IMG/VR virus record: IMGVR_UViG_3300034018_002242
Coordinates: 1-40,689 of that record
Reading direction: 5' to 3' (one strand)
Source: a virus
Length of the DNA: 40,689 nt
The position numbers were made by a program, and so were the translations under genes. The stretch's first letter is position 1. The number at the start of each line of letters is the position of its first letter. The notes under the pieces were generated by a model, which was not told where the DNA came from, searched no databases, and worked only from the letters and a program-made list of their open reading frames with translations. Positions 1 through 40,689 of this stretch are shown here, piece by piece.

Positions 1-1
1 T

Positions 2-85
2 GGCACCGTGGCCACGCTTGAAGAGGCAACCGACCTATTCGAGTCAGCCTGTCAACTCGCCGAGTCATGGGCCAGCCAACACTGA
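2..85 (+). CDS. C-terminal end of an unidentified protein (truncated by window edge)
   Basis: An open frame enters from the left edge and ends with TGA at 83-85. It encodes about 27 residues (GTVATLEEATDLF...SWASQH), an acidic, probably helical tail. The piece is too short to assign. Its stop lies 46 bases before the proposed ligase start, which argues that the ligase does not start upstream of base 85. If the two window ends are joined, this frame stays open back across the junction into the 40560-40689 region, so the gene could start there. That depends on the molecule being circular or permuted, which cannot be seen here. Confidence 0.45.
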   Translation, partial: GTVATLEEATDLFESACQLAESWASQH

Positions 86-131
86 GCACCGCCCACCACA
101 CCCCCGAGACTCTTCCCCAGGAGAACGCCCC

Positions 132-1013
132 TTGATCCTTCCCCTCGCCCCGTCCCCATTGTGTGACACTGGCGGCCGTTTCAATGTCGCTGTCGCCGAT
201 ACATTCGACGCCGCCCGGCATGACCCCATCGGCATGTACTGCTCGCGCAAGCTGAACGGCGTGCGCTGTCTGATCCACCTGCAATCCGGCCAGGCCCCGA
301 TCTATTACACCAAGACCGGCCGCCAGATCACCGGCCTGGACAAGATCACAGAGGCACTGGCCCCCTGTCTGCGTGATATTACTGAACTGGTCATCGATGG
401 CGAGCTCTCTCTGTCCACTCCGGACGGAGCCGACGATTTCAATACGCTGGTCAGTGTGATCCAGAAGAAGAACCACATCATCGACCGGCCCCGCTTCCAC
501 GCTTTCGACATGGTCCCCGGCCGCAACTTCGCCGCCGGTCGCTGGTCCACCAAATTCATCGATCGCCGCCTGACTCTCGACGTGCTGACATTCGACGCCG
601 ACTCCGAATTCTTTGTCCTGCACCCACAGGAACGCATCAACAACCGGGCTCAACTCGAATCGATGATCGCCCGCGCGGTCCAAAGTGGCTGGGAGGGCCT
701 GGTACTCCGCCAGAACGCACCGTACTCCGGATTCCTCACCAATGACTTGCTCCGCCTGAAGCTGTGGGAGGATACCGAAGTCCCGATTGTCGGATTCCTC
801 GCCGACGCCCGGGGGATTTCCTCGATTCAGGTCACACTGTTCGGCCAGGCTCTCCAATTCCACCGCGACCAGCTGCCCCCCGGAAGCCTGGATCACTTCC
901 ACCTGTTCCCCCGCGAGATCCTCAGCGCTCAAGCCACCATCGCCTGGGACTCCGGGAAAGCCATCAGCAACCCGAGGATCGCTGCCATCTACCCCGGCGG
1001 CCGGAAGTTTTAG
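132..1013 (+). CDS. ATP-dependent DNA ligase
   Basis: This protein (about 293 aa) should seal nicks in duplex DNA through a lysine-AMP intermediate. Nucleotidyltransferase motifs are visible in order: motif I KLNGVR (Lys at about residue 40), YTKTGRQI near 60, motif III VIDGEL near 89, motif IIIa FHAFDMV, motif IV EGLVLR and motif V LRLKLWEDTEV, followed by a short OB-like C-terminus. The length fits small phage ligases. Motif I has Asn where the family usually has Asp (KxDG). I chose TTG at 132 because AGGAG lies 8 bases upstream and an upstream gene ends at 85. An in-frame ATG at 18 would add a poorly structured 38-residue extension. The likely role is joining nicks during phage replication or recombination. 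The family is clear; the start is less sure. Confidence 0.85.
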   Translation: MILPLAPSPLCDTGGRFNVAVADTFDAARHDPIGMYCSRKLNGVRCLIHLQSGQAPIYYTKTGRQITGLDKITEALAPCLRDITELVIDGELSLSTPDGADDFNTLVSVIQKKNHIIDRPRFHAFDMVPGRNFAAGRWSTKFIDRRLTLDVLTFDADSEFFVLHPQERINNRAQLESMIARAVQSGWEGLVLRQNAPYSGFLTNDLLRLKLWEDTEVPIVGFLADARGISSIQVTLFGQALQFHRDQLPPGSLDHFHLFPREILSAQATIAWDSGKAISNPRIAAIYPGGRKF

Positions 1014-1100
1014 AAGAGGCGAATGGCTGATGGCGAATAGCCAATGGCCAAACAGCCGACTCTCTGGCCATCCGCCACACACCATCCGCCATAGGCCCTA
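1014..1100 (+). repeat. GCCATNN heptad repeat, complete copy (left arm + right arm)
   Basis: The left arm (about 1014-1051) begins right at the ligase stop codon. The right arm (about 1064-1100) ends 3 bases before the ATG at 1104. The arms are imperfect reverse complements made of 7-nt units (GATGGCN / GCCATCN), so the RNA could form a long imperfect hairpin with an approximately 12-nt loop. No Shine-Dalgarno sequence lies between the repeat and the next start. This is one of at least 13 related copies in the window. Confidence 0.85.
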
Positions 1101-1103
1101 CCC

Positions 1104-1517
1104 ATGCACTTTGAAAACTCCCCCACCGACTCCCGCACCCTGATCGCTACTGACTACTGGGACACCACCAAGGCCCAGGAGGGGAAACCCGTCGTTTCGT
1201 TCTCGGGACGCTGTTTCCGGTTGATCCTGCCGACCAAAAGCATGATCGGCCCGGAACGCTATGCCCAGCTGGCCGGAATCCTGCAACGGCCACCGTCCGG
1301 CCAGCACCCCGCGATCGATGCTGATTCTCACCGCCTGATGATTCGTACGGGGGCTCTCCTGACCGCCGTAAACTGGTCCGAGGTCTACGGCATTACCGCC
1401 GCCGATTTCCCCGCCAATCCGCAAGCCTGCGATTTTGCCGTCTACGTCTTCGCGGGCAAACGCGGCCCCCGCATGGCCTTCTGCTGCCTGGCCACCCACC
1501 AGGCCGTGCCGTTCTAA
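1104..1517 (+). CDS. Hypothetical protein
   Basis: This is a 137-residue soluble protein with no motif I recognise. It is mixed alpha/beta in character, with no signal peptide or membrane segment and two adjacent cysteines near the C-terminus (FCCLATHQ). The start follows directly on a heptad-repeat right arm ending in GGCCCTACCC, with no Shine-Dalgarno motif. The stop overlaps by 4 bases the stop of the convergent tail gene on the other strand, so the boundary between the blocks is fully packed. It is cotranscribed with the ligase if that operon reads on. The function is unknown. Confidence 0.6.
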   Translation: MHFENSPTDSRTLIATDYWDTTKAQEGKPVVSFSGRCFRLILPTKSMIGPERYAQLAGILQRPPSGQHPAIDADSHRLMIRTGALLTAVNWSEVYGITAADFPANPQACDFAVYVFAGKRGPRMAFCCLATHQAVPF

Positions 1518-2731
1518 ACCTGCACAAAGCTAAAGGCCCGAGTTTCTATATTGCTGAGTAACCATTGTGACCCGGACTTATGCGCGAGTGCGAAACAGCC
1601 TGGGGAACTCCAGCCATTAGCCCCGGAGGTTAACCCAGCCCACCAGTTGTAACCATACCCTCCAACACCGCCAAGATTACCCCAAGCGTAGCCATAACCC
1701 CACATGCCGAAAAGATGCGCACGCTGAACGGTTGTCAGTTCGGTGTAAATCTCTTTCCACTCATTATTGAGGTAGATCCAGCTGACTCGCCGGCGGCCTG
1801 GGACTGACCCAGACGGGATCTCCTCGACGGGAGTAGCATCTTCCCCTTGCTGTTCCATAAGAAAGATCGGATCACCGACCGCACTCGGGTAGGTGATCGT
1901 GTTGTAGTACCAGGTGGCAATTGACGTGACATTCGCGTGGATCCAGGAATCGCTGCCTTCATCCCAGACCGCGGCGAGAACAGAGCCGTCCGCTGGTTCT
2001 TCTTTGAGTGTCACGACCCACCGTTCCAGGTCCGCGTCCCAATCAATCGTAAAATCCGCATAGACTGGCGTCCGACTGATCCACCGAGTCGGCGGGATTG
2101 GTTGATTGACTGTAATCCACCGATCTGTTCCGGTGAATCGCGTCCGGTTGATATTCGGACTACCCGTTCCGCTCAGTGCGATCCACATGGACGGCTCGAC
2201 ATAACCCACACTCCAACCGCTATTCCCCACATCGACCAGCCAGCGAAACAATGGATAGCGCTGTTCACTGTAGCTGGCTCGGTTTCCAGACGTGTCATTG
2301 CTCGAATAAAGGTAGGCCCCCAGCCAGACTTTGACGCTACTGTCGAACCCACACGCCGCGTGAAACTCTTCCGCCGTGGCCTGGAATGGAATGTCAACAA
2401 TTCGGGCAGTTGCACCGTTTTGATACACCTGGATCGGAAATGTCTGGAGATCCTCCGCCGCGTCATTCAGGCCATACAACCCCGTAAGGTTCACGTCATA
2501 CACAATACTGTCCGTCAACTGCAGTTCAATCGCTGAGATTCTCTCATCCGTCACCGGCCGACCGATCAAGACGACCACTTTCGTCGTTTCGACGACATCC
2601 GGCAACTTCTCAAACGGTCTCTGGCTAGACGAGCGCCGAAACCCGTTCGTCACACGCCACTCGCGGACCATTGTCTGCAGGTCGCGCGCCATGTCCTCGG
2701 GGACCACGTTGAGCTTCTTGAAACCAGACAT
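1514..2731 (-). CDS. Putative tail-tip / tail fibre protein
   Basis: This 405-residue protein is the last gene of the minus-strand structural operon. The sequence is rich in Trp, Tyr, Gly and Ser and looks beta-structured. Near the C-terminus (about 345-375) there is a glycine/aromatic-rich stretch (WGYGYAWGNLGGVGGYGYNWW), of a kind often found in surface-exposed tail adhesins. There is no signal peptide or helix-rich region. Position after the tape-measure and baseplate-like genes suggests a distal tail or receptor-binding role, but I recognise no named family. It starts with ATG (MSGFKKLNVV) 8 bases after the stop of the upstream 951-residue tail gene. The role is inferred from context. Confidence 0.55.
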   Translation of the reverse strand: MSGFKKLNVVPEDMARDLQTMVREWRVTNGFRRSSSQRPFEKLPDVVETTKVVVLIGRPVTDERISAIELQLTDSIVYDVNLTGLYGLNDAAEDLQTFPIQVYQNGATARIVDIPFQATAEEFHAACGFDSSVKVWLGAYLYSSNDTSGNRASYSEQRYPLFRWLVDVGNSGWSVGYVEPSMWIALSGTGSPNINRTRFTGTDRWITVNQPIPPTRWISRTPVYADFTIDWDADLERWVVTLKEEPADGSVLAAVWDEGSDSWIHANVTSIATWYYNTITYPSAVGDPIFLMEQQGEDATPVEEIPSGSVPGRRRVSWIYLNNEWKEIYTELTTVQRAHLFGMWGYGYAWGNLGGVGGYGYNWWAGLTSGANGWSSPGCFALAHKSGSQWLLSNIETRAFSFVQV

Positions 2732-2739
2732 ATTGCCCC

Positions 2740-5595
2740 TTACTGGACGATGCGCACCGTGCCGGACACCGTCACCCCTTGCGGGAACGAATGATCACAC
2801 GAGGTCAGGTCGATCGAGGTCAGTGTCGCCCGGCCCAGCACAACCGTAGCCGTCTGAGCCACCAGATCCCCGACCACCACATCCACGTCATCCGTCCCCA
2901 GGCCCAATTCTCCGCCCCGAGCCCGGACATCGATCGAATTGCTGTTTGTTCGCAGCTGGACCGCTTGCTCCCCCGTATTCCCTCGCCCGCTGTTCCAGAC
3001 ATCCACCTGGCCCGCCAGCGTGCCCAGGTCGATGAAGCACAGCGCCGTGCCCGTCCCGGTCTCTCCCGCCCCGATTTCGACAACCGGAGATTGGCCCACC
3101 AGATACCGCGGCCGTTCCTCCCACCCGTTGCCCAGGCGACGAGAAAGGCCAATATTCCCGCTGTGACTTTTTCGCTGTTCAATCTTGTCCCAGCGTACCG
3201 TCACGGTATGGACTCCCGTTCCCGCGCTGGTCAGTTCAATCGTGGCACCCGATCGCGAGGTCGAGATCCCCATCCGGCGGCGGAAGCGGTCAATCGTCAC
3301 CACGTAGTAATCGGTCGAGGCTGACAGCGTATGCCCCGACCCGTTGAGTGTCGCCGTGCCGAATGATCCCGTCGTCGAGATCCGCACCTTTTGGCCAAGG
3401 TAGAAATCGCCGCAATCGTTGACATTCGTCCCCAGCCGCATATCCCCGGTCGAGGTCTCGGCCGTCCACGTACACCGCTGCCGCAAGGCTTCGGTCAGCG
3501 AAGACGACGAATCCATAAAGACCAGCGTGTCATCCGAGCCTGGCACACCCTGGGGCGACCAGTTCAGGGGCTCGTTGTAGTGATTCGGCCCCGTGGCTTC
3601 CTGCAGCTGTTCCAGTGAAAACAGCGTCGACTCCGACACCACCAGCAAACTCTGGTCCAGCGTCATCAACCGCGGCCCGGCCGCGTCGTAGGTCACAAAG
3701 AACGGACCACCGACAACGCCGGTGACGGTCACGCCCGTCGAGGGGATCGCCTCAATCGCCGTCTCCCAGTTCGAATTCGACCCGTTCCAGGCCACACTGC
3801 CGCCCGTTACACCGCCGACGATAGGTCGAATTGTCCCGCTGATGGCATTCGGATCGATCGTGATCTTGTCACGTTGCTGCACGCCGGGATTACCGGCCGT
3901 CACCACAAAGAGCTCGGGATCGTACCCACCCAGCAGACTGCCCACACCAAACGTCAATTGCGGCATGAACGTCGCCGCCAGGCCGTCGATGTACTCGACC
4001 AGGAACGGATCGGACGACGATCCAGACCCAGTCACGCTACAGTTCCCGCTGCCGATCGCTGCCAGGCCCCGCAAAGCCGTCTGAAACGTCGCCGCCGACA
4101 GATTCCAGGCCAGGCCACTGGTGAAGTTGGTTCCGTTGCTGGAGGCCGTGAAAGTCCCTCCATCCGCCCGGATGATCACCTGGTCAATCTGGTTCTGCAG
4201 GGGCTCACCCTCGGACACGACCTGGAACGTCCGGCCGCTCGCTGTGGTGAACGTCGGCAATGGCTGGTCGAGATTCGACTTCGACCCCTTGAACTCGACC
4301 ATATAGACGTTGCCCTTCACCCCCAGCATTGTGATGCCGACATTTCCAGAACCGGTCCCCTCTTCCCATTGCGTCACCAGTTGTGCCTGGGTGGTTGTGT
4401 AGCTATGGTTGACCGTCCAGGTCGTCACGCCCTGTGTGATCTCGTAGTCCTGTGGCTGGAGCCCCATGTTGACCTTCGCCAACAGGAATTCATTCTGGTT
4501 ATCCCCACTCTGGCGAATCGTTCTCGTGATGCAGGCCGCCGGGCTATTTACACCGGGCCACGCATTTTTCTGCTTTGAGTAATACACCGCACTGACTGGC
4601 GTTTGGGTCCCCAGATCGAGCCAGCGAATTGCAATCACGATCTCACCGCAGAAGTTTTGTGAGATCCCGGGGATGATTTGCTCGTAGGCCGCGATTGTGG
4701 TTTGAACTTTGTTTTCCCCAAGCACCTGCGCCAGCGCGGCATCTACCAACGTTTTGAAATTAGCTGGCTGTGTCGTCGCAAGATCGCAAAGCACCTCGGC
4801 ACTGGTTTTTCCATCCCGTGAGAACTTCACCTGCTGCATACGGCCGTTGTTTGGATTAGGCATAAACGGAATCGTGATCGTCTGAATACACGTCGCCGAC
4901 GCTGCCGCCAGTTGCCAGGGGTTACACGTCACCGTCGCCGTCCCCTGCAGCGCTCCGCCCTCCGCCGCCACCAGGAAGTTCATCCCGGAGAAACCACCCC
5001 CCATCGTCACTTCATACACGCGTGATTCCGTCGCCGTCCCTGGGTTCACCAGTGTTACGGTGACCCCCGTGAGCGATGTCGCAATGACTGGAACATTGTT
5101 CGCCGCATTCTCCAGCGCCGTCGCGACCGTCGATTCGCTCGCATTGTGATTCAGACCGGTCGTTGTCTCTGTCAGCACGTCCGGATAGGTCGAATCCTTG
5201 AAGGTCAACGTCCATGTCCCACCACTCGCCCCCTTGGGCAGAATGATCCGGAACTTCTGGGCGGTCGTGGAAACACCCGCGGTCATGATCTCGACGTAGC
5301 AACCAGGCGAAGAGTCACTGGCTGGCCCGAGGGCCTCCCCGGCCGTGCCATTGATCAGGAATGACTTGCCATCCGTAACGCTGGACGACACATCCAGCCC
5401 CACGTCAGATACCGCCGAGCGAAAGCGTTCGGTCAGGTCGGCAATGCTCTCACCCTGGATTCCGCCCACAGACGCCAGGATGCGATTCCAGACCTTGAGC
5501 CCGTAGCGAGCCCCGGGAATCGACGCATTGACGGTCACCCGGAAGATGTCTTCGCGCGACTCGGAATCACCTCGAAAAATGTATCTAGCCATCAC
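2740..5595 (-). CDS. Large tail protein with repeated beta domains
   Basis: This is a 951-residue protein of the tail-tip module. At least three divergent copies of one domain can be seen. Each has a 'G-G-x-[WF]-T' strand, a helix of the form 'A-x-T-[VF]-x-x-A-L', and a 'V-T-G/V-T-L' strand. They lie at about residues 125-215 (GGTWTLTFKDS), about 480-570 (GGTFTASSNG) and about 590-660 (GGSVAWNGSNS). This type of domain is common in bacterial adhesins and phage tail proteins. The N-terminal about 100 residues (MMARYIFRGDSESREDIFRV) look like a separate particle-attachment domain. It overlaps the upstream gene by 4 bases (ATGA), indicating translational coupling. A structural role is likely; the exact position in the virion is unknown. 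Confidence 0.6.
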   Translation of the reverse strand: MMARYIFRGDSESREDIFRVTVNASIPGARYGLKVWNRILASVGGIQGESIADLTERFRSAVSDVGLDVSSSVTDGKSFLINGTAGEALGPASDSSPGCYVEIMTAGVSTTAQKFRIILPKGASGGTWTLTFKDSTYPDVLTETTTGLNHNASESTVATALENAANNVPVIATSLTGVTVTLVNPGTATESRVYEVTMGGGFSGMNFLVAAEGGALQGTATVTCNPWQLAAASATCIQTITIPFMPNPNNGRMQQVKFSRDGKTSAEVLCDLATTQPANFKTLVDAALAQVLGENKVQTTIAAYEQIIPGISQNFCGEIVIAIRWLDLGTQTPVSAVYYSKQKNAWPGVNSPAACITRTIRQSGDNQNEFLLAKVNMGLQPQDYEITQGVTTWTVNHSYTTTQAQLVTQWEEGTGSGNVGITMLGVKGNVYMVEFKGSKSNLDQPLPTFTTASGRTFQVVSEGEPLQNQIDQVIIRADGGTFTASSNGTNFTSGLAWNLSAATFQTALRGLAAIGSGNCSVTGSGSSSDPFLVEYIDGLAATFMPQLTFGVGSLLGGYDPELFVVTAGNPGVQQRDKITIDPNAISGTIRPIVGGVTGGSVAWNGSNSNWETAIEAIPSTGVTVTGVVGGPFFVTYDAAGPRLMTLDQSLLVVSESTLFSLEQLQEATGPNHYNEPLNWSPQGVPGSDDTLVFMDSSSSLTEALRQRCTWTAETSTGDMRLGTNVNDCGDFYLGQKVRISTTGSFGTATLNGSGHTLSASTDYYVVTIDRFRRRMGISTSRSGATIELTSAGTGVHTVTVRWDKIEQRKSHSGNIGLSRRLGNGWEERPRYLVGQSPVVEIGAGETGTGTALCFIDLGTLAGQVDVWNSGRGNTGEQAVQLRTNSNSIDVRARGGELGLGTDDVDVVVGDLVAQTATVVLGRATLTSIDLTSCDHSFPQGVTVSGTVRIVQ

Positions 5596-6722
5596 CAGAG
5601 CCTCATTGGAGCGTAGGGCAGGAACAGTTTTGTGCGGAATTCCAGCGTGATCAGGTTTTTCGGTTCCAGCGGATCCATCAGCGGAAAGTCCCGGCGGGAG
5701 ACATTCGCCTGGTTGTATGGCGTGGCATCATCCAGCCACCGACGATAGGCCATGCCGTACTTATCCAGCGCGACCGGCTCAGTCACCTTGTCATCACCGT
5801 TGAAGACCGTCGTGATCGGTTGCAACAGCCTGGCGGGCCGCTTGTACGATTGAAAAAACATCTCTTGGATTGTTGGATCGTCGAACCGTTTCTGAACAAG
5901 ATTGTACTCCTTCTCAGTTGGCAGGGCGGCACTCGTCCCCGTGCCCCAGCAATCCTTGTCCAGCTTCCGCTCCCGATAACCCACATTCGGCCAGCGCCGC
6001 TTCCAGCCCAGCGGATTGACCAGTATGTCGAGCTCGTTCTTTCTCGCCTGGCCGTTCTTCTGCTGCACCACCCGGCAGACGGGGCGGGCGGTCATCAAGG
6101 TCCCTTCCTTGAAATACTCGCCATCGATGCGGACGCCATCCGAATTCACCACGTTGGCCCCGTACATCGACAGCCATTTCGGGCGCTCTTCGGTGAACCA
6201 GGTATAGTGAAACGCCGGGAACTCCCGTTCCTCTTCCACATCCTTGATCCAGTCCCCCGCCGTATTCCGGAACGGCGTGCCGTCGTTCGGATCGTTGTAG
6301 ACGTTGTAGCGATGGGTCCAGCTGCCCATGTCGGGCGGCACTTTGTCGGCGGGATTCTCCATCTCTTCCGCCGACCGGTAATTCAGGTCGACGTAATAGA
6401 CCCACAGTGAATCTTCGTGCTCGCGAATCGTGAAGTCACTGAGGAACAGCGGCAGCTTCACATCCATGTTCCTGGACGTTTTCAGCCGGTCGCTGTTGAA
6501 TGGATGCTCATTCGCCAGCACCAGATTGTGCTCGCCCCGCCGCGACCGATTCATGATCTCCAGCTTGCAGAGCGCAATCCAGTATTCGACATCATCCCCC
6601 GAACGGAACTGATCACTCGGCAAGGGCTCGAAAGTGACTTCCAGTTCCGTCCGACACGTCGGCTTGACCGACTCCGTGATCTCATCTTTGACCACGCCCC
6701 AATTTGCGATTTTGGCTCTCAT
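5592..6722 (-). CDS. Putative tail / baseplate structural protein
   Basis: This is a 376-residue protein immediately after the tape-measure gene, overlapping its neighbours by 4 bases on both sides (5592-5595 and 6719-6722). The sequence is hydrophilic and rich in Trp, Tyr, Arg and Asp, with no membrane segments and no motif I can name. The first gene after the tape measure in siphoviruses usually encodes the distal tail protein, so this is the positional candidate for a Dit-like component. The sequence itself does not let me confirm that. The cysteines are scattered, so no metal site is evident. Confidence 0.5.
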   Translation of the reverse strand: MRAKIANWGVVKDEITESVKPTCRTELEVTFEPLPSDQFRSGDDVEYWIALCKLEIMNRSRRGEHNLVLANEHPFNSDRLKTSRNMDVKLPLFLSDFTIREHEDSLWVYYVDLNYRSAEEMENPADKVPPDMGSWTHRYNVYNDPNDGTPFRNTAGDWIKDVEEEREFPAFHYTWFTEERPKWLSMYGANVVNSDGVRIDGEYFKEGTLMTARPVCRVVQQKNGQARKNELDILVNPLGWKRRWPNVGYRERKLDKDCWGTGTSAALPTEKEYNLVQKRFDDPTIQEMFFQSYKRPARLLQPITTVFNGDDKVTEPVALDKYGMAYRRWLDDATPYNQANVSRRDFPLMDPLEPKNLITLEFRTKLFLPYAPMRLW

Positions 6723-8965
6723 GTGGGCATCACCCCCAGGACTTGGACATTCTTGAGGGAGGCCGTGTTATCGGCCGTCTGTTGTGCCGCCGTCGTCAAT
6801 TTCTCCATGGCGGAGGAGCTCCGCGGCGAGAACAGGTCGACCAGCAGGTTGTCCCCGCCCGCCCGTCCCAGTTCGTACTTGCCGAGCGAGCCCAGCTGCT
6901 TCTCAAAGTTGAAATCAGCCGCCGGAGCACCACCGGCCGTCCCCGCACCCTGGCCGCTCGCTCGTGAATCAAGCGGGATGTCTTTGTTTTTCTCCATGAA
7001 CTCCTTGCCCCACTCATCCCAGGGCTGGATTCCATAGGTCAGCTTCGCCGCTTCCGCCCGCTTCTTCTTGAGCTCCTTGACCTTGCCGTCGATTGACATA
7101 TTGAGCAGGTTATCGGGCGTCCCCATCCGGATCCCATCCACCATCGCCTGTGTGTTTGCGTCGTAGGCCGCCGCTGTCCCGACCGATGCGGGATTCATCA
7201 TTTGGAGGATCCACCCGGCGCTGCGTTGCCAGACGGTCATCTGGACTAACAGCTCGCGGAAGAACACGGTGATAAACTCACCCAGCCCGATACACTCCTC
7301 CAGGACCCCTTGAATTCCTTCGTAAAACGCCAGCTTGATCCCCACCCAGAACGTCGCCGCCGCATCGGCAACCCGCCCTTCCAGGAGCACATCGAGCACC
7401 ATTTCCATCGTGGTCGACAGCGATTCATACAGCCCGCCGAAGAACGCACCGAACCCGCTCGCCAGCCCCGAGAGCGATCCACCCATCAGGTACAGACCAG
7501 CCACCAGAACGCCGATCGTCGCCCCCCACGCGATCAGGTACGGTAAGGCCGCCATGAACCCGGCAACAAAGGCGGGCATGATCGTGATCACCCCCCCGAT
7601 GACCGACATCAGGAACGTGATCAGCTGGACGCCGTACGCGATCGCGTTGAACGGCAGCATGAACAGGAACAGCCCCACCCGCAGCCCACTCAGCAGCATT
7701 CCCAGGACGACATGCACGCTGGCGATCGCCATCCCCAGCAACCGGGCCCCGAAGGCGACCGCAATCATGGACGCCCCGATCGTCGTGACAGTCGCCGCGA
7801 TCGTCGCAAACCCACGGGCTACGTTCGGATTCGTGCGAATGAACATCGCAAACCACGACAGCAACTCTGAGAACTTATTCGCAATGAACATCACATCGTC
7901 GCGGAGAGCCTCGCCAAAGTTGATCCGCAGGGTATCCAGTGTCGAATTCACCACGTCGAGGGCGAACGCCACCCCCTCGCGTTTCTCCCCGGCGATCTGC
8001 GACCCGGTTCCCCGTGACCGCAGACGATCGGTCAGCTTGATCACCTCTTCGCTCATGCCCAGGATGTCAGCGAGGATTTCGACCTGGCGATTGTCGAACA
8101 CGTCGCCCAGCAGTTTTCCCTTCGCGACTTTTGACCAACCCTCCGTCTGTTTTTCAAAGCTCTGGATCATCTTGATCAGGCTGAAGTTGCCATTCCCGTC
8201 GGAAAACTCCACCTTGGCCGCTTCCATCGCCTTTTTCGCGGGTCCCGAGGGAGACAACAGCGAGAGAGCCGCCGACCGTAACCCGGTCCCCGCCCGCTCA
8301 CCGCTCATCATCCGCATCAGGATCGACTGGACAGCCAGTTGTTCTTCCAAGGGGACGCCCAGCGTATGCAGCAGGCCGCCCGAGGTACTCTGAGCGTAGG
8401 CCAGTTCGGATGACGGCTTCGTGCTCAACCGTGATGCCGTAGCCATCATGTCGACGATGGCGGGAATCTGCTCCGGTTTCATCTTCTGGCTCTGCATGAT
8501 CTGGTACACCAGATCCGCCGCCATTTCCGGGGCGATCTTCGCGATGGCCGCGTAATCGATCACCGGCCGGATCGCGAGCTCAATCCCCGCATCGTTCAGG
8601 TCACCGATCGCCAGCTTTTCCATCGCCGCCGCGACTTGCTTCGCATCAAACTCGGTTTCCACCCCGATCTTGACCGCCAAATCATGCAACCGCCTGACCG
8701 ACTTCTCGGCATCGGCGACATTGTCCCGCAGGGACGCCCGGATCGAGAGCATGTACTGCTCGAGAGTGGCATACTCTTTGACGCCCAGCATGACCGGGGC
8801 CATCATGGCGGCACCCATCAGCGACCAGGTTGCCCCCATGCCAGCCATGCGAGAGGAGAACGCATTGATTCTGCGTTCCACCTCATTCATGCCGTTGTCG
8901 AAGTCTCCACGGTCCACAAAGAACCGCAGATACGCTCCACCGGCCTGAATCGCATTAGCTCCCAC
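6719..8965 (-). CDS. Tail tape-measure protein
   Basis: This 748-residue protein sets tail length and is ejected ahead of the DNA. The first about 330 residues match the TP901-type tape-measure core: helical, with FDNGMNEVERRINAFSSRM, then YATLEQYMLSIRASLRDN, an EFDAKQVAAAMEKLAIGD region and an SELAYAQSTSGGLLHTLG region. Residues about 390-520 form a run of hydrophobic segments (GFATIAATVTTIGASMIAVA, VVLGMLLSGLRVGLFLFMLP and others), typical of the membrane-inserting part. The C-terminus is hydrophilic. It follows the frameshifted chaperone pair and its start overlaps the GT stop by 11 bases, which is the standard siphovirus order. At 748 residues the tail should be moderate in length. Confidence 0.88.
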   Translation of the reverse strand: MGANAIQAGGAYLRFFVDRGDFDNGMNEVERRINAFSSRMAGMGATWSLMGAAMMAPVMLGVKEYATLEQYMLSIRASLRDNVADAEKSVRRLHDLAVKIGVETEFDAKQVAAAMEKLAIGDLNDAGIELAIRPVIDYAAIAKIAPEMAADLVYQIMQSQKMKPEQIPAIVDMMATASRLSTKPSSELAYAQSTSGGLLHTLGVPLEEQLAVQSILMRMMSGERAGTGLRSAALSLLSPSGPAKKAMEAAKVEFSDGNGNFSLIKMIQSFEKQTEGWSKVAKGKLLGDVFDNRQVEILADILGMSEEVIKLTDRLRSRGTGSQIAGEKREGVAFALDVVNSTLDTLRINFGEALRDDVMFIANKFSELLSWFAMFIRTNPNVARGFATIAATVTTIGASMIAVAFGARLLGMAIASVHVVLGMLLSGLRVGLFLFMLPFNAIAYGVQLITFLMSVIGGVITIMPAFVAGFMAALPYLIAWGATIGVLVAGLYLMGGSLSGLASGFGAFFGGLYESLSTTMEMVLDVLLEGRVADAAATFWVGIKLAFYEGIQGVLEECIGLGEFITVFFRELLVQMTVWQRSAGWILQMMNPASVGTAAAYDANTQAMVDGIRMGTPDNLLNMSIDGKVKELKKKRAEAAKLTYGIQPWDEWGKEFMEKNKDIPLDSRASGQGAGTAGGAPAADFNFEKQLGSLGKYELGRAGGDNLLVDLFSPRSSSAMEKLTTAAQQTADNTASLKNVQVLGVMPT

Positions 8966-9697
8966 TCTGGTTCTCCGGATTCAAGGATTGTGGTGGAAGG
9001 TCTGGGGGACGCGGGCGATGGCTGTTTTTTCGTTTCGGCGGCACGGCTGGCGGGTCCGGGTCCTCGAAGACATCTTCAAACTTCGGGGCAGGTTGGTTCC
9101 CACCACCGAGAGAACCGACCTGCCGCATGATGCCCGCCAGCTGCAGAACCACCCGGGCCGTCTGCCGCCGCGTTTCCCGCAGATGAGCCATTGCTCGCTC
9201 GTGCAGGTCACGCAGCGTCATCTCCTCGGCATCCTCCCCTAGCTGGAGGATCCCGGCGAAGCGGTTGAAGAGTTGTCGCCAATGGCGGCGAGTATGCTGC
9301 TCAGAGCCGCTGGTTCCGTGATCTTTTCCAGCATCTGCGTCAGGAACATCCGGTACGCTTGCTGGGCGGGCGGGGACAAAAAAGCGATCACCCGGCCTTC
9401 CAGGAAATCCATCGCTTCCGCGACAGCTTCCGGTTCCCAGAGATCCTCGAAATCCACCTGGCTGAGTTTCCGCTGCTCCCACTCGGGTTGCAGCCACGCC
9501 ACGAGGATTTCCCGGCGGATCTTGGCGCTGAGATGGAAATGCTGCATCTGGTTGATGTCAGTCAGATCCATCCCCTTCAGCACTTTCCCCGCCGCATCCA
9601 TGGGAACTTGGACCAGGTCCTCAATGCGGGCCAGGTCCTTGGCCCGCAATCGTCCCGTCCACACTCCGCCCTCGGAATCCTTCAACTGTCTCAACAC
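8955..9697 (-). CDS. Tail assembly chaperone GT, made by -1 ribosomal frameshift
   Basis: The extended chaperone is read from 9697 in the G frame to the slippery heptamer T TTT TTG at 9383-9377. It then continues in the -1 frame from 9377 to the stop at 8955, giving about 247 residues (107 shared plus 140). The T part contains a helical region (ILQLGEDAEEMTLRDLHERA, RQTARVVLQLAGIMRQVG) and a proline-rich acidic/basic tail. Many tailed phages make such a fusion in small amounts; the G part coats the tape measure and the T part recruits tail-tube subunits. The -1 frame is open from 9497 onward but has no plausible independent start with a ribosome site. Overlap with the tape-measure start (8965) supports this assignment. 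Confidence 0.82.
9239..9697 (-). CDS. Tail assembly chaperone G (short form)
   Basis: This is the unshifted product, 152 residues, starting MLRQLKDSEGGVWTGRL and ending ...GDNSSTASPGSSS. It lies between the tail-tube gene and the tape-measure gene, the usual place for lambda G-like proteins. It is helical and mostly hydrophilic; a Trp/Glu-rich patch (VAWLQPEWEQRKLSQVDFEDLW) sits mid-protein. The last 45 codons overlap the T part in another frame. Family recognition rests on position, size and the shared frameshift architecture rather than on a conserved motif. Confidence 0.78.
   Translation of the reverse strand: MLRQLKDSEGGVWTGRLRAKDLARIEDLVQVPMDAAGKVLKGMDLTDINQMQHFHLSAKIRREILVAWLQPEWEQRKLSQVDFEDLWEPEAVAEAMDFLEGRVIAFLSPPAQQAYRMFLTQMLEKITEPAALSSILAAIGDNSSTASPGSSS
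9377..9383 (-). promoter_or_regulatory. Programmed -1 frameshift slippery site (T TTT TTG)
   Basis: On the minus strand the G frame reads GCT TTT TTG TCC, giving the canonical X XXY YYZ heptamer in the correct phase. Slipping back one base continues GTC CCC GCC into the T frame. The following sequence is very GC-rich, which could form a stimulatory structure. Phase was checked against the G start: 9697 to 9385 is exactly 104 codons. Confidence 0.85.
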
Positions 9698-9738
9698 GCG
9701 GTTCTCCTCACTCGGGTTTGTGGTCCATCACCCGGCGG

Positions 9739-10260
9739 TTATGCCAGAGTGACCTTGCCGGTTGCATTGGTCGTGTCATACGGCGAGCGTTCCAGCTTCA
9801 CCTTGCGGATGTTCGCCGATCCTGCGTTATTCACCGTGTCAAACTGGGTCACGATGTAAACGCCGCGAATCGCGATGTCACCCACTGCCGGGTTGCTGTA
9901 GTCGGTCTGGCGAATCATCAAATCCGCACCGCCCGAGCTCAGACTCGTTCCCGCCCGCAGATTGTTGCGCTTGGTTTCGAGCAACAGGCAGACCTGGTCA
10001 GCCGCATTCCATTCCATCTCGAATTCGAGGGTCTCGGCCAGATGATGCCGACCGGCAATCACCGGGGCCGCCGAATTGCGGAAGCCGCGGGCCTTCGACT
10101 TCACCGTATCGGTCATGTCGGGGACCGTCAGGTTGTCGGTCAGGTAGAGAATCTCAACCACGTCCGCGTCGACCGCGTCCGCCAGATTCGCCCACGTATT
10201 CGTCAGACTGACCGCCAGGCATCCCTGAACGCCGTCACTCAACCCCGTTGTTCTCGACAT
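9739..10260 (-). CDS. Major tail tube protein (probable)
   Basis: This 173-residue protein lies directly upstream of the G/GT chaperones, the canonical position of the major tail protein. The sequence is dominated by alternating polar and hydrophobic stretches expected of a beta-sandwich tube subunit (VVEILYLTDNLTVPDMTDTV, HHLAETLEFEMEWNAAD, GDIAIRGVYIVTQFDT). There are no membrane segments. It starts MSRTTGLSDGVQG. I recognise no diagnostic motif, so the call rests on gene order, size and predicted fold type. Confidence 0.7.
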   Translation of the reverse strand: MSRTTGLSDGVQGCLAVSLTNTWANLADAVDADVVEILYLTDNLTVPDMTDTVKSKARGFRNSAAPVIAGRHHLAETLEFEMEWNAADQVCLLLETKRNNLRAGTSLSSGGADLMIRQTDYSNPAVGDIAIRGVYIVTQFDTVNNAGSANIRKVKLERSPYDTTNATGKVTLA

Positions 10261-10269
10261 GACTCACTC

Positions 10270-10839
10270 CTAGTTCGTGCTGTAATAGATCGGGGCGACC
10301 ACCCGCCCCACCGGGATCGAATTGGCCCAGATTTGCGCCAGACTCCGCACCACCACGGGATTCGACGGAGCCATGAAAGGCCGCGCGGCAATGTTTACCA
10401 GGCGACCACTCTTGTTCCGCGACACCCCACCATGTTCCAAGGCCCGGGACGCCATCCCGTCCGTGAATCCCTTGCCCGTCAGAGCTCTCGCCCCGGCGAT
10501 CGATTCAATTGGCGTGCCCGGTTGCCGAGCCCATTCGTAGATGATCGAGGTCCGCAGGACGTTGTATTGATTGGTCGGGCTTTCCCCGGGAAACGAGTAC
10601 CGACCGCCGGGACCGCCGCCGGGATAGGAAATCGCTGTCCGCTGTCCGTTGACCTGCCGAAACGATCGCCGCCGCCGTCCCGACTGGTTGCGAATCACGA
10701 TCAGCGACCGAGCCGTCCGCATGGCCAGGTAGGCCATCGACTGCACATTCCGCCGCAATGCCCGGTCCACCTGCAGATGCAGTTGCCGGGACTGCATGAT
10801 CGCCTGTCGCAGCTGTAGTCCGACTCGCGCCGTTCCCAT
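10270..10839 (-). CDS. Head-tail / minor tail protein, HK97 gp10-like
   Basis: This 189-residue basic protein sits in the connector block between capsid and tail tube. Its C-terminal segment IAARPFMAPSNPVVVRSLAQIW resembles the 'RPFMxPA' region of HK97 gp10-type neck or tail-completion proteins. The N-terminal third is an Arg/Gln-rich helix (VGLQLRQAIMQSRQLHLQVDRALRR). I chose the ATG at 10839 because it overlaps the upstream stop as TAATG. A longer in-frame start at 10860 would overlap the upstream gene by 22 bases. The likely role is tail completion or joining to the head; the family match is moderate. Confidence 0.6.
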   Translation of the reverse strand: MGTARVGLQLRQAIMQSRQLHLQVDRALRRNVQSMAYLAMRTARSLIVIRNQSGRRRRSFRQVNGQRTAISYPGGGPGGRYSFPGESPTNQYNVLRTSIIYEWARQPGTPIESIAGARALTGKGFTDGMASRALEHGGVSRNKSGRLVNIAARPFMAPSNPVVVRSLAQIWANSIPVGRVVAPIYYSTN

Positions 10840-11324
10840 TACTGCACCTCGACCATGCACTTGAATCGCAACGTCGTCAGAATCACCGCCACCTTGGACC
10901 GCTTCAGATCCGCCACCTGGTACGCCATCTCGCGCCCGTCGTAGTAGATCCGCCCGTATCCGCTGACAGCGACCCCGCGGTTTGAGGCTTGCATCAACCG
11001 GGACGCATGCTGCTCGACATTCTTGACGGCATCCGGGACAGCGTCCTGGACCGCCACATCGGCCATCACATCCAGTTGCCGCCTGACCAGCATCGTGACG
11101 AACAGTTCCGCGTTCGCTCCGCGCGATCTCAGGTTCTCAATGTTCTCGTGAACTGCCACGCAACACAGATCGATTCGTCCGGCCTGTCCCACGTTCACCG
11201 GGAACATGGAAGGATCATTCGCCACGCTGACGAGGTAATCCGCATCGGTGATCTCGGTATCCGCTGCCAGCAACGCCTGGAGAGCGTTCTGGACGGCGAC
11301 CGACAATGACACGGGAATACTCAT
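10839..11324 (-). CDS. Head-tail connector / tail terminator candidate
   Basis: This is a 161-residue protein between the putative head-closure gene and the gp10-like gene. It begins MSIPVSLSVAVQNALQALLAA, an N-terminal helix followed by beta-like stretches (NAELFVTMLVRRQLDV, RSKVAVILTTLRFKCMVEV). The layout, with a short helix then strands ending in a hydrophobic strand, fits lambda U-like or gp17-like tail terminators, but no sequence motif confirms it. It is linked by TAATG to the downstream gene, so the two are coupled. The function is inferred from gene order. Confidence 0.5.
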   Translation of the reverse strand: MSIPVSLSVAVQNALQALLAADTEITDADYLVSVANDPSMFPVNVGQAGRIDLCCVAVHENIENLRSRGANAELFVTMLVRRQLDVMADVAVQDAVPDAVKNVEQHASRLMQASNRGVAVSGYGRIYYDGREMAYQVADLKRSKVAVILTTLRFKCMVEVQ

Positions 11325-11723
11325 TTAAGGCGCTGGCCCCTGATCGACGGTGGAGAATCGAATCTGCTGCTTATCGTCGTCTTCGTAGTACAGGAAGTTG
11401 TTTCGATCACGGCTTGCCGCCGCGTACAACCGCCCCCCGTAGTTGACAACCGTTGTGTCGTCCGGCTCAATCGGCAATCCATTGCCGTCGGTCGGAAGTC
11501 GATGCACACGGAACAGGAAGTCCACGTTTTGAACATCTACAGACCCATCGATGCGGCGACTCTGGCTGAGTGGCGAGGCATGCATGTCAGGTTTGCAACT
11601 GATCCGCCGCCAGGGTTGCCCCGGCCGCAGCAGCACCAGCACGTCGACATTGTGCATTGAGTCGAGCAGCGAAAACGCCCCGCCGATCAACCCGCTGAAC
11701 TGACTGCTGGTCCCCATGCTCAC
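11325..11723 (-). CDS. Head-tail connector / head-closure candidate
   Basis: This is a 132-residue protein directly after the major capsid gene in operon order. It is mostly beta-like with conserved-looking hydrophobic strands (NVDVLVLLRPGQPWRRISC, VQNVDFLFRVHRLP) and an acidic C-terminus. An alternative start two codons in (MGTSSQF) is equally possible. Position suggests a neck or stopper protein; no family motif is recognised. A similar small protein is expected here in siphovirus connectors, but an adaptor and a stopper cannot be told apart by eye. Confidence 0.45.
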   Translation of the reverse strand: MSMGTSSQFSGLIGGAFSLLDSMHNVDVLVLLRPGQPWRRISCKPDMHASPLSQSRRIDGSVDVQNVDFLFRVHRLPTDGNGLPIEPDDTTVVNYGGRLYAAASRDRNNFLYYEDDDKQQIRFSTVDQGPAP

Positions 11724-11752
11724 CTCTCACTGTCACCGCCACACCGACGGGA

Positions 11753-12691
11753 TCAGATGCCCGAGATCACGTCGATGGCGTCCGCACAGACGACATGCTC
11801 GCAACGATCGATTCGCTGGCGGATCACATCGGCGGTCTTGTTTTCCTTCGTGTAGCGGTCGAACCGTGGCGGGCCCTGGGTCCAGTACAGTGTGTTACCC
11901 CACCGCACATCCTGGCCGTCGTTCGAGCCACTGCCCACGACGACGAGAGCCGCCTTGGTCGCGGTCCACAAACCGCCGTAGCTGGGAGTTCCGCCCGTCG
12001 GAACACTGTTGGCCTGGGCATCCGCGACGATGATCTGGCCCACACCCAGGATGTCGGCGATCCGGGCCGCCGTGGCAGCTGCCGCGTCAGTCCGCTCGTT
12101 CGAGCCGAAGGTGTCCAGGATCACTTCGTTGCGACGCATCGCACGCCAGCGAGTCCAGTCGACCACGAGGGCCAGCTTTTCCGGCTGCACAGGCATCAGC
12201 TTCGCCCGCAGACGGGCAATCGCCGCCTCGACATCGGTGATGATGTTCGTGCTGAGAGTCGTCCACGCGGCAGAGCCCGCGGTCGTCGACAACGCATTGA
12301 TGCGGGTAATCACATCGCGTTCGTGATTCTCAGCCAGCATCGAGTTCAGCATCTTGGCACCGATCGCTTCCAGAGCGATATCGCCGCCGTGGATCTTCTT
12401 CTCACGATCCGTCAGGCGGTATTCCAGACCGCGATCCTGGGTCGAGTAGCTGCTGTATCCCCAGGTGTAACTGACTTCGTTGAAGTTGCCTTCGGTCGAC
12501 ACACGGTCGTCAACCACCTTTTTGAGCAGGTGAGCCGCTTCGAGTTTGTAATACTCGGCCGCTTGCTCCTCGACGCCGACCAGCGGCATGATCTTCGCCC
12601 CCACGTAGCCCATCTGATTGGCTGCGAAGTCGAAGGTTTCAATATACATTTCGGCCGCCACCGGCCGATTCTTGTAACCAAAAGCGGGCAT
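11753..12691 (-). CDS. Major capsid protein (lambda gpE-like family)
   Basis: This 312-residue protein forms the icosahedral shell. Length and style match the lambda E-type major capsid family rather than the HK97 type: no long N-terminal delta domain, an early extended arm (NRPVAAEMYIETFDFAANQ), a helix-rich middle (HERDVITRINALSTTAG, ITDVEAAIARLRAKL) and a Trp-rich domain (VDWTRWRAMRRNEVILD). It is preceded in the operon by portal, S49 protease/scaffold and a small decoration-type protein, exactly the lambda B-C/Nu3-D-E order. AAGGA lies 8 bases upstream of the ATG, a strong ribosome site suited to a highly made product. Confidence 0.82.
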   Translation of the reverse strand: MPAFGYKNRPVAAEMYIETFDFAANQMGYVGAKIMPLVGVEEQAAEYYKLEAAHLLKKVVDDRVSTEGNFNEVSYTWGYSSYSTQDRGLEYRLTDREKKIHGGDIALEAIGAKMLNSMLAENHERDVITRINALSTTAGSAAWTTLSTNIITDVEAAIARLRAKLMPVQPEKLALVVDWTRWRAMRRNEVILDTFGSNERTDAAAATAARIADILGVGQIIVADAQANSVPTGGTPSYGGLWTATKAALVVVGSGSNDGQDVRWGNTLYWTQGPPRFDRYTKENKTADVIRQRIDRCEHVVCADAIDVISGI

Positions 12692-12771
12692 GACATTCTT
12701 CCTTGAAGGAGGATCTGACTGGGTTCCAAGCGGTCACACACCGCCGCTACGCTGCACCACCACCGACCGGA

Positions 12772-13149
12772 TCAGTCGTGGTAAAGGATGTCGACTTCCT
12801 GATTCGCCCCGGTCGCTCCCGTCAGGAACGTCCCGAGCTTGAGGGCATCCGTCGCCACGTCGTCGACCTTGCCGCCATCGGCCTGGTAAGCCGTCGCGTA
12901 CGCCGCACACGCCGCCGCGGAAATGTGCTTGCCGCAGGTCGCACCGCGAATCGGCAACAGGGTCGCCCGCTGCTTGCTGAGATCCGCATCGGCGGGATCA
13001 CTTGCCCGGGCCGTGGTCCCGACCGCCCGGACACCTTTGTCGACAATCACCAGCTTGCCAGAGCTGTTGACGTTGACGTTCAGAAAGGCCGCCGTTGCGA
13101 CGGCTGGCTCAAATGACGGACAGTAGTCCTGAAGATTCGTCTGAGACAC
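12772..13149 (-). CDS. Capsid decoration / cement protein candidate
   Basis: This 125-residue Ala/Gly/Thr-rich protein occupies the lambda D position between protease/scaffold and major capsid. The C-terminal part (ALKLGTFLTGATGANQEVDILYHD) and the central 'GKLVIVDKGVRAVGTTA' resemble DUF2190-like or D-like capsid cement proteins, which are small beta proteins that stabilise the expanded shell. It contains three cysteines, unusual for such a protein. The family call is moderate and leans on gene order. Confidence 0.6.
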   Translation of the reverse strand: MSQTNLQDYCPSFEPAVATAAFLNVNVNSSGKLVIVDKGVRAVGTTARASDPADADLSKQRATLLPIRGATCGKHISAAACAAYATAYQADGGKVDDVATDALKLGTFLTGATGANQEVDILYHD

Positions 13150-13210
13150 GTTTGTCTCTCCTTAGGTGAAGTGAATGAAAGACGGAAATCCGAGATCTCG
13201 CGACGGGCAT

Positions 13211-13708
13211 TTACGCCCGTGCGGCCAGTCGAGCGTTCGCCGCGTGAGCTTCCTTGGCAAACTCGGAATCAGCCTTCGCGACGGCGATCAAGGCATCGAT
13301 CTTGCGAACATTCGGATGCTCGCTGATGTACTGCTTGACCCGCTGATCGAGTTCCTCAATCAGTGCCTCATCCCCGGAACTGGCAGTCGAGGTCTTCCCC
13401 GACTTCACGCTGGCACCCGACGGAGCCTTATGGCCACCGGTAGAGAGGATTTTCTCTTCGGCTTGCTGCTCCACTTGTGCGGTCGCGGCCGCAATTCGAG
13501 TGTCGGCATCGGCCTTGATCTTCTCGGCCCGTTCATTGGCCTCTTTGATGGCCGCTTCCGCCCGAGCCACTTTTTCGTCAGCCCAGGCATCCTTCACGGA
13601 ATCCACAGTCAGATTGCTCTGGCTCTGGATCTTGGCCAGGAACACGGCATCGGCGGGCTTCGCTGGGTCAATGCCCCTGCACGCCGCGACGATTTCTGAA
13701 TAGTTCAT
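13211..13708 (-). CDS. Nested scaffold protein from internal start (lambda Nu3-like)
   Basis: An in-frame ATG at 13708 (MNYSEIVAACRGIDPAKP) lies exactly where the protease domain ends and the coiled-coil scaffold begins. GGGAG (13721-13717) sits 8 bases upstream, a better ribosome site than expected by chance inside a gene. The product would be 165 residues of mostly charged helix. Lambda makes its scaffold Nu3 from an internal start in C in the same way. This is an inference from position and ribosome site. Confidence 0.6.
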   Translation of the reverse strand: MNYSEIVAACRGIDPAKPADAVFLAKIQSQSNLTVDSVKDAWADEKVARAEAAIKEANERAEKIKADADTRIAAATAQVEQQAEEKILSTGGHKAPSGASVKSGKTSTASSGDEALIEELDQRVKQYISEHPNVRKIDALIAVAKADSEFAKEAHAANARLAARA

Positions 13709-14620
13709 CGCTTTTACTCCCATCATCGACACGGCAGTTCTGCCCTTAATGCGGTTGGCCAACGCAGCCAGCGCTTCTTCCGGGGTTCCGATCTGATCGA
13801 TCAGCCCCATCTGTTTTCCTTCGCGAGCCGAATACGTTCGTCCCGTGGCCCACTGCAGCACGTCGGAGGTCTGCCGACGCCGTCCCGCAGAGACTTGCTC
13901 GACGAACATCTCGCCGATCTGGTTGACTCGCTGTTGCAACACGGCCAGCTGGGACTCGGTAATGGGCAAGCCATCGACACCAATCCCCTTGTCTGTGCCG
14001 AACTTCAGCAGGTGGACCTGGAGCCCAGCCCGCTCGTACAGCTTGGAACGATCGGTAATCGTGCTGTAGACGCCAATCGACCCCACCACCCCGGGATCGT
14101 TCAGCCAGATTTCGCTCGCCGAGGTCGCCGCCAGGTAACCACCCGACGCGACGATCTCCTCGCCCGCCACGATGACCGGCTTGGCTTTCGCCAGTTCTGC
14201 CACCGCCGAATTGAGTTCACTGGTTCCTGCCCAGGCACCGCCGGGAGATTCGATGTTCAGCCACACCCCGCGGACTTGTGGATCTCTCAGAGCCTTACGG
14301 ACGTTGTGCCGGGCCATCGTCGAGGATCCCCGAGGATCAAAGCTCGTTCCCGACTTGCTGATGGGACCCTTCAACTGGATGCGGGCAATACCGTCTTCCA
14401 CCAGGTAGGTCGGATCCTGCCCGTCAATCGCCCCGCCCGCCGACAGCTGCTCTTTCATGCGAGCCGCCCGCTCGGCAATCTGCTCCGGCGTGATCTGGGC
14501 CGCGGCCGCCATCAGGAGTGTGCAGCGCGACGGCTCAATCAGAAACGTCTCTTCCCACTGATCGGAGATCAGCTGGGGGAGCAGTTCATAGGAGTCGATG
14601 CCAATCAGTTCACAATTCAC
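13211..14620 (-). CDS. S49-family head maturation protease with C-terminal scaffold
   Basis: This is a 469-residue protein of the lambda gpC type. The N-terminal about 270 residues form an S49 (SppA-like) protease. Nucleophile Ser159 lies in EEIVASGGYLAA and the general base Lys211 in KFGTDKGIG. The 52-residue spacing is the same as reported for this family's Ser/Lys dyad. The 'NIESPGGAW' oxyanion loop is present. The C-terminal about 165 residues are a highly charged Ala/Glu/Lys coiled coil (ADEKVARAEAAIKEANERAE), expected of a scaffold that the protease later removes. The start overlaps the portal stop by 4 bases. It should act inside the procapsid. Confidence 0.88.
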   Translation of the reverse strand: MNCELIGIDSYELLPQLISDQWEETFLIEPSRCTLLMAAAAQITPEQIAERAARMKEQLSAGGAIDGQDPTYLVEDGIARIQLKGPISKSGTSFDPRGSSTMARHNVRKALRDPQVRGVWLNIESPGGAWAGTSELNSAVAELAKAKPVIVAGEEIVASGGYLAATSASEIWLNDPGVVGSIGVYSTITDRSKLYERAGLQVHLLKFGTDKGIGVDGLPITESQLAVLQQRVNQIGEMFVEQVSAGRRRQTSDVLQWATGRTYSAREGKQMGLIDQIGTPEEALAALANRIKGRTAVSMMGVKAMNYSEIVAACRGIDPAKPADAVFLAKIQSQSNLTVDSVKDAWADEKVARAEAAIKEANERAEKIKADADTRIAAATAQVEQQAEEKILSTGGHKAPSGASVKSGKTSTASSGDEALIEELDQRVKQYISEHPNVRKIDALIAVAKADSEFAKEAHAANARLAARA

Positions 14621-16344
14621 TTGCCACCCCCCTGCCGGGCTGGTTGCTGCTGCTGCTGCTGTTTCTTCTGCAGATCGAGGGCCTCACGCTGCATTTCCTG
14701 CTGCGATTCCATGGCATCCTTCTGCATGTCCTGCTGCTCGACCGCCAGGGGCATCGTGCTATACATGGCCTTCGGTCGGCTGATCGGCACGATCTCAGAC
14801 CAGTGCAGTGCATTGATTTCTTTCAGGGCTTCCGGGTCATCCTTGAACCGCTCCCGCAGTTCCGCCTTCCCCTCGAAGGCTTCCGTCAACCCGATCACCC
14901 GATCGTTGCGATGCTGCTTGGCATACTTCGCCCAGCTTTGGGCATGCCGCTTGCGGGTCCAGGCCGTCAGCGTGGTCAGGCCCTCGCTGATCTCGATTGC
15001 GTGGCCGGTCGCCTCTTTGACGGGTTCGGTATAAGGCCGTTCGGGATAAGCCCAATCGACCTTCAGCAAAGCATTGATGCCGTTCTTGCTGAGTTTCCCG
15101 CCGCCCTTTTTGAGCACATACGCCCGGGCCGCTTTGCCGATCTCGTCGTCCCGCTTCAACACCCGTCGCATCACATGCCGGTAAATCGGGACATGCCAGC
15201 CCGTAATCCACCAGTTTCGCAGGACATCCATGCGGTTGTCGGTCTGGTCCATCGCGATCCGGCACTGGCTGAAGTTGGCCTGGCCCGCTTCCAGTTCCAC
15301 CGCCAGCAGGGGGCAATCGAGATTCACCGCCAGGCAAACCGAAATCAGCTTCCACAGCGCCATGAAGTTGGCGGGATTGACGCTGCCGTTCATCTGCCGG
15401 ACTTTCGCCCCGGGCATCGCGTTGTAGAACGCATTCGGAGCCATTCGCCAGGTGCGGGCATCCAGGTCGAAATACCGCTTCAGTTCCGTGTCACTGAGCA
15501 GGCCGAGCTTCTTGAGTTCTTCGTAGTTCTCGAGTTCCATCTCCACGACGAACGTCTGGCAGGCCGTAATCTGCTGGCGACAGACTTCACTGAAGACCGA
15601 ATCACCAGCCATGCCCAGCAGTTCCGCCACCGGCGTCAACCGGCTGATCGTGCGGGACGCAGGGCGACCGGGAGCCGTCGGATGCAGGACGATCAACTCG
15701 CCGTTGTCGTCGCGGGCTTCGTACTCCTCGACCTCTTCGACCTTGATCTGATCCATCGGATCGCGTTGATGCTTCGTGAACCAGTAGCTGATCGCTTCAT
15801 GGCCATCGCCATCCCGGCGAATCCCGAACGCCCCATACTTCGGATCGCGACCTCGCGAGGGACTTCGGCAGCGCCACGCTTCCAGGACAGTCACCTGGGA
15901 CGTGGGGGAGATCATCCCGAACGAATCCCCATGCCAGCGATTCAGGCGGAAGGCCGATTCGGTCAGCTGGTAAAAATCGTGCTTCGCGTGAATGTCACAC
16001 TGGACAGGATCGTGAGCGTATTCGTTCCATACATCATCCAGCATCCGGTTCAGTTCCGGGTCATCCGTCGCTGGCTCAGGCTCAATCTCTCCAATTCGGG
16101 AGATCGCCACCACCGCATTCAGCGCCGGTTCCACCAGCGGATGCGTCAGCGCCAGTTCCGACGCCACCGCCCAGCTGACTTGCAAAGCGCGTTCGTCGAT
16201 CTGGTAATCGGCCCCGTAGTAACTGGCCGAGGATGGAGACGGCCGCCAGCGACTCGACGATTGGCCAATACGGAACGCGGGCGAGGAAGCCACTCGGGCA
16301 TCCCGCAACGTCGTTCGCAAGTCAATCAGAGAGTTATGGCTCAT
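14617..16344 (-). CDS. Portal protein (lambda gpB family)
   Basis: This protein of about 575 residues forms the dodecameric DNA entry channel. Family features include the N-terminal YYGADYQIDERALQVSWAVAS, central RDPMDQIKVEEVEEYEARD and RTISRLTPVAELLGMAGDSVFSE. The 'GLLSDTELKRYFDLDARTWR' region, the 'PGAKVRQMNGSVNPANFMALWK' segment and a helical 'VDWAYPERPYTEPVKEA' region close to the crown follow. The C-terminus is Gln-rich (QKKQQQQQQPARQGGGK), encoded by a CAG/CTG run. I placed the start at 16344 because ATGA overlaps the upstream stop. A longer frame to 16479 exists but would cover the upstream gene. Confidence 0.88.
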   Translation of the reverse strand: MSHNSLIDLRTTLRDARVASSPAFRIGQSSSRWRPSPSSASYYGADYQIDERALQVSWAVASELALTHPLVEPALNAVVAISRIGEIEPEPATDDPELNRMLDDVWNEYAHDPVQCDIHAKHDFYQLTESAFRLNRWHGDSFGMISPTSQVTVLEAWRCRSPSRGRDPKYGAFGIRRDGDGHEAISYWFTKHQRDPMDQIKVEEVEEYEARDDNGELIVLHPTAPGRPASRTISRLTPVAELLGMAGDSVFSEVCRQQITACQTFVVEMELENYEELKKLGLLSDTELKRYFDLDARTWRMAPNAFYNAMPGAKVRQMNGSVNPANFMALWKLISVCLAVNLDCPLLAVELEAGQANFSQCRIAMDQTDNRMDVLRNWWITGWHVPIYRHVMRRVLKRDDEIGKAARAYVLKKGGGKLSKNGINALLKVDWAYPERPYTEPVKEATGHAIEISEGLTTLTAWTRKRHAQSWAKYAKQHRNDRVIGLTEAFEGKAELRERFKDDPEALKEINALHWSEIVPISRPKAMYSTMPLAVEQQDMQKDAMESQQEMQREALDLQKKQQQQQQPARQGGGK

Positions 16345-16733
16345 TCTGGCCCTGGGACACAGTGCAGATGCCGCGGTTCTGCCGCGATAAACCCAAAGAA
16401 ATTCGACCCCGTTGGTGTCTGACTCTGAACATAGGCGCGAGCGGCTTGCCGCATCCGCTCCTGGTTGTCCAGATTCCACACCCCGCTAAAGCCCGAGCCG
16501 CGCCCCACACCACCCTGTTGCAATTCCGAGGGATGCATCAGGGACAACCGGTTGAGTGCCGCCCAGCAGCGTTTCGCCATGTCGACATCGCCGTGGATCT
16601 CAAAGTCCGAGTTATCCGCCGCAACGCGAACAAGCCCGGCCAGATCCAGTCCCGGTTGAATCAATGGCGTGGTCATGCGGGCGAGGGTAATTCGCTTTTC
16701 CCACCTGTCAAAAAAATGAACCACCATGCGCAT
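16341..16733 (-). CDS. Small protein at the gpW (head-tail joining) position
   Basis: This 130-residue protein is the first gene of the structural operon, translationally coupled (ATGA) to the portal gene. In lambda this slot, just before portal B, holds gpW. The sequence has a helical segment (DVDMAKRCWAALNRLSLMHPSELQ) and a C-terminal Gly/Phe patch. I cannot match it to gpW by motif, and it is longer than gpW. The true start may be the ATG at 16676 (MTTPLIQPGLDLAGLV), which would drop a basic leader. The ribosome site is weak for both choices. Confidence 0.5.
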   Translation of the reverse strand: MRMVVHFFDRWEKRITLARMTTPLIQPGLDLAGLVRVAADNSDFEIHGDVDMAKRCWAALNRLSLMHPSELQQGGVGRGSGFSGVWNLDNQERMRQAARAYVQSQTPTGSNFFGFIAAEPRHLHCVPGPE

Positions 16734-16935
16734 AACTGCTCTTTTGCCATTTCTGTCACATTGCCATTTCTGTCACTTCGTCACATCCGATTTTTTGTTT
16801 GACAGTCTCTGCGGGCAAATTACCCTCGCGAGCACTGAGCCCGACTGCCCGCTGCTAGAACCAGCGCGGCAGGACGCCAAAGGCGGTCGGGCTCTGATTT
16901 CACACACATCTCTCAGGCACCGCCACGAGGACACC
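16734..16935. promoter_or_regulatory. Divergent control region between structural and accessory operons
   Basis: This is the only gap where the minus-strand structural operon and a plus-strand operon start back to back, so it should hold both promoters. It contains two tandem 16-base copies of TTGCCATTTCTGTCAC (16744-16759, 16761-16776) followed by a third TCAC half-copy, which look like repressor or activator sites. A TTGACA at 16799-16804 could be a plus-strand -35 box, but no convincing -10 box follows at normal spacing. AT-rich stretches (ATTTTTTGTTTG) lie at its centre. Confidence 0.4.
16744..16776. repeat. Tandem 17-bp direct repeat (TTGCCATTTCTGTCAC)
   Basis: There are two exact 16-base copies with a one-base spacer, directly upstream of the structural operon start. 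The TGTCAC core recurs again as CGTCAC at 16779-16784. The placement suggests operator or activator binding, but a short tandem repeat without function is also possible. Confidence 0.6.
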
Positions 16936-17292
16936 ATGGAACTGGCCACCGTCAAAACGCAGATCGCCTCTGCACTCAATCGCGCGATCAACATCCCACT
17001 GGTCCCCGAAGGCTGTGAGCAGCTGCTGTTCGAGCGCGTGGTCGCCGAGGTCTACGGAAATATGCCGCTGGCCATGCAGGCGTCGATTGCTTCGGTCGCC
17101 AGCACCATGGGACCCACGGACCTGGAATCCGCCCAGAAGTGGCTCAAGGAACAGATCCCCGCGATTATAGATCGCTTGATCTTCTGGCGTCGTTCCAACG
17201 CCGATCTCTCGGAAGCCATCCAGAACAACCTGTTTGCCATGGCCGCTGAAGGCCAGAGCGCTGCGACCTACCTGGTCGATCAACCGGCCTGA
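16936..17292 (+). CDS. Hypothetical protein
   Basis: This 118-residue, largely helical soluble protein starts MELATVKTQIASALNRAIN. I chose the ATG at 16936 because GAGG lies 5 bases upstream. The same frame is open further upstream to 16726, but that part has unusual composition and crosses the promoter region. Charged and Ala-rich helices cover most of the length. It is the first gene of the plus-strand accessory/lysis block. No family is recognised. Confidence 0.6.
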   Translation: MELATVKTQIASALNRAINIPLVPEGCEQLLFERVVAEVYGNMPLAMQASIASVASTMGPTDLESAQKWLKEQIPAIIDRLIFWRRSNADLSEAIQNNLFAMAAEGQSAATYLVDQPA

Positions 17293-17342
17293 TCGGTCGC
17301 GTTTTTCGCTGGTGAAACCCGGAACAGGAAGGGCCGACTGGA

Positions 17343-17669
17343 ATGAGTGAAGACCGACCGCCACGCGAACCCATTGACTGGAAGGCCCGCGGCCTCGATT
17401 GGTTGTTCACCCAAGGCGTCAGCACGATCTTGCTTCTACTCATCTGTTCCGGTCTCTGGTACGGCATCCCCTGGGCCAGAACGTGCATGAAGGACGATCT
17501 GCGCGAGATCCACGAGGAACACAAGGAAGCTCTCGACAGCGTGATCCGGACCTGGGACAGCCACATCGACAAGACCATCGACGCCTTCAAGGAAGACCAG
17601 GAACGCGACCAGCAGCTGTTGGACCGCGTCATGAATCGCCAGGCCAATAACGGCCAGCTTCAACCGTAG
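17343..17669 (+). CDS. Small membrane protein with C-terminal coiled coil
   Basis: This 108-residue protein has one membrane segment at about residues 27-45 (VSTILLLLICSGLWYGIPWA). A charged helical region follows (EIHEEHKEALDSVIRTWDSHIDKTIDAFKEDQERDQQLLD) that should form a coiled coil. The N-terminal about 26 residues are polar. The layout fits an i-spanin-like or accessory lysis protein, or a phage membrane tether. Neighbouring genes also encode small membrane or exported proteins, so a cell-envelope or lysis role is plausible but unproven. Confidence 0.6.
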   Translation: MSEDRPPREPIDWKARGLDWLFTQGVSTILLLLICSGLWYGIPWARTCMKDDLREIHEEHKEALDSVIRTWDSHIDKTIDAFKEDQERDQQLLDRVMNRQANNGQLQP

Positions 17670-17690
17670 CCTGTCTCTGAGGAGGGACAC

Positions 17691-18023
17691 ATGGACACAC
17701 GCACGCAGATTGTTTTCCTACTCGTGGCGGCCGCGATTCCATTATTCGCATTCCCGCTCGTCCGCTCGGCCTGGTTCAAGGTTTTTCCCAAGACCACCGC
17801 CAGCCCCGAATCGACGGGAAGCTCTTTTGGCAGTGATGACCTGCCCCCACCGCGGGCGATCGCGTTTAACGTCGAGATCCTGAAAGCCTGTGGCCGCAGC
17901 CTCACCCCTGAGCAGAAACTCAAAATGCTCGTGACGGAGGGAGTGACCAAGGCCCGAGCCCTCGAATTCGCCCGCACCACGCTCGAAGACAATCTGAGCC
18001 CTGTCACGGAGAAAGCTCCATGA
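17691..18023 (+). CDS. Small membrane-anchored protein
   Basis: This 110-residue protein has an N-terminal hydrophobic segment (about residues 7-24, IVFLLVAAAIPLFAFPLV) acting as a signal anchor. A Pro/Ser linker follows, then a helical C-terminal domain containing 'LTPEQKLKMLVTEGVTKARALEFARTTLEDN', which resembles a short UBA-like three-helix arrangement. A GAGGAGGGACAC ribosome site precedes the ATG. The stop overlaps the next ATG by 4 bases. No named family is recognised; it is probably part of the same membrane/lysis cluster. Confidence 0.6.
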   Translation: MDTRTQIVFLLVAAAIPLFAFPLVRSAWFKVFPKTTASPESTGSSFGSDDLPPPRAIAFNVEILKACGRSLTPEQKLKMLVTEGVTKARALEFARTTLEDNLSPVTEKAP

Positions 18024-18244
18024 CCGCCCAGCCGTACACCAACCCGTTCGAATTTCAGGAACTGCTGGTCAAACTGTTGGGACTCCCGGCAGACATCGCG
18101 GACCGGGTCGTGGAGATCGACATTCACTCGGATTGTCACAACGCACCGACAGCAACGATCAAGTACGAGATCTTCCGCAACGATGCACTTGAAATGGCGA
18201 TCGAAAAGCATGTGATCACGGACAATCCAGAAGAGAACCCATGA
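18020..18244 (+). CDS. Hypothetical small protein
   Basis: This 74-residue acidic protein is coupled by 4-base ATGA overlaps to both the upstream and downstream genes. Its beta-like middle (RVVEIDIHSDCHNAPTATIKYEIF) and helical ends suggest a compact soluble domain. There is no signal peptide or membrane segment. Tight coupling implies it is made in equal amounts with its membrane-protein neighbours. The function is unknown. Confidence 0.6.
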   Translation: MTAQPYTNPFEFQELLVKLLGLPADIADRVVEIDIHSDCHNAPTATIKYEIFRNDALEMAIEKHVITDNPEENP

Positions 18245-18699
18245 ACAAATCTGTGCTGATTGCCTGTGTCCTCCTCGGGGCGGCGGGAGTGGTCTGGTCA
18301 ATACCCGGTCGTCAGGTGTCCACCGACCGCGATCAGATACCACTCCCGCCCTCGACGATCGTCATCAACCTGGACGATCCGGGGTCGACTGCGGCCATCA
18401 AGTTCCTCTCGCTCTACGCCGACGGCAACGCTCGCGAAGCGGCCAAGTTCGCCCAACGTCTCCGCGACAACCCCACCCGTCAGGAGTTCGCAGGAGGAGC
18501 CGCGGCGGGCGCTGCCTGGCGGGAGATCGCCCAGGACGTGCTGAAAGCGTCACAGGAAGGTCTCGCCCGCAAGATCGAGGCCATCGACGCCGAAGAACAA
18601 GGCTGGGCCGCTGCCGCCGACTACACCGCTTCCGCTGCCGATGGCTGGCGCGAAGCCGCTTCCGTCCTCACCAAACTCGCCGCCAAATCCCGGAAGTAA
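18241..18699 (+). CDS. Exported or membrane-anchored Ala-rich helical protein
   Basis: This 152-residue protein has an N-terminal signal sequence or anchor (MNKSVLIACVLLGAAGVVWS). A short Pro-rich linker follows, then a long Ala/Glu/Lys-rich helical region (AAKFAQRLRDN, AGAAWREIAQDVLKASQEGL, DYTASAADGWREAASVL). It starts 4 bases inside the previous gene and is followed after 3 bases by the cysteine peptidase gene. It could be a periplasmic partner or spanin-like protein of the lysis set. No family is recognised. Confidence 0.6.
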   Translation: MNKSVLIACVLLGAAGVVWSIPGRQVSTDRDQIPLPPSTIVINLDDPGSTAAIKFLSLYADGNAREAAKFAQRLRDNPTRQEFAGGAAAGAAWREIAQDVLKASQEGLARKIEAIDAEEQGWAAAADYTASAADGWREAASVLTKLAAKSRK

Positions 18700-18702
18700 C
18701 CC

Positions 18703-19503
18703 ATGATCTACCTGCCACAAGACCCGGCTGGCGTCGAACGACTCGCATCCAAGATGCAGGCCGTTTGTGCATCCGTGTCGGCGGGTGACCAGGTCACCAA
18801 GGAAAAGCTAAAGGATCTCGCCAAGAAGCGGGAACAGAACCCGCTGAACTACGTGAACAAGAACGACCAATCGTTCAGCAACACTTGCGGGGCCAATTCT
18901 GGGGAGCAGTGCCTCTCTATCTGGTACTGGAAACACACCGGACTGGTTCTCGACTTCGCCCGCCTCTGGCTGTACCTGTCGGGAAAACTCCGCTGGGATA
19001 CCAAACGCGGACGGTTCCCAGATAACGGCGTCTCAATTCCCTCCGTCGCCGAGACTCTCTACGAACAGGGCGTCCCCTTTGAGCGATTCTGGAAGTTTAA
19101 CCCGGATGCGTCGAAGTGGCCCACCGCGGAGCGATTCAAAGCAGAACAAACACCGGAGCTCATCGCCGCTGCCGCACAGCACAAATGCAAGTCGATGACT
19201 CCTGTCTCGCAGGACTTCGACGTTGCCGTCGCCCGAGTTGCTCTGGGGGATCCATTCTTCTGGGGCCACGGCTGGCCATTCCCGAACGGCGGTTCTGGCC
19301 ATGCCACTTGCGGGGCCTGGTTCGAGTGGGATGAAAAGCTCAAGGACTTCGTCCTCATCATGTCCAACAGCCACGCGAATCAGCCCGTCTTCCGCTGCAC
19401 CCGTCGCCAGTATGCCACCGCTCTGCGGTCCGGAAACTACGGCGGTTACCACATGGAAGGCAATGCGGATCTGAAGTTCCGAGCCAACCAGATGGTGATG
19501 TAG
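18703..19503 (+). CDS. Papain-like (C1A-type) cysteine peptidase
   Basis: This is a 266-residue protein with the catalytic layout of papain-fold peptidases. Gln56 and Cys62 lie in DQSFSNTCGANSGEQC, His200 in GGSGHATCGAWFEWDEK and Asn222 in LIMSNSHANQ. Between them 'DNGVSIPSVAETLYEQGVPFERFW' matches the usual C1A pattern leading to a 'GV..E..W' segment. There is no signal peptide. It lies in a cluster of small membrane/exported proteins, so it may be the lysis enzyme (cleaving peptide cross-links or an S-layer/protein wall) or a virion protease. Planctomycete-type cells with protein-rich envelopes would make such an enzyme sensible, but that is inference. Confidence 0.72.
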   Translation: MIYLPQDPAGVERLASKMQAVCASVSAGDQVTKEKLKDLAKKREQNPLNYVNKNDQSFSNTCGANSGEQCLSIWYWKHTGLVLDFARLWLYLSGKLRWDTKRGRFPDNGVSIPSVAETLYEQGVPFERFWKFNPDASKWPTAERFKAEQTPELIAAAAQHKCKSMTPVSQDFDVAVARVALGDPFFWGHGWPFPNGGSGHATCGAWFEWDEKLKDFVLIMSNSHANQPVFRCTRRQYATALRSGNYGGYHMEGNADLKFRANQMVM

Positions 19504-19540
19504 GAAGAGGCGAATGGCCTATGGCTGTTGGCCAGAGTTC
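19504..19540 (+). repeat. GCCATNN heptad repeat, left arm only
   Basis: This copy starts immediately after the cysteine peptidase stop codon with GAAGAGGCGAATGGC and ends GGCCAGAG. It matches the left arm of the complete copy at 1014. The right arm is missing here; a right arm instead appears inside the next gene at 19959-19995. Confidence 0.8.
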
Positions 19541-19558
19541 AAACCCAAGGAGGCGATC

Positions 19559-20530
19559 GTGAGACAGTTCACCCCGTTGTTGTTGCTGCTGTGTTTACCG
19601 CTGCTATGCGGTTGTGAGGCCCTGGAGGCGGGGCATGCGGCACCGGCTGGCCCGGCGCTCTGGTCGGCGGCAGATGCCCAGCAGGCGCTGGACGACTTGC
19701 GGGCAATCCGGGAACAGACCCGCTTGCTCGCGAAGATCGAGCAGCAGACGGCGGCCGCAAACGCTGCTATTGCCACGCTGAATGATCGCCAGGCCGAACT
19801 GATCGACCAGCTGCGACTGTCGAGCGACTCGACCACCAACGCGGTCGCCAAGGTCTCGACCGGCCTGACCGACCTGCAGGACGATCTGGAAGGCGTCGAG
19901 CAGAGGCTCGACAACCCCCTTTTTCCACCCGCACCCCCGCAGCCCTCTTCTCCTCCCCCTCTGGCCATCAGCCATTCGCCATCAGCCTCTTCCACCCCGC
20001 TCTGTGTGACCATCGACGGTATCGATTACGACCTCCCACAGCTGGTCGCCGACTGGTACGAATCCCCCTGGACGTGGGTCGGCAGCCAAGACGCAAACGG
20101 CTTACGAAAACATCTCGCAGAACACGGCGTCACAAACATTGACGGCCTGTCCTTCGCCACCCTGAAAAAGCTGCACGCCGCGCTACATGAGAAGGAGATC
20201 GCCGCCAATGACACTCGTCGTGTCGTGGGAGCGACCGGGGATCTCCAGTTGTTCGGCGACGTGCAGCCTAAACACAATCCGCCTGATCTGGCGGTTACCC
20301 CCCCCGACGGCAACTCTCCGGTGATTCCGGAGACTTGCCCAAACGGCCAATGCCCACTGGTCCGGTCCAGGACGGTCCAGGTCACCCGCACCGAACCGGC
20401 GGGAGCCAGCACGGTCACCAGGTCTCGCAGTGTCTCCTGCCCCGGCGGAGTCTGCCCCGCCCCTGGCGTGAGCTATCGCCAGACCTACTACCGATCGGCA
20501 CCGAGAGCCCGCGTCCGGTGGTTTCGGTAG
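19559..20530 (+). CDS. Lipoprotein with coiled coil and C-terminal domain
   Basis: This protein of about 323 residues starts from GTG at 19559, chosen because GGAGG lies 5 bases upstream. The N-terminus is a lipoprotein signal peptide (LLLLLCLPLLCGC, with lipidated Cys at the end of LCGC). Residues about 40-110 are an Ala/Gln-rich coiled coil (LDDLRAIREQTRLLAKIEQQ). A Pro-rich linker containing repeat-derived PLAISHSPSASS follows, then a domain with NGQCPLVRSRTVQVTR and CPGGVCPAPGVSYRQTYYRS, where Cys-Pro-x-Gly-x-Cys motifs recur. It could be an outer spanin-like or surface lipoprotein. A possible ATG at 19514 would only add repeat-derived residues. Confidence 0.65.
   Translation: MRQFTPLLLLLCLPLLCGCEALEAGHAAPAGPALWSAADAQQALDDLRAIREQTRLLAKIEQQTAAANAAIATLNDRQAELIDQLRLSSDSTTNAVAKVSTGLTDLQDDLEGVEQRLDNPLFPPAPPQPSSPPPLAISHSPSASSTPLCVTIDGIDYDLPQLVADWYESPWTWVGSQDANGLRKHLAEHGVTNIDGLSFATLKKLHAALHEKEIAANDTRRVVGATGDLQLFGDVQPKHNPPDLAVTPPDGNSPVIPETCPNGQCPLVRSRTVQVTRTEPAGASTVTRSRSVSCPGGVCPAPGVSYRQTYYRSAPRARVRWFR
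19959..19995 (+). repeat. GCCATNN heptad repeat, right arm, inside a coding sequence
   Basis: Within the lipoprotein gene the sequence CTCTGGCCATCAGCCATT continues as CGCCATCAGCC, a right arm of the repeat family. It is translated as part of the Pro/Ser linker without breaking the frame. Confidence 0.8.
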
Positions 20531-20613
20531 GGCTGATGGCAATTGGCTGATGGCTCATGGCCAGCAGCAGGACTCTCTGGCTATCTGCCATTCGCCACCC
20601 GCTACGAGCCTTC
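20531..20613 (+). repeat. GCCATNN heptad repeat, complete but diverged copy
   Basis: The left arm (GCTGATGGCAATTGGCTGATGG) starts at the lipoprotein stop. After a short loop (AGCAGCAGGACTCT) the right arm (CTGGCTATCTGCCATTCGCC) runs to within a few bases of the ATG at 20618. The arms are complementary and could form a hairpin in RNA. Confidence 0.8.
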
Positions 20614-20617
20614 CACC

Positions 20618-20887
20618 ATGAACGCCGTCGAACACGAGATCGCCAAGGCCGCTGTTGACCGCTGGGGTCATCCATCCTGGCGATCTCGTGGCGAAATCCC
20701 GACCTACTTCATGACCAAGGATCACCAGGTCTTCTGCCGCTTCTTTCCCCATCGCATGACGGGACTTGTCTCGTGGTACTGGTTCGACGCCCAGCGTTTC
20801 GGCTTCCGCAACCCGCAGCTGATCACCGGCCTGGACCACCTGCGAGAACTCCTGGCCACCACCCAGCAACACGTTTCTGTGGAATGA
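20618..20887 (+). CDS. Hypothetical protein
   Basis: This 89-residue protein begins MNAVEHEIAKAAVDRWGHPSW. The start at 20618 follows a heptad repeat. The frame is open further upstream to 20543, but only through repeat sequence, so the longer form is unlikely. It contains many aromatic residues (VFCRFFPHRMTGLVSWYWFDAQRFGF) and no membrane-length segment. The final codons run into the left inverted repeat of the next cassette (20884). The function is unknown. Confidence 0.55.
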   Translation: MNAVEHEIAKAAVDRWGHPSWRSRGEIPTYFMTKDHQVFCRFFPHRMTGLVSWYWFDAQRFGFRNPQLITGLDHLRELLATTQQHVSVE

Positions 20888-20912
20888 ACCACGGAGGCAC
20901 GGAGGACACGAA
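20884..20912 (+). repeat. Left inverted repeat of a one-gene cassette (CACGGAGG family)
   Basis: The sequence TGAACCACGGAGGCACGGAGG continues with ACACGAAG. Its reverse complement recurs at 21313-21341, so the gene at 20914-21303 is bounded by 28-29 bp inverted repeats differing at only a few positions. A related copy lies at 32007-32034. Confidence 0.85.
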
Positions 20913-20913
20913 G

Positions 20914-21303
20914 ATGCAACGCCGAAATTTCACGACATCCATCGTGGCAGCACTGCTCTTGCCAATGACGAAAATCGCTGAAAGCGCCGCTGAGTGCCCG
21001 CGAAAACACCCGATTGTGTCCTATCACTCGGTGCAGAGTGACACATCAATCATGTGCTTCGAGTCAATTCGACACTTCACCGATCTATTCGGTAAGTTGC
21101 CCTGTCGATTCGTTGACAAGGTTCGTTTTTACTCAGTTCACGGTCTGTTCGTGTGCGTGATAGATGATTCCCTGCTCACCACGAAAGCGGGGTATTGGAA
21201 GACGCTTCATCACGCCTTCATGACGCATGGTGTTTACTGGTCGGGAATCAATGCCTCAGACGTGACAGATGCAGTCACCAAATTCAAAGAGGACAGAAAG
21301 TAA
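20914..21303 (+). CDS. Exported hypothetical protein in an inverted-repeat cassette
   Basis: This 129-residue protein starts MQRRNFTTSIVAALLLPMTK, a signal peptide with a twin-arginine-like RRNF motif and an AESAAE cleavage region. The mature part has four cysteines and a compact look (HSVQSDTSIMCFESIRHFTDLFGKLPCRFVDKV). GGAGG sits 8 bases upstream, supplied by the left repeat. Codon use and base composition are visibly more AT-rich than the neighbours, consistent with recent acquisition. It resembles a 'moron', a self-contained accessory gene added to a phage. The function is unknown. Confidence 0.6.
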   Translation: MQRRNFTTSIVAALLLPMTKIAESAAECPRKHPIVSYHSVQSDTSIMCFESIRHFTDLFGKLPCRFVDKVRFYSVHGLFVCVIDDSLLTTKAGYWKTLHHAFMTHGVYWSGINASDVTDAVTKFKEDRK

Positions 21304-21312
21304 CTGTCTGAT

Positions 21313-21341
21313 CTCCGTGCCTCCGTGTCTCCGTGGTTCAC
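21313..21341 (-). repeat. Right inverted repeat of the cassette
   Basis: CTCCGTGCCTCCGTGTCTCC followed by GTGGTTCA is the reverse complement of the left repeat at 20884-20912 with a few substitutions. It lies ten bases after the stop of the enclosed gene. Confidence 0.85.
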
Positions 21342-21358
21342 TCATCCGGTCCAAGCCT

Positions 21359-21934
21359 ATGCTGACATTCGTCAACAACCTGTTCGACGCACTCGGGCAA
21401 GACTACACGCCCCCGCAAGAGGGCGCGGTCGGGTTTGGATCGGTCAATATCCCGGGCTCGGCCACGTTCGTCACGCAGCTGCTGCAGTACGCATCGACCG
21501 ACAATTCCCTTCACACACCACTCGGCCGCATGAAGATCCAGGCCCTCAAACCACTGCCAGGTATCGAACCCGCCCTGCTCATTACCGGCACGATCGCCGG
21601 TCGCCCGTTCTCTTTCTCCCCACTCATCCCGGACAAGCTGATCGACTTTGCCAAGGGTCGCCCGACGCGGTTCGGCGCGGTCGAACTCACCGGCACAATC
21701 GACCTCCCCGAGATCACATTCAAATCGGGACCATCGGGCGGAGAAGCGACACTGATGTTTGATCATCCCATTCACATTGCCAAGCACGTTGATGCCCGCG
21801 CCGGTTTCATTCGCCGCCGATTCTCCCAGATGCTGCAGACGAACATGCTCGGGATCAAGATCAACAGCCACCACGGCACCCCCATCCTGTCCGGAGCCGC
21901 CAACTGGCTGGCCCCCCAACTCATCTGGAGCTAA
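21359..21934 (+). CDS. Hypothetical phage protein, possibly tail-associated
   Basis: This 191-residue protein starts at ATG 21359 (MLTFVNNLFDALGQDYTPPQ). The earlier in-frame ATG at 21269 would read through the cassette repeat and is rejected. The composition suggests a beta-rich fold (FGAVELTGTIDLPEITFKSG) with a basic C-terminal helix (RAGFIRRRFSQMLQTNMLGIKI). It lies just upstream of the second tail-fibre module. A virion role is possible from context; no family is recognised. Confidence 0.55.
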   Translation: MLTFVNNLFDALGQDYTPPQEGAVGFGSVNIPGSATFVTQLLQYASTDNSLHTPLGRMKIQALKPLPGIEPALLITGTIAGRPFSFSPLIPDKLIDFAKGRPTRFGAVELTGTIDLPEITFKSGPSGGEATLMFDHPIHIAKHVDARAGFIRRRFSQMLQTNMLGIKINSHHGTPILSGAANWLAPQLIWS

Positions 21935-21939
21935 TCCGC

Positions 21940-22251
21940 ATGGATGTCCTCGACCGCCTTCACGAAGACCAGAACACCGCCGAACTCGGGGTCCAGCTGC
22001 GTGACCGTCCCGCCGTTCCCCCGGAATTCCTTGCCGGGAACCGCCTCAGCGATGCCCTGACATTCGCCGAGGACGCCATGGGCCCGATCTACCTGGCCGA
22101 GATCCTCGAATCGGTCCTGTCGACCGGCGCTCAGTTCGACTCTGAACCCTCATCCGAACTGCTGTCCGCGCTGAAGTACTTCCGCGCCAACGTCACCCCC
22201 GCCATCTTCAAGGCCCGCATCCAGGCCCGCATCGACAAACTCCGTTCCTGA
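21940..22251 (+). CDS. Hypothetical protein
   Basis: This is a 103-residue acidic, helical protein (MDVLDRLHEDQNTAELGVQL). It starts 5 bases after the previous stop, so it is in the same operon. The middle contains 'LTFAEDAMGPIYLAEILESVLSTGAQF' and the end is basic. There are no membrane or signal features. It is followed directly by a right-arm heptad repeat. The function is unknown. Confidence 0.55.
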   Translation: MDVLDRLHEDQNTAELGVQLRDRPAVPPEFLAGNRLSDALTFAEDAMGPIYLAEILESVLSTGAQFDSEPSSELLSALKYFRANVTPAIFKARIQARIDKLRS

Positions 22252-22290
22252 TCTCCGGCCATCCGCCATTCGCCATCAGCCATAGGCCCT
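22252..22290 (+). repeat. GCCATNN heptad repeat, right arm only
   Basis: TCTCCGGCCATCCGCCATTC continues with GCCATCAGCCATAGGCCC and ends 5 bases before the ATG at 22296. Four consecutive 7-nt units are visible. No Shine-Dalgarno motif lies between the repeat and the start. Confidence 0.85.
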
Positions 22291-22295
22291 CCCCC

Positions 22296-22655
22296 ATGCC
22301 CAGCTACATCATCGAAATCGGCTGTGAGCCCTTCCAGATCCAGCATGCGGTCGCCCCAGGCTCGCCGTTCTCGCTTGTGATCGAGAACACCGACGAGGAC
22401 GACTGGACGGGATTCTCGCTGGCCTGTGACGTGCGGGACGAGGAAGACACGCTGATGTTCCGCGTGACTTCCGCGGATGACGAGATCGTGGTCGACGAGG
22501 ACGACACCACACGACTGACAATGACGTGGTCCGTCGCCAAAACGGCTCTGCTGTCCGATTACACGAAATACAAGTTCGACGTGATCGTCACGAACACCAA
22601 GCAAATCGTCTGGCCGATCACACTCCTGACCACGACCGAACGGGTGACCGCATGA
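22296..22655 (+). CDS. Tail-fibre module small beta protein
   Basis: This 119-residue acidic protein (MPSYIIEIGCEPFQIQHAVA) has alternating strands (FSLVIENTDEDDWTGFSLAC, FRVTSADDEIVVDEDD, YKFDVIVTNTKQIVWPITLL), typical of small baseplate or fibre-attachment domains. The acidic cluster DEDDT may bind metal. Its stop overlaps the start of the collagen-like fibre gene by 4 bases, so the two are coupled. It may form the fibre's base, though no named family is recognised. Confidence 0.55.
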   Translation: MPSYIIEIGCEPFQIQHAVAPGSPFSLVIENTDEDDWTGFSLACDVRDEEDTLMFRVTSADDEIVVDEDDTTRLTMTWSVAKTALLSDYTKYKFDVIVTNTKQIVWPITLLTTTERVTA

Positions 22656-24004
22656 CCATCACTCTCATTGCACCAGCCCCGAAAATCTACAAGCTGAATG
22701 TTCGCGGCGAGAAAGGCCCGGCCGGTCCACCCGGCGACGGCACCACCACGATCGGCGATATCACCGGCTTGCAAACCGCTCTCGACGGCAAAGCAGCGAC
22801 CAGCCACACACACACGATCGCAAATGTCACCGGCCTACAAACCGCCATCGATGCCAAGGCCGACGCATCAGCGACCACATCCGCACTGGCGGGTAAAGCC
22901 GCGAGCAGCCACACGCATCCACAGTCAGAGATCACCAATCTGGTGACCGACCTCGCGGGCAAAGCGGCCAGCAGTCACACACATTCCATCGGCAATGTCA
23001 CCGGCCTGCAAACCGCCCTCGATGGCAAAGCGGATGGGGCGACAACAACCAGCGCCCTCGCCCTCAAAGCGGACTTGGTCGGTGGTTACATCCCGTCGTC
23101 CCAGATCCCCGCCATCGCGATTACCGAGTATCTCGGTTCTGTCGCCAACGAGGCGGCGATGCTCGCCCTGATCGGCGACCAGGGGGACTGGTGTATTCGC
23201 ACCGACTCCTTGACCGCCTGGGTTCTCTCTGCGGACGACTCTTCGCTCCTCGCGTCATGGATCCAGATCCCACACCCGCAATCCCCGGTTCTCTCGGTCA
23301 ATGACCAGACCGGCGTGATTACTCTCGACGCGGCCGATGTCGGGGCTCAACCACTCGACGCCACACTCACGGCCATCGCGGCCCTGACCACTGCGGCCGA
23401 CAAGCTGATTTACGCCACCGGCTCAGACGCATTCTCGACCTGCGATCTCTCCAGCTTCGCACGCACACTCATCGACGATGCCGACGCCGCCACCGCCAGA
23501 ACCACGCTGGGGGCTCAACCACTCGACGCCACACTCACGGCGATCGCGGCCCTGACCACTGCTGCCGACAAGTTGATCTATGCCACCGGCTCAGACGCAT
23601 TCTCGACCTGCGATCTCTCCGCATTCGCACGCACGCTGCTCGACGATGCCGACGCAGCCACCGCCAGAACCACGCTGGGAGCATCAAGCAACGTCGGCTC
23701 AAACGGTTGCCACATCGCCGCCCCCACCACCGGCCAGGTCATCTACTGGACCGCCAAGTCCCGGCTGGCCTTCACGATCAACGGTGTCTATGGCATCCGC
23801 ACCACCGCCGGGACGGCCACGGTCGCGATCAAGATCAATGGCACTTCGGTCGGCGGCCTGTCGGCGATCTCTGTCACCACCACCCCCCAGGACGTTGCGG
23901 CGACCTCGGGCAACACTGTCGCGGTCGGCGACGAGGTCACCGTCGAAGTCACCACCGCCAGCGGAGCCACGCACCTGCGATTCACTTTACAGGACACTCA
24001 ATAA
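22652..24004 (+). CDS. Tail fibre with collagen-like and tandem repeats
   Basis: This 450-residue protein starts at ATG 22652 (MTITLIAPAPKIYKLNVRGE), coupled to the previous gene. Residues about 18-30 are a short collagen-like Gly-X-Y stretch (GEKGPAGPPGDG). Four TSHTH/SSHTH units with 'ITGLQTALDGKA' repeats follow, then a mid-region and two tandem 56-residue repeats (GAQPLDATLTAIAALTTAAD...). Short 'ALDGKA...HTH' repeats are common in trimeric phage fibres. The C-terminal about 100 residues (TGQVIYWTAKSRLAFTINGVYGI) look like a beta-rich tip. It probably forms a host-contact side fibre. Confidence 0.78.
   Translation: MTITLIAPAPKIYKLNVRGEKGPAGPPGDGTTTIGDITGLQTALDGKAATSHTHTIANVTGLQTAIDAKADASATTSALAGKAASSHTHPQSEITNLVTDLAGKAASSHTHSIGNVTGLQTALDGKADGATTTSALALKADLVGGYIPSSQIPAIAITEYLGSVANEAAMLALIGDQGDWCIRTDSLTAWVLSADDSSLLASWIQIPHPQSPVLSVNDQTGVITLDAADVGAQPLDATLTAIAALTTAADKLIYATGSDAFSTCDLSSFARTLIDDADAATARTTLGAQPLDATLTAIAALTTAADKLIYATGSDAFSTCDLSAFARTLLDDADAATARTTLGASSNVGSNGCHIAAPTTGQVIYWTAKSRLAFTINGVYGIRTTAGTATVAIKINGTSVGGLSAISVTTTPQDVAATSGNTVAVGDEVTVEVTTASGATHLRFTLQDTQ
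23342..23677 (+). repeat. Tandem 168-bp duplication in the tail fibre gene
   Basis: Two adjacent copies of 168 bp (23342-23509, 23510-23677) encode two almost identical 56-residue units. DNA identity is very high, with only scattered third-position and few other changes, so the duplication is recent or kept uniform by recombination. The unit length is a whole number of codons. Confidence 0.9.
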
Positions 24005-24723
24005 TGGGATCTCTGGGAGCCATCTACGCGGGCGGCAGTTCGTCCATTGCCACATTGCCCCAATTTCTGACGAGCATCGGAAAAGACTCGTTCTATGCCC
24101 GCTTCTATCAGGGCATCGGCATGTACGTGAACGCTGACAAGACCGGGGGGGCTGTGGCACTCAACGGCACCGTCGGAAGCTGGGAAGCTGACCCGGCTAA
24201 CACCAGCAACTTCACGGCGTACTGGACTCAATCTACGACTGGTGACAGACCGCACTACGCGACCGCGAACGGGATCAACAGTCTGTACTCGTCCAGCAAT
24301 AACCCATCGGGAGCGGCTGACCAGAGACACCTGATACTGAGCAGCACGACGGCACTGAATGGCAACTATTCATTGCTGATGCGGTTGCCAATCCTGGCCC
24401 GTGACAATCGGACTCCGTATTCCCACAATGGAACGCAAGTTTATTTCGGTACATCGACGGGTGGTGGCTCACTCTTTTCTGCTGTCGCAGCCGGTGGTTC
24501 CACAGCCGCTGACCAAGTAACCCATTGCGTCCGAAATGTCGCCGGAACAACCAGCGGAAATGCGATCGTCTGCATTTCACAAACGGGAACAGGCCACAAC
24601 AACACAGCGCCGAACCTGTTGAAACGCAGCACCGCGTACTCGTCTTCTGCCATCTCGGAACTTTGGTTTACCCCACTGCTGACGATTGCCGAACTTGACG
24701 CAGCCATGACATTCATAACGTGA
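24004..24723 (+). CDS. Tail fibre tip / receptor-binding candidate
   Basis: This 239-residue protein begins MGSLGAIYAGGSSSIATLPQ and overlaps the fibre stop as TAATG, so it is made with it. It is rich in Gly, Ser, Thr, Asn and aromatic residues (ANTSNFTAYWTQSTTGDRPHYATANG) and looks like a beta-sandwich lectin-type domain. It is somewhat more AT-rich than its neighbours. Position directly after the fibre gene suggests a tip adhesin or fibre chaperone. No named family is recognised. Confidence 0.55.
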   Translation: MGSLGAIYAGGSSSIATLPQFLTSIGKDSFYARFYQGIGMYVNADKTGGAVALNGTVGSWEADPANTSNFTAYWTQSTTGDRPHYATANGINSLYSSSNNPSGAADQRHLILSSTTALNGNYSLLMRLPILARDNRTPYSHNGTQVYFGTSTGGGSLFSAVAAGGSTAADQVTHCVRNVAGTTSGNAIVCISQTGTGHNNTAPNLLKRSTAYSSSAISELWFTPLLTIAELDAAMTFIT

Positions 24724-24731
24724 GGCACCTG

Positions 24732-25070
24732 ATGGCCCCCACCGCCAGTGAGATCTTCGACCGCGTGAAAGCGGAACGCCCCCCCGGCTGGCGACGGTTC
24801 ACCATGGACCACGCCCAGCGGGTCCAGCGATCGCTCGTGCAGGGATCCGCCGTCGGCACCCTCAACGTGCATGGCGGCCTGTTGAAGATGGCCGATCTCT
24901 CCAATGACGAACTCAGCCGACTGAGCGAGCAGGTTCGCACCAACAACGGCGCGGTCGGAGTCGGCGGTATGTTCATCTTCAGCTGGCTGGCCTGGAAACT
25001 GGTCGAGGCCGCCGTCCTATGGGCCATCAAATGGGCCTGGCGGCGACAGTGGGGATTGGATGATGGCTGA
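24732..25070 (+). CDS. Small C-terminally membrane-anchored protein
   Basis: This protein of about 112 residues starts at ATG 24732 with GAGG 6 bases upstream; a GTG at 24720 overlapping the previous stop is an alternative. The N-terminal half is soluble and basic (TASEIFDRVKAERPPGWRRF). Residues about 78-102 form a Trp-rich hydrophobic segment (VGGMFIFSWLAWKLVEAAVL) followed by basic WAWRRQW. It could be a holin-like or membrane-tail protein closing the block. The stop codon lies inside a heptad repeat. Confidence 0.55.
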   Translation: MAPTASEIFDRVKAERPPGWRRFTMDHAQRVQRSLVQGSAVGTLNVHGGLLKMADLSNDELSRLSEQVRTNNGAVGVGGMFIFSWLAWKLVEAAVLWAIKWAWRRQWGLDDG

Positions 25071-25097
25071 TGGCAATTGGCAAATGGCTCATGGCCG
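25058..25097 (+). repeat. GCCATNN heptad repeat, left arm only
   Basis: GGATGATGGCTGATGGCAAT followed by TGGCAAATGGCTCATGGCCGG overlaps the stop codon of the preceding gene. It fills the convergent gap before the minus-strand gene ending at 25116. No right arm follows. Confidence 0.8.
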
Positions 25098-25115
25098 GAT
25101 GGAAAGCAGTCAGTC

Positions 25116-25478
25116 CTATTTCTTGATACTTACGCGGGCGAGTTTCTCCGCCATGTCGGCGATCGCACGCAGGCCGAGACCCAGGCCGATGACGGCCAGA
25201 TCGATCATTCCGAGCCCCACGAGAGACAAGGCTCGAAACTGTTGCAGTTTCTGGTCCGACCGGGCCTGCCAGTCCTGATCCGCCTTGATCGCCTCTCGAA
25301 GCGGTTCCACGTTCGCCCCCTGAACGGCAAAACTCTCCACCATCCCATCGGTCAGAAACGGCTTCTTGGCCGACGAATCCAGAATCCCCGAGTCCGCCAG
25401 ATACACCACGAACCCCACCTGGAACACCAGCCCCAGGACAACCAGCAGGCCCCCAAGTATGCGTAAACCTTGATACAT
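25116..25478 (-). CDS. Two-pass membrane protein (holin-like or superinfection candidate)
   Basis: This 120-residue protein starts MYQGLRILGGLLVVLGLVFQ. Membrane segments lie at about 8-27 and about 90-112 (ALSLVGLGMIDLAVIGLGLG), separated by a polar loop. The ATG at 25478 has a GGGGGACGGAAG purine-rich ribosome site. A longer frame to 25715 is unlikely. It is next to the integrase and attP, where phages often place lysogenic-conversion or exclusion genes. The topology is also compatible with a holin. No family is recognised. Confidence 0.55.
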   Translation of the reverse strand: MYQGLRILGGLLVVLGLVFQVGFVVYLADSGILDSSAKKPFLTDGMVESFAVQGANVEPLREAIKADQDWQARSDQKLQQFRALSLVGLGMIDLAVIGLGLGLRAIADMAEKLARVSIKK

Positions 25479-25578
25479 CTTCCGTCCCCCTCGCTTGTGT
25501 GGTAAACTGTCCGCACGTCCATTTGTGATACTACCCTGCCGCCCGGCCTGTTGACCACTCCTTTCCGTGGTCCAGCCC

Positions 25579-25645
25579 AAAGCCACCAGCCCGACCGCCA
25601 AGCCGCCTATCTCACCGCCTATCTCGTCTCTGGCTGGCTTTTTTT
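25579..25645 (+). terminator. Possible rho-independent terminator with long loop
   Basis: AAAGCCACCAG (25579-25589) pairs with CTGGCTGGCTTT (25630-25641), allowing one bulged base. Seven T's follow (25639-25645). The 40-base loop is long and contains two CCGCCTATCTC copies. There is no plus-strand gene just upstream, so its target is unclear; it may stop read-through toward attP. Between 25479 and 25728 I see no convincing gene. Confidence 0.35.
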
Positions 25646-25728
25646 GTCTCGTCATCGCATTTCTCGTTTGGCTTGTTTTCCTGCCTTTCGCCTTGTTTCG
25701 TGCATTTCCCGTCATAGCGACCTCTACA

Positions 25729-25775
<47 letters not shown>

Positions 25776-25777
25776 AT

Positions 25778-27022
25778 TCAACGAGGTTTTTTACGGGGCT
25801 TTGGGCGAGGGTCTTCTTTTTTGTTTTCGCTGTCAAGCCGCCTTTCCGCCGCCTGTCTGCCTTTCTTTGCCGTCGCCTGACCGGCCAGCCCGCCAAACGC
25901 CTGGCCATGGACTTCATCGATGACGTGGCTGTAGAGCCGCAGTGTGGTATCGGCCTTGCTGTGCCCCAGCGAGCCCGCGACGGCCAGCACCGAATGACCG
26001 GCCAGGATCGCCTGGGTCGCTGCCGTATGGCGGAAATGGTGCATCCCCCGATGCCGGATCCCGAGCTCTGCCAGCAATGGCCGCCAGAACTTGAAGTACA
26101 GATTCCCCCGCCGCTGGGGCAAGCCCCGGATCGTCGGGAAGATCCATTCGCAATCGCCGAGCTTCTCAGCGATCGCCTGTTTCCGCCGGGCCTCAAAGAA
26201 CGCCAGATGATCCTTCGTCAGCGCCAGCTTCCGCCGACCGGCCGCCGTCTTCAATTTGTCCTTGATGACCTGGACGCCCCACTCGTCAAGGACCTGCCGC
26301 TGGATCGTCAGTTGCTTCCCAGCGACATTGAGATCCTCCCACTTCAGCCCGAGGACTTCCCCCTGACGCAGACCCAGCGAGTAGGTCACTTGGATCAACG
26401 GCAGATTCCGATGCCCCTTCAGCTTGGCGAAGATCTTCGCGAGCTCGGCATCGGTAAAGGGGACGATCGGCTTGCGTTGCTTCTTGGGGGCCTTCAACCC
26501 GTGCATCGGATGGCCCTGAATGATCTGCAGCGTCATCGCAAAGCTGAGCATCCCGCTCAGGGTCGTCCAGGCACTTCGCTGTGCTTCGGGCAGACACCCC
26601 GAATCCCGCAGCAGACTCGACCACTGATTCACCATCAGCTGGTCGACTTCAATCACCCGCTTCCTGCCCAGGTACGGGACGATGTACTTGGCCATTGAGT
26701 TTTCGCGATGCTTGACCGTCCCCGGCTCAACCTGCATCTGGTTCAGCCACTGTTTCGAGAGTTCCGTGATCGTCATCACCGACCCGGCAATCTTCCCCTT
26801 GCCAGCCCGCTCGTTCTCCAACAGCTTCGTGGCGGCCAGCGCTGCCTCTCGCGTGGTAAACGTCAGCTGTGGACGATGCCGTACGCCATTCCAATCGACA
26901 TAGGAAACCGACGTGACATACTTCACGCCCTGTGTCTTCGTACGCCGCTCAAACACGGTCCCCCGGCCCCTTACGCCACGTTCCCGCTTCTTTCGTTCAG
27001 TCTTCGTCTTCGCCTTGACCAT
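25778..27022 (-). CDS. int: Tyrosine-type site-specific integrase
   Basis: This 414-residue enzyme recombines attP with the host attB. Catalytic residues are visible: Arg219 (YSLGLRQGEVLGLKWED), Lys near 258 (KLKTAAGRRKLALT), His328-x-x-Arg331 (MHHFRHTAATQ), His354 (SLGHSKADTTLRLYSHV) and nucleophile Tyr364. The N-terminal part has an arm-binding region with three-stranded style (YVTSVSYVDWNGVRHRPQLTF) and a SAM-like core-binding domain at about 85-180. It starts MVKAKTKTERKKRERG and overlaps the stop of the upstream small gene by 26 bases. The adjacent tRNA-Pro core is its probable target. Confidence 0.95.
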   Translation of the reverse strand: MVKAKTKTERKKRERGVRGRGTVFERRTKTQGVKYVTSVSYVDWNGVRHRPQLTFTTREAALAATKLLENERAGKGKIAGSVMTITELSKQWLNQMQVEPGTVKHRENSMAKYIVPYLGRKRVIEVDQLMVNQWSSLLRDSGCLPEAQRSAWTTLSGMLSFAMTLQIIQGHPMHGLKAPKKQRKPIVPFTDAELAKIFAKLKGHRNLPLIQVTYSLGLRQGEVLGLKWEDLNVAGKQLTIQRQVLDEWGVQVIKDKLKTAAGRRKLALTKDHLAFFEARRKQAIAEKLGDCEWIFPTIRGLPQRRGNLYFKFWRPLLAELGIRHRGMHHFRHTAATQAILAGHSVLAVAGSLGHSKADTTLRLYSHVIDEVHGQAFGGLAGQATAKKGRQAAERRLDSENKKEDPRPKPRKKPR

Positions 27023-27236
27023 GCCCTACCCTTTCAATTGCCGCCAACAACACCGCCATGTCGGCGGTCTCGTGGGTAATGGGGACGCCCAGTTCCGCGA
27101 ACCGGGCCCGCAATTCATGCATCGGACACTCGAGCCACAAACAAAACTTGTCCAGGGGATACACCCCCGTCTGTGGCATCGGCTGCATTGCTGGCTTACC
27201 GTGGTCGGCTTCGCCTCTGCCGTTTGTCCCCTTCAT
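26997..27236 (-). CDS. Small putative DNA-binding protein upstream of integrase
   Basis: This protein of about 79 residues starts MKGTNGRGEADHGKPAMQP (ATG at 27236, AAAGG 7 bases upstream; an ATG at 27242 is also possible). The C-terminal half PLDKFCLWLECPMHELRARF followed by AELGVPITHETADMAVLLAAIERV has the spacing of a helix-turn-helix plus wing. It aligns loosely with the neighbouring 84-residue protein. It overlaps both the integrase start and the upstream gene's stop. A directionality factor or regulator role is plausible, not proven. Confidence 0.5.
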   Translation of the reverse strand: MKGTNGRGEADHGKPAMQPMPQTGVYPLDKFCLWLECPMHELRARFAELGVPITHETADMAVLLAAIERVGHGQGEDED

Positions 27237-27450
27237 TGTCATGCCTTTCGATTGCCCGGAAAAGTTGTTCTGCACTGACCAGGTCAAAGAAGTTGGGTTT
27301 GACCCCGATGACCTTGAGCTTTTTGGTGAACGTATCACGCTCCAGCCCGAACCGGGAAGCCCAAAACGTCACGGTCTGCCAACCCAGTTGCGGCAGTTCC
27401 ATCACAGACGGATCGAATCTTCCCGAAAACTCCGGTTTTTCGTTTGCCAT
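27196..27450 (-). CDS. Small putative helix-turn-helix protein
   Basis: This 84-residue protein (MANEKPEFSGRFDPSVMELP) has a C-terminal domain LGWQTVTFWASRFGLERDTF then TKKLKVIGVKPNFFDLVSAEQ, compatible with a winged helix as in excisionases or small-terminase DNA-binding domains. It ends in a basic RRSRPR tail. It is the first gene of the minus-strand integrase operon. The pair of similar small proteins ahead of the integrase could form an excision or lysogeny control set. No clear CI-type repressor is seen in the window. Confidence 0.5.
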   Translation of the reverse strand: MANEKPEFSGRFDPSVMELPQLGWQTVTFWASRFGLERDTFTKKLKVIGVKPNFFDLVSAEQLFRAIERHDNEGDKRQRRSRPR

Positions 27451-27524
27451 TGATACGTGCCCGATCTAGGATCACGGATAGACACCCGCGACCGTGGAAA
27501 GAAGTGGGGAATGTCAAAATCATC

Positions 27525-27560
27525 AAAAGCCCGCAGGACTGCAATCCGGCGGGTTTTTTC
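27525..27560 (+). terminator. Rho-independent terminator
   Basis: CCCGC (27530-27534) pairs with GCGGG (27549-27553), with an inner GGA/TCC pair and loop CTGCAA, followed by six T's (27554-27559). On the other strand the stem is followed by CTTTTGATGATTTT, so it may also work weakly there. It sits in the 450-base control region between the integrase operon and the early operon. Confidence 0.65.
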
Positions 27561-27670
27561 TTTGGTATTGCTGGCCAGAAGCGGCGAGAGGTCGCAAGCA
27601 GCGACGAAGAGATGCTGATACAGTAGACATGCGGCACTCCTTCCCTTGTTTCCGCAGGGGACTGGGGCAA

Positions 27671-27704
27671 AACCATAGGGCAGGTGACCGCCTGTCCTAT
27701 GGTT
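27671..27704. other. 14-bp hairpin in the early control region
   Basis: AACCATAGGGCAGG (27671-27684) and CCTGTCCTATGGTT (27691-27704) form a 14-bp stem with one G-T wobble and a 6-base loop, TGACCG. No T-run follows, so a terminator is unlikely. It directly precedes AT-rich sequence and may be an operator or protein-binding cruciform. Confidence 0.7.
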
Positions 27705-27800
27705 GCCGTTGTACTTACTTAGATTACTAAAGACAAGCCGAAACTGTTCATAATGAAACCATGTCAATACTAAATATTCCGTCATTCTCCGGATGAACGC
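27705..27800 (+). promoter_or_regulatory. AT-rich likely early promoter region
   Basis: This approximately 80-base stretch is much more AT-rich than its surroundings. It contains a TTCAT-A-ATGAA dyad at about 27748-27758 and several TACTAAA-like boxes (TTACTAAAG, ATACTAAAT). It lies upstream of the first early gene (27902) and next to the 14-bp hairpin. The rest of 27451-27901 contains no gene I can support. Confidence 0.4.
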
Positions 27801-27901
27801 CGCAAAATTCCGTCTAAACCCGCCATCTCGCCAACACGCGACAAACCGCGACTATTGTTCGCCCATCGCTGATTCACAACCCCAGCGACGGATGACCAGA
27901 G

Positions 27902-28156
27902 ATGACCACGCAACGCGCCTCATTCACACCGCCCCCACGACTGGCCAGGGACTACCTGACCAGAACGCAGGCCGCCGTTGAACTCGGTTGTAGTCTGCGG
28001 GAACTCGACCGCAAGCTCGCTGCCGGTTCCCTCGATTTCATTCCCTACGACGGCAAACACCGCCTGATCAGCAAGAAGTCGGTGAACTTCTACATTGCCG
28101 AGCGCAGCGGCCTGGCAATGCCTGAGAAGGCCAATGGCCGACAAGCCAAAGCCTAG
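27902..28156 (+). CDS. Helix-turn-helix (MerR/excisionase-like) DNA-binding protein
   Basis: This is an 84-residue protein with the pattern YLTRTQAAVELGCSLRELDR followed by KLAAGSLDFIPYDGKHRLISKKSVNFYI. This is the usual form of small excisionase/AlpA-type winged helix-turn-helix proteins: a recognition helix after 'AAxxLGCS', a wing, then a 'K.V..Y' end. The N-terminus is a disordered PPPR tail. It is the first gene of the plus-strand early operon, beside the control region, and may act as a transcription regulator or excisionase. Confidence 0.7.
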   Translation: MTTQRASFTPPPRLARDYLTRTQAAVELGCSLRELDRKLAAGSLDFIPYDGKHRLISKKSVNFYIAERSGLAMPEKANGRQAKA

Positions 28157-28201
28157 AGCCAGCAGCACGGACGAACGCGACCACCACACACCGAGACACG
28201 C

Positions 28202-28435
28202 ATGACGATCCTGGACCAGTTGAACGCCCGACTTGCTGACGCTTCCGCTCAGCTGGACTTCTCCAACAAAGAAGTCGAACGCATCAAGCGGGAACTGAAG
28301 AACGCCAAGGAGTCACGTGCTCAAGACCAGGACAAGGTCAACATGATCGCCAACAACATCCGCGAACTGCGCGACGGCGAATATCAGCCCACTCTCTTCG
28401 AGGGAGACGAACCACCCTCGGAGGAGTCGCCGTAA
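28202..28435 (+). CDS. Small coiled-coil protein
   Basis: This 77-residue protein (MTILDQLNARLADASAQLDF) has a heptad-patterned charged helix across about residues 5-55 (FSNKEVERIKRELKNAKESR), then an acidic disordered tail (TLFEGDEPPSEESP). There is no membrane segment. Its stop codon lies inside the left arm of a perfect 11-bp inverted repeat. It is probably an oligomeric accessory protein of the early operon; the function is unknown. Confidence 0.6.
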   Translation: MTILDQLNARLADASAQLDFSNKEVERIKRELKNAKESRAQDQDKVNMIANNIRELRDGEYQPTLFEGDEPPSEESP

Positions 28436-28465
28436 GGAGAAGGTACGAGGCCGACTCCTTACGGC
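28429..28465 (+). other. Perfect 11-bp inverted repeat at gene end, upstream of tRNA
   Basis: GCCGTAAGGAG (28429-28439) and CTCCTTACGGC (28455-28465) enclose a 15-base loop. The stop codon TAA at 28433-28435 is inside the stem. No T-run follows, so this is more likely an RNA stability or processing element than an intrinsic terminator. It precedes the tRNA gene by about 95 bases. Confidence 0.7.
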
Positions 28466-28558
28466 AAACATAAACCCTGTGCGACTGTGGATGGCCGTTT
28501 CGACGGCGGCAAAAGCTGATTGCAACCCCGGAGTGAACATCCACCACGCCCGGGACAC

Positions 28559-28632
28559 TGCGGGGTAGAGCAGTTCGGTAGCTCGCCTGGTTCATACCCA
28601 GGAAGTCGTCGGTTCGAATCCGACCCCCGCTA
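28559..28632 (+). tRNA. tRNA-Met (CAT anticodon), initiator-like features
   Basis: A full cloverleaf folds: acceptor UGCGGGG/CCCCGCU with the first pair (U-U) unpaired; D arm GAGC/GCTC with loop AGTTCGGTA; anticodon arm CCTGG-TTCATAC-CCAGG with anticodon CAT. The variable loop is AAGTC, the T arm GTCGG-TTCGAAT-CCGAC, and the discriminator A. No CCA is encoded. The unpaired 1-72 position and A11-U24 pair are initiator hallmarks, but the three consecutive G-C pairs expected in the anticodon stem are not all present. It may serve as an extra Met tRNA; isoleucine decoding after modification cannot be excluded. Confidence 0.9.
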
Positions 28633-28639
28633 TTTAAGA

Positions 28640-28721
28640 AGCAAATGGCTGATGGCAAATAGCCATTGGCCAGAAAAACACGTCTCTGGCCATCAGCCAT
28701 CCGCCACCAGCTATAGGCCCT
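28640..28721 (+). repeat. GCCATNN heptad repeat, complete copy
   Basis: The left arm (GAAGCAAATGGCTGATGGC, then AAATAGCCATTGGCCAGA) and the right arm (CTCTGGCCATCAGCCATCC, then GCCACCAGCTATAGGCCCT) are joined by a loop of about 10 bases. It begins 8 bases after the tRNA and ends 5 bases before the ATG at 28727. Confidence 0.85.
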
Positions 28722-28726
28722 CACCC

Positions 28727-28951
28727 ATGGCCCCCAAACGCACACCGGCCCAGATCCGCACGATCGATTCGGCCACCCAGCAGATCCGCGTCACGCATCG
28801 CCAGAGTGGCGAGAACTTCGTCGTGCAGCTGATCGGTGGGGGACGCCAGAAGGTCCGGCTGGAGGGTCCGCACGAATACGAATTCCAGGTCGAACCACGC
28901 GACCAGGTCACCGACTTTCTACCAAAACTTCCACCACTTCCCCCCGCATAG
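28727..28951 (+). CDS. Hypothetical small protein
   Basis: This 74-residue basic protein (MAPKRTPAQIRTIDSATQQI) has a beta-like middle (RVTHRQSGENFVVQLIGGGRQ) and a Pro-rich C-terminus (FLPKLPPLPPA). The start is immediately after a heptad-repeat right arm ending CCTCACCC, with no Shine-Dalgarno sequence. The same frame is open across the tRNA and repeat upstream, but that part is clearly not coding. The function is unknown. Confidence 0.5.
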   Translation: MAPKRTPAQIRTIDSATQQIRVTHRQSGENFVVQLIGGGRQKVRLEGPHEYEFQVEPRDQVTDFLPKLPPLPPA

Positions 28952-29032
28952 AGTCGGGCAGTTCCCGGGCAGGGATGCGGCATGGACGCAACCGGGGACC
29001 GACCTTTTTTCTCTCTCTGAAAGGATTCTCTG

Positions 29033-29230
29033 ATGCTCGTTCTCTCCCGCAAAGCTGGCGAACAGATCCTGATCGGCCCCAACATCACGATTCAGATTGT
29101 CCGGCTCGGCCCGAACAGCGTGAAGATCGGCATCGAGGCCCCAAAGGAGATCCAGATTCTTCGTCCGGAATTGCAGACGGCGGATGGCAAATGGCCGATG
29201 GCCAATGGCCAGAAGAAAGGGGGCAAGTGA
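29033..29230 (+). CDS. csrA: CsrA/RsmA-family RNA-binding regulator
   Basis: This 65-residue protein matches CsrA along residues 1-46: MLVLSRKAGEQILIGPNITI followed by QIVRLGPNSVKIGIEAPKEI, including the GIEAP core and the preceding strands that form the dimer. CsrA binds GGA-containing hairpins near ribosome sites and changes translation or stability. The last about 18 residues (QTADGKWPMANGQKKGGK) are encoded by a heptad repeat and are not part of the family. AAAGGA lies 7 bases upstream of the ATG. A phage copy could redirect host translation or lifestyle control. Confidence 0.92.
   Translation: MLVLSRKAGEQILIGPNITIQIVRLGPNSVKIGIEAPKEIQILRPELQTADGKWPMANGQKKGGK
29179..29213 (+). repeat. 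GCCATNN heptad repeat, left arm, forming the csrA 3' end
   Basis: GGCGGATGGCAAATGGCCGA continues TGGCCAATGGCCAGAAG. It is read in frame as ADGKWPMANGQ. The complementary right arm lies at 29376-29428, after the next small gene. Confidence 0.85.
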
Positions 29231-29373
29231 TGGAGTACATCATTGACGGTCTGGCTTTCGTCGGCTTGATCGCCCTGGCCATCGTCGCCGCCTCACTCTT
29301 CACCCGGCCCCGCAAGCAATCGCGGCAGGACGAGGACGTGATCGGTGACTGGGTCGATCGCCTCAAGCTCTAA
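29230..29373 (+). CDS. 47-residue single-pass membrane protein
   Basis: The start overlaps the csrA stop (TGATG), so the two are coupled. The N-terminal segment MEYIIDGLAFVGLIALAIVA is a clear membrane helix. It is followed by ASLFTRPRKQSRQDEDVIGD and an amphipathic end. It is enclosed by a left-arm and a right-arm heptad repeat on its two sides. Its size and topology fit a phage micro-membrane protein; the function is unknown. Confidence 0.6.
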   Translation: MEYIIDGLAFVGLIALAIVAASLFTRPRKQSRQDEDVIGDWVDRLKL

Positions 29374-29375
29374 CC

Positions 29376-29428
29376 CCTCTGGCCATCAGCCATATGCCAT
29401 CAGCCATATGCCATCAGCCATAGGCTCT
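29376..29428 (+). repeat. GCCATNN heptad repeat, right arm with extra tandem units
   Basis: CTCTGGCCATCAGCCATATG continues with two further CCATCAGCCATATG units and ends ATAGGCTCTC, 3 bases before the ATG at 29432. The 14-nt tandem unit ATGCCATCAGCCAT is exactly repeated, showing recent expansion. Confidence 0.9.
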
Positions 29429-29431
29429 CTT

Positions 29432-29755
29432 ATGCGCCGCACACTCATCACGAAAGAACAGCAACTGCGAGTGATTGAACTGGCACAGCAGGGACTGTTC
29501 CGCAAAGAGATCGGCCAGCGGACCGGACTCTCGCGGGACATCATCGAGGCGATCTGCCGCAAGCATTGCGTGAAGCTGGCCCAGGCCAAACGCGGCCGCA
29601 AGCCCGACGAGATCCGCTACCGGGCGATCGCCAAACTCTACGAGATATTCCCCGTGCAGAGGCAACTTGCCCGCGTGCTCGGATGCTCGCAAGCCGCCAT
29701 CTCCCGCAACCTGATCGAAGCCCGCAAACTCGACCCCGTCACCTCAGACACATAG
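29432..29755 (+). CDS. Double helix-turn-helix DNA-binding protein
   Basis: This 107-residue protein starts MRRTLITKEQQLRVIELAQQ. Two helix-turn-helix units are visible: GLFRKEIGQRTGLSRDIIEA (about residues 22-41) and VQRQLARVLGCSQAAISRNL (about 74-93), linked by a basic RGRKPDEIRYR stretch. It resembles transposase or sigma-factor-like helix-turn-helix regulators. The upstream frame consists only of repeat sequence. It is a likely early-operon transcription regulator; the target is unknown. Confidence 0.65.
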   Translation: MRRTLITKEQQLRVIELAQQGLFRKEIGQRTGLSRDIIEAICRKHCVKLAQAKRGRKPDEIRYRAIAKLYEIFPVQRQLARVLGCSQAAISRNLIEARKLDPVTSDT

Positions 29756-29761
29756 GACGCC

Positions 29762-30487
29762 ATGCCCACCATCCCCATCAAATGCGTCCACACCCGGACC
29801 AGGAAACTCGTCGACCTGAACGACGTGAAACCCGATGACATCGACCTCGACGACATCTGCTGGTCCCTCGCGGGCATCAACCGCTGGGGCGGTCATGGTT
29901 GCCGCACCTACTTTGTGACCGACCACGCCGAGTCGGTTTACAAGGCGATGCGTGAGGACAGCATCCACAACCGCAACCTCGCCACACCGATCGAACTTTT
30001 CTGGGGACTGCTGCACGACGGCCACGAGGCATACAGCAACGACCTCAGCGCCCCACTCAAGTATTACCTAGCCCAGTTCACGAACGCGCTGACGCTGCTG
30101 GAGCAACGAATCGACAAGGCCATCGCCCAGCACTTCGGGATTTCCGAGATCCCCTACAACGAATCAATGATCCACGAATACGACATGCTCGCCCGAGAGC
30201 AGGAATACGGTTTTCTCTTCGACGGCAAGAGCAATGGCTTGCTCCATAACACTGGCGACCGCAGCACCCAGGAAGTCCGCGCCAAACGCTTCAAGGGATA
30301 CGTCGAAAAAGCCCTGGAAGAACTCCGCGACTGGATGAATAAACCGCAAATCAAATTCACGGCGAAACAGGCAGAGACGCCAGCGGCGCCACAGGCACGC
30401 AAGCCGATCGTTGAATATCTGCTGGAATCGCTGAGCGCCTACCAGAAGGAAAACCCACACCTCAAAGTCACCTTGACGATCCAGTGA
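29762..30487 (+). CDS. HD-domain phosphohydrolase (YfbR-like)
   Basis: This 241-residue protein has an HD superfamily core: a first His in RTYFVTDHAESVYKAM (near 56), then the HD pair in ELFWGLLHDGHEAYSNDLSA (near 86-87) followed by the typical 'EAY..D...PLK' segment found in phage HD hydrolases. A distal His/Asp region (ESMIHEYDMLAREQEYGF) may complete the metal site. Relatives include 5'-deoxynucleotidases, so a role in nucleotide metabolism is plausible. The C-terminal about 45 residues form a separate Ala/Pro-linked helical tail. Confidence 0.72.
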   Translation: MPTIPIKCVHTRTRKLVDLNDVKPDDIDLDDICWSLAGINRWGGHGCRTYFVTDHAESVYKAMREDSIHNRNLATPIELFWGLLHDGHEAYSNDLSAPLKYYLAQFTNALTLLEQRIDKAIAQHFGISEIPYNESMIHEYDMLAREQEYGFLFDGKSNGLLHNTGDRSTQEVRAKRFKGYVEKALEELRDWMNKPQIKFTAKQAETPAAPQARKPIVEYLLESLSAYQKENPHLKVTLTIQ

Positions 30488-30489
30488 CA

Positions 30490-30530
30490 CCCTCTGGCCA
30501 TCCGCCACACACCATCCGCCATCGGCCAGC
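30490..30530 (+). repeat. GCCATNN heptad repeat, right arm only
   Basis: ACCCTCTGGCCATCCGCCAC continues ACACCATCCGCCATCGGCCAG, ending 2-3 bases before the ATG at 30533. It closely matches the right arm at 1064-1100. Confidence 0.85.
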
Positions 30531-30532
30531 CC

Positions 30533-31060
30533 ATGAAATCCACCCCCGAAGAAGACCTGCAGATCGCCGTCATGGACTTCGCCCGTCTCAACGCAGGCTG
30601 GCAGCCCGAGCTCCTGACGCTGATCCACGTACCCAACGGCGGTTTCCGCTCGGCCCGCGAAGCCGGTCGGCTCAAGATGGCGGGCGTCAAGTCGGGAGTC
30701 TCTGACCTGCACCTGCCGCCCCGCTGGGAGTTTCGCAAGGGACTCTGGCTGGAGCTCAAGGCGGGAAAGAACAAACCCACCGACGACCAGGAGAAGTGGC
30801 TACGACTCATGGCAGACCGCGGCCAGCAAATCGCCGTCGCCCGCAGCCTGGAGGGCGCAGCATCCGTTCTCAGCTGGATCCTGGAAGATGCCCGGTTACT
30901 GAAACAGTTCCCGAACATCACCTGGACCCGCGGCCCGAACATCGCCAGCGAGAGGACCGTCCCCCGCAAAGTGCTGCACTCGCAGCTGTGCCAGGGAGCC
31001 GTGGAGATCCCGTGCAAGGATTTCGAGTCGTTCTGGCGCTGGCTGGAGAAAGCGGGATGA
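30533..31060 (+). CDS. VRR-NUC domain nuclease
   Basis: This 175-residue protein has the VRR-NUC pattern in its first about 105 residues: LTLIHVPNGGFRSAREAGRL, then KMAGVKSGVSDLHLP with the metal-binding Asp, and GLWLELKAGKNKPTDDQEKW with the ExK pair, ending in 'RGQQIAVARS'. This fold includes phage Holliday-junction and replication-fork nucleases. The C-terminal about 60 residues are an additional helical/basic region. It starts right after a heptad repeat with no Shine-Dalgarno. The likely role is DNA processing during phage replication. Confidence 0.85.
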   Translation: MKSTPEEDLQIAVMDFARLNAGWQPELLTLIHVPNGGFRSAREAGRLKMAGVKSGVSDLHLPPRWEFRKGLWLELKAGKNKPTDDQEKWLRLMADRGQQIAVARSLEGAASVLSWILEDARLLKQFPNITWTRGPNIASERTVPRKVLHSQLCQGAVEIPCKDFESFWRWLEKAG

Positions 31061-31085
31061 GGGTTGAGCGTTGAGGGTTGAGGGA
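31061..31085 (+). repeat. GGTTGAG heptad repeat
   Basis: GGGTTGAGCGTTGAGGGTTG continues with AGGGA directly after the VRR-NUC stop codon. It is three 7-nt units of a different sequence from the GCCATNN family. Confidence 0.8.
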
Positions 31086-31111
31086 CAGCACAGACACCAC
31101 ACGAGGACACC

Positions 31112-31474
31112 ATGAACACGGGACGAATCATCAAAGTGGACTTTTCCGGGCGAGGCGTCGCCAAAGGGGAAATGCTCATCACGATCGCGACACCGTCCGG
31201 CGGAGTGACTGCCGGTGAAATCCAATGGGGTTACGAGACACTCGAAAAATCGGACTTGATAGCCCGAGCGATTCGGGGCCTGAAGCACGTCGGCCGTTTC
31301 CATTACCCCGACGAAGGGGGTTGTGATCCGCACCCCTTGGATTGTTCACTCGCTGGCCGTGTGGCCCATGTCTTCGGCATGGGGATGACTCGCGCGACCT
31401 CGCTTTGCCGGACATACGGTGAAGATCCCAACTTCTGCAATGAGCCAGCCACCGAGGAGACCGACGCACCATGA
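31112..31474 (+). CDS. Hypothetical protein
   Basis: This 120-residue protein starts MNTGRIIKVDFSGRGVAKGE (GAGGACACC before the ATG gives a reasonable ribosome site). It contains four cysteines in the second half (GGCDPHPLDC, SLCRTYGEDPNFC) that could bind metal, and a Gly-rich beta start. The stop overlaps the acetyltransferase ATG by 4 bases. No family is recognised. Confidence 0.55.
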   Translation: MNTGRIIKVDFSGRGVAKGEMLITIATPSGGVTAGEIQWGYETLEKSDLIARAIRGLKHVGRFHYPDEGGCDPHPLDCSLAGRVAHVFGMGMTRATSLCRTYGEDPNFCNEPATEETDAP

Positions 31475-31881
31475 CAAAACCCGCAATCCAGAAGGAATTG
31501 ACGATCTCCAAGCCCGTCAAGATCGGTCAGACGCACTCCGGGCAACTGACATTCCTCTGCCAGATGATGCACTGGCTGAGAGAGAACGACCTGCCATACG
31601 GCGGTTCAGACTCCTCCCTCTACATCTTCGCCGAAACCTTCCATGTCGTCGGATGCGTCGAGATGCGATGGAATGACGATTGCCTGTGGATTCAGTCCAT
31701 CTATGTCGACCCGGGAATTCGGAGGCGAGGAATCGGCGAACGCCTGTTGCACGCTGCCACCACCGCCTTTCAGGGGCCAATCCCCATCGGTCTGGGGACC
31801 CGGCCCGGAAACACGGCCATCAAGGCCCTGGCCAACAAACTGGGATTCACCCACGAGATCCACGAACACTGGCGCAAGTAG
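31471..31881 (+). CDS. GNAT-family N-acetyltransferase
   Basis: This 136-residue protein has GNAT motif A in IQSIYVDPGIRRRGIGERLL, where RRRGIG binds the acetyl-CoA pyrophosphate. A preceding beta strand (FHVVGCVEMRWNDDCLWI) and the C-terminal 'GNTAIKALANKLGFTHEIHEHWRK' motif B segment are also present. Substrates cannot be deduced: candidates include small molecules, proteins or modified DNA bases. It is coupled to the upstream gene. Phage GNAT genes are commonly accessory. Confidence 0.85.
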   Translation: MTKPAIQKELTISKPVKIGQTHSGQLTFLCQMMHWLRENDLPYGGSDSSLYIFAETFHVVGCVEMRWNDDCLWIQSIYVDPGIRRRGIGERLLHAATTAFQGPIPIGLGTRPGNTAIKALANKLGFTHEIHEHWRK

Positions 31882-31906
31882 CCGCCACAGCGAGGACGTG
31901 ACGGAA

Positions 31907-31978
31907 CGCAGAGGGGGAAATCGTGACGGGCTTATCTGCCGGTGGGCCCAGATCACAATCGGGGTTTCCCTCTCTGCG
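31907..31978 (+). other. Long imperfect hairpin in an intergenic gap
   Basis: CGCAGAGGGGGAAA (31907-31920) pairs with TTTCCCTCTCTGCG (31965-31978) with one mismatch. An inner ATCTG/CAGAT stem encloses a GC-rich loop. It occupies the middle of the 158-base gap 31882-32039, which has no gene. No T-run follows; it could be an RNA element acting on the neighbouring genes, or a small RNA. Confidence 0.6.
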
Positions 31979-32006
31979 ATCCCTCGCGTCTTCGAGGACC
32001 TGATTA

Positions 32007-32034
32007 AACCACGGAGATCACCGAGGCACGGAGG
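32007..32034 (+). repeat. CACGGAGG-family repeat, single copy
   Basis: AACCACGGAGATCACCGAGG continues CACGGAGG. It is the same family as the inverted repeats at 20884 and 21313. Its GGAGG end supplies the ribosome site for the gene at 32040. Confidence 0.75.
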
Positions 32035-32039
32035 AAACC

Positions 32040-32294
32040 ATGAATCGCATTCGTTTGTTGTGGGGGTCCGTCCTGCTGGCGCTCGGCCTGTGCGTGGCCG
32101 TTGCGGGATTGCTGGATCTCGGTTGCTTTCTGCTGTTCGGTTCGGCCAGCACTCTGTCCCAGCAGCTGGCCGACAGCGTCGACCAATCGGCGGGCGTCTT
32201 ACTCGTGACGAACGGCCTGTCATTCGTCGCCGGGATGCTCTGCACCCACTTCACCGACTTCCGGATGCAACCTACGGAGAAGAACAAGCCATGA
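32040..32294 (+). CDS. Two-pass small membrane protein
   Basis: This 84-residue protein has membrane segments at about 7-33 (LLWGSVLLALGLCVAVAGLL) and about 52-68 (GVLLVTNGLSFVAGMLCTHF), separated by a short polar loop. GGAGG lies 5 bases upstream of the ATG. The stop overlaps the next start by 4 bases. The function is unknown; early membrane proteins of phages often act in host takeover or exclusion. Confidence 0.6.
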   Translation: MNRIRLLWGSVLLALGLCVAVAGLLDLGCFLLFGSASTLSQQLADSVDQSAGVLLVTNGLSFVAGMLCTHFTDFRMQPTEKNKP

Positions 32295-32977
32295 GCACCG
32301 CGTTAGAGCCGAAATCGCGACCGATCCTGTTCACGGGAGAGATGGCCCGCGCGATCCTAACCGGCCGCAAGACACAGACCCGGCGAGTGATCGATCGCGT
32401 CAAGGGCCTGGGTAAAGTCACCTGCTTCGAGGGCTCAGAGACCACGGGCTACGACTGGTGTCTTCGCGATCGTCGGGATATGTGGAACGAGTTCCGCCAC
32501 GACGAACTGCTCAAGCTCTGCCCCTACGGCCAGAAAGGCGATCTGCTCTGGGGGCGCGAGGCGGTCTCGTTCACCGTCGACAACCGTCCATACACCAGGA
32601 TCCCGAAGGATAACTTCTTCGACGAAGACGGAACGCACGTCACCTGCTGGTACGCCGCCGACAACAACCGCCCCACCTGGGCAGAAACGCCCTGGCATCC
32701 ATCAATCCACATGCCCCGCTGGGCTTCGCGGATCCTGCTGAAGATCGTCGACGTGCGAGTCGAACGCCTGTGCGACATCACCGAGGCCGACGCATACAGC
32801 GAGGGGGTCACCGTCACCGAGGACCATCGCGGCTCGCCTGACTTCGATTTCCGCAACGACGCCCGGACGGCCTACCGCCATCTGTGGGAACGCATCAACG
32901 GCCCCGGTTCCACCCTGATCAACCCCTGGGTCTGGGTCATCGAATTCAAACGAGTGAGGGGCAGCCATGGACCATGA
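32291..32977 (+). CDS. ASCH-domain-like phage protein
   Basis: This 228-residue protein starts MSTALEPKSRPILFTGEMAR. It has the usual form of a widespread phage family with an ASCH/PUA-like fold: FTGEMARAILTGRKTQTRRVI, then CPYGQKGDLLWGREAVSFTV, 'HMPRWASRILLKIVDVRVERL' and a final 'NPWVWVIEFKRV' strand. PUA-like folds usually bind RNA or modified bases, but the role of this family is not known. It is coupled by ATGA to the preceding membrane protein. Confidence 0.7.
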   Translation: MSTALEPKSRPILFTGEMARAILTGRKTQTRRVIDRVKGLGKVTCFEGSETTGYDWCLRDRRDMWNEFRHDELLKLCPYGQKGDLLWGREAVSFTVDNRPYTRIPKDNFFDEDGTHVTCWYAADNNRPTWAETPWHPSIHMPRWASRILLKIVDVRVERLCDITEADAYSEGVTVTEDHRGSPDFDFRNDARTAYRHLWERINGPGSTLINPWVWVIEFKRVRGSHGP

Positions 32978-33170
32978 ATTCCAGCGACTCACCACCCCCG
33001 GCGAACGCCGTGACGAGCAGTTCATGGAACGGGTTTCCATCTGTTTCGAGGACGGACTTTACACACTTCCCGCTGCCATCGAGGTCGCCCGCGAAGAACG
33101 CCAAGCCCGGTTACAGAAAACTCTCGGCCCATTCGCCAACGTCCAACCGCCTGGACGCAAACAGCCTTGA
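32967..33170 (+). CDS. Hypothetical small protein
   Basis: This 67-residue charged protein (MDHEFQRLTTPGERRDEQFM) overlaps the end of the ASCH-like gene by 11 bases. It is helical, with an acidic-to-basic gradient and a C-terminal PPGRKQP tail. No family is recognised. The downstream gap to 33246 is occupied by a heptad repeat. Confidence 0.5.
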   Translation: MDHEFQRLTTPGERRDEQFMERVSICFEDGLYTLPAAIEVAREERQARLQKTLGPFANVQPPGRKQP

Positions 33171-33202
33171 GTCCATCCCACACGACGACACTGGACACAA
33201 CC

Positions 33203-33240
33203 CTCTGGCCATAAGCCATCCGCCATCAGCCCCTGGCCCC
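33203..33240 (+). repeat. GCCATNN heptad repeat, right arm only
   Basis: CTCTGGCCATAAGCCATCCG continues CCATCAGCCCCTGGCCCC, ending 5 bases before the ATG of the replication initiator at 33246. There is no separate ribosome site. Confidence 0.85.
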
Positions 33241-33245
33241 TCTCC

Positions 33246-34805
33246 ATGCCCCACCAAAAACCCCTGATCGATCTGGCCCAGCTGGACCGCAACCGCGGGG
33301 AGCAGCTGAAGGCGATTGACGGCCTGGCAGCCCGCTTGCAGCCAGGCATCGCCCGGGACGGCTATTCGGTCTCGGTTCAGGCTCTCGTGTCGCTGATGAC
33401 GAAATTCGACAGCCTGACGAGCCCCCAGCGCCCCTATACGTGGCATGGCATCGCCCACTGGTCGGGGATGACCGGCCTCAGCCCGAAACAATGCTCCCGG
33501 GCGATCAGCGTCCTGCAATCGCTCCAGTTGATCGAGGCCCGCGTGACATGGGTTTCGCACGGCAAACGGGGCATGAAGATCAAGATCAACTGGTCCACCG
33601 TCTTCGAGGCTGGCCCCATCACCCAGGACGCCGAGGACCTCGCCCTCTGGACCGCCCGCAAGACCCGGCAGCGCACACTCTTTGCCCCCCGCCGCACACC
33701 GAAACCGACACCAGTAGTGTCCGTTTCAGAAACAGACACCATGTCCGTTTCGGTAACGGACACCATGTCCGTTTCAGAAAGAGACATAGTGTCCGTTTCT
33801 TCTATATCTAATCCGCAAACTTATTCGCCCAATCATCCGCAGGGTGAGGGAGTGGGTGAGGGAAGTTTTCAGTCTTCAGTTTTCAGTGAGCAGGACACCA
33901 GCCATGAAAAAGCGATTCCCGGAGAACATGGAACACACTCGAGTCACGCTCGGCCTGCCCCCACAACCTCGCGGGGCGCTGTACGGAGCGTTTCAGATTG
34001 CCGGGATGCGAGTGATCAGTTCGGGGACGGAAGACGAACGCTGGGAGCATGTGTCCGTCAGCTGCCCAGGCCGGATACCGACGTGGGAACAGATGTGTGC
34101 GATCAAAGCCATCTTCTGGGACGACGAGGAAACGGTCATCCAGTTCCACCCGAAGAAATCGGAGTACGTGAACACAAACCCGAACTGTCTGCACCTCTGG
34201 AAAATCAAGGGCCACGACTTCGAGCTACCACCCAAGGACCGCGTTTAGATCCCATGGCATTCCAACCTGTCCCTCCCGCCGACCTGATTCAGACTCTTGT
34301 CTCGCTCAACGTGGCTGACCCGCGATCAGCTGTCAAGAAATCCTTGACAGCTGGTTACTCACTCGACCAGATCCGGGCGATCGTCGCCTGGTATCAGGCC
34401 GAGGCCATGACCGACGAGTCGGGAAAGCTGGTTTACCCCTACGACCCCGGCCAGCTGGTCCTCCGTCTCCGCGACCGGGACGCGATCGACGCCGAGCCCG
34501 CCCAGGGCAACTGGCAGGGGGGAAAGTCCGGTTTCTGGACCCGCCTGGCCCCAATTTCCACGCCCAACCCCCGAAAACAGCCCCGACAAAGCCCGCAGGG
34601 CATCTCCCCCGCCATTCCGGTCATCCGAACCACCTACACGACCGCCATGGCCGCGTCCGAGATTCTCACCGCCCTGGAGCACCACCGGGCACCTGGACCC
34701 GTCCACCAGTCATTCCACCGCTGGGCCTGTGACGGACCGATCCCCAAGACACTCGCGTTCTGGCTGAAGGCCAACGGCTACGCCGTCGAGGAGAGCCAGC
34801 AATGA
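33246..34805 (+). CDS. Replication initiator (lambda O-like) with internal origin; long fused frame
   Basis: The frame is open for 519 residues. Residues 1-155 form a winged helix domain (SLTSPQRPYTWHGIAHWSGM, TGLSPKQCSRAISVLQSLQL) as in phage replication initiators. Residues about 158-183 are 8-residue repeats (SVSETDTM) encoded by DNA iterons. The stretch at about 195-335 looks non-natural, because a conserved protein is encoded there in another frame (33904-34248). From residue 337 (ATG 34254, MAFQPVPPADL) a helical C-terminal domain runs to the end, possibly the helicase-loading part. Either one long fusion is made, or the C-terminal part is made separately from 34254. The DnaB helicase gene follows closely. 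Confidence 0.7.
   Translation: MPHQKPLIDLAQLDRNRGEQLKAIDGLAARLQPGIARDGYSVSVQALVSLMTKFDSLTSPQRPYTWHGIAHWSGMTGLSPKQCSRAISVLQSLQLIEARVTWVSHGKRGMKIKINWSTVFEAGPITQDAEDLALWTARKTRQRTLFAPRRTPKPTPVVSVSETDTMSVSVTDTMSVSERDIVSVSSISNPQTYSPNHPQGEGVGEGSFQSSVFSEQDTSHEKAIPGEHGTHSSHARPAPTTSRGAVRSVSDCRDASDQFGDGRRTLGACVRQLPRPDTDVGTDVCDQSHLLGRRGNGHPVPPEEIGVREHKPELSAPLENQGPRLRATTQGPRLDPMAFQPVPPADLIQTLVSLNVADPRSAVKKSLTAGYSLDQIRAIVAWYQAEAMTDESGKLVYPYDPGQLVLRLRDRDAIDAEPAQGNWQGGKSGFWTRLAPISTPNPRKQPRQSPQGISPAIPVIRTTYTTAMAASEILTALEHHRAPGPVHQSFHRWACDGPIPKTLAFWLKANGYAVEESQQ
33700..33836 (+). other. Probable replication origin: four iterons plus AT-rich element
   Basis: TGTCCGTTTC occurs at 33718, 33742, 33766 and 33790, exactly 24 bases apart. 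Most copies are followed by the reverse-complement half (GAAACAGACA, AACGGACA, GAAAGAGACA), giving dyad-symmetric sites. An extra half site (GAAACCGACA) lies at about 33701. An AT-rich stretch (TTCTATATCTAATCC and AACTTATTC) follows at 33798-33830, as expected for the unwinding element. The arrangement mirrors lambda ori inside gene O. Confidence 0.82.
33865..33889 (+). repeat. TTTTCAG heptad repeat
   Basis: GTTTTCAGTCTTCAGTTTTC continues AGTG. These are 7-nt units of another family, placed between the iteron origin and the inserted gene at 33904. A looser GGGTGAG-type repeat (33842-33862) precedes it. Confidence 0.75.
33904..34248 (+). CDS. DUF7694-like conserved phage protein, overprinted on the initiator frame
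   Basis: This 114-residue protein (MKKRFPENMEHTRVTLGLPP) has the pattern of a common small phage protein: YGAFQIAGMRVISSGTEDE, RWEHVSVSCPGRIPTWEQMC, FWDDEETVIQFHPKKSEYVN and CLHLWKIKGHDFELPP. It lies wholly inside the open frame of the initiator gene but in a different frame. The conserved pattern shows that this frame is the real one here. AGGA is about 9 bases upstream. Insertion into an older initiator gene is likely. The function of the family is unknown. Confidence 0.75.
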   Translation: MKKRFPENMEHTRVTLGLPPQPRGALYGAFQIAGMRVISSGTEDERWEHVSVSCPGRIPTWEQMCAIKAIFWDDEETVIQFHPKKSEYVNTNPNCLHLWKIKGHDFELPPKDRV

Positions 34806-35047
34806 GTGACCAACCCGACTCGCCAGGTTGCGACAAAGAACCCTGTCTATTCTGTGGCTACCCATTCGACACGAAATCACTCGGCAAGTACGGCTGTCCA
34901 AATTGCCACGGCGAAGGACTGCCGCCGCCGAGACACGATGGCTGGATCCACGAAGACGAATTGCCGCCCCACTATCCCTACGACCAGATGTTCCCGCAAT
35001 CACAAGTCCGCGACGGCGTCCGCATGTTCCCAGAGGTGACTCAATGA
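34802..35047 (+). CDS. Small zinc-ribbon-like protein
   Basis: This 81-residue protein has two CxxC motifs, CLFCGYPFDTKSLGKYGCPNC, with 17 residues between the first Cys pair and the second, typical of a zinc ribbon. The rest is acidic, with a His/Pro-rich middle (HDGWIHEDELPPHYPYDQMF). It overlaps the upstream stop and the DnaB start by 4 bases each, so it is translated with them. It could be a replication accessory factor such as a helicase-loading partner; no family is named. Confidence 0.65.
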   Translation: MSDQPDSPGCDKEPCLFCGYPFDTKSLGKYGCPNCHGEGLPPPRHDGWIHEDELPPHYPYDQMFPQSQVRDGVRMFPEVTQ

Positions 35048-36390
35048 GCAGTATTTTCGATCAACTGCCCCCACAAGACCTCGACGCCGAGCGATCTGTC
35101 CTGGGATCGATCCTACTCGTCAACGAAGCCTTCGACGCCATCGCCACCACCCTGGCCGTCGAATCGTTCTACTCTGACGCCCACCGTCGCATCTACGCCG
35201 CCTTCCGGGCGATGTACGAGGCCGGTTCACGCGGCATCGACGCCGTCACCTTGCGGGACGAACTGACCAAGCGGAACGAATTGGACACCGTCGGCGGCAC
35301 AACCTACATCCTGCAGATCCTGGAAACCGTGCCCCACGCCGCCCACGCCGAATACTACGCGGGCATCATCCGGGAAAAGTTTCTCCAGCGCCGTCTGATC
35401 GAAGCCGCGACCGACATCCTACGCTCGGCCTACCACCCCACCCAGCCCATCGATGAAATGCTGGCCACCGCCGAGCAACGCATCGCCGAGATCGGAGACA
35501 CCCACGTCGGGCAGGTCACCGAGATCTCCGCGGTCATGGAAGAGATCAGCCAGATCATCTGTGATCGTATCGACTCGGAAGGCAAATCGGGGGTTGGACT
35601 GCCGACCGGATTCCACGAATTGGACGACAAGCTCAACGGCCTCTGCCCGAACAATCTGATTGTGGTCGCCGCCCGCCCTGGCATGGGCAAGACCGGCCTG
35701 GCTGGGAACATCACGTCGTCACTCTGCCGTGGCAATCACCCCGGCCTGATCATCTCGCTCGAAATGTCTTCCGCCGAGATCGCGGAACGCCTTCTGTGCG
35801 AAGAGGCCAAGATCGACGGCCACAAACTCCGCACCGGCAACCTGGACGAGATCGACCACTACGAATACAGCGCTGCCAGCGCCCGCATGAGGACCTGGCC
35901 TCTGTACTTCAACGACAATGCCGACCTGACGGCCAGCGCTCTCTGTTCCATCGTCCGTCGCGAACGCCGCATCCACAAGATCGAGTATGTGATCGTCGAC
36001 TATCTGCAGCTGATCGACCCCGATGACCCCAAGGCGATCCGCGAGCAGCAGGTCTCGGCCACGATCCGCAAGCTCAAGAAGCTCGCCAAGGGCCTCAAGA
36101 TCCCGATCATCGTTCTGGCCCAGCTGAACCGCGGAGTGGAACAGCGCGACGACAAACGCCCCCGGCTGGCTGACCTGCGAGAATCAGGAGCGATCGAGCA
36201 AGACGCAGACTCCGTCCTGTTCATCCACCGCCCCGACGCCTACGACCCCGACGACCGCCCCGGCGAAGCCGACATCATCATCGCCAAGAACCGCCACGGC
36301 ACCATCGGCACCGTGACATTGTCCTGGCAGAAAAACCTGATGCGATTCCGCGACTTCAGCCCGGTGGCTGACGTCGACGGGGATTTCTGA
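35044..36390 (+). CDS. dnaB: Replicative DNA helicase DnaB
   Basis: This 448-residue hexameric 5'-3' helicase has an N-terminal domain PQDLDAERSVLGSILLVNEA (residues about 10-115), a linker, then a RecA-like domain. The latter has Walker A ARPGMGKT (about 210-217), the H1a-type SLEMSSAEIAERLL, Walker B YVIVDYLQLI (about 315-324) and motif H4 AQLNRGVEQRDDKRPRLADL. SGAIEQDADSVLFIHR carries the arginine-finger region. The length matches the family. A phage-encoded DnaB means the initiator need not recruit host helicase. Confidence 0.95.
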   Translation: MSSIFDQLPPQDLDAERSVLGSILLVNEAFDAIATTLAVESFYSDAHRRIYAAFRAMYEAGSRGIDAVTLRDELTKRNELDTVGGTTYILQILETVPHAAHAEYYAGIIREKFLQRRLIEAATDILRSAYHPTQPIDEMLATAEQRIAEIGDTHVGQVTEISAVMEEISQIICDRIDSEGKSGVGLPTGFHELDDKLNGLCPNNLIVVAARPGMGKTGLAGNITSSLCRGNHPGLIISLEMSSAEIAERLLCEEAKIDGHKLRTGNLDEIDHYEYSAASARMRTWPLYFNDNADLTASALCSIVRRERRIHKIEYVIVDYLQLIDPDDPKAIREQQVSATIRKLKKLAKGLKIPIIVLAQLNRGVEQRDDKRPRLADLRESGAIEQDADSVLFIHRPDAYDPDDRPGEADIIIAKNRHGTIGTVTLSWQKNLMRFRDFSPVADVDGDF

Positions 36391-36452
36391 AGAGGCTGAT
36401 GGCCTAGAGCCTATGGCCAGAGTGTTCAACCACCACAACCAAGGCCCATAGC
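36391..36452 (+). repeat. GCCATNN heptad repeat, left arm with a remnant right end
   Basis: AGAGGCTGATGGCCTAGAGC continues CTATGGCCAGAG (36391-36422), starting at the DnaB stop. A short AAGGCCCATAGC immediately precedes the ATG at 36453, matching the 'ATAGGCCC' end of right arms in changed order. The middle is unrelated. Confidence 0.7.
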
Positions 36453-36677
36453 ATGACGCGAGCACGGGAACAGATCGAGGAGGATTTGAGGCGGGCACAC
36501 CAGCGCGAGTGTGAAATCTGCCATCGAATCAGCGAGATCGAATACACCATCAACAGCGTTTCGCGACTGCAGGTCGATCTTCAAAACGAGAGGAACCGGT
36601 TGCGGGACCTCTTCGAGACCGTCGTCAATCCACTATTCGCCGAACTGGACCAAGCACGTAGATCAGGCTCTGCCTGA
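36453..36677 (+). CDS. Small coiled-coil protein
   Basis: This 74-residue protein (MTRAREQIEEDLRRAHQREC) is almost entirely charged helix with heptad spacing (IEYTINSVSRLQVDLQNERN). Two Cys residues form CEIC (about 20-23). There is no membrane part. It is the second-last gene of the early operon. The function is unknown. Confidence 0.55.
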   Translation: MTRAREQIEEDLRRAHQRECEICHRISEIEYTINSVSRLQVDLQNERNRLRDLFETVVNPLFAELDQARRSGSA

Positions 36678-36708
36678 CGATCACCCACCACCACCCCGAA
36701 GGAAGATC

Positions 36709-36945
36709 ATGCAAACCCAACAGGACATAAGGCACTGGCTCGCGATGCACTGCTCGGAACCACAGGCCAACTTCATCTACAACAGACTCGAGGAGAAATG
36801 GCACAACGAGGCAGCCCGCGCGAGGCATGGATTGACCGAGCCACCGACGATGGCCCTCTGCCGATACGTCTGGGCCGACATGATGCTCGCCACCGGAAAG
36901 ATCCCAACTCAACCCTACCTCTCCGCCCTTAACGACCAAACGTAA
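36709..36945 (+). CDS. Hypothetical protein
   Basis: This 78-residue protein starts MQTQQDIRHWLAMHCSEPQA with AAGGA 6 bases upstream. It is helical and includes a Trp/Arg-rich stretch (YNRLEEKWHNEAARARHG). The last plus-strand gene, it ends 3 bases before the stop of the convergent nuclease gene. No family is recognised. Confidence 0.55.
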   Translation: MQTQQDIRHWLAMHCSEPQANFIYNRLEEKWHNEAARARHGLTEPPTMALCRYVWADMMLATGKIPTQPYLSALNDQT

Positions 36946-36948
36946 TTC

Positions 36949-37467
36949 CTACTTTGCCGACTTCGCCTGACCCGCGGCCACCTGTCTGGCAGAGAGATCC
37001 TGGCCATTGACCCACACGCGGCCCAGGACACGGCCCAGGGTAAACAGGTCATCTGACCGTTCGACACCCGCCAGCGAGATTTCCAGCTGGCCCTTCGTCC
37101 CCGGCGGAGCCATCCGCTGGATCGAATTCAGCGAGTCAATCCCCCGCTGTTTCTCCGCGGCGATCCGCTCAAGGATTTCGCGCTGCTTTTCGCCGGGCAG
37201 TTTCCTTTCCGCTTCGGTCAGCCGTCGCCCCGTCAATTCCGGGGCCCAGCAATCAGAAAGTCTCACACGGAGATCGGCAACGATCCGCACAGTGCCAGTG
37301 TCCCCATCATGCCACGAAACAATTTCGCACGGCACAACCAGCTTAGGATCCGGCGGCACATCCCCCGCCTCTGCATGAGGAAAATATGCCCACTGCAGCA
37401 ACCTCGCGACACAAAGCACCAAAACAAACGAACACAGATCCAGGTTAAACTTCATCAACCGAGTCAT
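36949..37467 (-). CDS. SNase-like (thermonuclease) protein with signal anchor
   Basis: This 172-residue protein starts at ATG 37467 (MTRLMKFNLDLCSFVLVLCV), a hydrophobic signal or anchor. The nuclease core follows: IVSWHDGDTGTVRI (Asp56 as metal ligand), VRLSDCWAPEL (Arg69 and Glu77) and FTLGRVLGRVWVNGQ (Arg146). Where staphylococcal nuclease has a second metal Asp, this protein has Trp74, so metal binding may differ. It is presumably exported and could degrade host or competing DNA outside the cytoplasm, or act at the envelope. It lies downstream of the terminase genes. Confidence 0.8.
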   Translation of the reverse strand: MTRLMKFNLDLCSFVLVLCVARLLQWAYFPHAEAGDVPPDPKLVVPCEIVSWHDGDTGTVRIVADLRVRLSDCWAPELTGRRLTEAERKLPGEKQREILERIAAEKQRGIDSLNSIQRMAPPGTKGQLEISLAGVERSDDLFTLGRVLGRVWVNGQDLSARQVAAGQAKSAK

Positions 37468-37484
37468 CGCCAACCCTCCCTGCC

Positions 37485-37525
37485 CCTCTGGCCATCCGCT
37501 ATCCGCCACAAGCCATCCGCCTCTT
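37485..37525 (-). repeat. GCCATNN heptad repeat, left arm in minus-strand orientation
   Basis: Read on the minus strand it is GAGGCGGATGGCTTGTGGCG then GATAGCGGATGGCCAGAGG. It starts right after the stop codon at 37526 and lies between two minus-strand genes. It is the only copy oriented this way, matching the direction of transcription. Confidence 0.8.
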
Positions 37526-37987
37526 TCACGCGACAGCATCGACCTGCTCGAGAACCCACTCAATCAACTCGCTCGGCCTGGTGACCGGCTGGCCATTCCG
37601 CGTCTTGACGCCCCGCGCCACGAACCCCGCCAGCAGGCGAGCCATCACACGGGTTTGCTGACGACTCAACGGGCGACGATTCACCGAACGCACATGCACC
37701 ACCGAGGCCATCGTCCGATCGACCAGGGGCAGTGTCAGCGTCAGTTCCGACACCGCCACGACTTCGACCTTGGGCTCTGCCGCGACCGGCTCGACGACGG
37801 GCGGAGCATCACTGGCGATCGGACCCACATGCTCCCGCACGACTTTTTCGTCATAGAGATTGTCGGCGTCCGGTTTCGGGAAATCGGGATCGGTGTCGAT
37901 CAGGTTTCGCACCTCACCCACGTCCATCCCCATGAGCTCCGCCATCTCATCCACGGAATACTTCCGCGCCGCTGGTTTTTTAGCCAC
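37526..37987 (-). CDS. Putative DNA-binding protein downstream of terminase
   Basis: This is a protein of about 153 residues read from GTG at 37987 (VAKKPAARKYSVDEMAELMG). The start overlaps the end of the large terminase gene by 8 bases. The N-terminal about 50 residues form a helix-turn-helix plus wing (YSVDEMAELMGMDVGEVRNL, then YDEKVVREHV). A Pro/Val-rich acidic linker follows and then a helical C-terminal half (LSRQQTRVMARLLAGFVARG). It may modulate packaging or transcription; no named family is recognised. Confidence 0.6.
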   Translation of the reverse strand: MAKKPAARKYSVDEMAELMGMDVGEVRNLIDTDPDFPKPDADNLYDEKVVREHVGPIASDAPPVVEPVAAEPKVEVVAVSELTLTLPLVDRTMASVVHVRSVNRRPLSRQQTRVMARLLAGFVARGVKTRNGQPVTRPSELIEWVLEQVDAVA

Positions 37988-39995
37988 GATTGGTCGCCAG
38001 GAAAGCCATGCCATTCGGACCAAGCATCCCGCGGTCCGAGGCCACTTCAAACGCCGTGCGATCCACACCCGGCCCGGTCAGAATGACGGTGTCGGCGAGT
38101 GTCTCCCACTCCGCCCCGTCCTTCGTATGCTGATAAGCAGCGACCACAGAATACCGCAGCGAGTCGCGGAAGTGCTGTTCGTCATACCGCTTGGTCCACA
38201 CACCGTCGCGAAGGTAATCCCCCAGTAAGTGCTTCGCAACATCAATCGGCTGATCTTCGCTGAATCGCAGGTAAAACGGCGGGATACTGTAAAAAGTCGG
38301 CTCATCACGCCCGATTCGCCCCTGCAAACGGTCTTCCAGCCAGTTCTGTGTCGCCGTGGTATTCACCAGGATCAGGTCCCACTGACGCCGCCGCTCCATG
38401 AGTTTCTTCTGCCAGGGCTTCTTCTGCCCCCGGAAACCACCCTTGGACATCAGGAAACCAGCTTCGTTCTTACTGAACCCGTTGGCATCGAGATCTGACG
38501 AGCCCTTGATCGGGGCGACATTCACCGGATAGGAACGGCAGCTGTCACAGAATTCGTAAATGGCCTGTGTCATGCCCCCGGCCCCAGAGTCGACGTACGC
38601 CTTCACCGGGCGATATGACCCCTCACGCCGCAGCACCGGCCAGGTGCGATCCTGCAGCAGTTCGCGAAAAGCCTTGCGGCCCAGGCACGTTCCCAGATCG
38701 ACCAGCTGGCCCCTGCCGCCATCGCCCCACGCCGACAGCCACCAATGAAACTGAAAATCCTGTTCGCCCATCTTGGACACGTCGACGCCCATGGTGAGGA
38801 ACTTTGTCCACGAGGGGCACAGCCCGCCCCGGTTCTCGAGACCGAGCGTATCGCTGGCCCCCAGCCGCTCCTGAATCACCGACTTCTCGACGATCGGCGG
38901 AGCCGGATCCCAGGTCTTCCCCTCCCAGGAGTTGATCCAGTTGCGGATCGCGTCCGACCGATTCGGAGCCAGCAGGGAATTCACCCGCTCCTTCGCGATC
39001 TTGCCGATCGTGATCCCGTCTGTCAGCACGCTCAGAATATGCGGCGAGGAGAAACTCGCATGATCACCCGACCGGGCTGGCGTCCCCGTCAGCTTCCCCT
39101 GGTACACGCCGCAGCCCTCGGGGACCCAGATCCCATTCTGGCACATCCACGCCCGATGTTTCTCTTCCAGGCGGCCGCGGCAGTGCTCGCATTCGTACCA
39201 GGCCGTCTCCTCGGCCAGTGTGGCATGCAGGCGACCACCGGGCAGGCGATCAAACCGGATGCCACCCGGATCCTTTCCGTTGCCCGTCTTCCACTGCTGG
39301 AACTCGCCACAGTGAAAGCAGGGGACCATGCGCGTCCGGTTATCCCCCAGCAATCGGCGCTCTTCGATGTACGATTCCCCCTTGATTGTCGGGGTGGACA
39401 TATTGATGATTTTGCGGTCTTTGTACCCGATGGCCCGGTCATTCATCGCCATGCGGAAATCGGCTTCCGACCGGGTCGACTTCATGACCATCTTGTCGGT
39501 TTCGTTCTTCAGCACCAGGCGGGCGGAGTAGTCGGCGGCCTTGCTGGGCGATCCAGCCCATGCCCCGTAGATGCAGGCGACCGACGTTTCGATGAAGTCC
39601 TGCCGCTGGTCGGCTTCGCGGGGCAGGATCTCCTGGAACACCCGGTTGATATTCAGCAGCTTCCAGAACCGCTTGAAGACGCGAATTAGACTGTCCTGGT
39701 CGGCATCGGCAAACGCACAGGGCGACGGGTTATTGATCAGGGTCGCCGCAAGGATGAATAGCGAGGTTTGCGTCTTTCCCTGGCGAGCCCCCCATTGCAG
39801 CGTGATCTCGTGGATGCGGGGATCGTCGAACGCATCGAGGACATCGACCACATGGGGGAACTGCTGGAAGCTCAGGCGGTTCGTCAGCGACTCGGACGGC
39901 ATCCGCTCAATGTTCTGTTCCAGCCAGTCCTTAGTCCGAACCGGCCGCCTCTTCCGCAGGTTGTCGAAGACCTTGGGCGAGATGCTGTAAGTCAA
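37980..39995 (-). CDS. terL: Terminase large subunit (lambda gpA-like family)
   Basis: This is the packaging motor and nuclease. The ATPase part has Walker A WGARQGKTQ and a downstream 'CAFADADQDSLIRVFKRFW' region. A two-CxxC zinc segment follows (PCFHCGEFQ and YECEHCRG, the GpA hallmark). The nuclease domain begins at LTMGVDVSKMGEQDF and includes AYVDSGAGG. SWEGKTWDP sits at the linker. An ATG at 40082 would overlap the small subunit by 150 bases, so I prefer TTG 39995 (LTYSISPKVF); an ATG at 39905 is the shortest option. The family is certain and the start is uncertain. Confidence 0.9.
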   Translation of the reverse strand: MTYSISPKVFDNLRKRRPVRTKDWLEQNIERMPSESLTNRLSFQQFPHVVDVLDAFDDPRIHEITLQWGARQGKTQTSLFILAATLINNPSPCAFADADQDSLIRVFKRFWKLLNINRVFQEILPREADQRQDFIETSVACIYGAWAGSPSKAADYSARLVLKNETDKMVMKSTRSEADFRMAMNDRAIGYKDRKIINMSTPTIKGESYIEERRLLGDNRTRMVPCFHCGEFQQWKTGNGKDPGGIRFDRLPGGRLHATLAEETAWYECEHCRGRLEEKHRAWMCQNGIWVPEGCGVYQGKLTGTPARSGDHASFSSPHILSVLTDGITIGKIAKERVNSLLAPNRSDAIRNWINSWEGKTWDPAPPIVEKSVIQERLGASDTLGLENRGGLCPSWTKFLTMGVDVSKMGEQDFQFHWWLSAWGDGGRGQLVDLGTCLGRKAFRELLQDRTWPVLRREGSYRPVKAYVDSGAGGMTQAIYEFCDSCRSYPVNVAPIKGSSDLDANGFSKNEAGFLMSKGGFRGQKKPWQKKLMERRRQWDLILVNTTATQNWLEDRLQGRIGRDEPTFYSIPPFYLRFSEDQPIDVAKHLLGDYLRDGVWTKRYDEQHFRDSLRYSVVAAYQHTKDGAEWETLADTVILTGPGVDRTAFEVASDRGMLGPNGMAFLATNRG

Positions 39996-40521
39996 CGACC
40001 GAGCCCATGTCGATGAGCATTCGCTCAAGACGGCTCGCTGTTTTGTCCTGGAAAGGGGTGAACTGCTTATCAAGCCACTCACCTACCGTCTCAGCCGTGA
40101 TCTGTCCCGTCTCTTTGTCGGGCGGGATCTGATGGACGGCCGCGATGACATCCGCAAAAAAGACACGCAGGTCGCCGAACAACGTCGACAGAACCAGTTC
40201 ATTCGAGACACGCGGGAGCAACAGGCTCAACTGCTCGGCCACCCGGGCTTCGTCGAGATCCGCCCTGGCCCGCTCCCGGCGAATCTGCTGCTGCAACCGT
40301 TCTTGCAGCAGGTTCTTGCTGCTCTGCTCTTTGGCTTTGACGGGTTTTGAGTGCTCCTGCCTCGCTTTCGCGATCAGCTGAGGGCACCACCGGATGGATG
40401 GATGCTTGCCACGTTTGGCCGCCTTGGGGAACCACTCCTGTCGCTCCCAATCGTTCAACGACTTGACCGAAATCCCGAGTGCTGCAGCACATTCATTTCG
40501 AGTCAGCCATTGCAGATCCAT
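39931..40521 (-). CDS. terS: Terminase small subunit (Nu1-like)
   Basis: This 196-residue protein should recognise the packaging site and load the large subunit. The N-terminus MDLQWLTRNECAAALGISVK then SLNDWERQEWFPKAAKRGKHP is a winged helix-turn-helix of the Nu1 type. A charged coiled coil (LLQERLQQQIRRERARADLDEARVAEQ) and an oligomerisation/C-terminal region follow. ATG 40521 is chosen; a TTG at 40563 would add 14 residues. Direct repeats lie just upstream (40565-40649), where lambda has its cos site. Confidence 0.82.
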   Translation of the reverse strand: MDLQWLTRNECAAALGISVKSLNDWERQEWFPKAAKRGKHPSIRWCPQLIAKARQEHSKPVKAKEQSSKNLLQERLQQQIRRERARADLDEARVAEQLSLLLPRVSNELVLSTLFGDLRVFFADVIAAVHQIPPDKETGQITAETVGEWLDKQFTPFQDKTASRLERMLIDMGSVVDLQHLAQGLRQPAEEAAGSD

Positions 40522-40564
40522 GATCGCCGAGGGTAATCCATGGAAAAAACCTCGCAAGAGCAAC

Positions 40565-40649
40565 AGTGTGGGAAGTGGGAAGTTGGCCCGAAACTCACTC
40601 CACAGCCAAAAACACTACAAATCATCGCGAGTGTGGGAAGTGGGAAGTT
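40565..40649. repeat. Pair of 20-bp direct repeats upstream of small terminase
   Basis: AGTGTGGGAAGTGGGAAGTT occurs at 40565-40584 and exactly again at 40630-40649. It is built of GGGAAGT 7-nt units. Placed next to the small terminase gene, these could be terminase-binding sites of a cos region, or just another heptad-repeat family. The remaining sequence to the window end (40650-40689) holds a T-run and C-rich DNA but no clear gene. Confidence 0.7.
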
Positions 40650-40689
40650 TCATTTTTTATTTCCCACCCCCACCCGACGCGATCCGAAC

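What the first reader, a model, noticed from the sequence alone, without database searches (positions are those of the whole stretch)
1014..37525. A dispersed GCCATNN heptad-repeat family with left and right arms placed at gene boundaries
At least 13 full or half copies (near 1014, 19504, 19959, 20531, 22252, 25058, 28640, 29179, 29376, 30490, 33203, 36391, 37485) are built from 7-nt units. Left arms start at or within a few codons of stop codons, and right arms end 2-5 bases before an ATG. Left and right arms are reverse complements and occur either together with a loop of about 12 bases (hairpin) or apart with a gene or gene segment between. All follow the direction of transcription. None occurs in the structural operon 1514-16733. 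This looks like a boundary element enabling gene-cassette gain in a phage, or a regulatory leader. Heptanucleotide repeats (STRR) are known in some bacteria, but this paired-arm, start-adjacent use in a phage is striking.
Basis: partly seen in the sequence, partly recalled or inferred. Interest (0 to 1): 0.78.

Follow-up and report, generated by a model that had tools for sequence, protein, structure and literature searches.

The report
Seven-base-repeat hairpins between phage genes
A virus of planctomycete bacteria has many of its gene boundaries filled by hairpins whose arms are made of loosely repeated 7-base units; such boundary repeats are known from a few bacterial chromosomes, but in these viruses they are packed some 20 to 50 times more densely, and each virus lineage uses its own set of 7-base words.

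Summary
Heptad arms (GCCATNN / NNATGGC) occur at all 13 listed places (chance: 0-2 hits per strand). Three are full hairpins, two are pairs split by DNA in the loop, the rest are single arms. Left arms start at stop codons, right arms end 10-19 nt before starts, and none lies in the structural operon. The window is a temperate siphophage. The same repeat occurs in one planctomycete genus, whose base usage matches best: the likely host. More broadly, planctomycete chromosomes carry heptad arrays of many words, and some phages are packed with them: a prophage in a complete genome has them at nearly every gene gap (26 in 20 kb, about 20 times its host's density). A syntenic virus keeps the same core genes with other words or no repeat, so arms are not simply borders of gained genes. 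Yet the hairpin centre looks prone to insertion and breakage: DNA in two loops, nested hairpins, an IS inside an array, and synteny lost exactly at an arm in 2 of 10 ortholog pairs. The placement rule equals that published for Xanthomonas and Nostoc heptads (PMC4692102). New variant of a known kind; function unproven.

The parts
1014..1103 (+). full heptad hairpin between the stop of the ligase gene (1013) and the ATG at 1104
   Evidence: fold z -4.0
20531..20612 (+). full heptad hairpin between the stop at 20530 and the ATG at 20618
   Evidence: fold z -3.9
28637..28722 (+). full heptad hairpin between tRNA-Met (28559-28632) and the ATG at 28727
   Evidence: fold z -4.6
19504..19540 (+). left arm directly after the stop at 19503; partner of 19957-19993, with gene DNA in the loop
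   Evidence: most complementary to its own partner of 9 right arms
19957..19993 (+). right arm, in frame inside the ORF 19559-20530 (lipoprotein-like N-terminus upstream of it)
29177..29213 (+). left arm in the last codons of an ORF; partner of 29375-29429, with a 47-residue membrane-protein gene (about 29230-29373) in the loop
29375..29429 (+). right arm of six units before the ATG at 29432
22252..22292 (+). single right arm filling the gap between the stop at 22251 and the ATG at 22296
30489..30527 (+). single right arm before the ATG at 30533; shares 31 identical bases with the right arm at 1062
33202..33240 (+). single right arm before the ATG at 33246
25054..25098 (+). single left arm overlapping the stop at 25068-25070
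36391..36428 (+). single left arm directly after the stop of the DnaB-like helicase gene (36390)
37484..37522 (-). single left arm, read on the minus strand, after the minus-strand stop at 37526
31047..31087 (+). heptad array of another word (GGGTTGA) at the stop at 31060
33864..33893 (+). heptad array of another word (AGTTTTC) inside the ORF 33246-34805

Best explanation
The arms are copies of a palindromic intergenic repeat whose stem is made of degenerate 7-nt units: left outer box GGAAGAGGC, units NNATGGC, inner box CCAGAG, loop, inner box CTCTGG, units GCCATNN, right outer box GCCTCTTCC or a pyrimidine-rich variant. It belongs to a broader class in planctomycetes in which the 7-nt word differs between loci and lineages while the 7-nt period, an inner CAGA..TCTG motif and the stop/start placement stay the same. 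The phage shares the word of its probable host genus and carries it far more densely. How it works: (a) shown in silico: the transcribed full copies can fold with the upstream stop (or tRNA end) at one foot and the start codon near the other; (b) shown by comparison: copies persist at the same sites between species, change mainly at the two free positions, and one pair differs by exactly two units; (c) supported by single cases: DNA enters or breaks at the centre of the palindrome (genes in loops, nested hairpins, synteny lost at the inner edge); (d) inferred: copies arise by 7-nt slippage plus copying between loci and are tolerated in the few non-coding bases between phage genes; (e) inferred, weakest: in phage mRNA they are spacer hairpins whose closure keeps stop and start close, so that linked translation survives the insertion.
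For: Arms and boxes in the window; folds; same element in three genomes of one planctomycete genus and best match of tetranucleotide usage with it; heptad-specific excess of arrays in G299, 66 at lag 7 against 0-14 at non-multiples; inner CAGA 46 against 11 outer over 168 arrays; G-rich arrays start at the stop in 22 of 38 cases (6.2 expected), C-rich arrays end near the start in 25 of 39 (10.5 expected); heptad-packed prophage L340 and viral contigs; word turnover against synteny in L340/L345; orthologous copies and 14-nt indel; IS in an array.
Against: Arms of the short hairpins are not more complementary to each other than to other arms (ranks 6-8 of 9), so pairing is not visibly maintained by selection. 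Single arms cannot form the hairpin. One full copy follows a tRNA, where stop-start bridging has no meaning. No copying enzyme was found. No close relative of the window phage was available.
Confidence: 0.6

Rival explanations
1. Gene-cassette boundary: left and right arms are recombination ends that bring whole genes into the phage.
For: Gene DNA between well-matched arms at 19504-19993 and 29177-29429; synteny breaks at the inner edge of the right arm in 2 of 10 ortholog pairs; IS inside an array.
Against: In L340 arms flank core structural genes and L345 has those genes without them; most arms bound no recognisable cassette; words differ between neighbouring gaps, so there is no common site for one recombinase; two of the cases come from draft assemblies.
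Confidence: 0.15
2. REP- or MITE-like palindromes moved by a transposase (for example a Y1/RAYT enzyme) into gene gaps.
For: Nearly identical right arms at 1062 and 30490 (31 bases) show copying between loci; dispersed palindromes; the G001 side of one synteny break carries a Y1-transposase-like fragment (identified by eye).
Against: 15 of 16 Y1_Tnp loci in G001, G357, G321 and G299 have no heptad array within about 1.5 kb; most copies share only GCCAT and the boxes; sites are stable between species; no target duplication seen.
Confidence: 0.12
3. Regulatory leader: the right arm is an RNA- or DNA-protein binding site that controls the gene behind it, as proposed for TAACTGA repeats.
For: Right arms end 10-19 nt before the start; 0 of 7 such genes in the window have a Shine-Dalgarno-like motif against 31 of 50 others.
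Against: Over six phage pieces the Shine-Dalgarno difference is not significant (14 of 37 against 47 of 86, p 0.12); in L345 a Shine-Dalgarno motif lies between arm and start; words differ from gene to gene in one phage; left arms have no place in this model.
Confidence: 0.08
4. G-quadruplex elements, as proposed for Xanthomonas heptads.
For: Same period, pairing and stop/start polarity (PMC4692102); some words here contain GGG (GGGGATC, CGGGNTT).
Against: The window word ATGGCNN and words such as TTGAGNG, TTGATNG and TTTTGGA lack GGG runs but follow the same placement.
Confidence: 0.04

Closest known systems
Heptameric GGGANTN repeats of Xanthomonas and GGGGA(C/T)T of Nostoc (Rehm et al. 2015, PMC4692102)
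   Same: Degenerate 7-nt units, usually about four; frequent convergent pairs forming inverted repeats; G-rich strand sense within 50 bp after the stop, antisense within 50 bp before the start; stable sites with changing units.
   Different: Chromosomal, one word family per organism, GGG tracts. Here: phage genomes, many words (several without GGG), inner CAGA motif, chimeric and nested hairpins.
TAACTGA heptamers of Beggiatoaceae (MacGregor 2015, PMC4679880)
   Different: Exact direct repeats, hardly ever inverted; one word; not reported in phages there.
STRR heptanucleotide repeats of cyanobacteria (from memory, and as cited in PMC4679880 and PMC4692102)
   Same: Dispersed, degenerate 7-nt tandem repeats in intergenic DNA.
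   Different: The paired arms at stop and start were not tested against cyanobacterial sequence here.
REP elements and RAYT transposases (PMC3733652)
   Same: Dispersed intergenic stem-loops; known also in Planctomycetes.
   Different: REPs are 20-40 bp with fixed sequence and GTAG or CGTC tags; no link of the heptads to Y1 transposase genes was found.

Membership tests
Intergenic heptameric repeats (Xanthomonas/Nostoc kind) | tandem units of 7 nt with fixed and free positions | tested here: met
   GCCAT fixed, NN free
Intergenic heptameric repeats (Xanthomonas/Nostoc kind) | G-rich strand sense after stops, antisense before starts | tested here: met
Intergenic heptameric repeats (Xanthomonas/Nostoc kind) | convergent pairs forming inverted repeats | tested here: met
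   three full hairpins
Intergenic heptameric repeats (Xanthomonas/Nostoc kind) | GGG tracts able to form G-quadruplexes | tested here: not met
   ATGGCNN has only GG; true also of several other words
REP/RAYT | Y1 transposase gene flanked by the repeat | tested here: not met
   15 of 16 Y1_Tnp loci without heptads
REP/RAYT | conserved GTAG or CGTC tag at one end | tested here: not met
   arm boxes are GGAAGAGGC, CCAGAG/CTCTGG, GCCTCTTCC
Gene-cassette recombination site (attC-like) | genes gained together with the site | tested here: inconclusive
   against: L340/L345 core genes; for: DNA in two loops, two synteny breaks
Gene-cassette recombination site (attC-like) | dedicated recombinase acting on the site | not tested
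   the window has one phage integrase (25778-27022); no arm lies directly beside it, and its site was not determined
Intrinsic terminator | hairpin followed by a run of T | tested here: not met
   right arms are followed by C-rich sequence and ATG

The most novel reading that the evidence does not exclude
Heptad hairpins are a general building principle of planctomycete phage genomes: new DNA is added at the centre of the hairpin, whose closure keeps the neighbouring stop and start codons together, so that phages can take up genes without breaking their operons.
Probability: 0.18. Interest if true: 0.82.

Novelty: new variant of a known kind. Interest (0 to 1): 0.52.

Why it matters
Heptad repeats have been noticed in bacterial chromosomes for decades without an agreed cause or function. 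Finding them in phages some 20-50 times denser than in hosts, with many different words obeying one placement rule, separates what seems essential (7-nt period, arm polarity, stop/start position) from what is not (the word, quadruplex potential). Phages are small, so the question of why 7 nt and what the repeats do becomes testable. The words may also help assign such phages to host genera.

Tried and rejected
Rfam: only the tRNA. Close relatives of the window phage by capsid, helicase and terminase in viral contigs: none; no useful DNA match in 50,697 phage records; portal relatives in 170 genomes of the host family: two distant hits. Global period-7 autocorrelation over crude intergenic masks gave nothing, because spurious ORFs cover the repeats. 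Quadruplex, RAYT/REP, terminator and pure cassette readings were rejected as the main account for the reasons given. Perfect GCCATYN arrays in L016 and L122 are simple tandem repeats without the palindrome and were set aside.

Full report
What is there. The window is an IMG/VR virus record of 40,689 bases: a temperate siphophage with tape measure, capsid, protease, portal and terminase genes on the minus strand and an integrase. None lies in the structural operon. The arms share boxes: most left arms begin (G)GAAGAGGC or a close variant and end GGCCA(GAG); right arms begin (CTC)TGGCC and end in GCCTCTTCC or a pyrimidine-rich variant such as GGCCCTACCC, directly before ATG. Three copies are full hairpins with fold z-scores of -3.9 to -4.6, while single arms fold like shuffled sequence. 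In the three folds the GCCAT/ATGGC cores pair (90 of 108 bases) and the two free positions mostly do not (13 of 44).

Copying and loops. The right arms at 1062 and 30490 share 31 identical bases including an unusual unit, so copies move between loci in this genome. In the three short hairpins the left arm fits its own right arm no better than other right arms (ranks 6-8 of 9). In the two places where DNA lies between the arms the fit to the own partner is best (19504/19959) or second best (29179/29376). I read these two as elements whose loop received DNA: a lipoprotein-like N-terminal segment that now reads through the right arm into the next domain, and a 47-residue membrane protein. With five pairs this is suggestive only.

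Host. A scan of GTDB genomes with CCTCTGGCCATNNGCCATNNGCCA gave two loci, one in a planctomycete MAG, RH-20APR16-plancto4, a freshwater lineage mentioned in PMC6461901. That genome (G001) and the two other held genomes of its genus (G357, G321) carry the element; G001 and G357 have full hairpins, and right arms directly before ATG occur in them. In 296 genomes drawn across the phylum, matches outside G001 are at most two per genome. The window's tetranucleotide usage correlates best with that genus (0.74-0.77; other planctomycetes 0.64-0.70). Its helicase is 51-57% identical to proteins of G357 and G321. The genus, or a close neighbour, is the likely host; this is inference. The density of the word is 39 per 100 kb in the window against 0.6-1.6 in the genus.

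A wider class. Other 7-nt words behave the same way in these genomes. In 520 kb of the complete planctomycete genome G299, arrays with self-match at lag 7 number 66, against 0-14 at lags 4-6, 8-13 and 15; lag 14, the double of 7, gives 43. Whatever the word, the inner end of the G-rich arm tends to carry CAGA: 46 inner against 11 outer sides over 168 arrays, with the reverse-complement control at 3 against 3. Some hairpins have different words in their two arms. Of the 66 arrays 26 lie in one 20-kb stretch (L340), which is a prophage (terminase, portal, capsid, tape measure): 130 per 100 kb, against about 6.5 in the sample outside L339 and L340. Viral contigs L347 and L351/L370 are similarly packed, whereas 113 other viral contigs (1 Mb) have six arrays. 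The L340 words match those of its own host.

Placement. Over seven phage pieces, G-rich arrays start within 10 nt of the upstream stop in 22 of 38 cases (6.2 expected under uniform placement in the gap), and C-rich arrays end within 20 nt of the downstream start in 25 of 39 (10.5 expected); none of 5,000 simulations reached either value. Gene calls are from my own codon-usage model, not a published caller. Insertion of hairpins into gaps that were originally only a few bases long would give this pattern without any function, and this is the simplest account.

Test of gene gain. L345, a virus syntenic with the G299 prophage (about 30-77% protein identity), has heptads in some of the same gaps but with other words; in others it has compact or overlapping junctions or Shine-Dalgarno motifs instead. 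The same core genes therefore exist with and without arms. In the host genus ten orthologous loci of G001 and G357 could be compared (five of them had been found because both species matched the pattern). Arms are present in both species at nine; at the tenth, inside a leucyl-tRNA-synthetase-like gene, the two species have different sequence at the site. Differences fall mainly at the free positions, one pair differs by exactly 14 nt, and in two pairs (L212/L199, L197/L400) synteny ends at the inner edge of the right arm. In one of those the G001 side carries what looks like the C-terminal part of a Y1-type transposase (by eye). In L340 an IS-like insert with terminal repeats AAATCACCGGCCACGA sits inside a heptad array. 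L345 shows two hairpins nested one in the other (by eye). The centre of the palindrome is thus a plausible hot spot for insertion and breakage, but assembly error at repeats cannot be excluded for the synteny breaks.

Translation. In the window 0 of 7 genes with a right arm have a Shine-Dalgarno-like motif, against 31 of 50 others (counts; hypergeometric p about 0.0025, my arithmetic). Over six phage pieces the difference is not significant (p 0.12), and L345 keeps Shine-Dalgarno motifs between arm and start. A role of the arm in initiation is therefore possible in some phages but not general. Gaps with arms fold somewhat better than gaps without (mean z -2.99 against -1.58, p 0.03).

Known relatives. 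Rehm et al. 2015 (PMC4692102) describe heterogeneous heptads in Xanthomonas and Nostoc with the same pairing and the same stop/start polarity, stable sites, and left the function open. MacGregor 2015 (PMC4679880) describes TAACTGA heptads before start codons. The kind is therefore known. Phage genomes packed with it, the many words, the inner motif and the nesting were not found described in the open library searched, which does not prove that they are undescribed. Words without GGG obey the same rule, so quadruplex formation cannot be the common cause.

Limits. No close relative of the window phage was found, so gene gain in this phage could not be tested directly. Control viral contigs were fetched with a GCCAT pattern and are biased towards that word. 

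Noticed in passing
L340:11036-12224 (G299 prophage): IS-like insert with terminal repeats AAATCACCGGCCACGA inside a heptad array; its ORF matches PHROG 17381 and weakly a transposase family.
   Followed up: partly
L340 gene gaps, e.g. 2200-2330, 3820-4010, 6140-6320: Other dispersed palindromes share the gaps, e.g. GGCAGGCGGGAGCCTGCCCTACG, CGTTCCCAGGC(A/T)...GCCTGGGAACG and a block AATTATGAATTCCGCGCAACAAACTCCC that also occurs in the G299 chromosome.
   Followed up: no
L345:4880-5010 and 10610-10730: Repeats of the type GTGCCACTGGC...GCCAGTGGCACACG fill gaps of this virus where its relative L340 has heptads.
   Followed up: no
window 16744-16776: Perfect 17-nt direct repeat TTGCCATTTCTGTCACA at the divergent junction between the structural operon and the rightward genes; a possible operator.
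   Followed up: no
window 132-1013: Gene for an ATP-dependent DNA ligase-like protein (PF01068).
   Followed up: no
window 23342-23687: Two copies of a 168-nt unit in the gene 22652-24004, which matches the phage tail repeat family PTR.
   Followed up: no
window 35044-36390: DnaB-type helicase, 51-57% identical to proteins of the probable host genus.
   Followed up: partly
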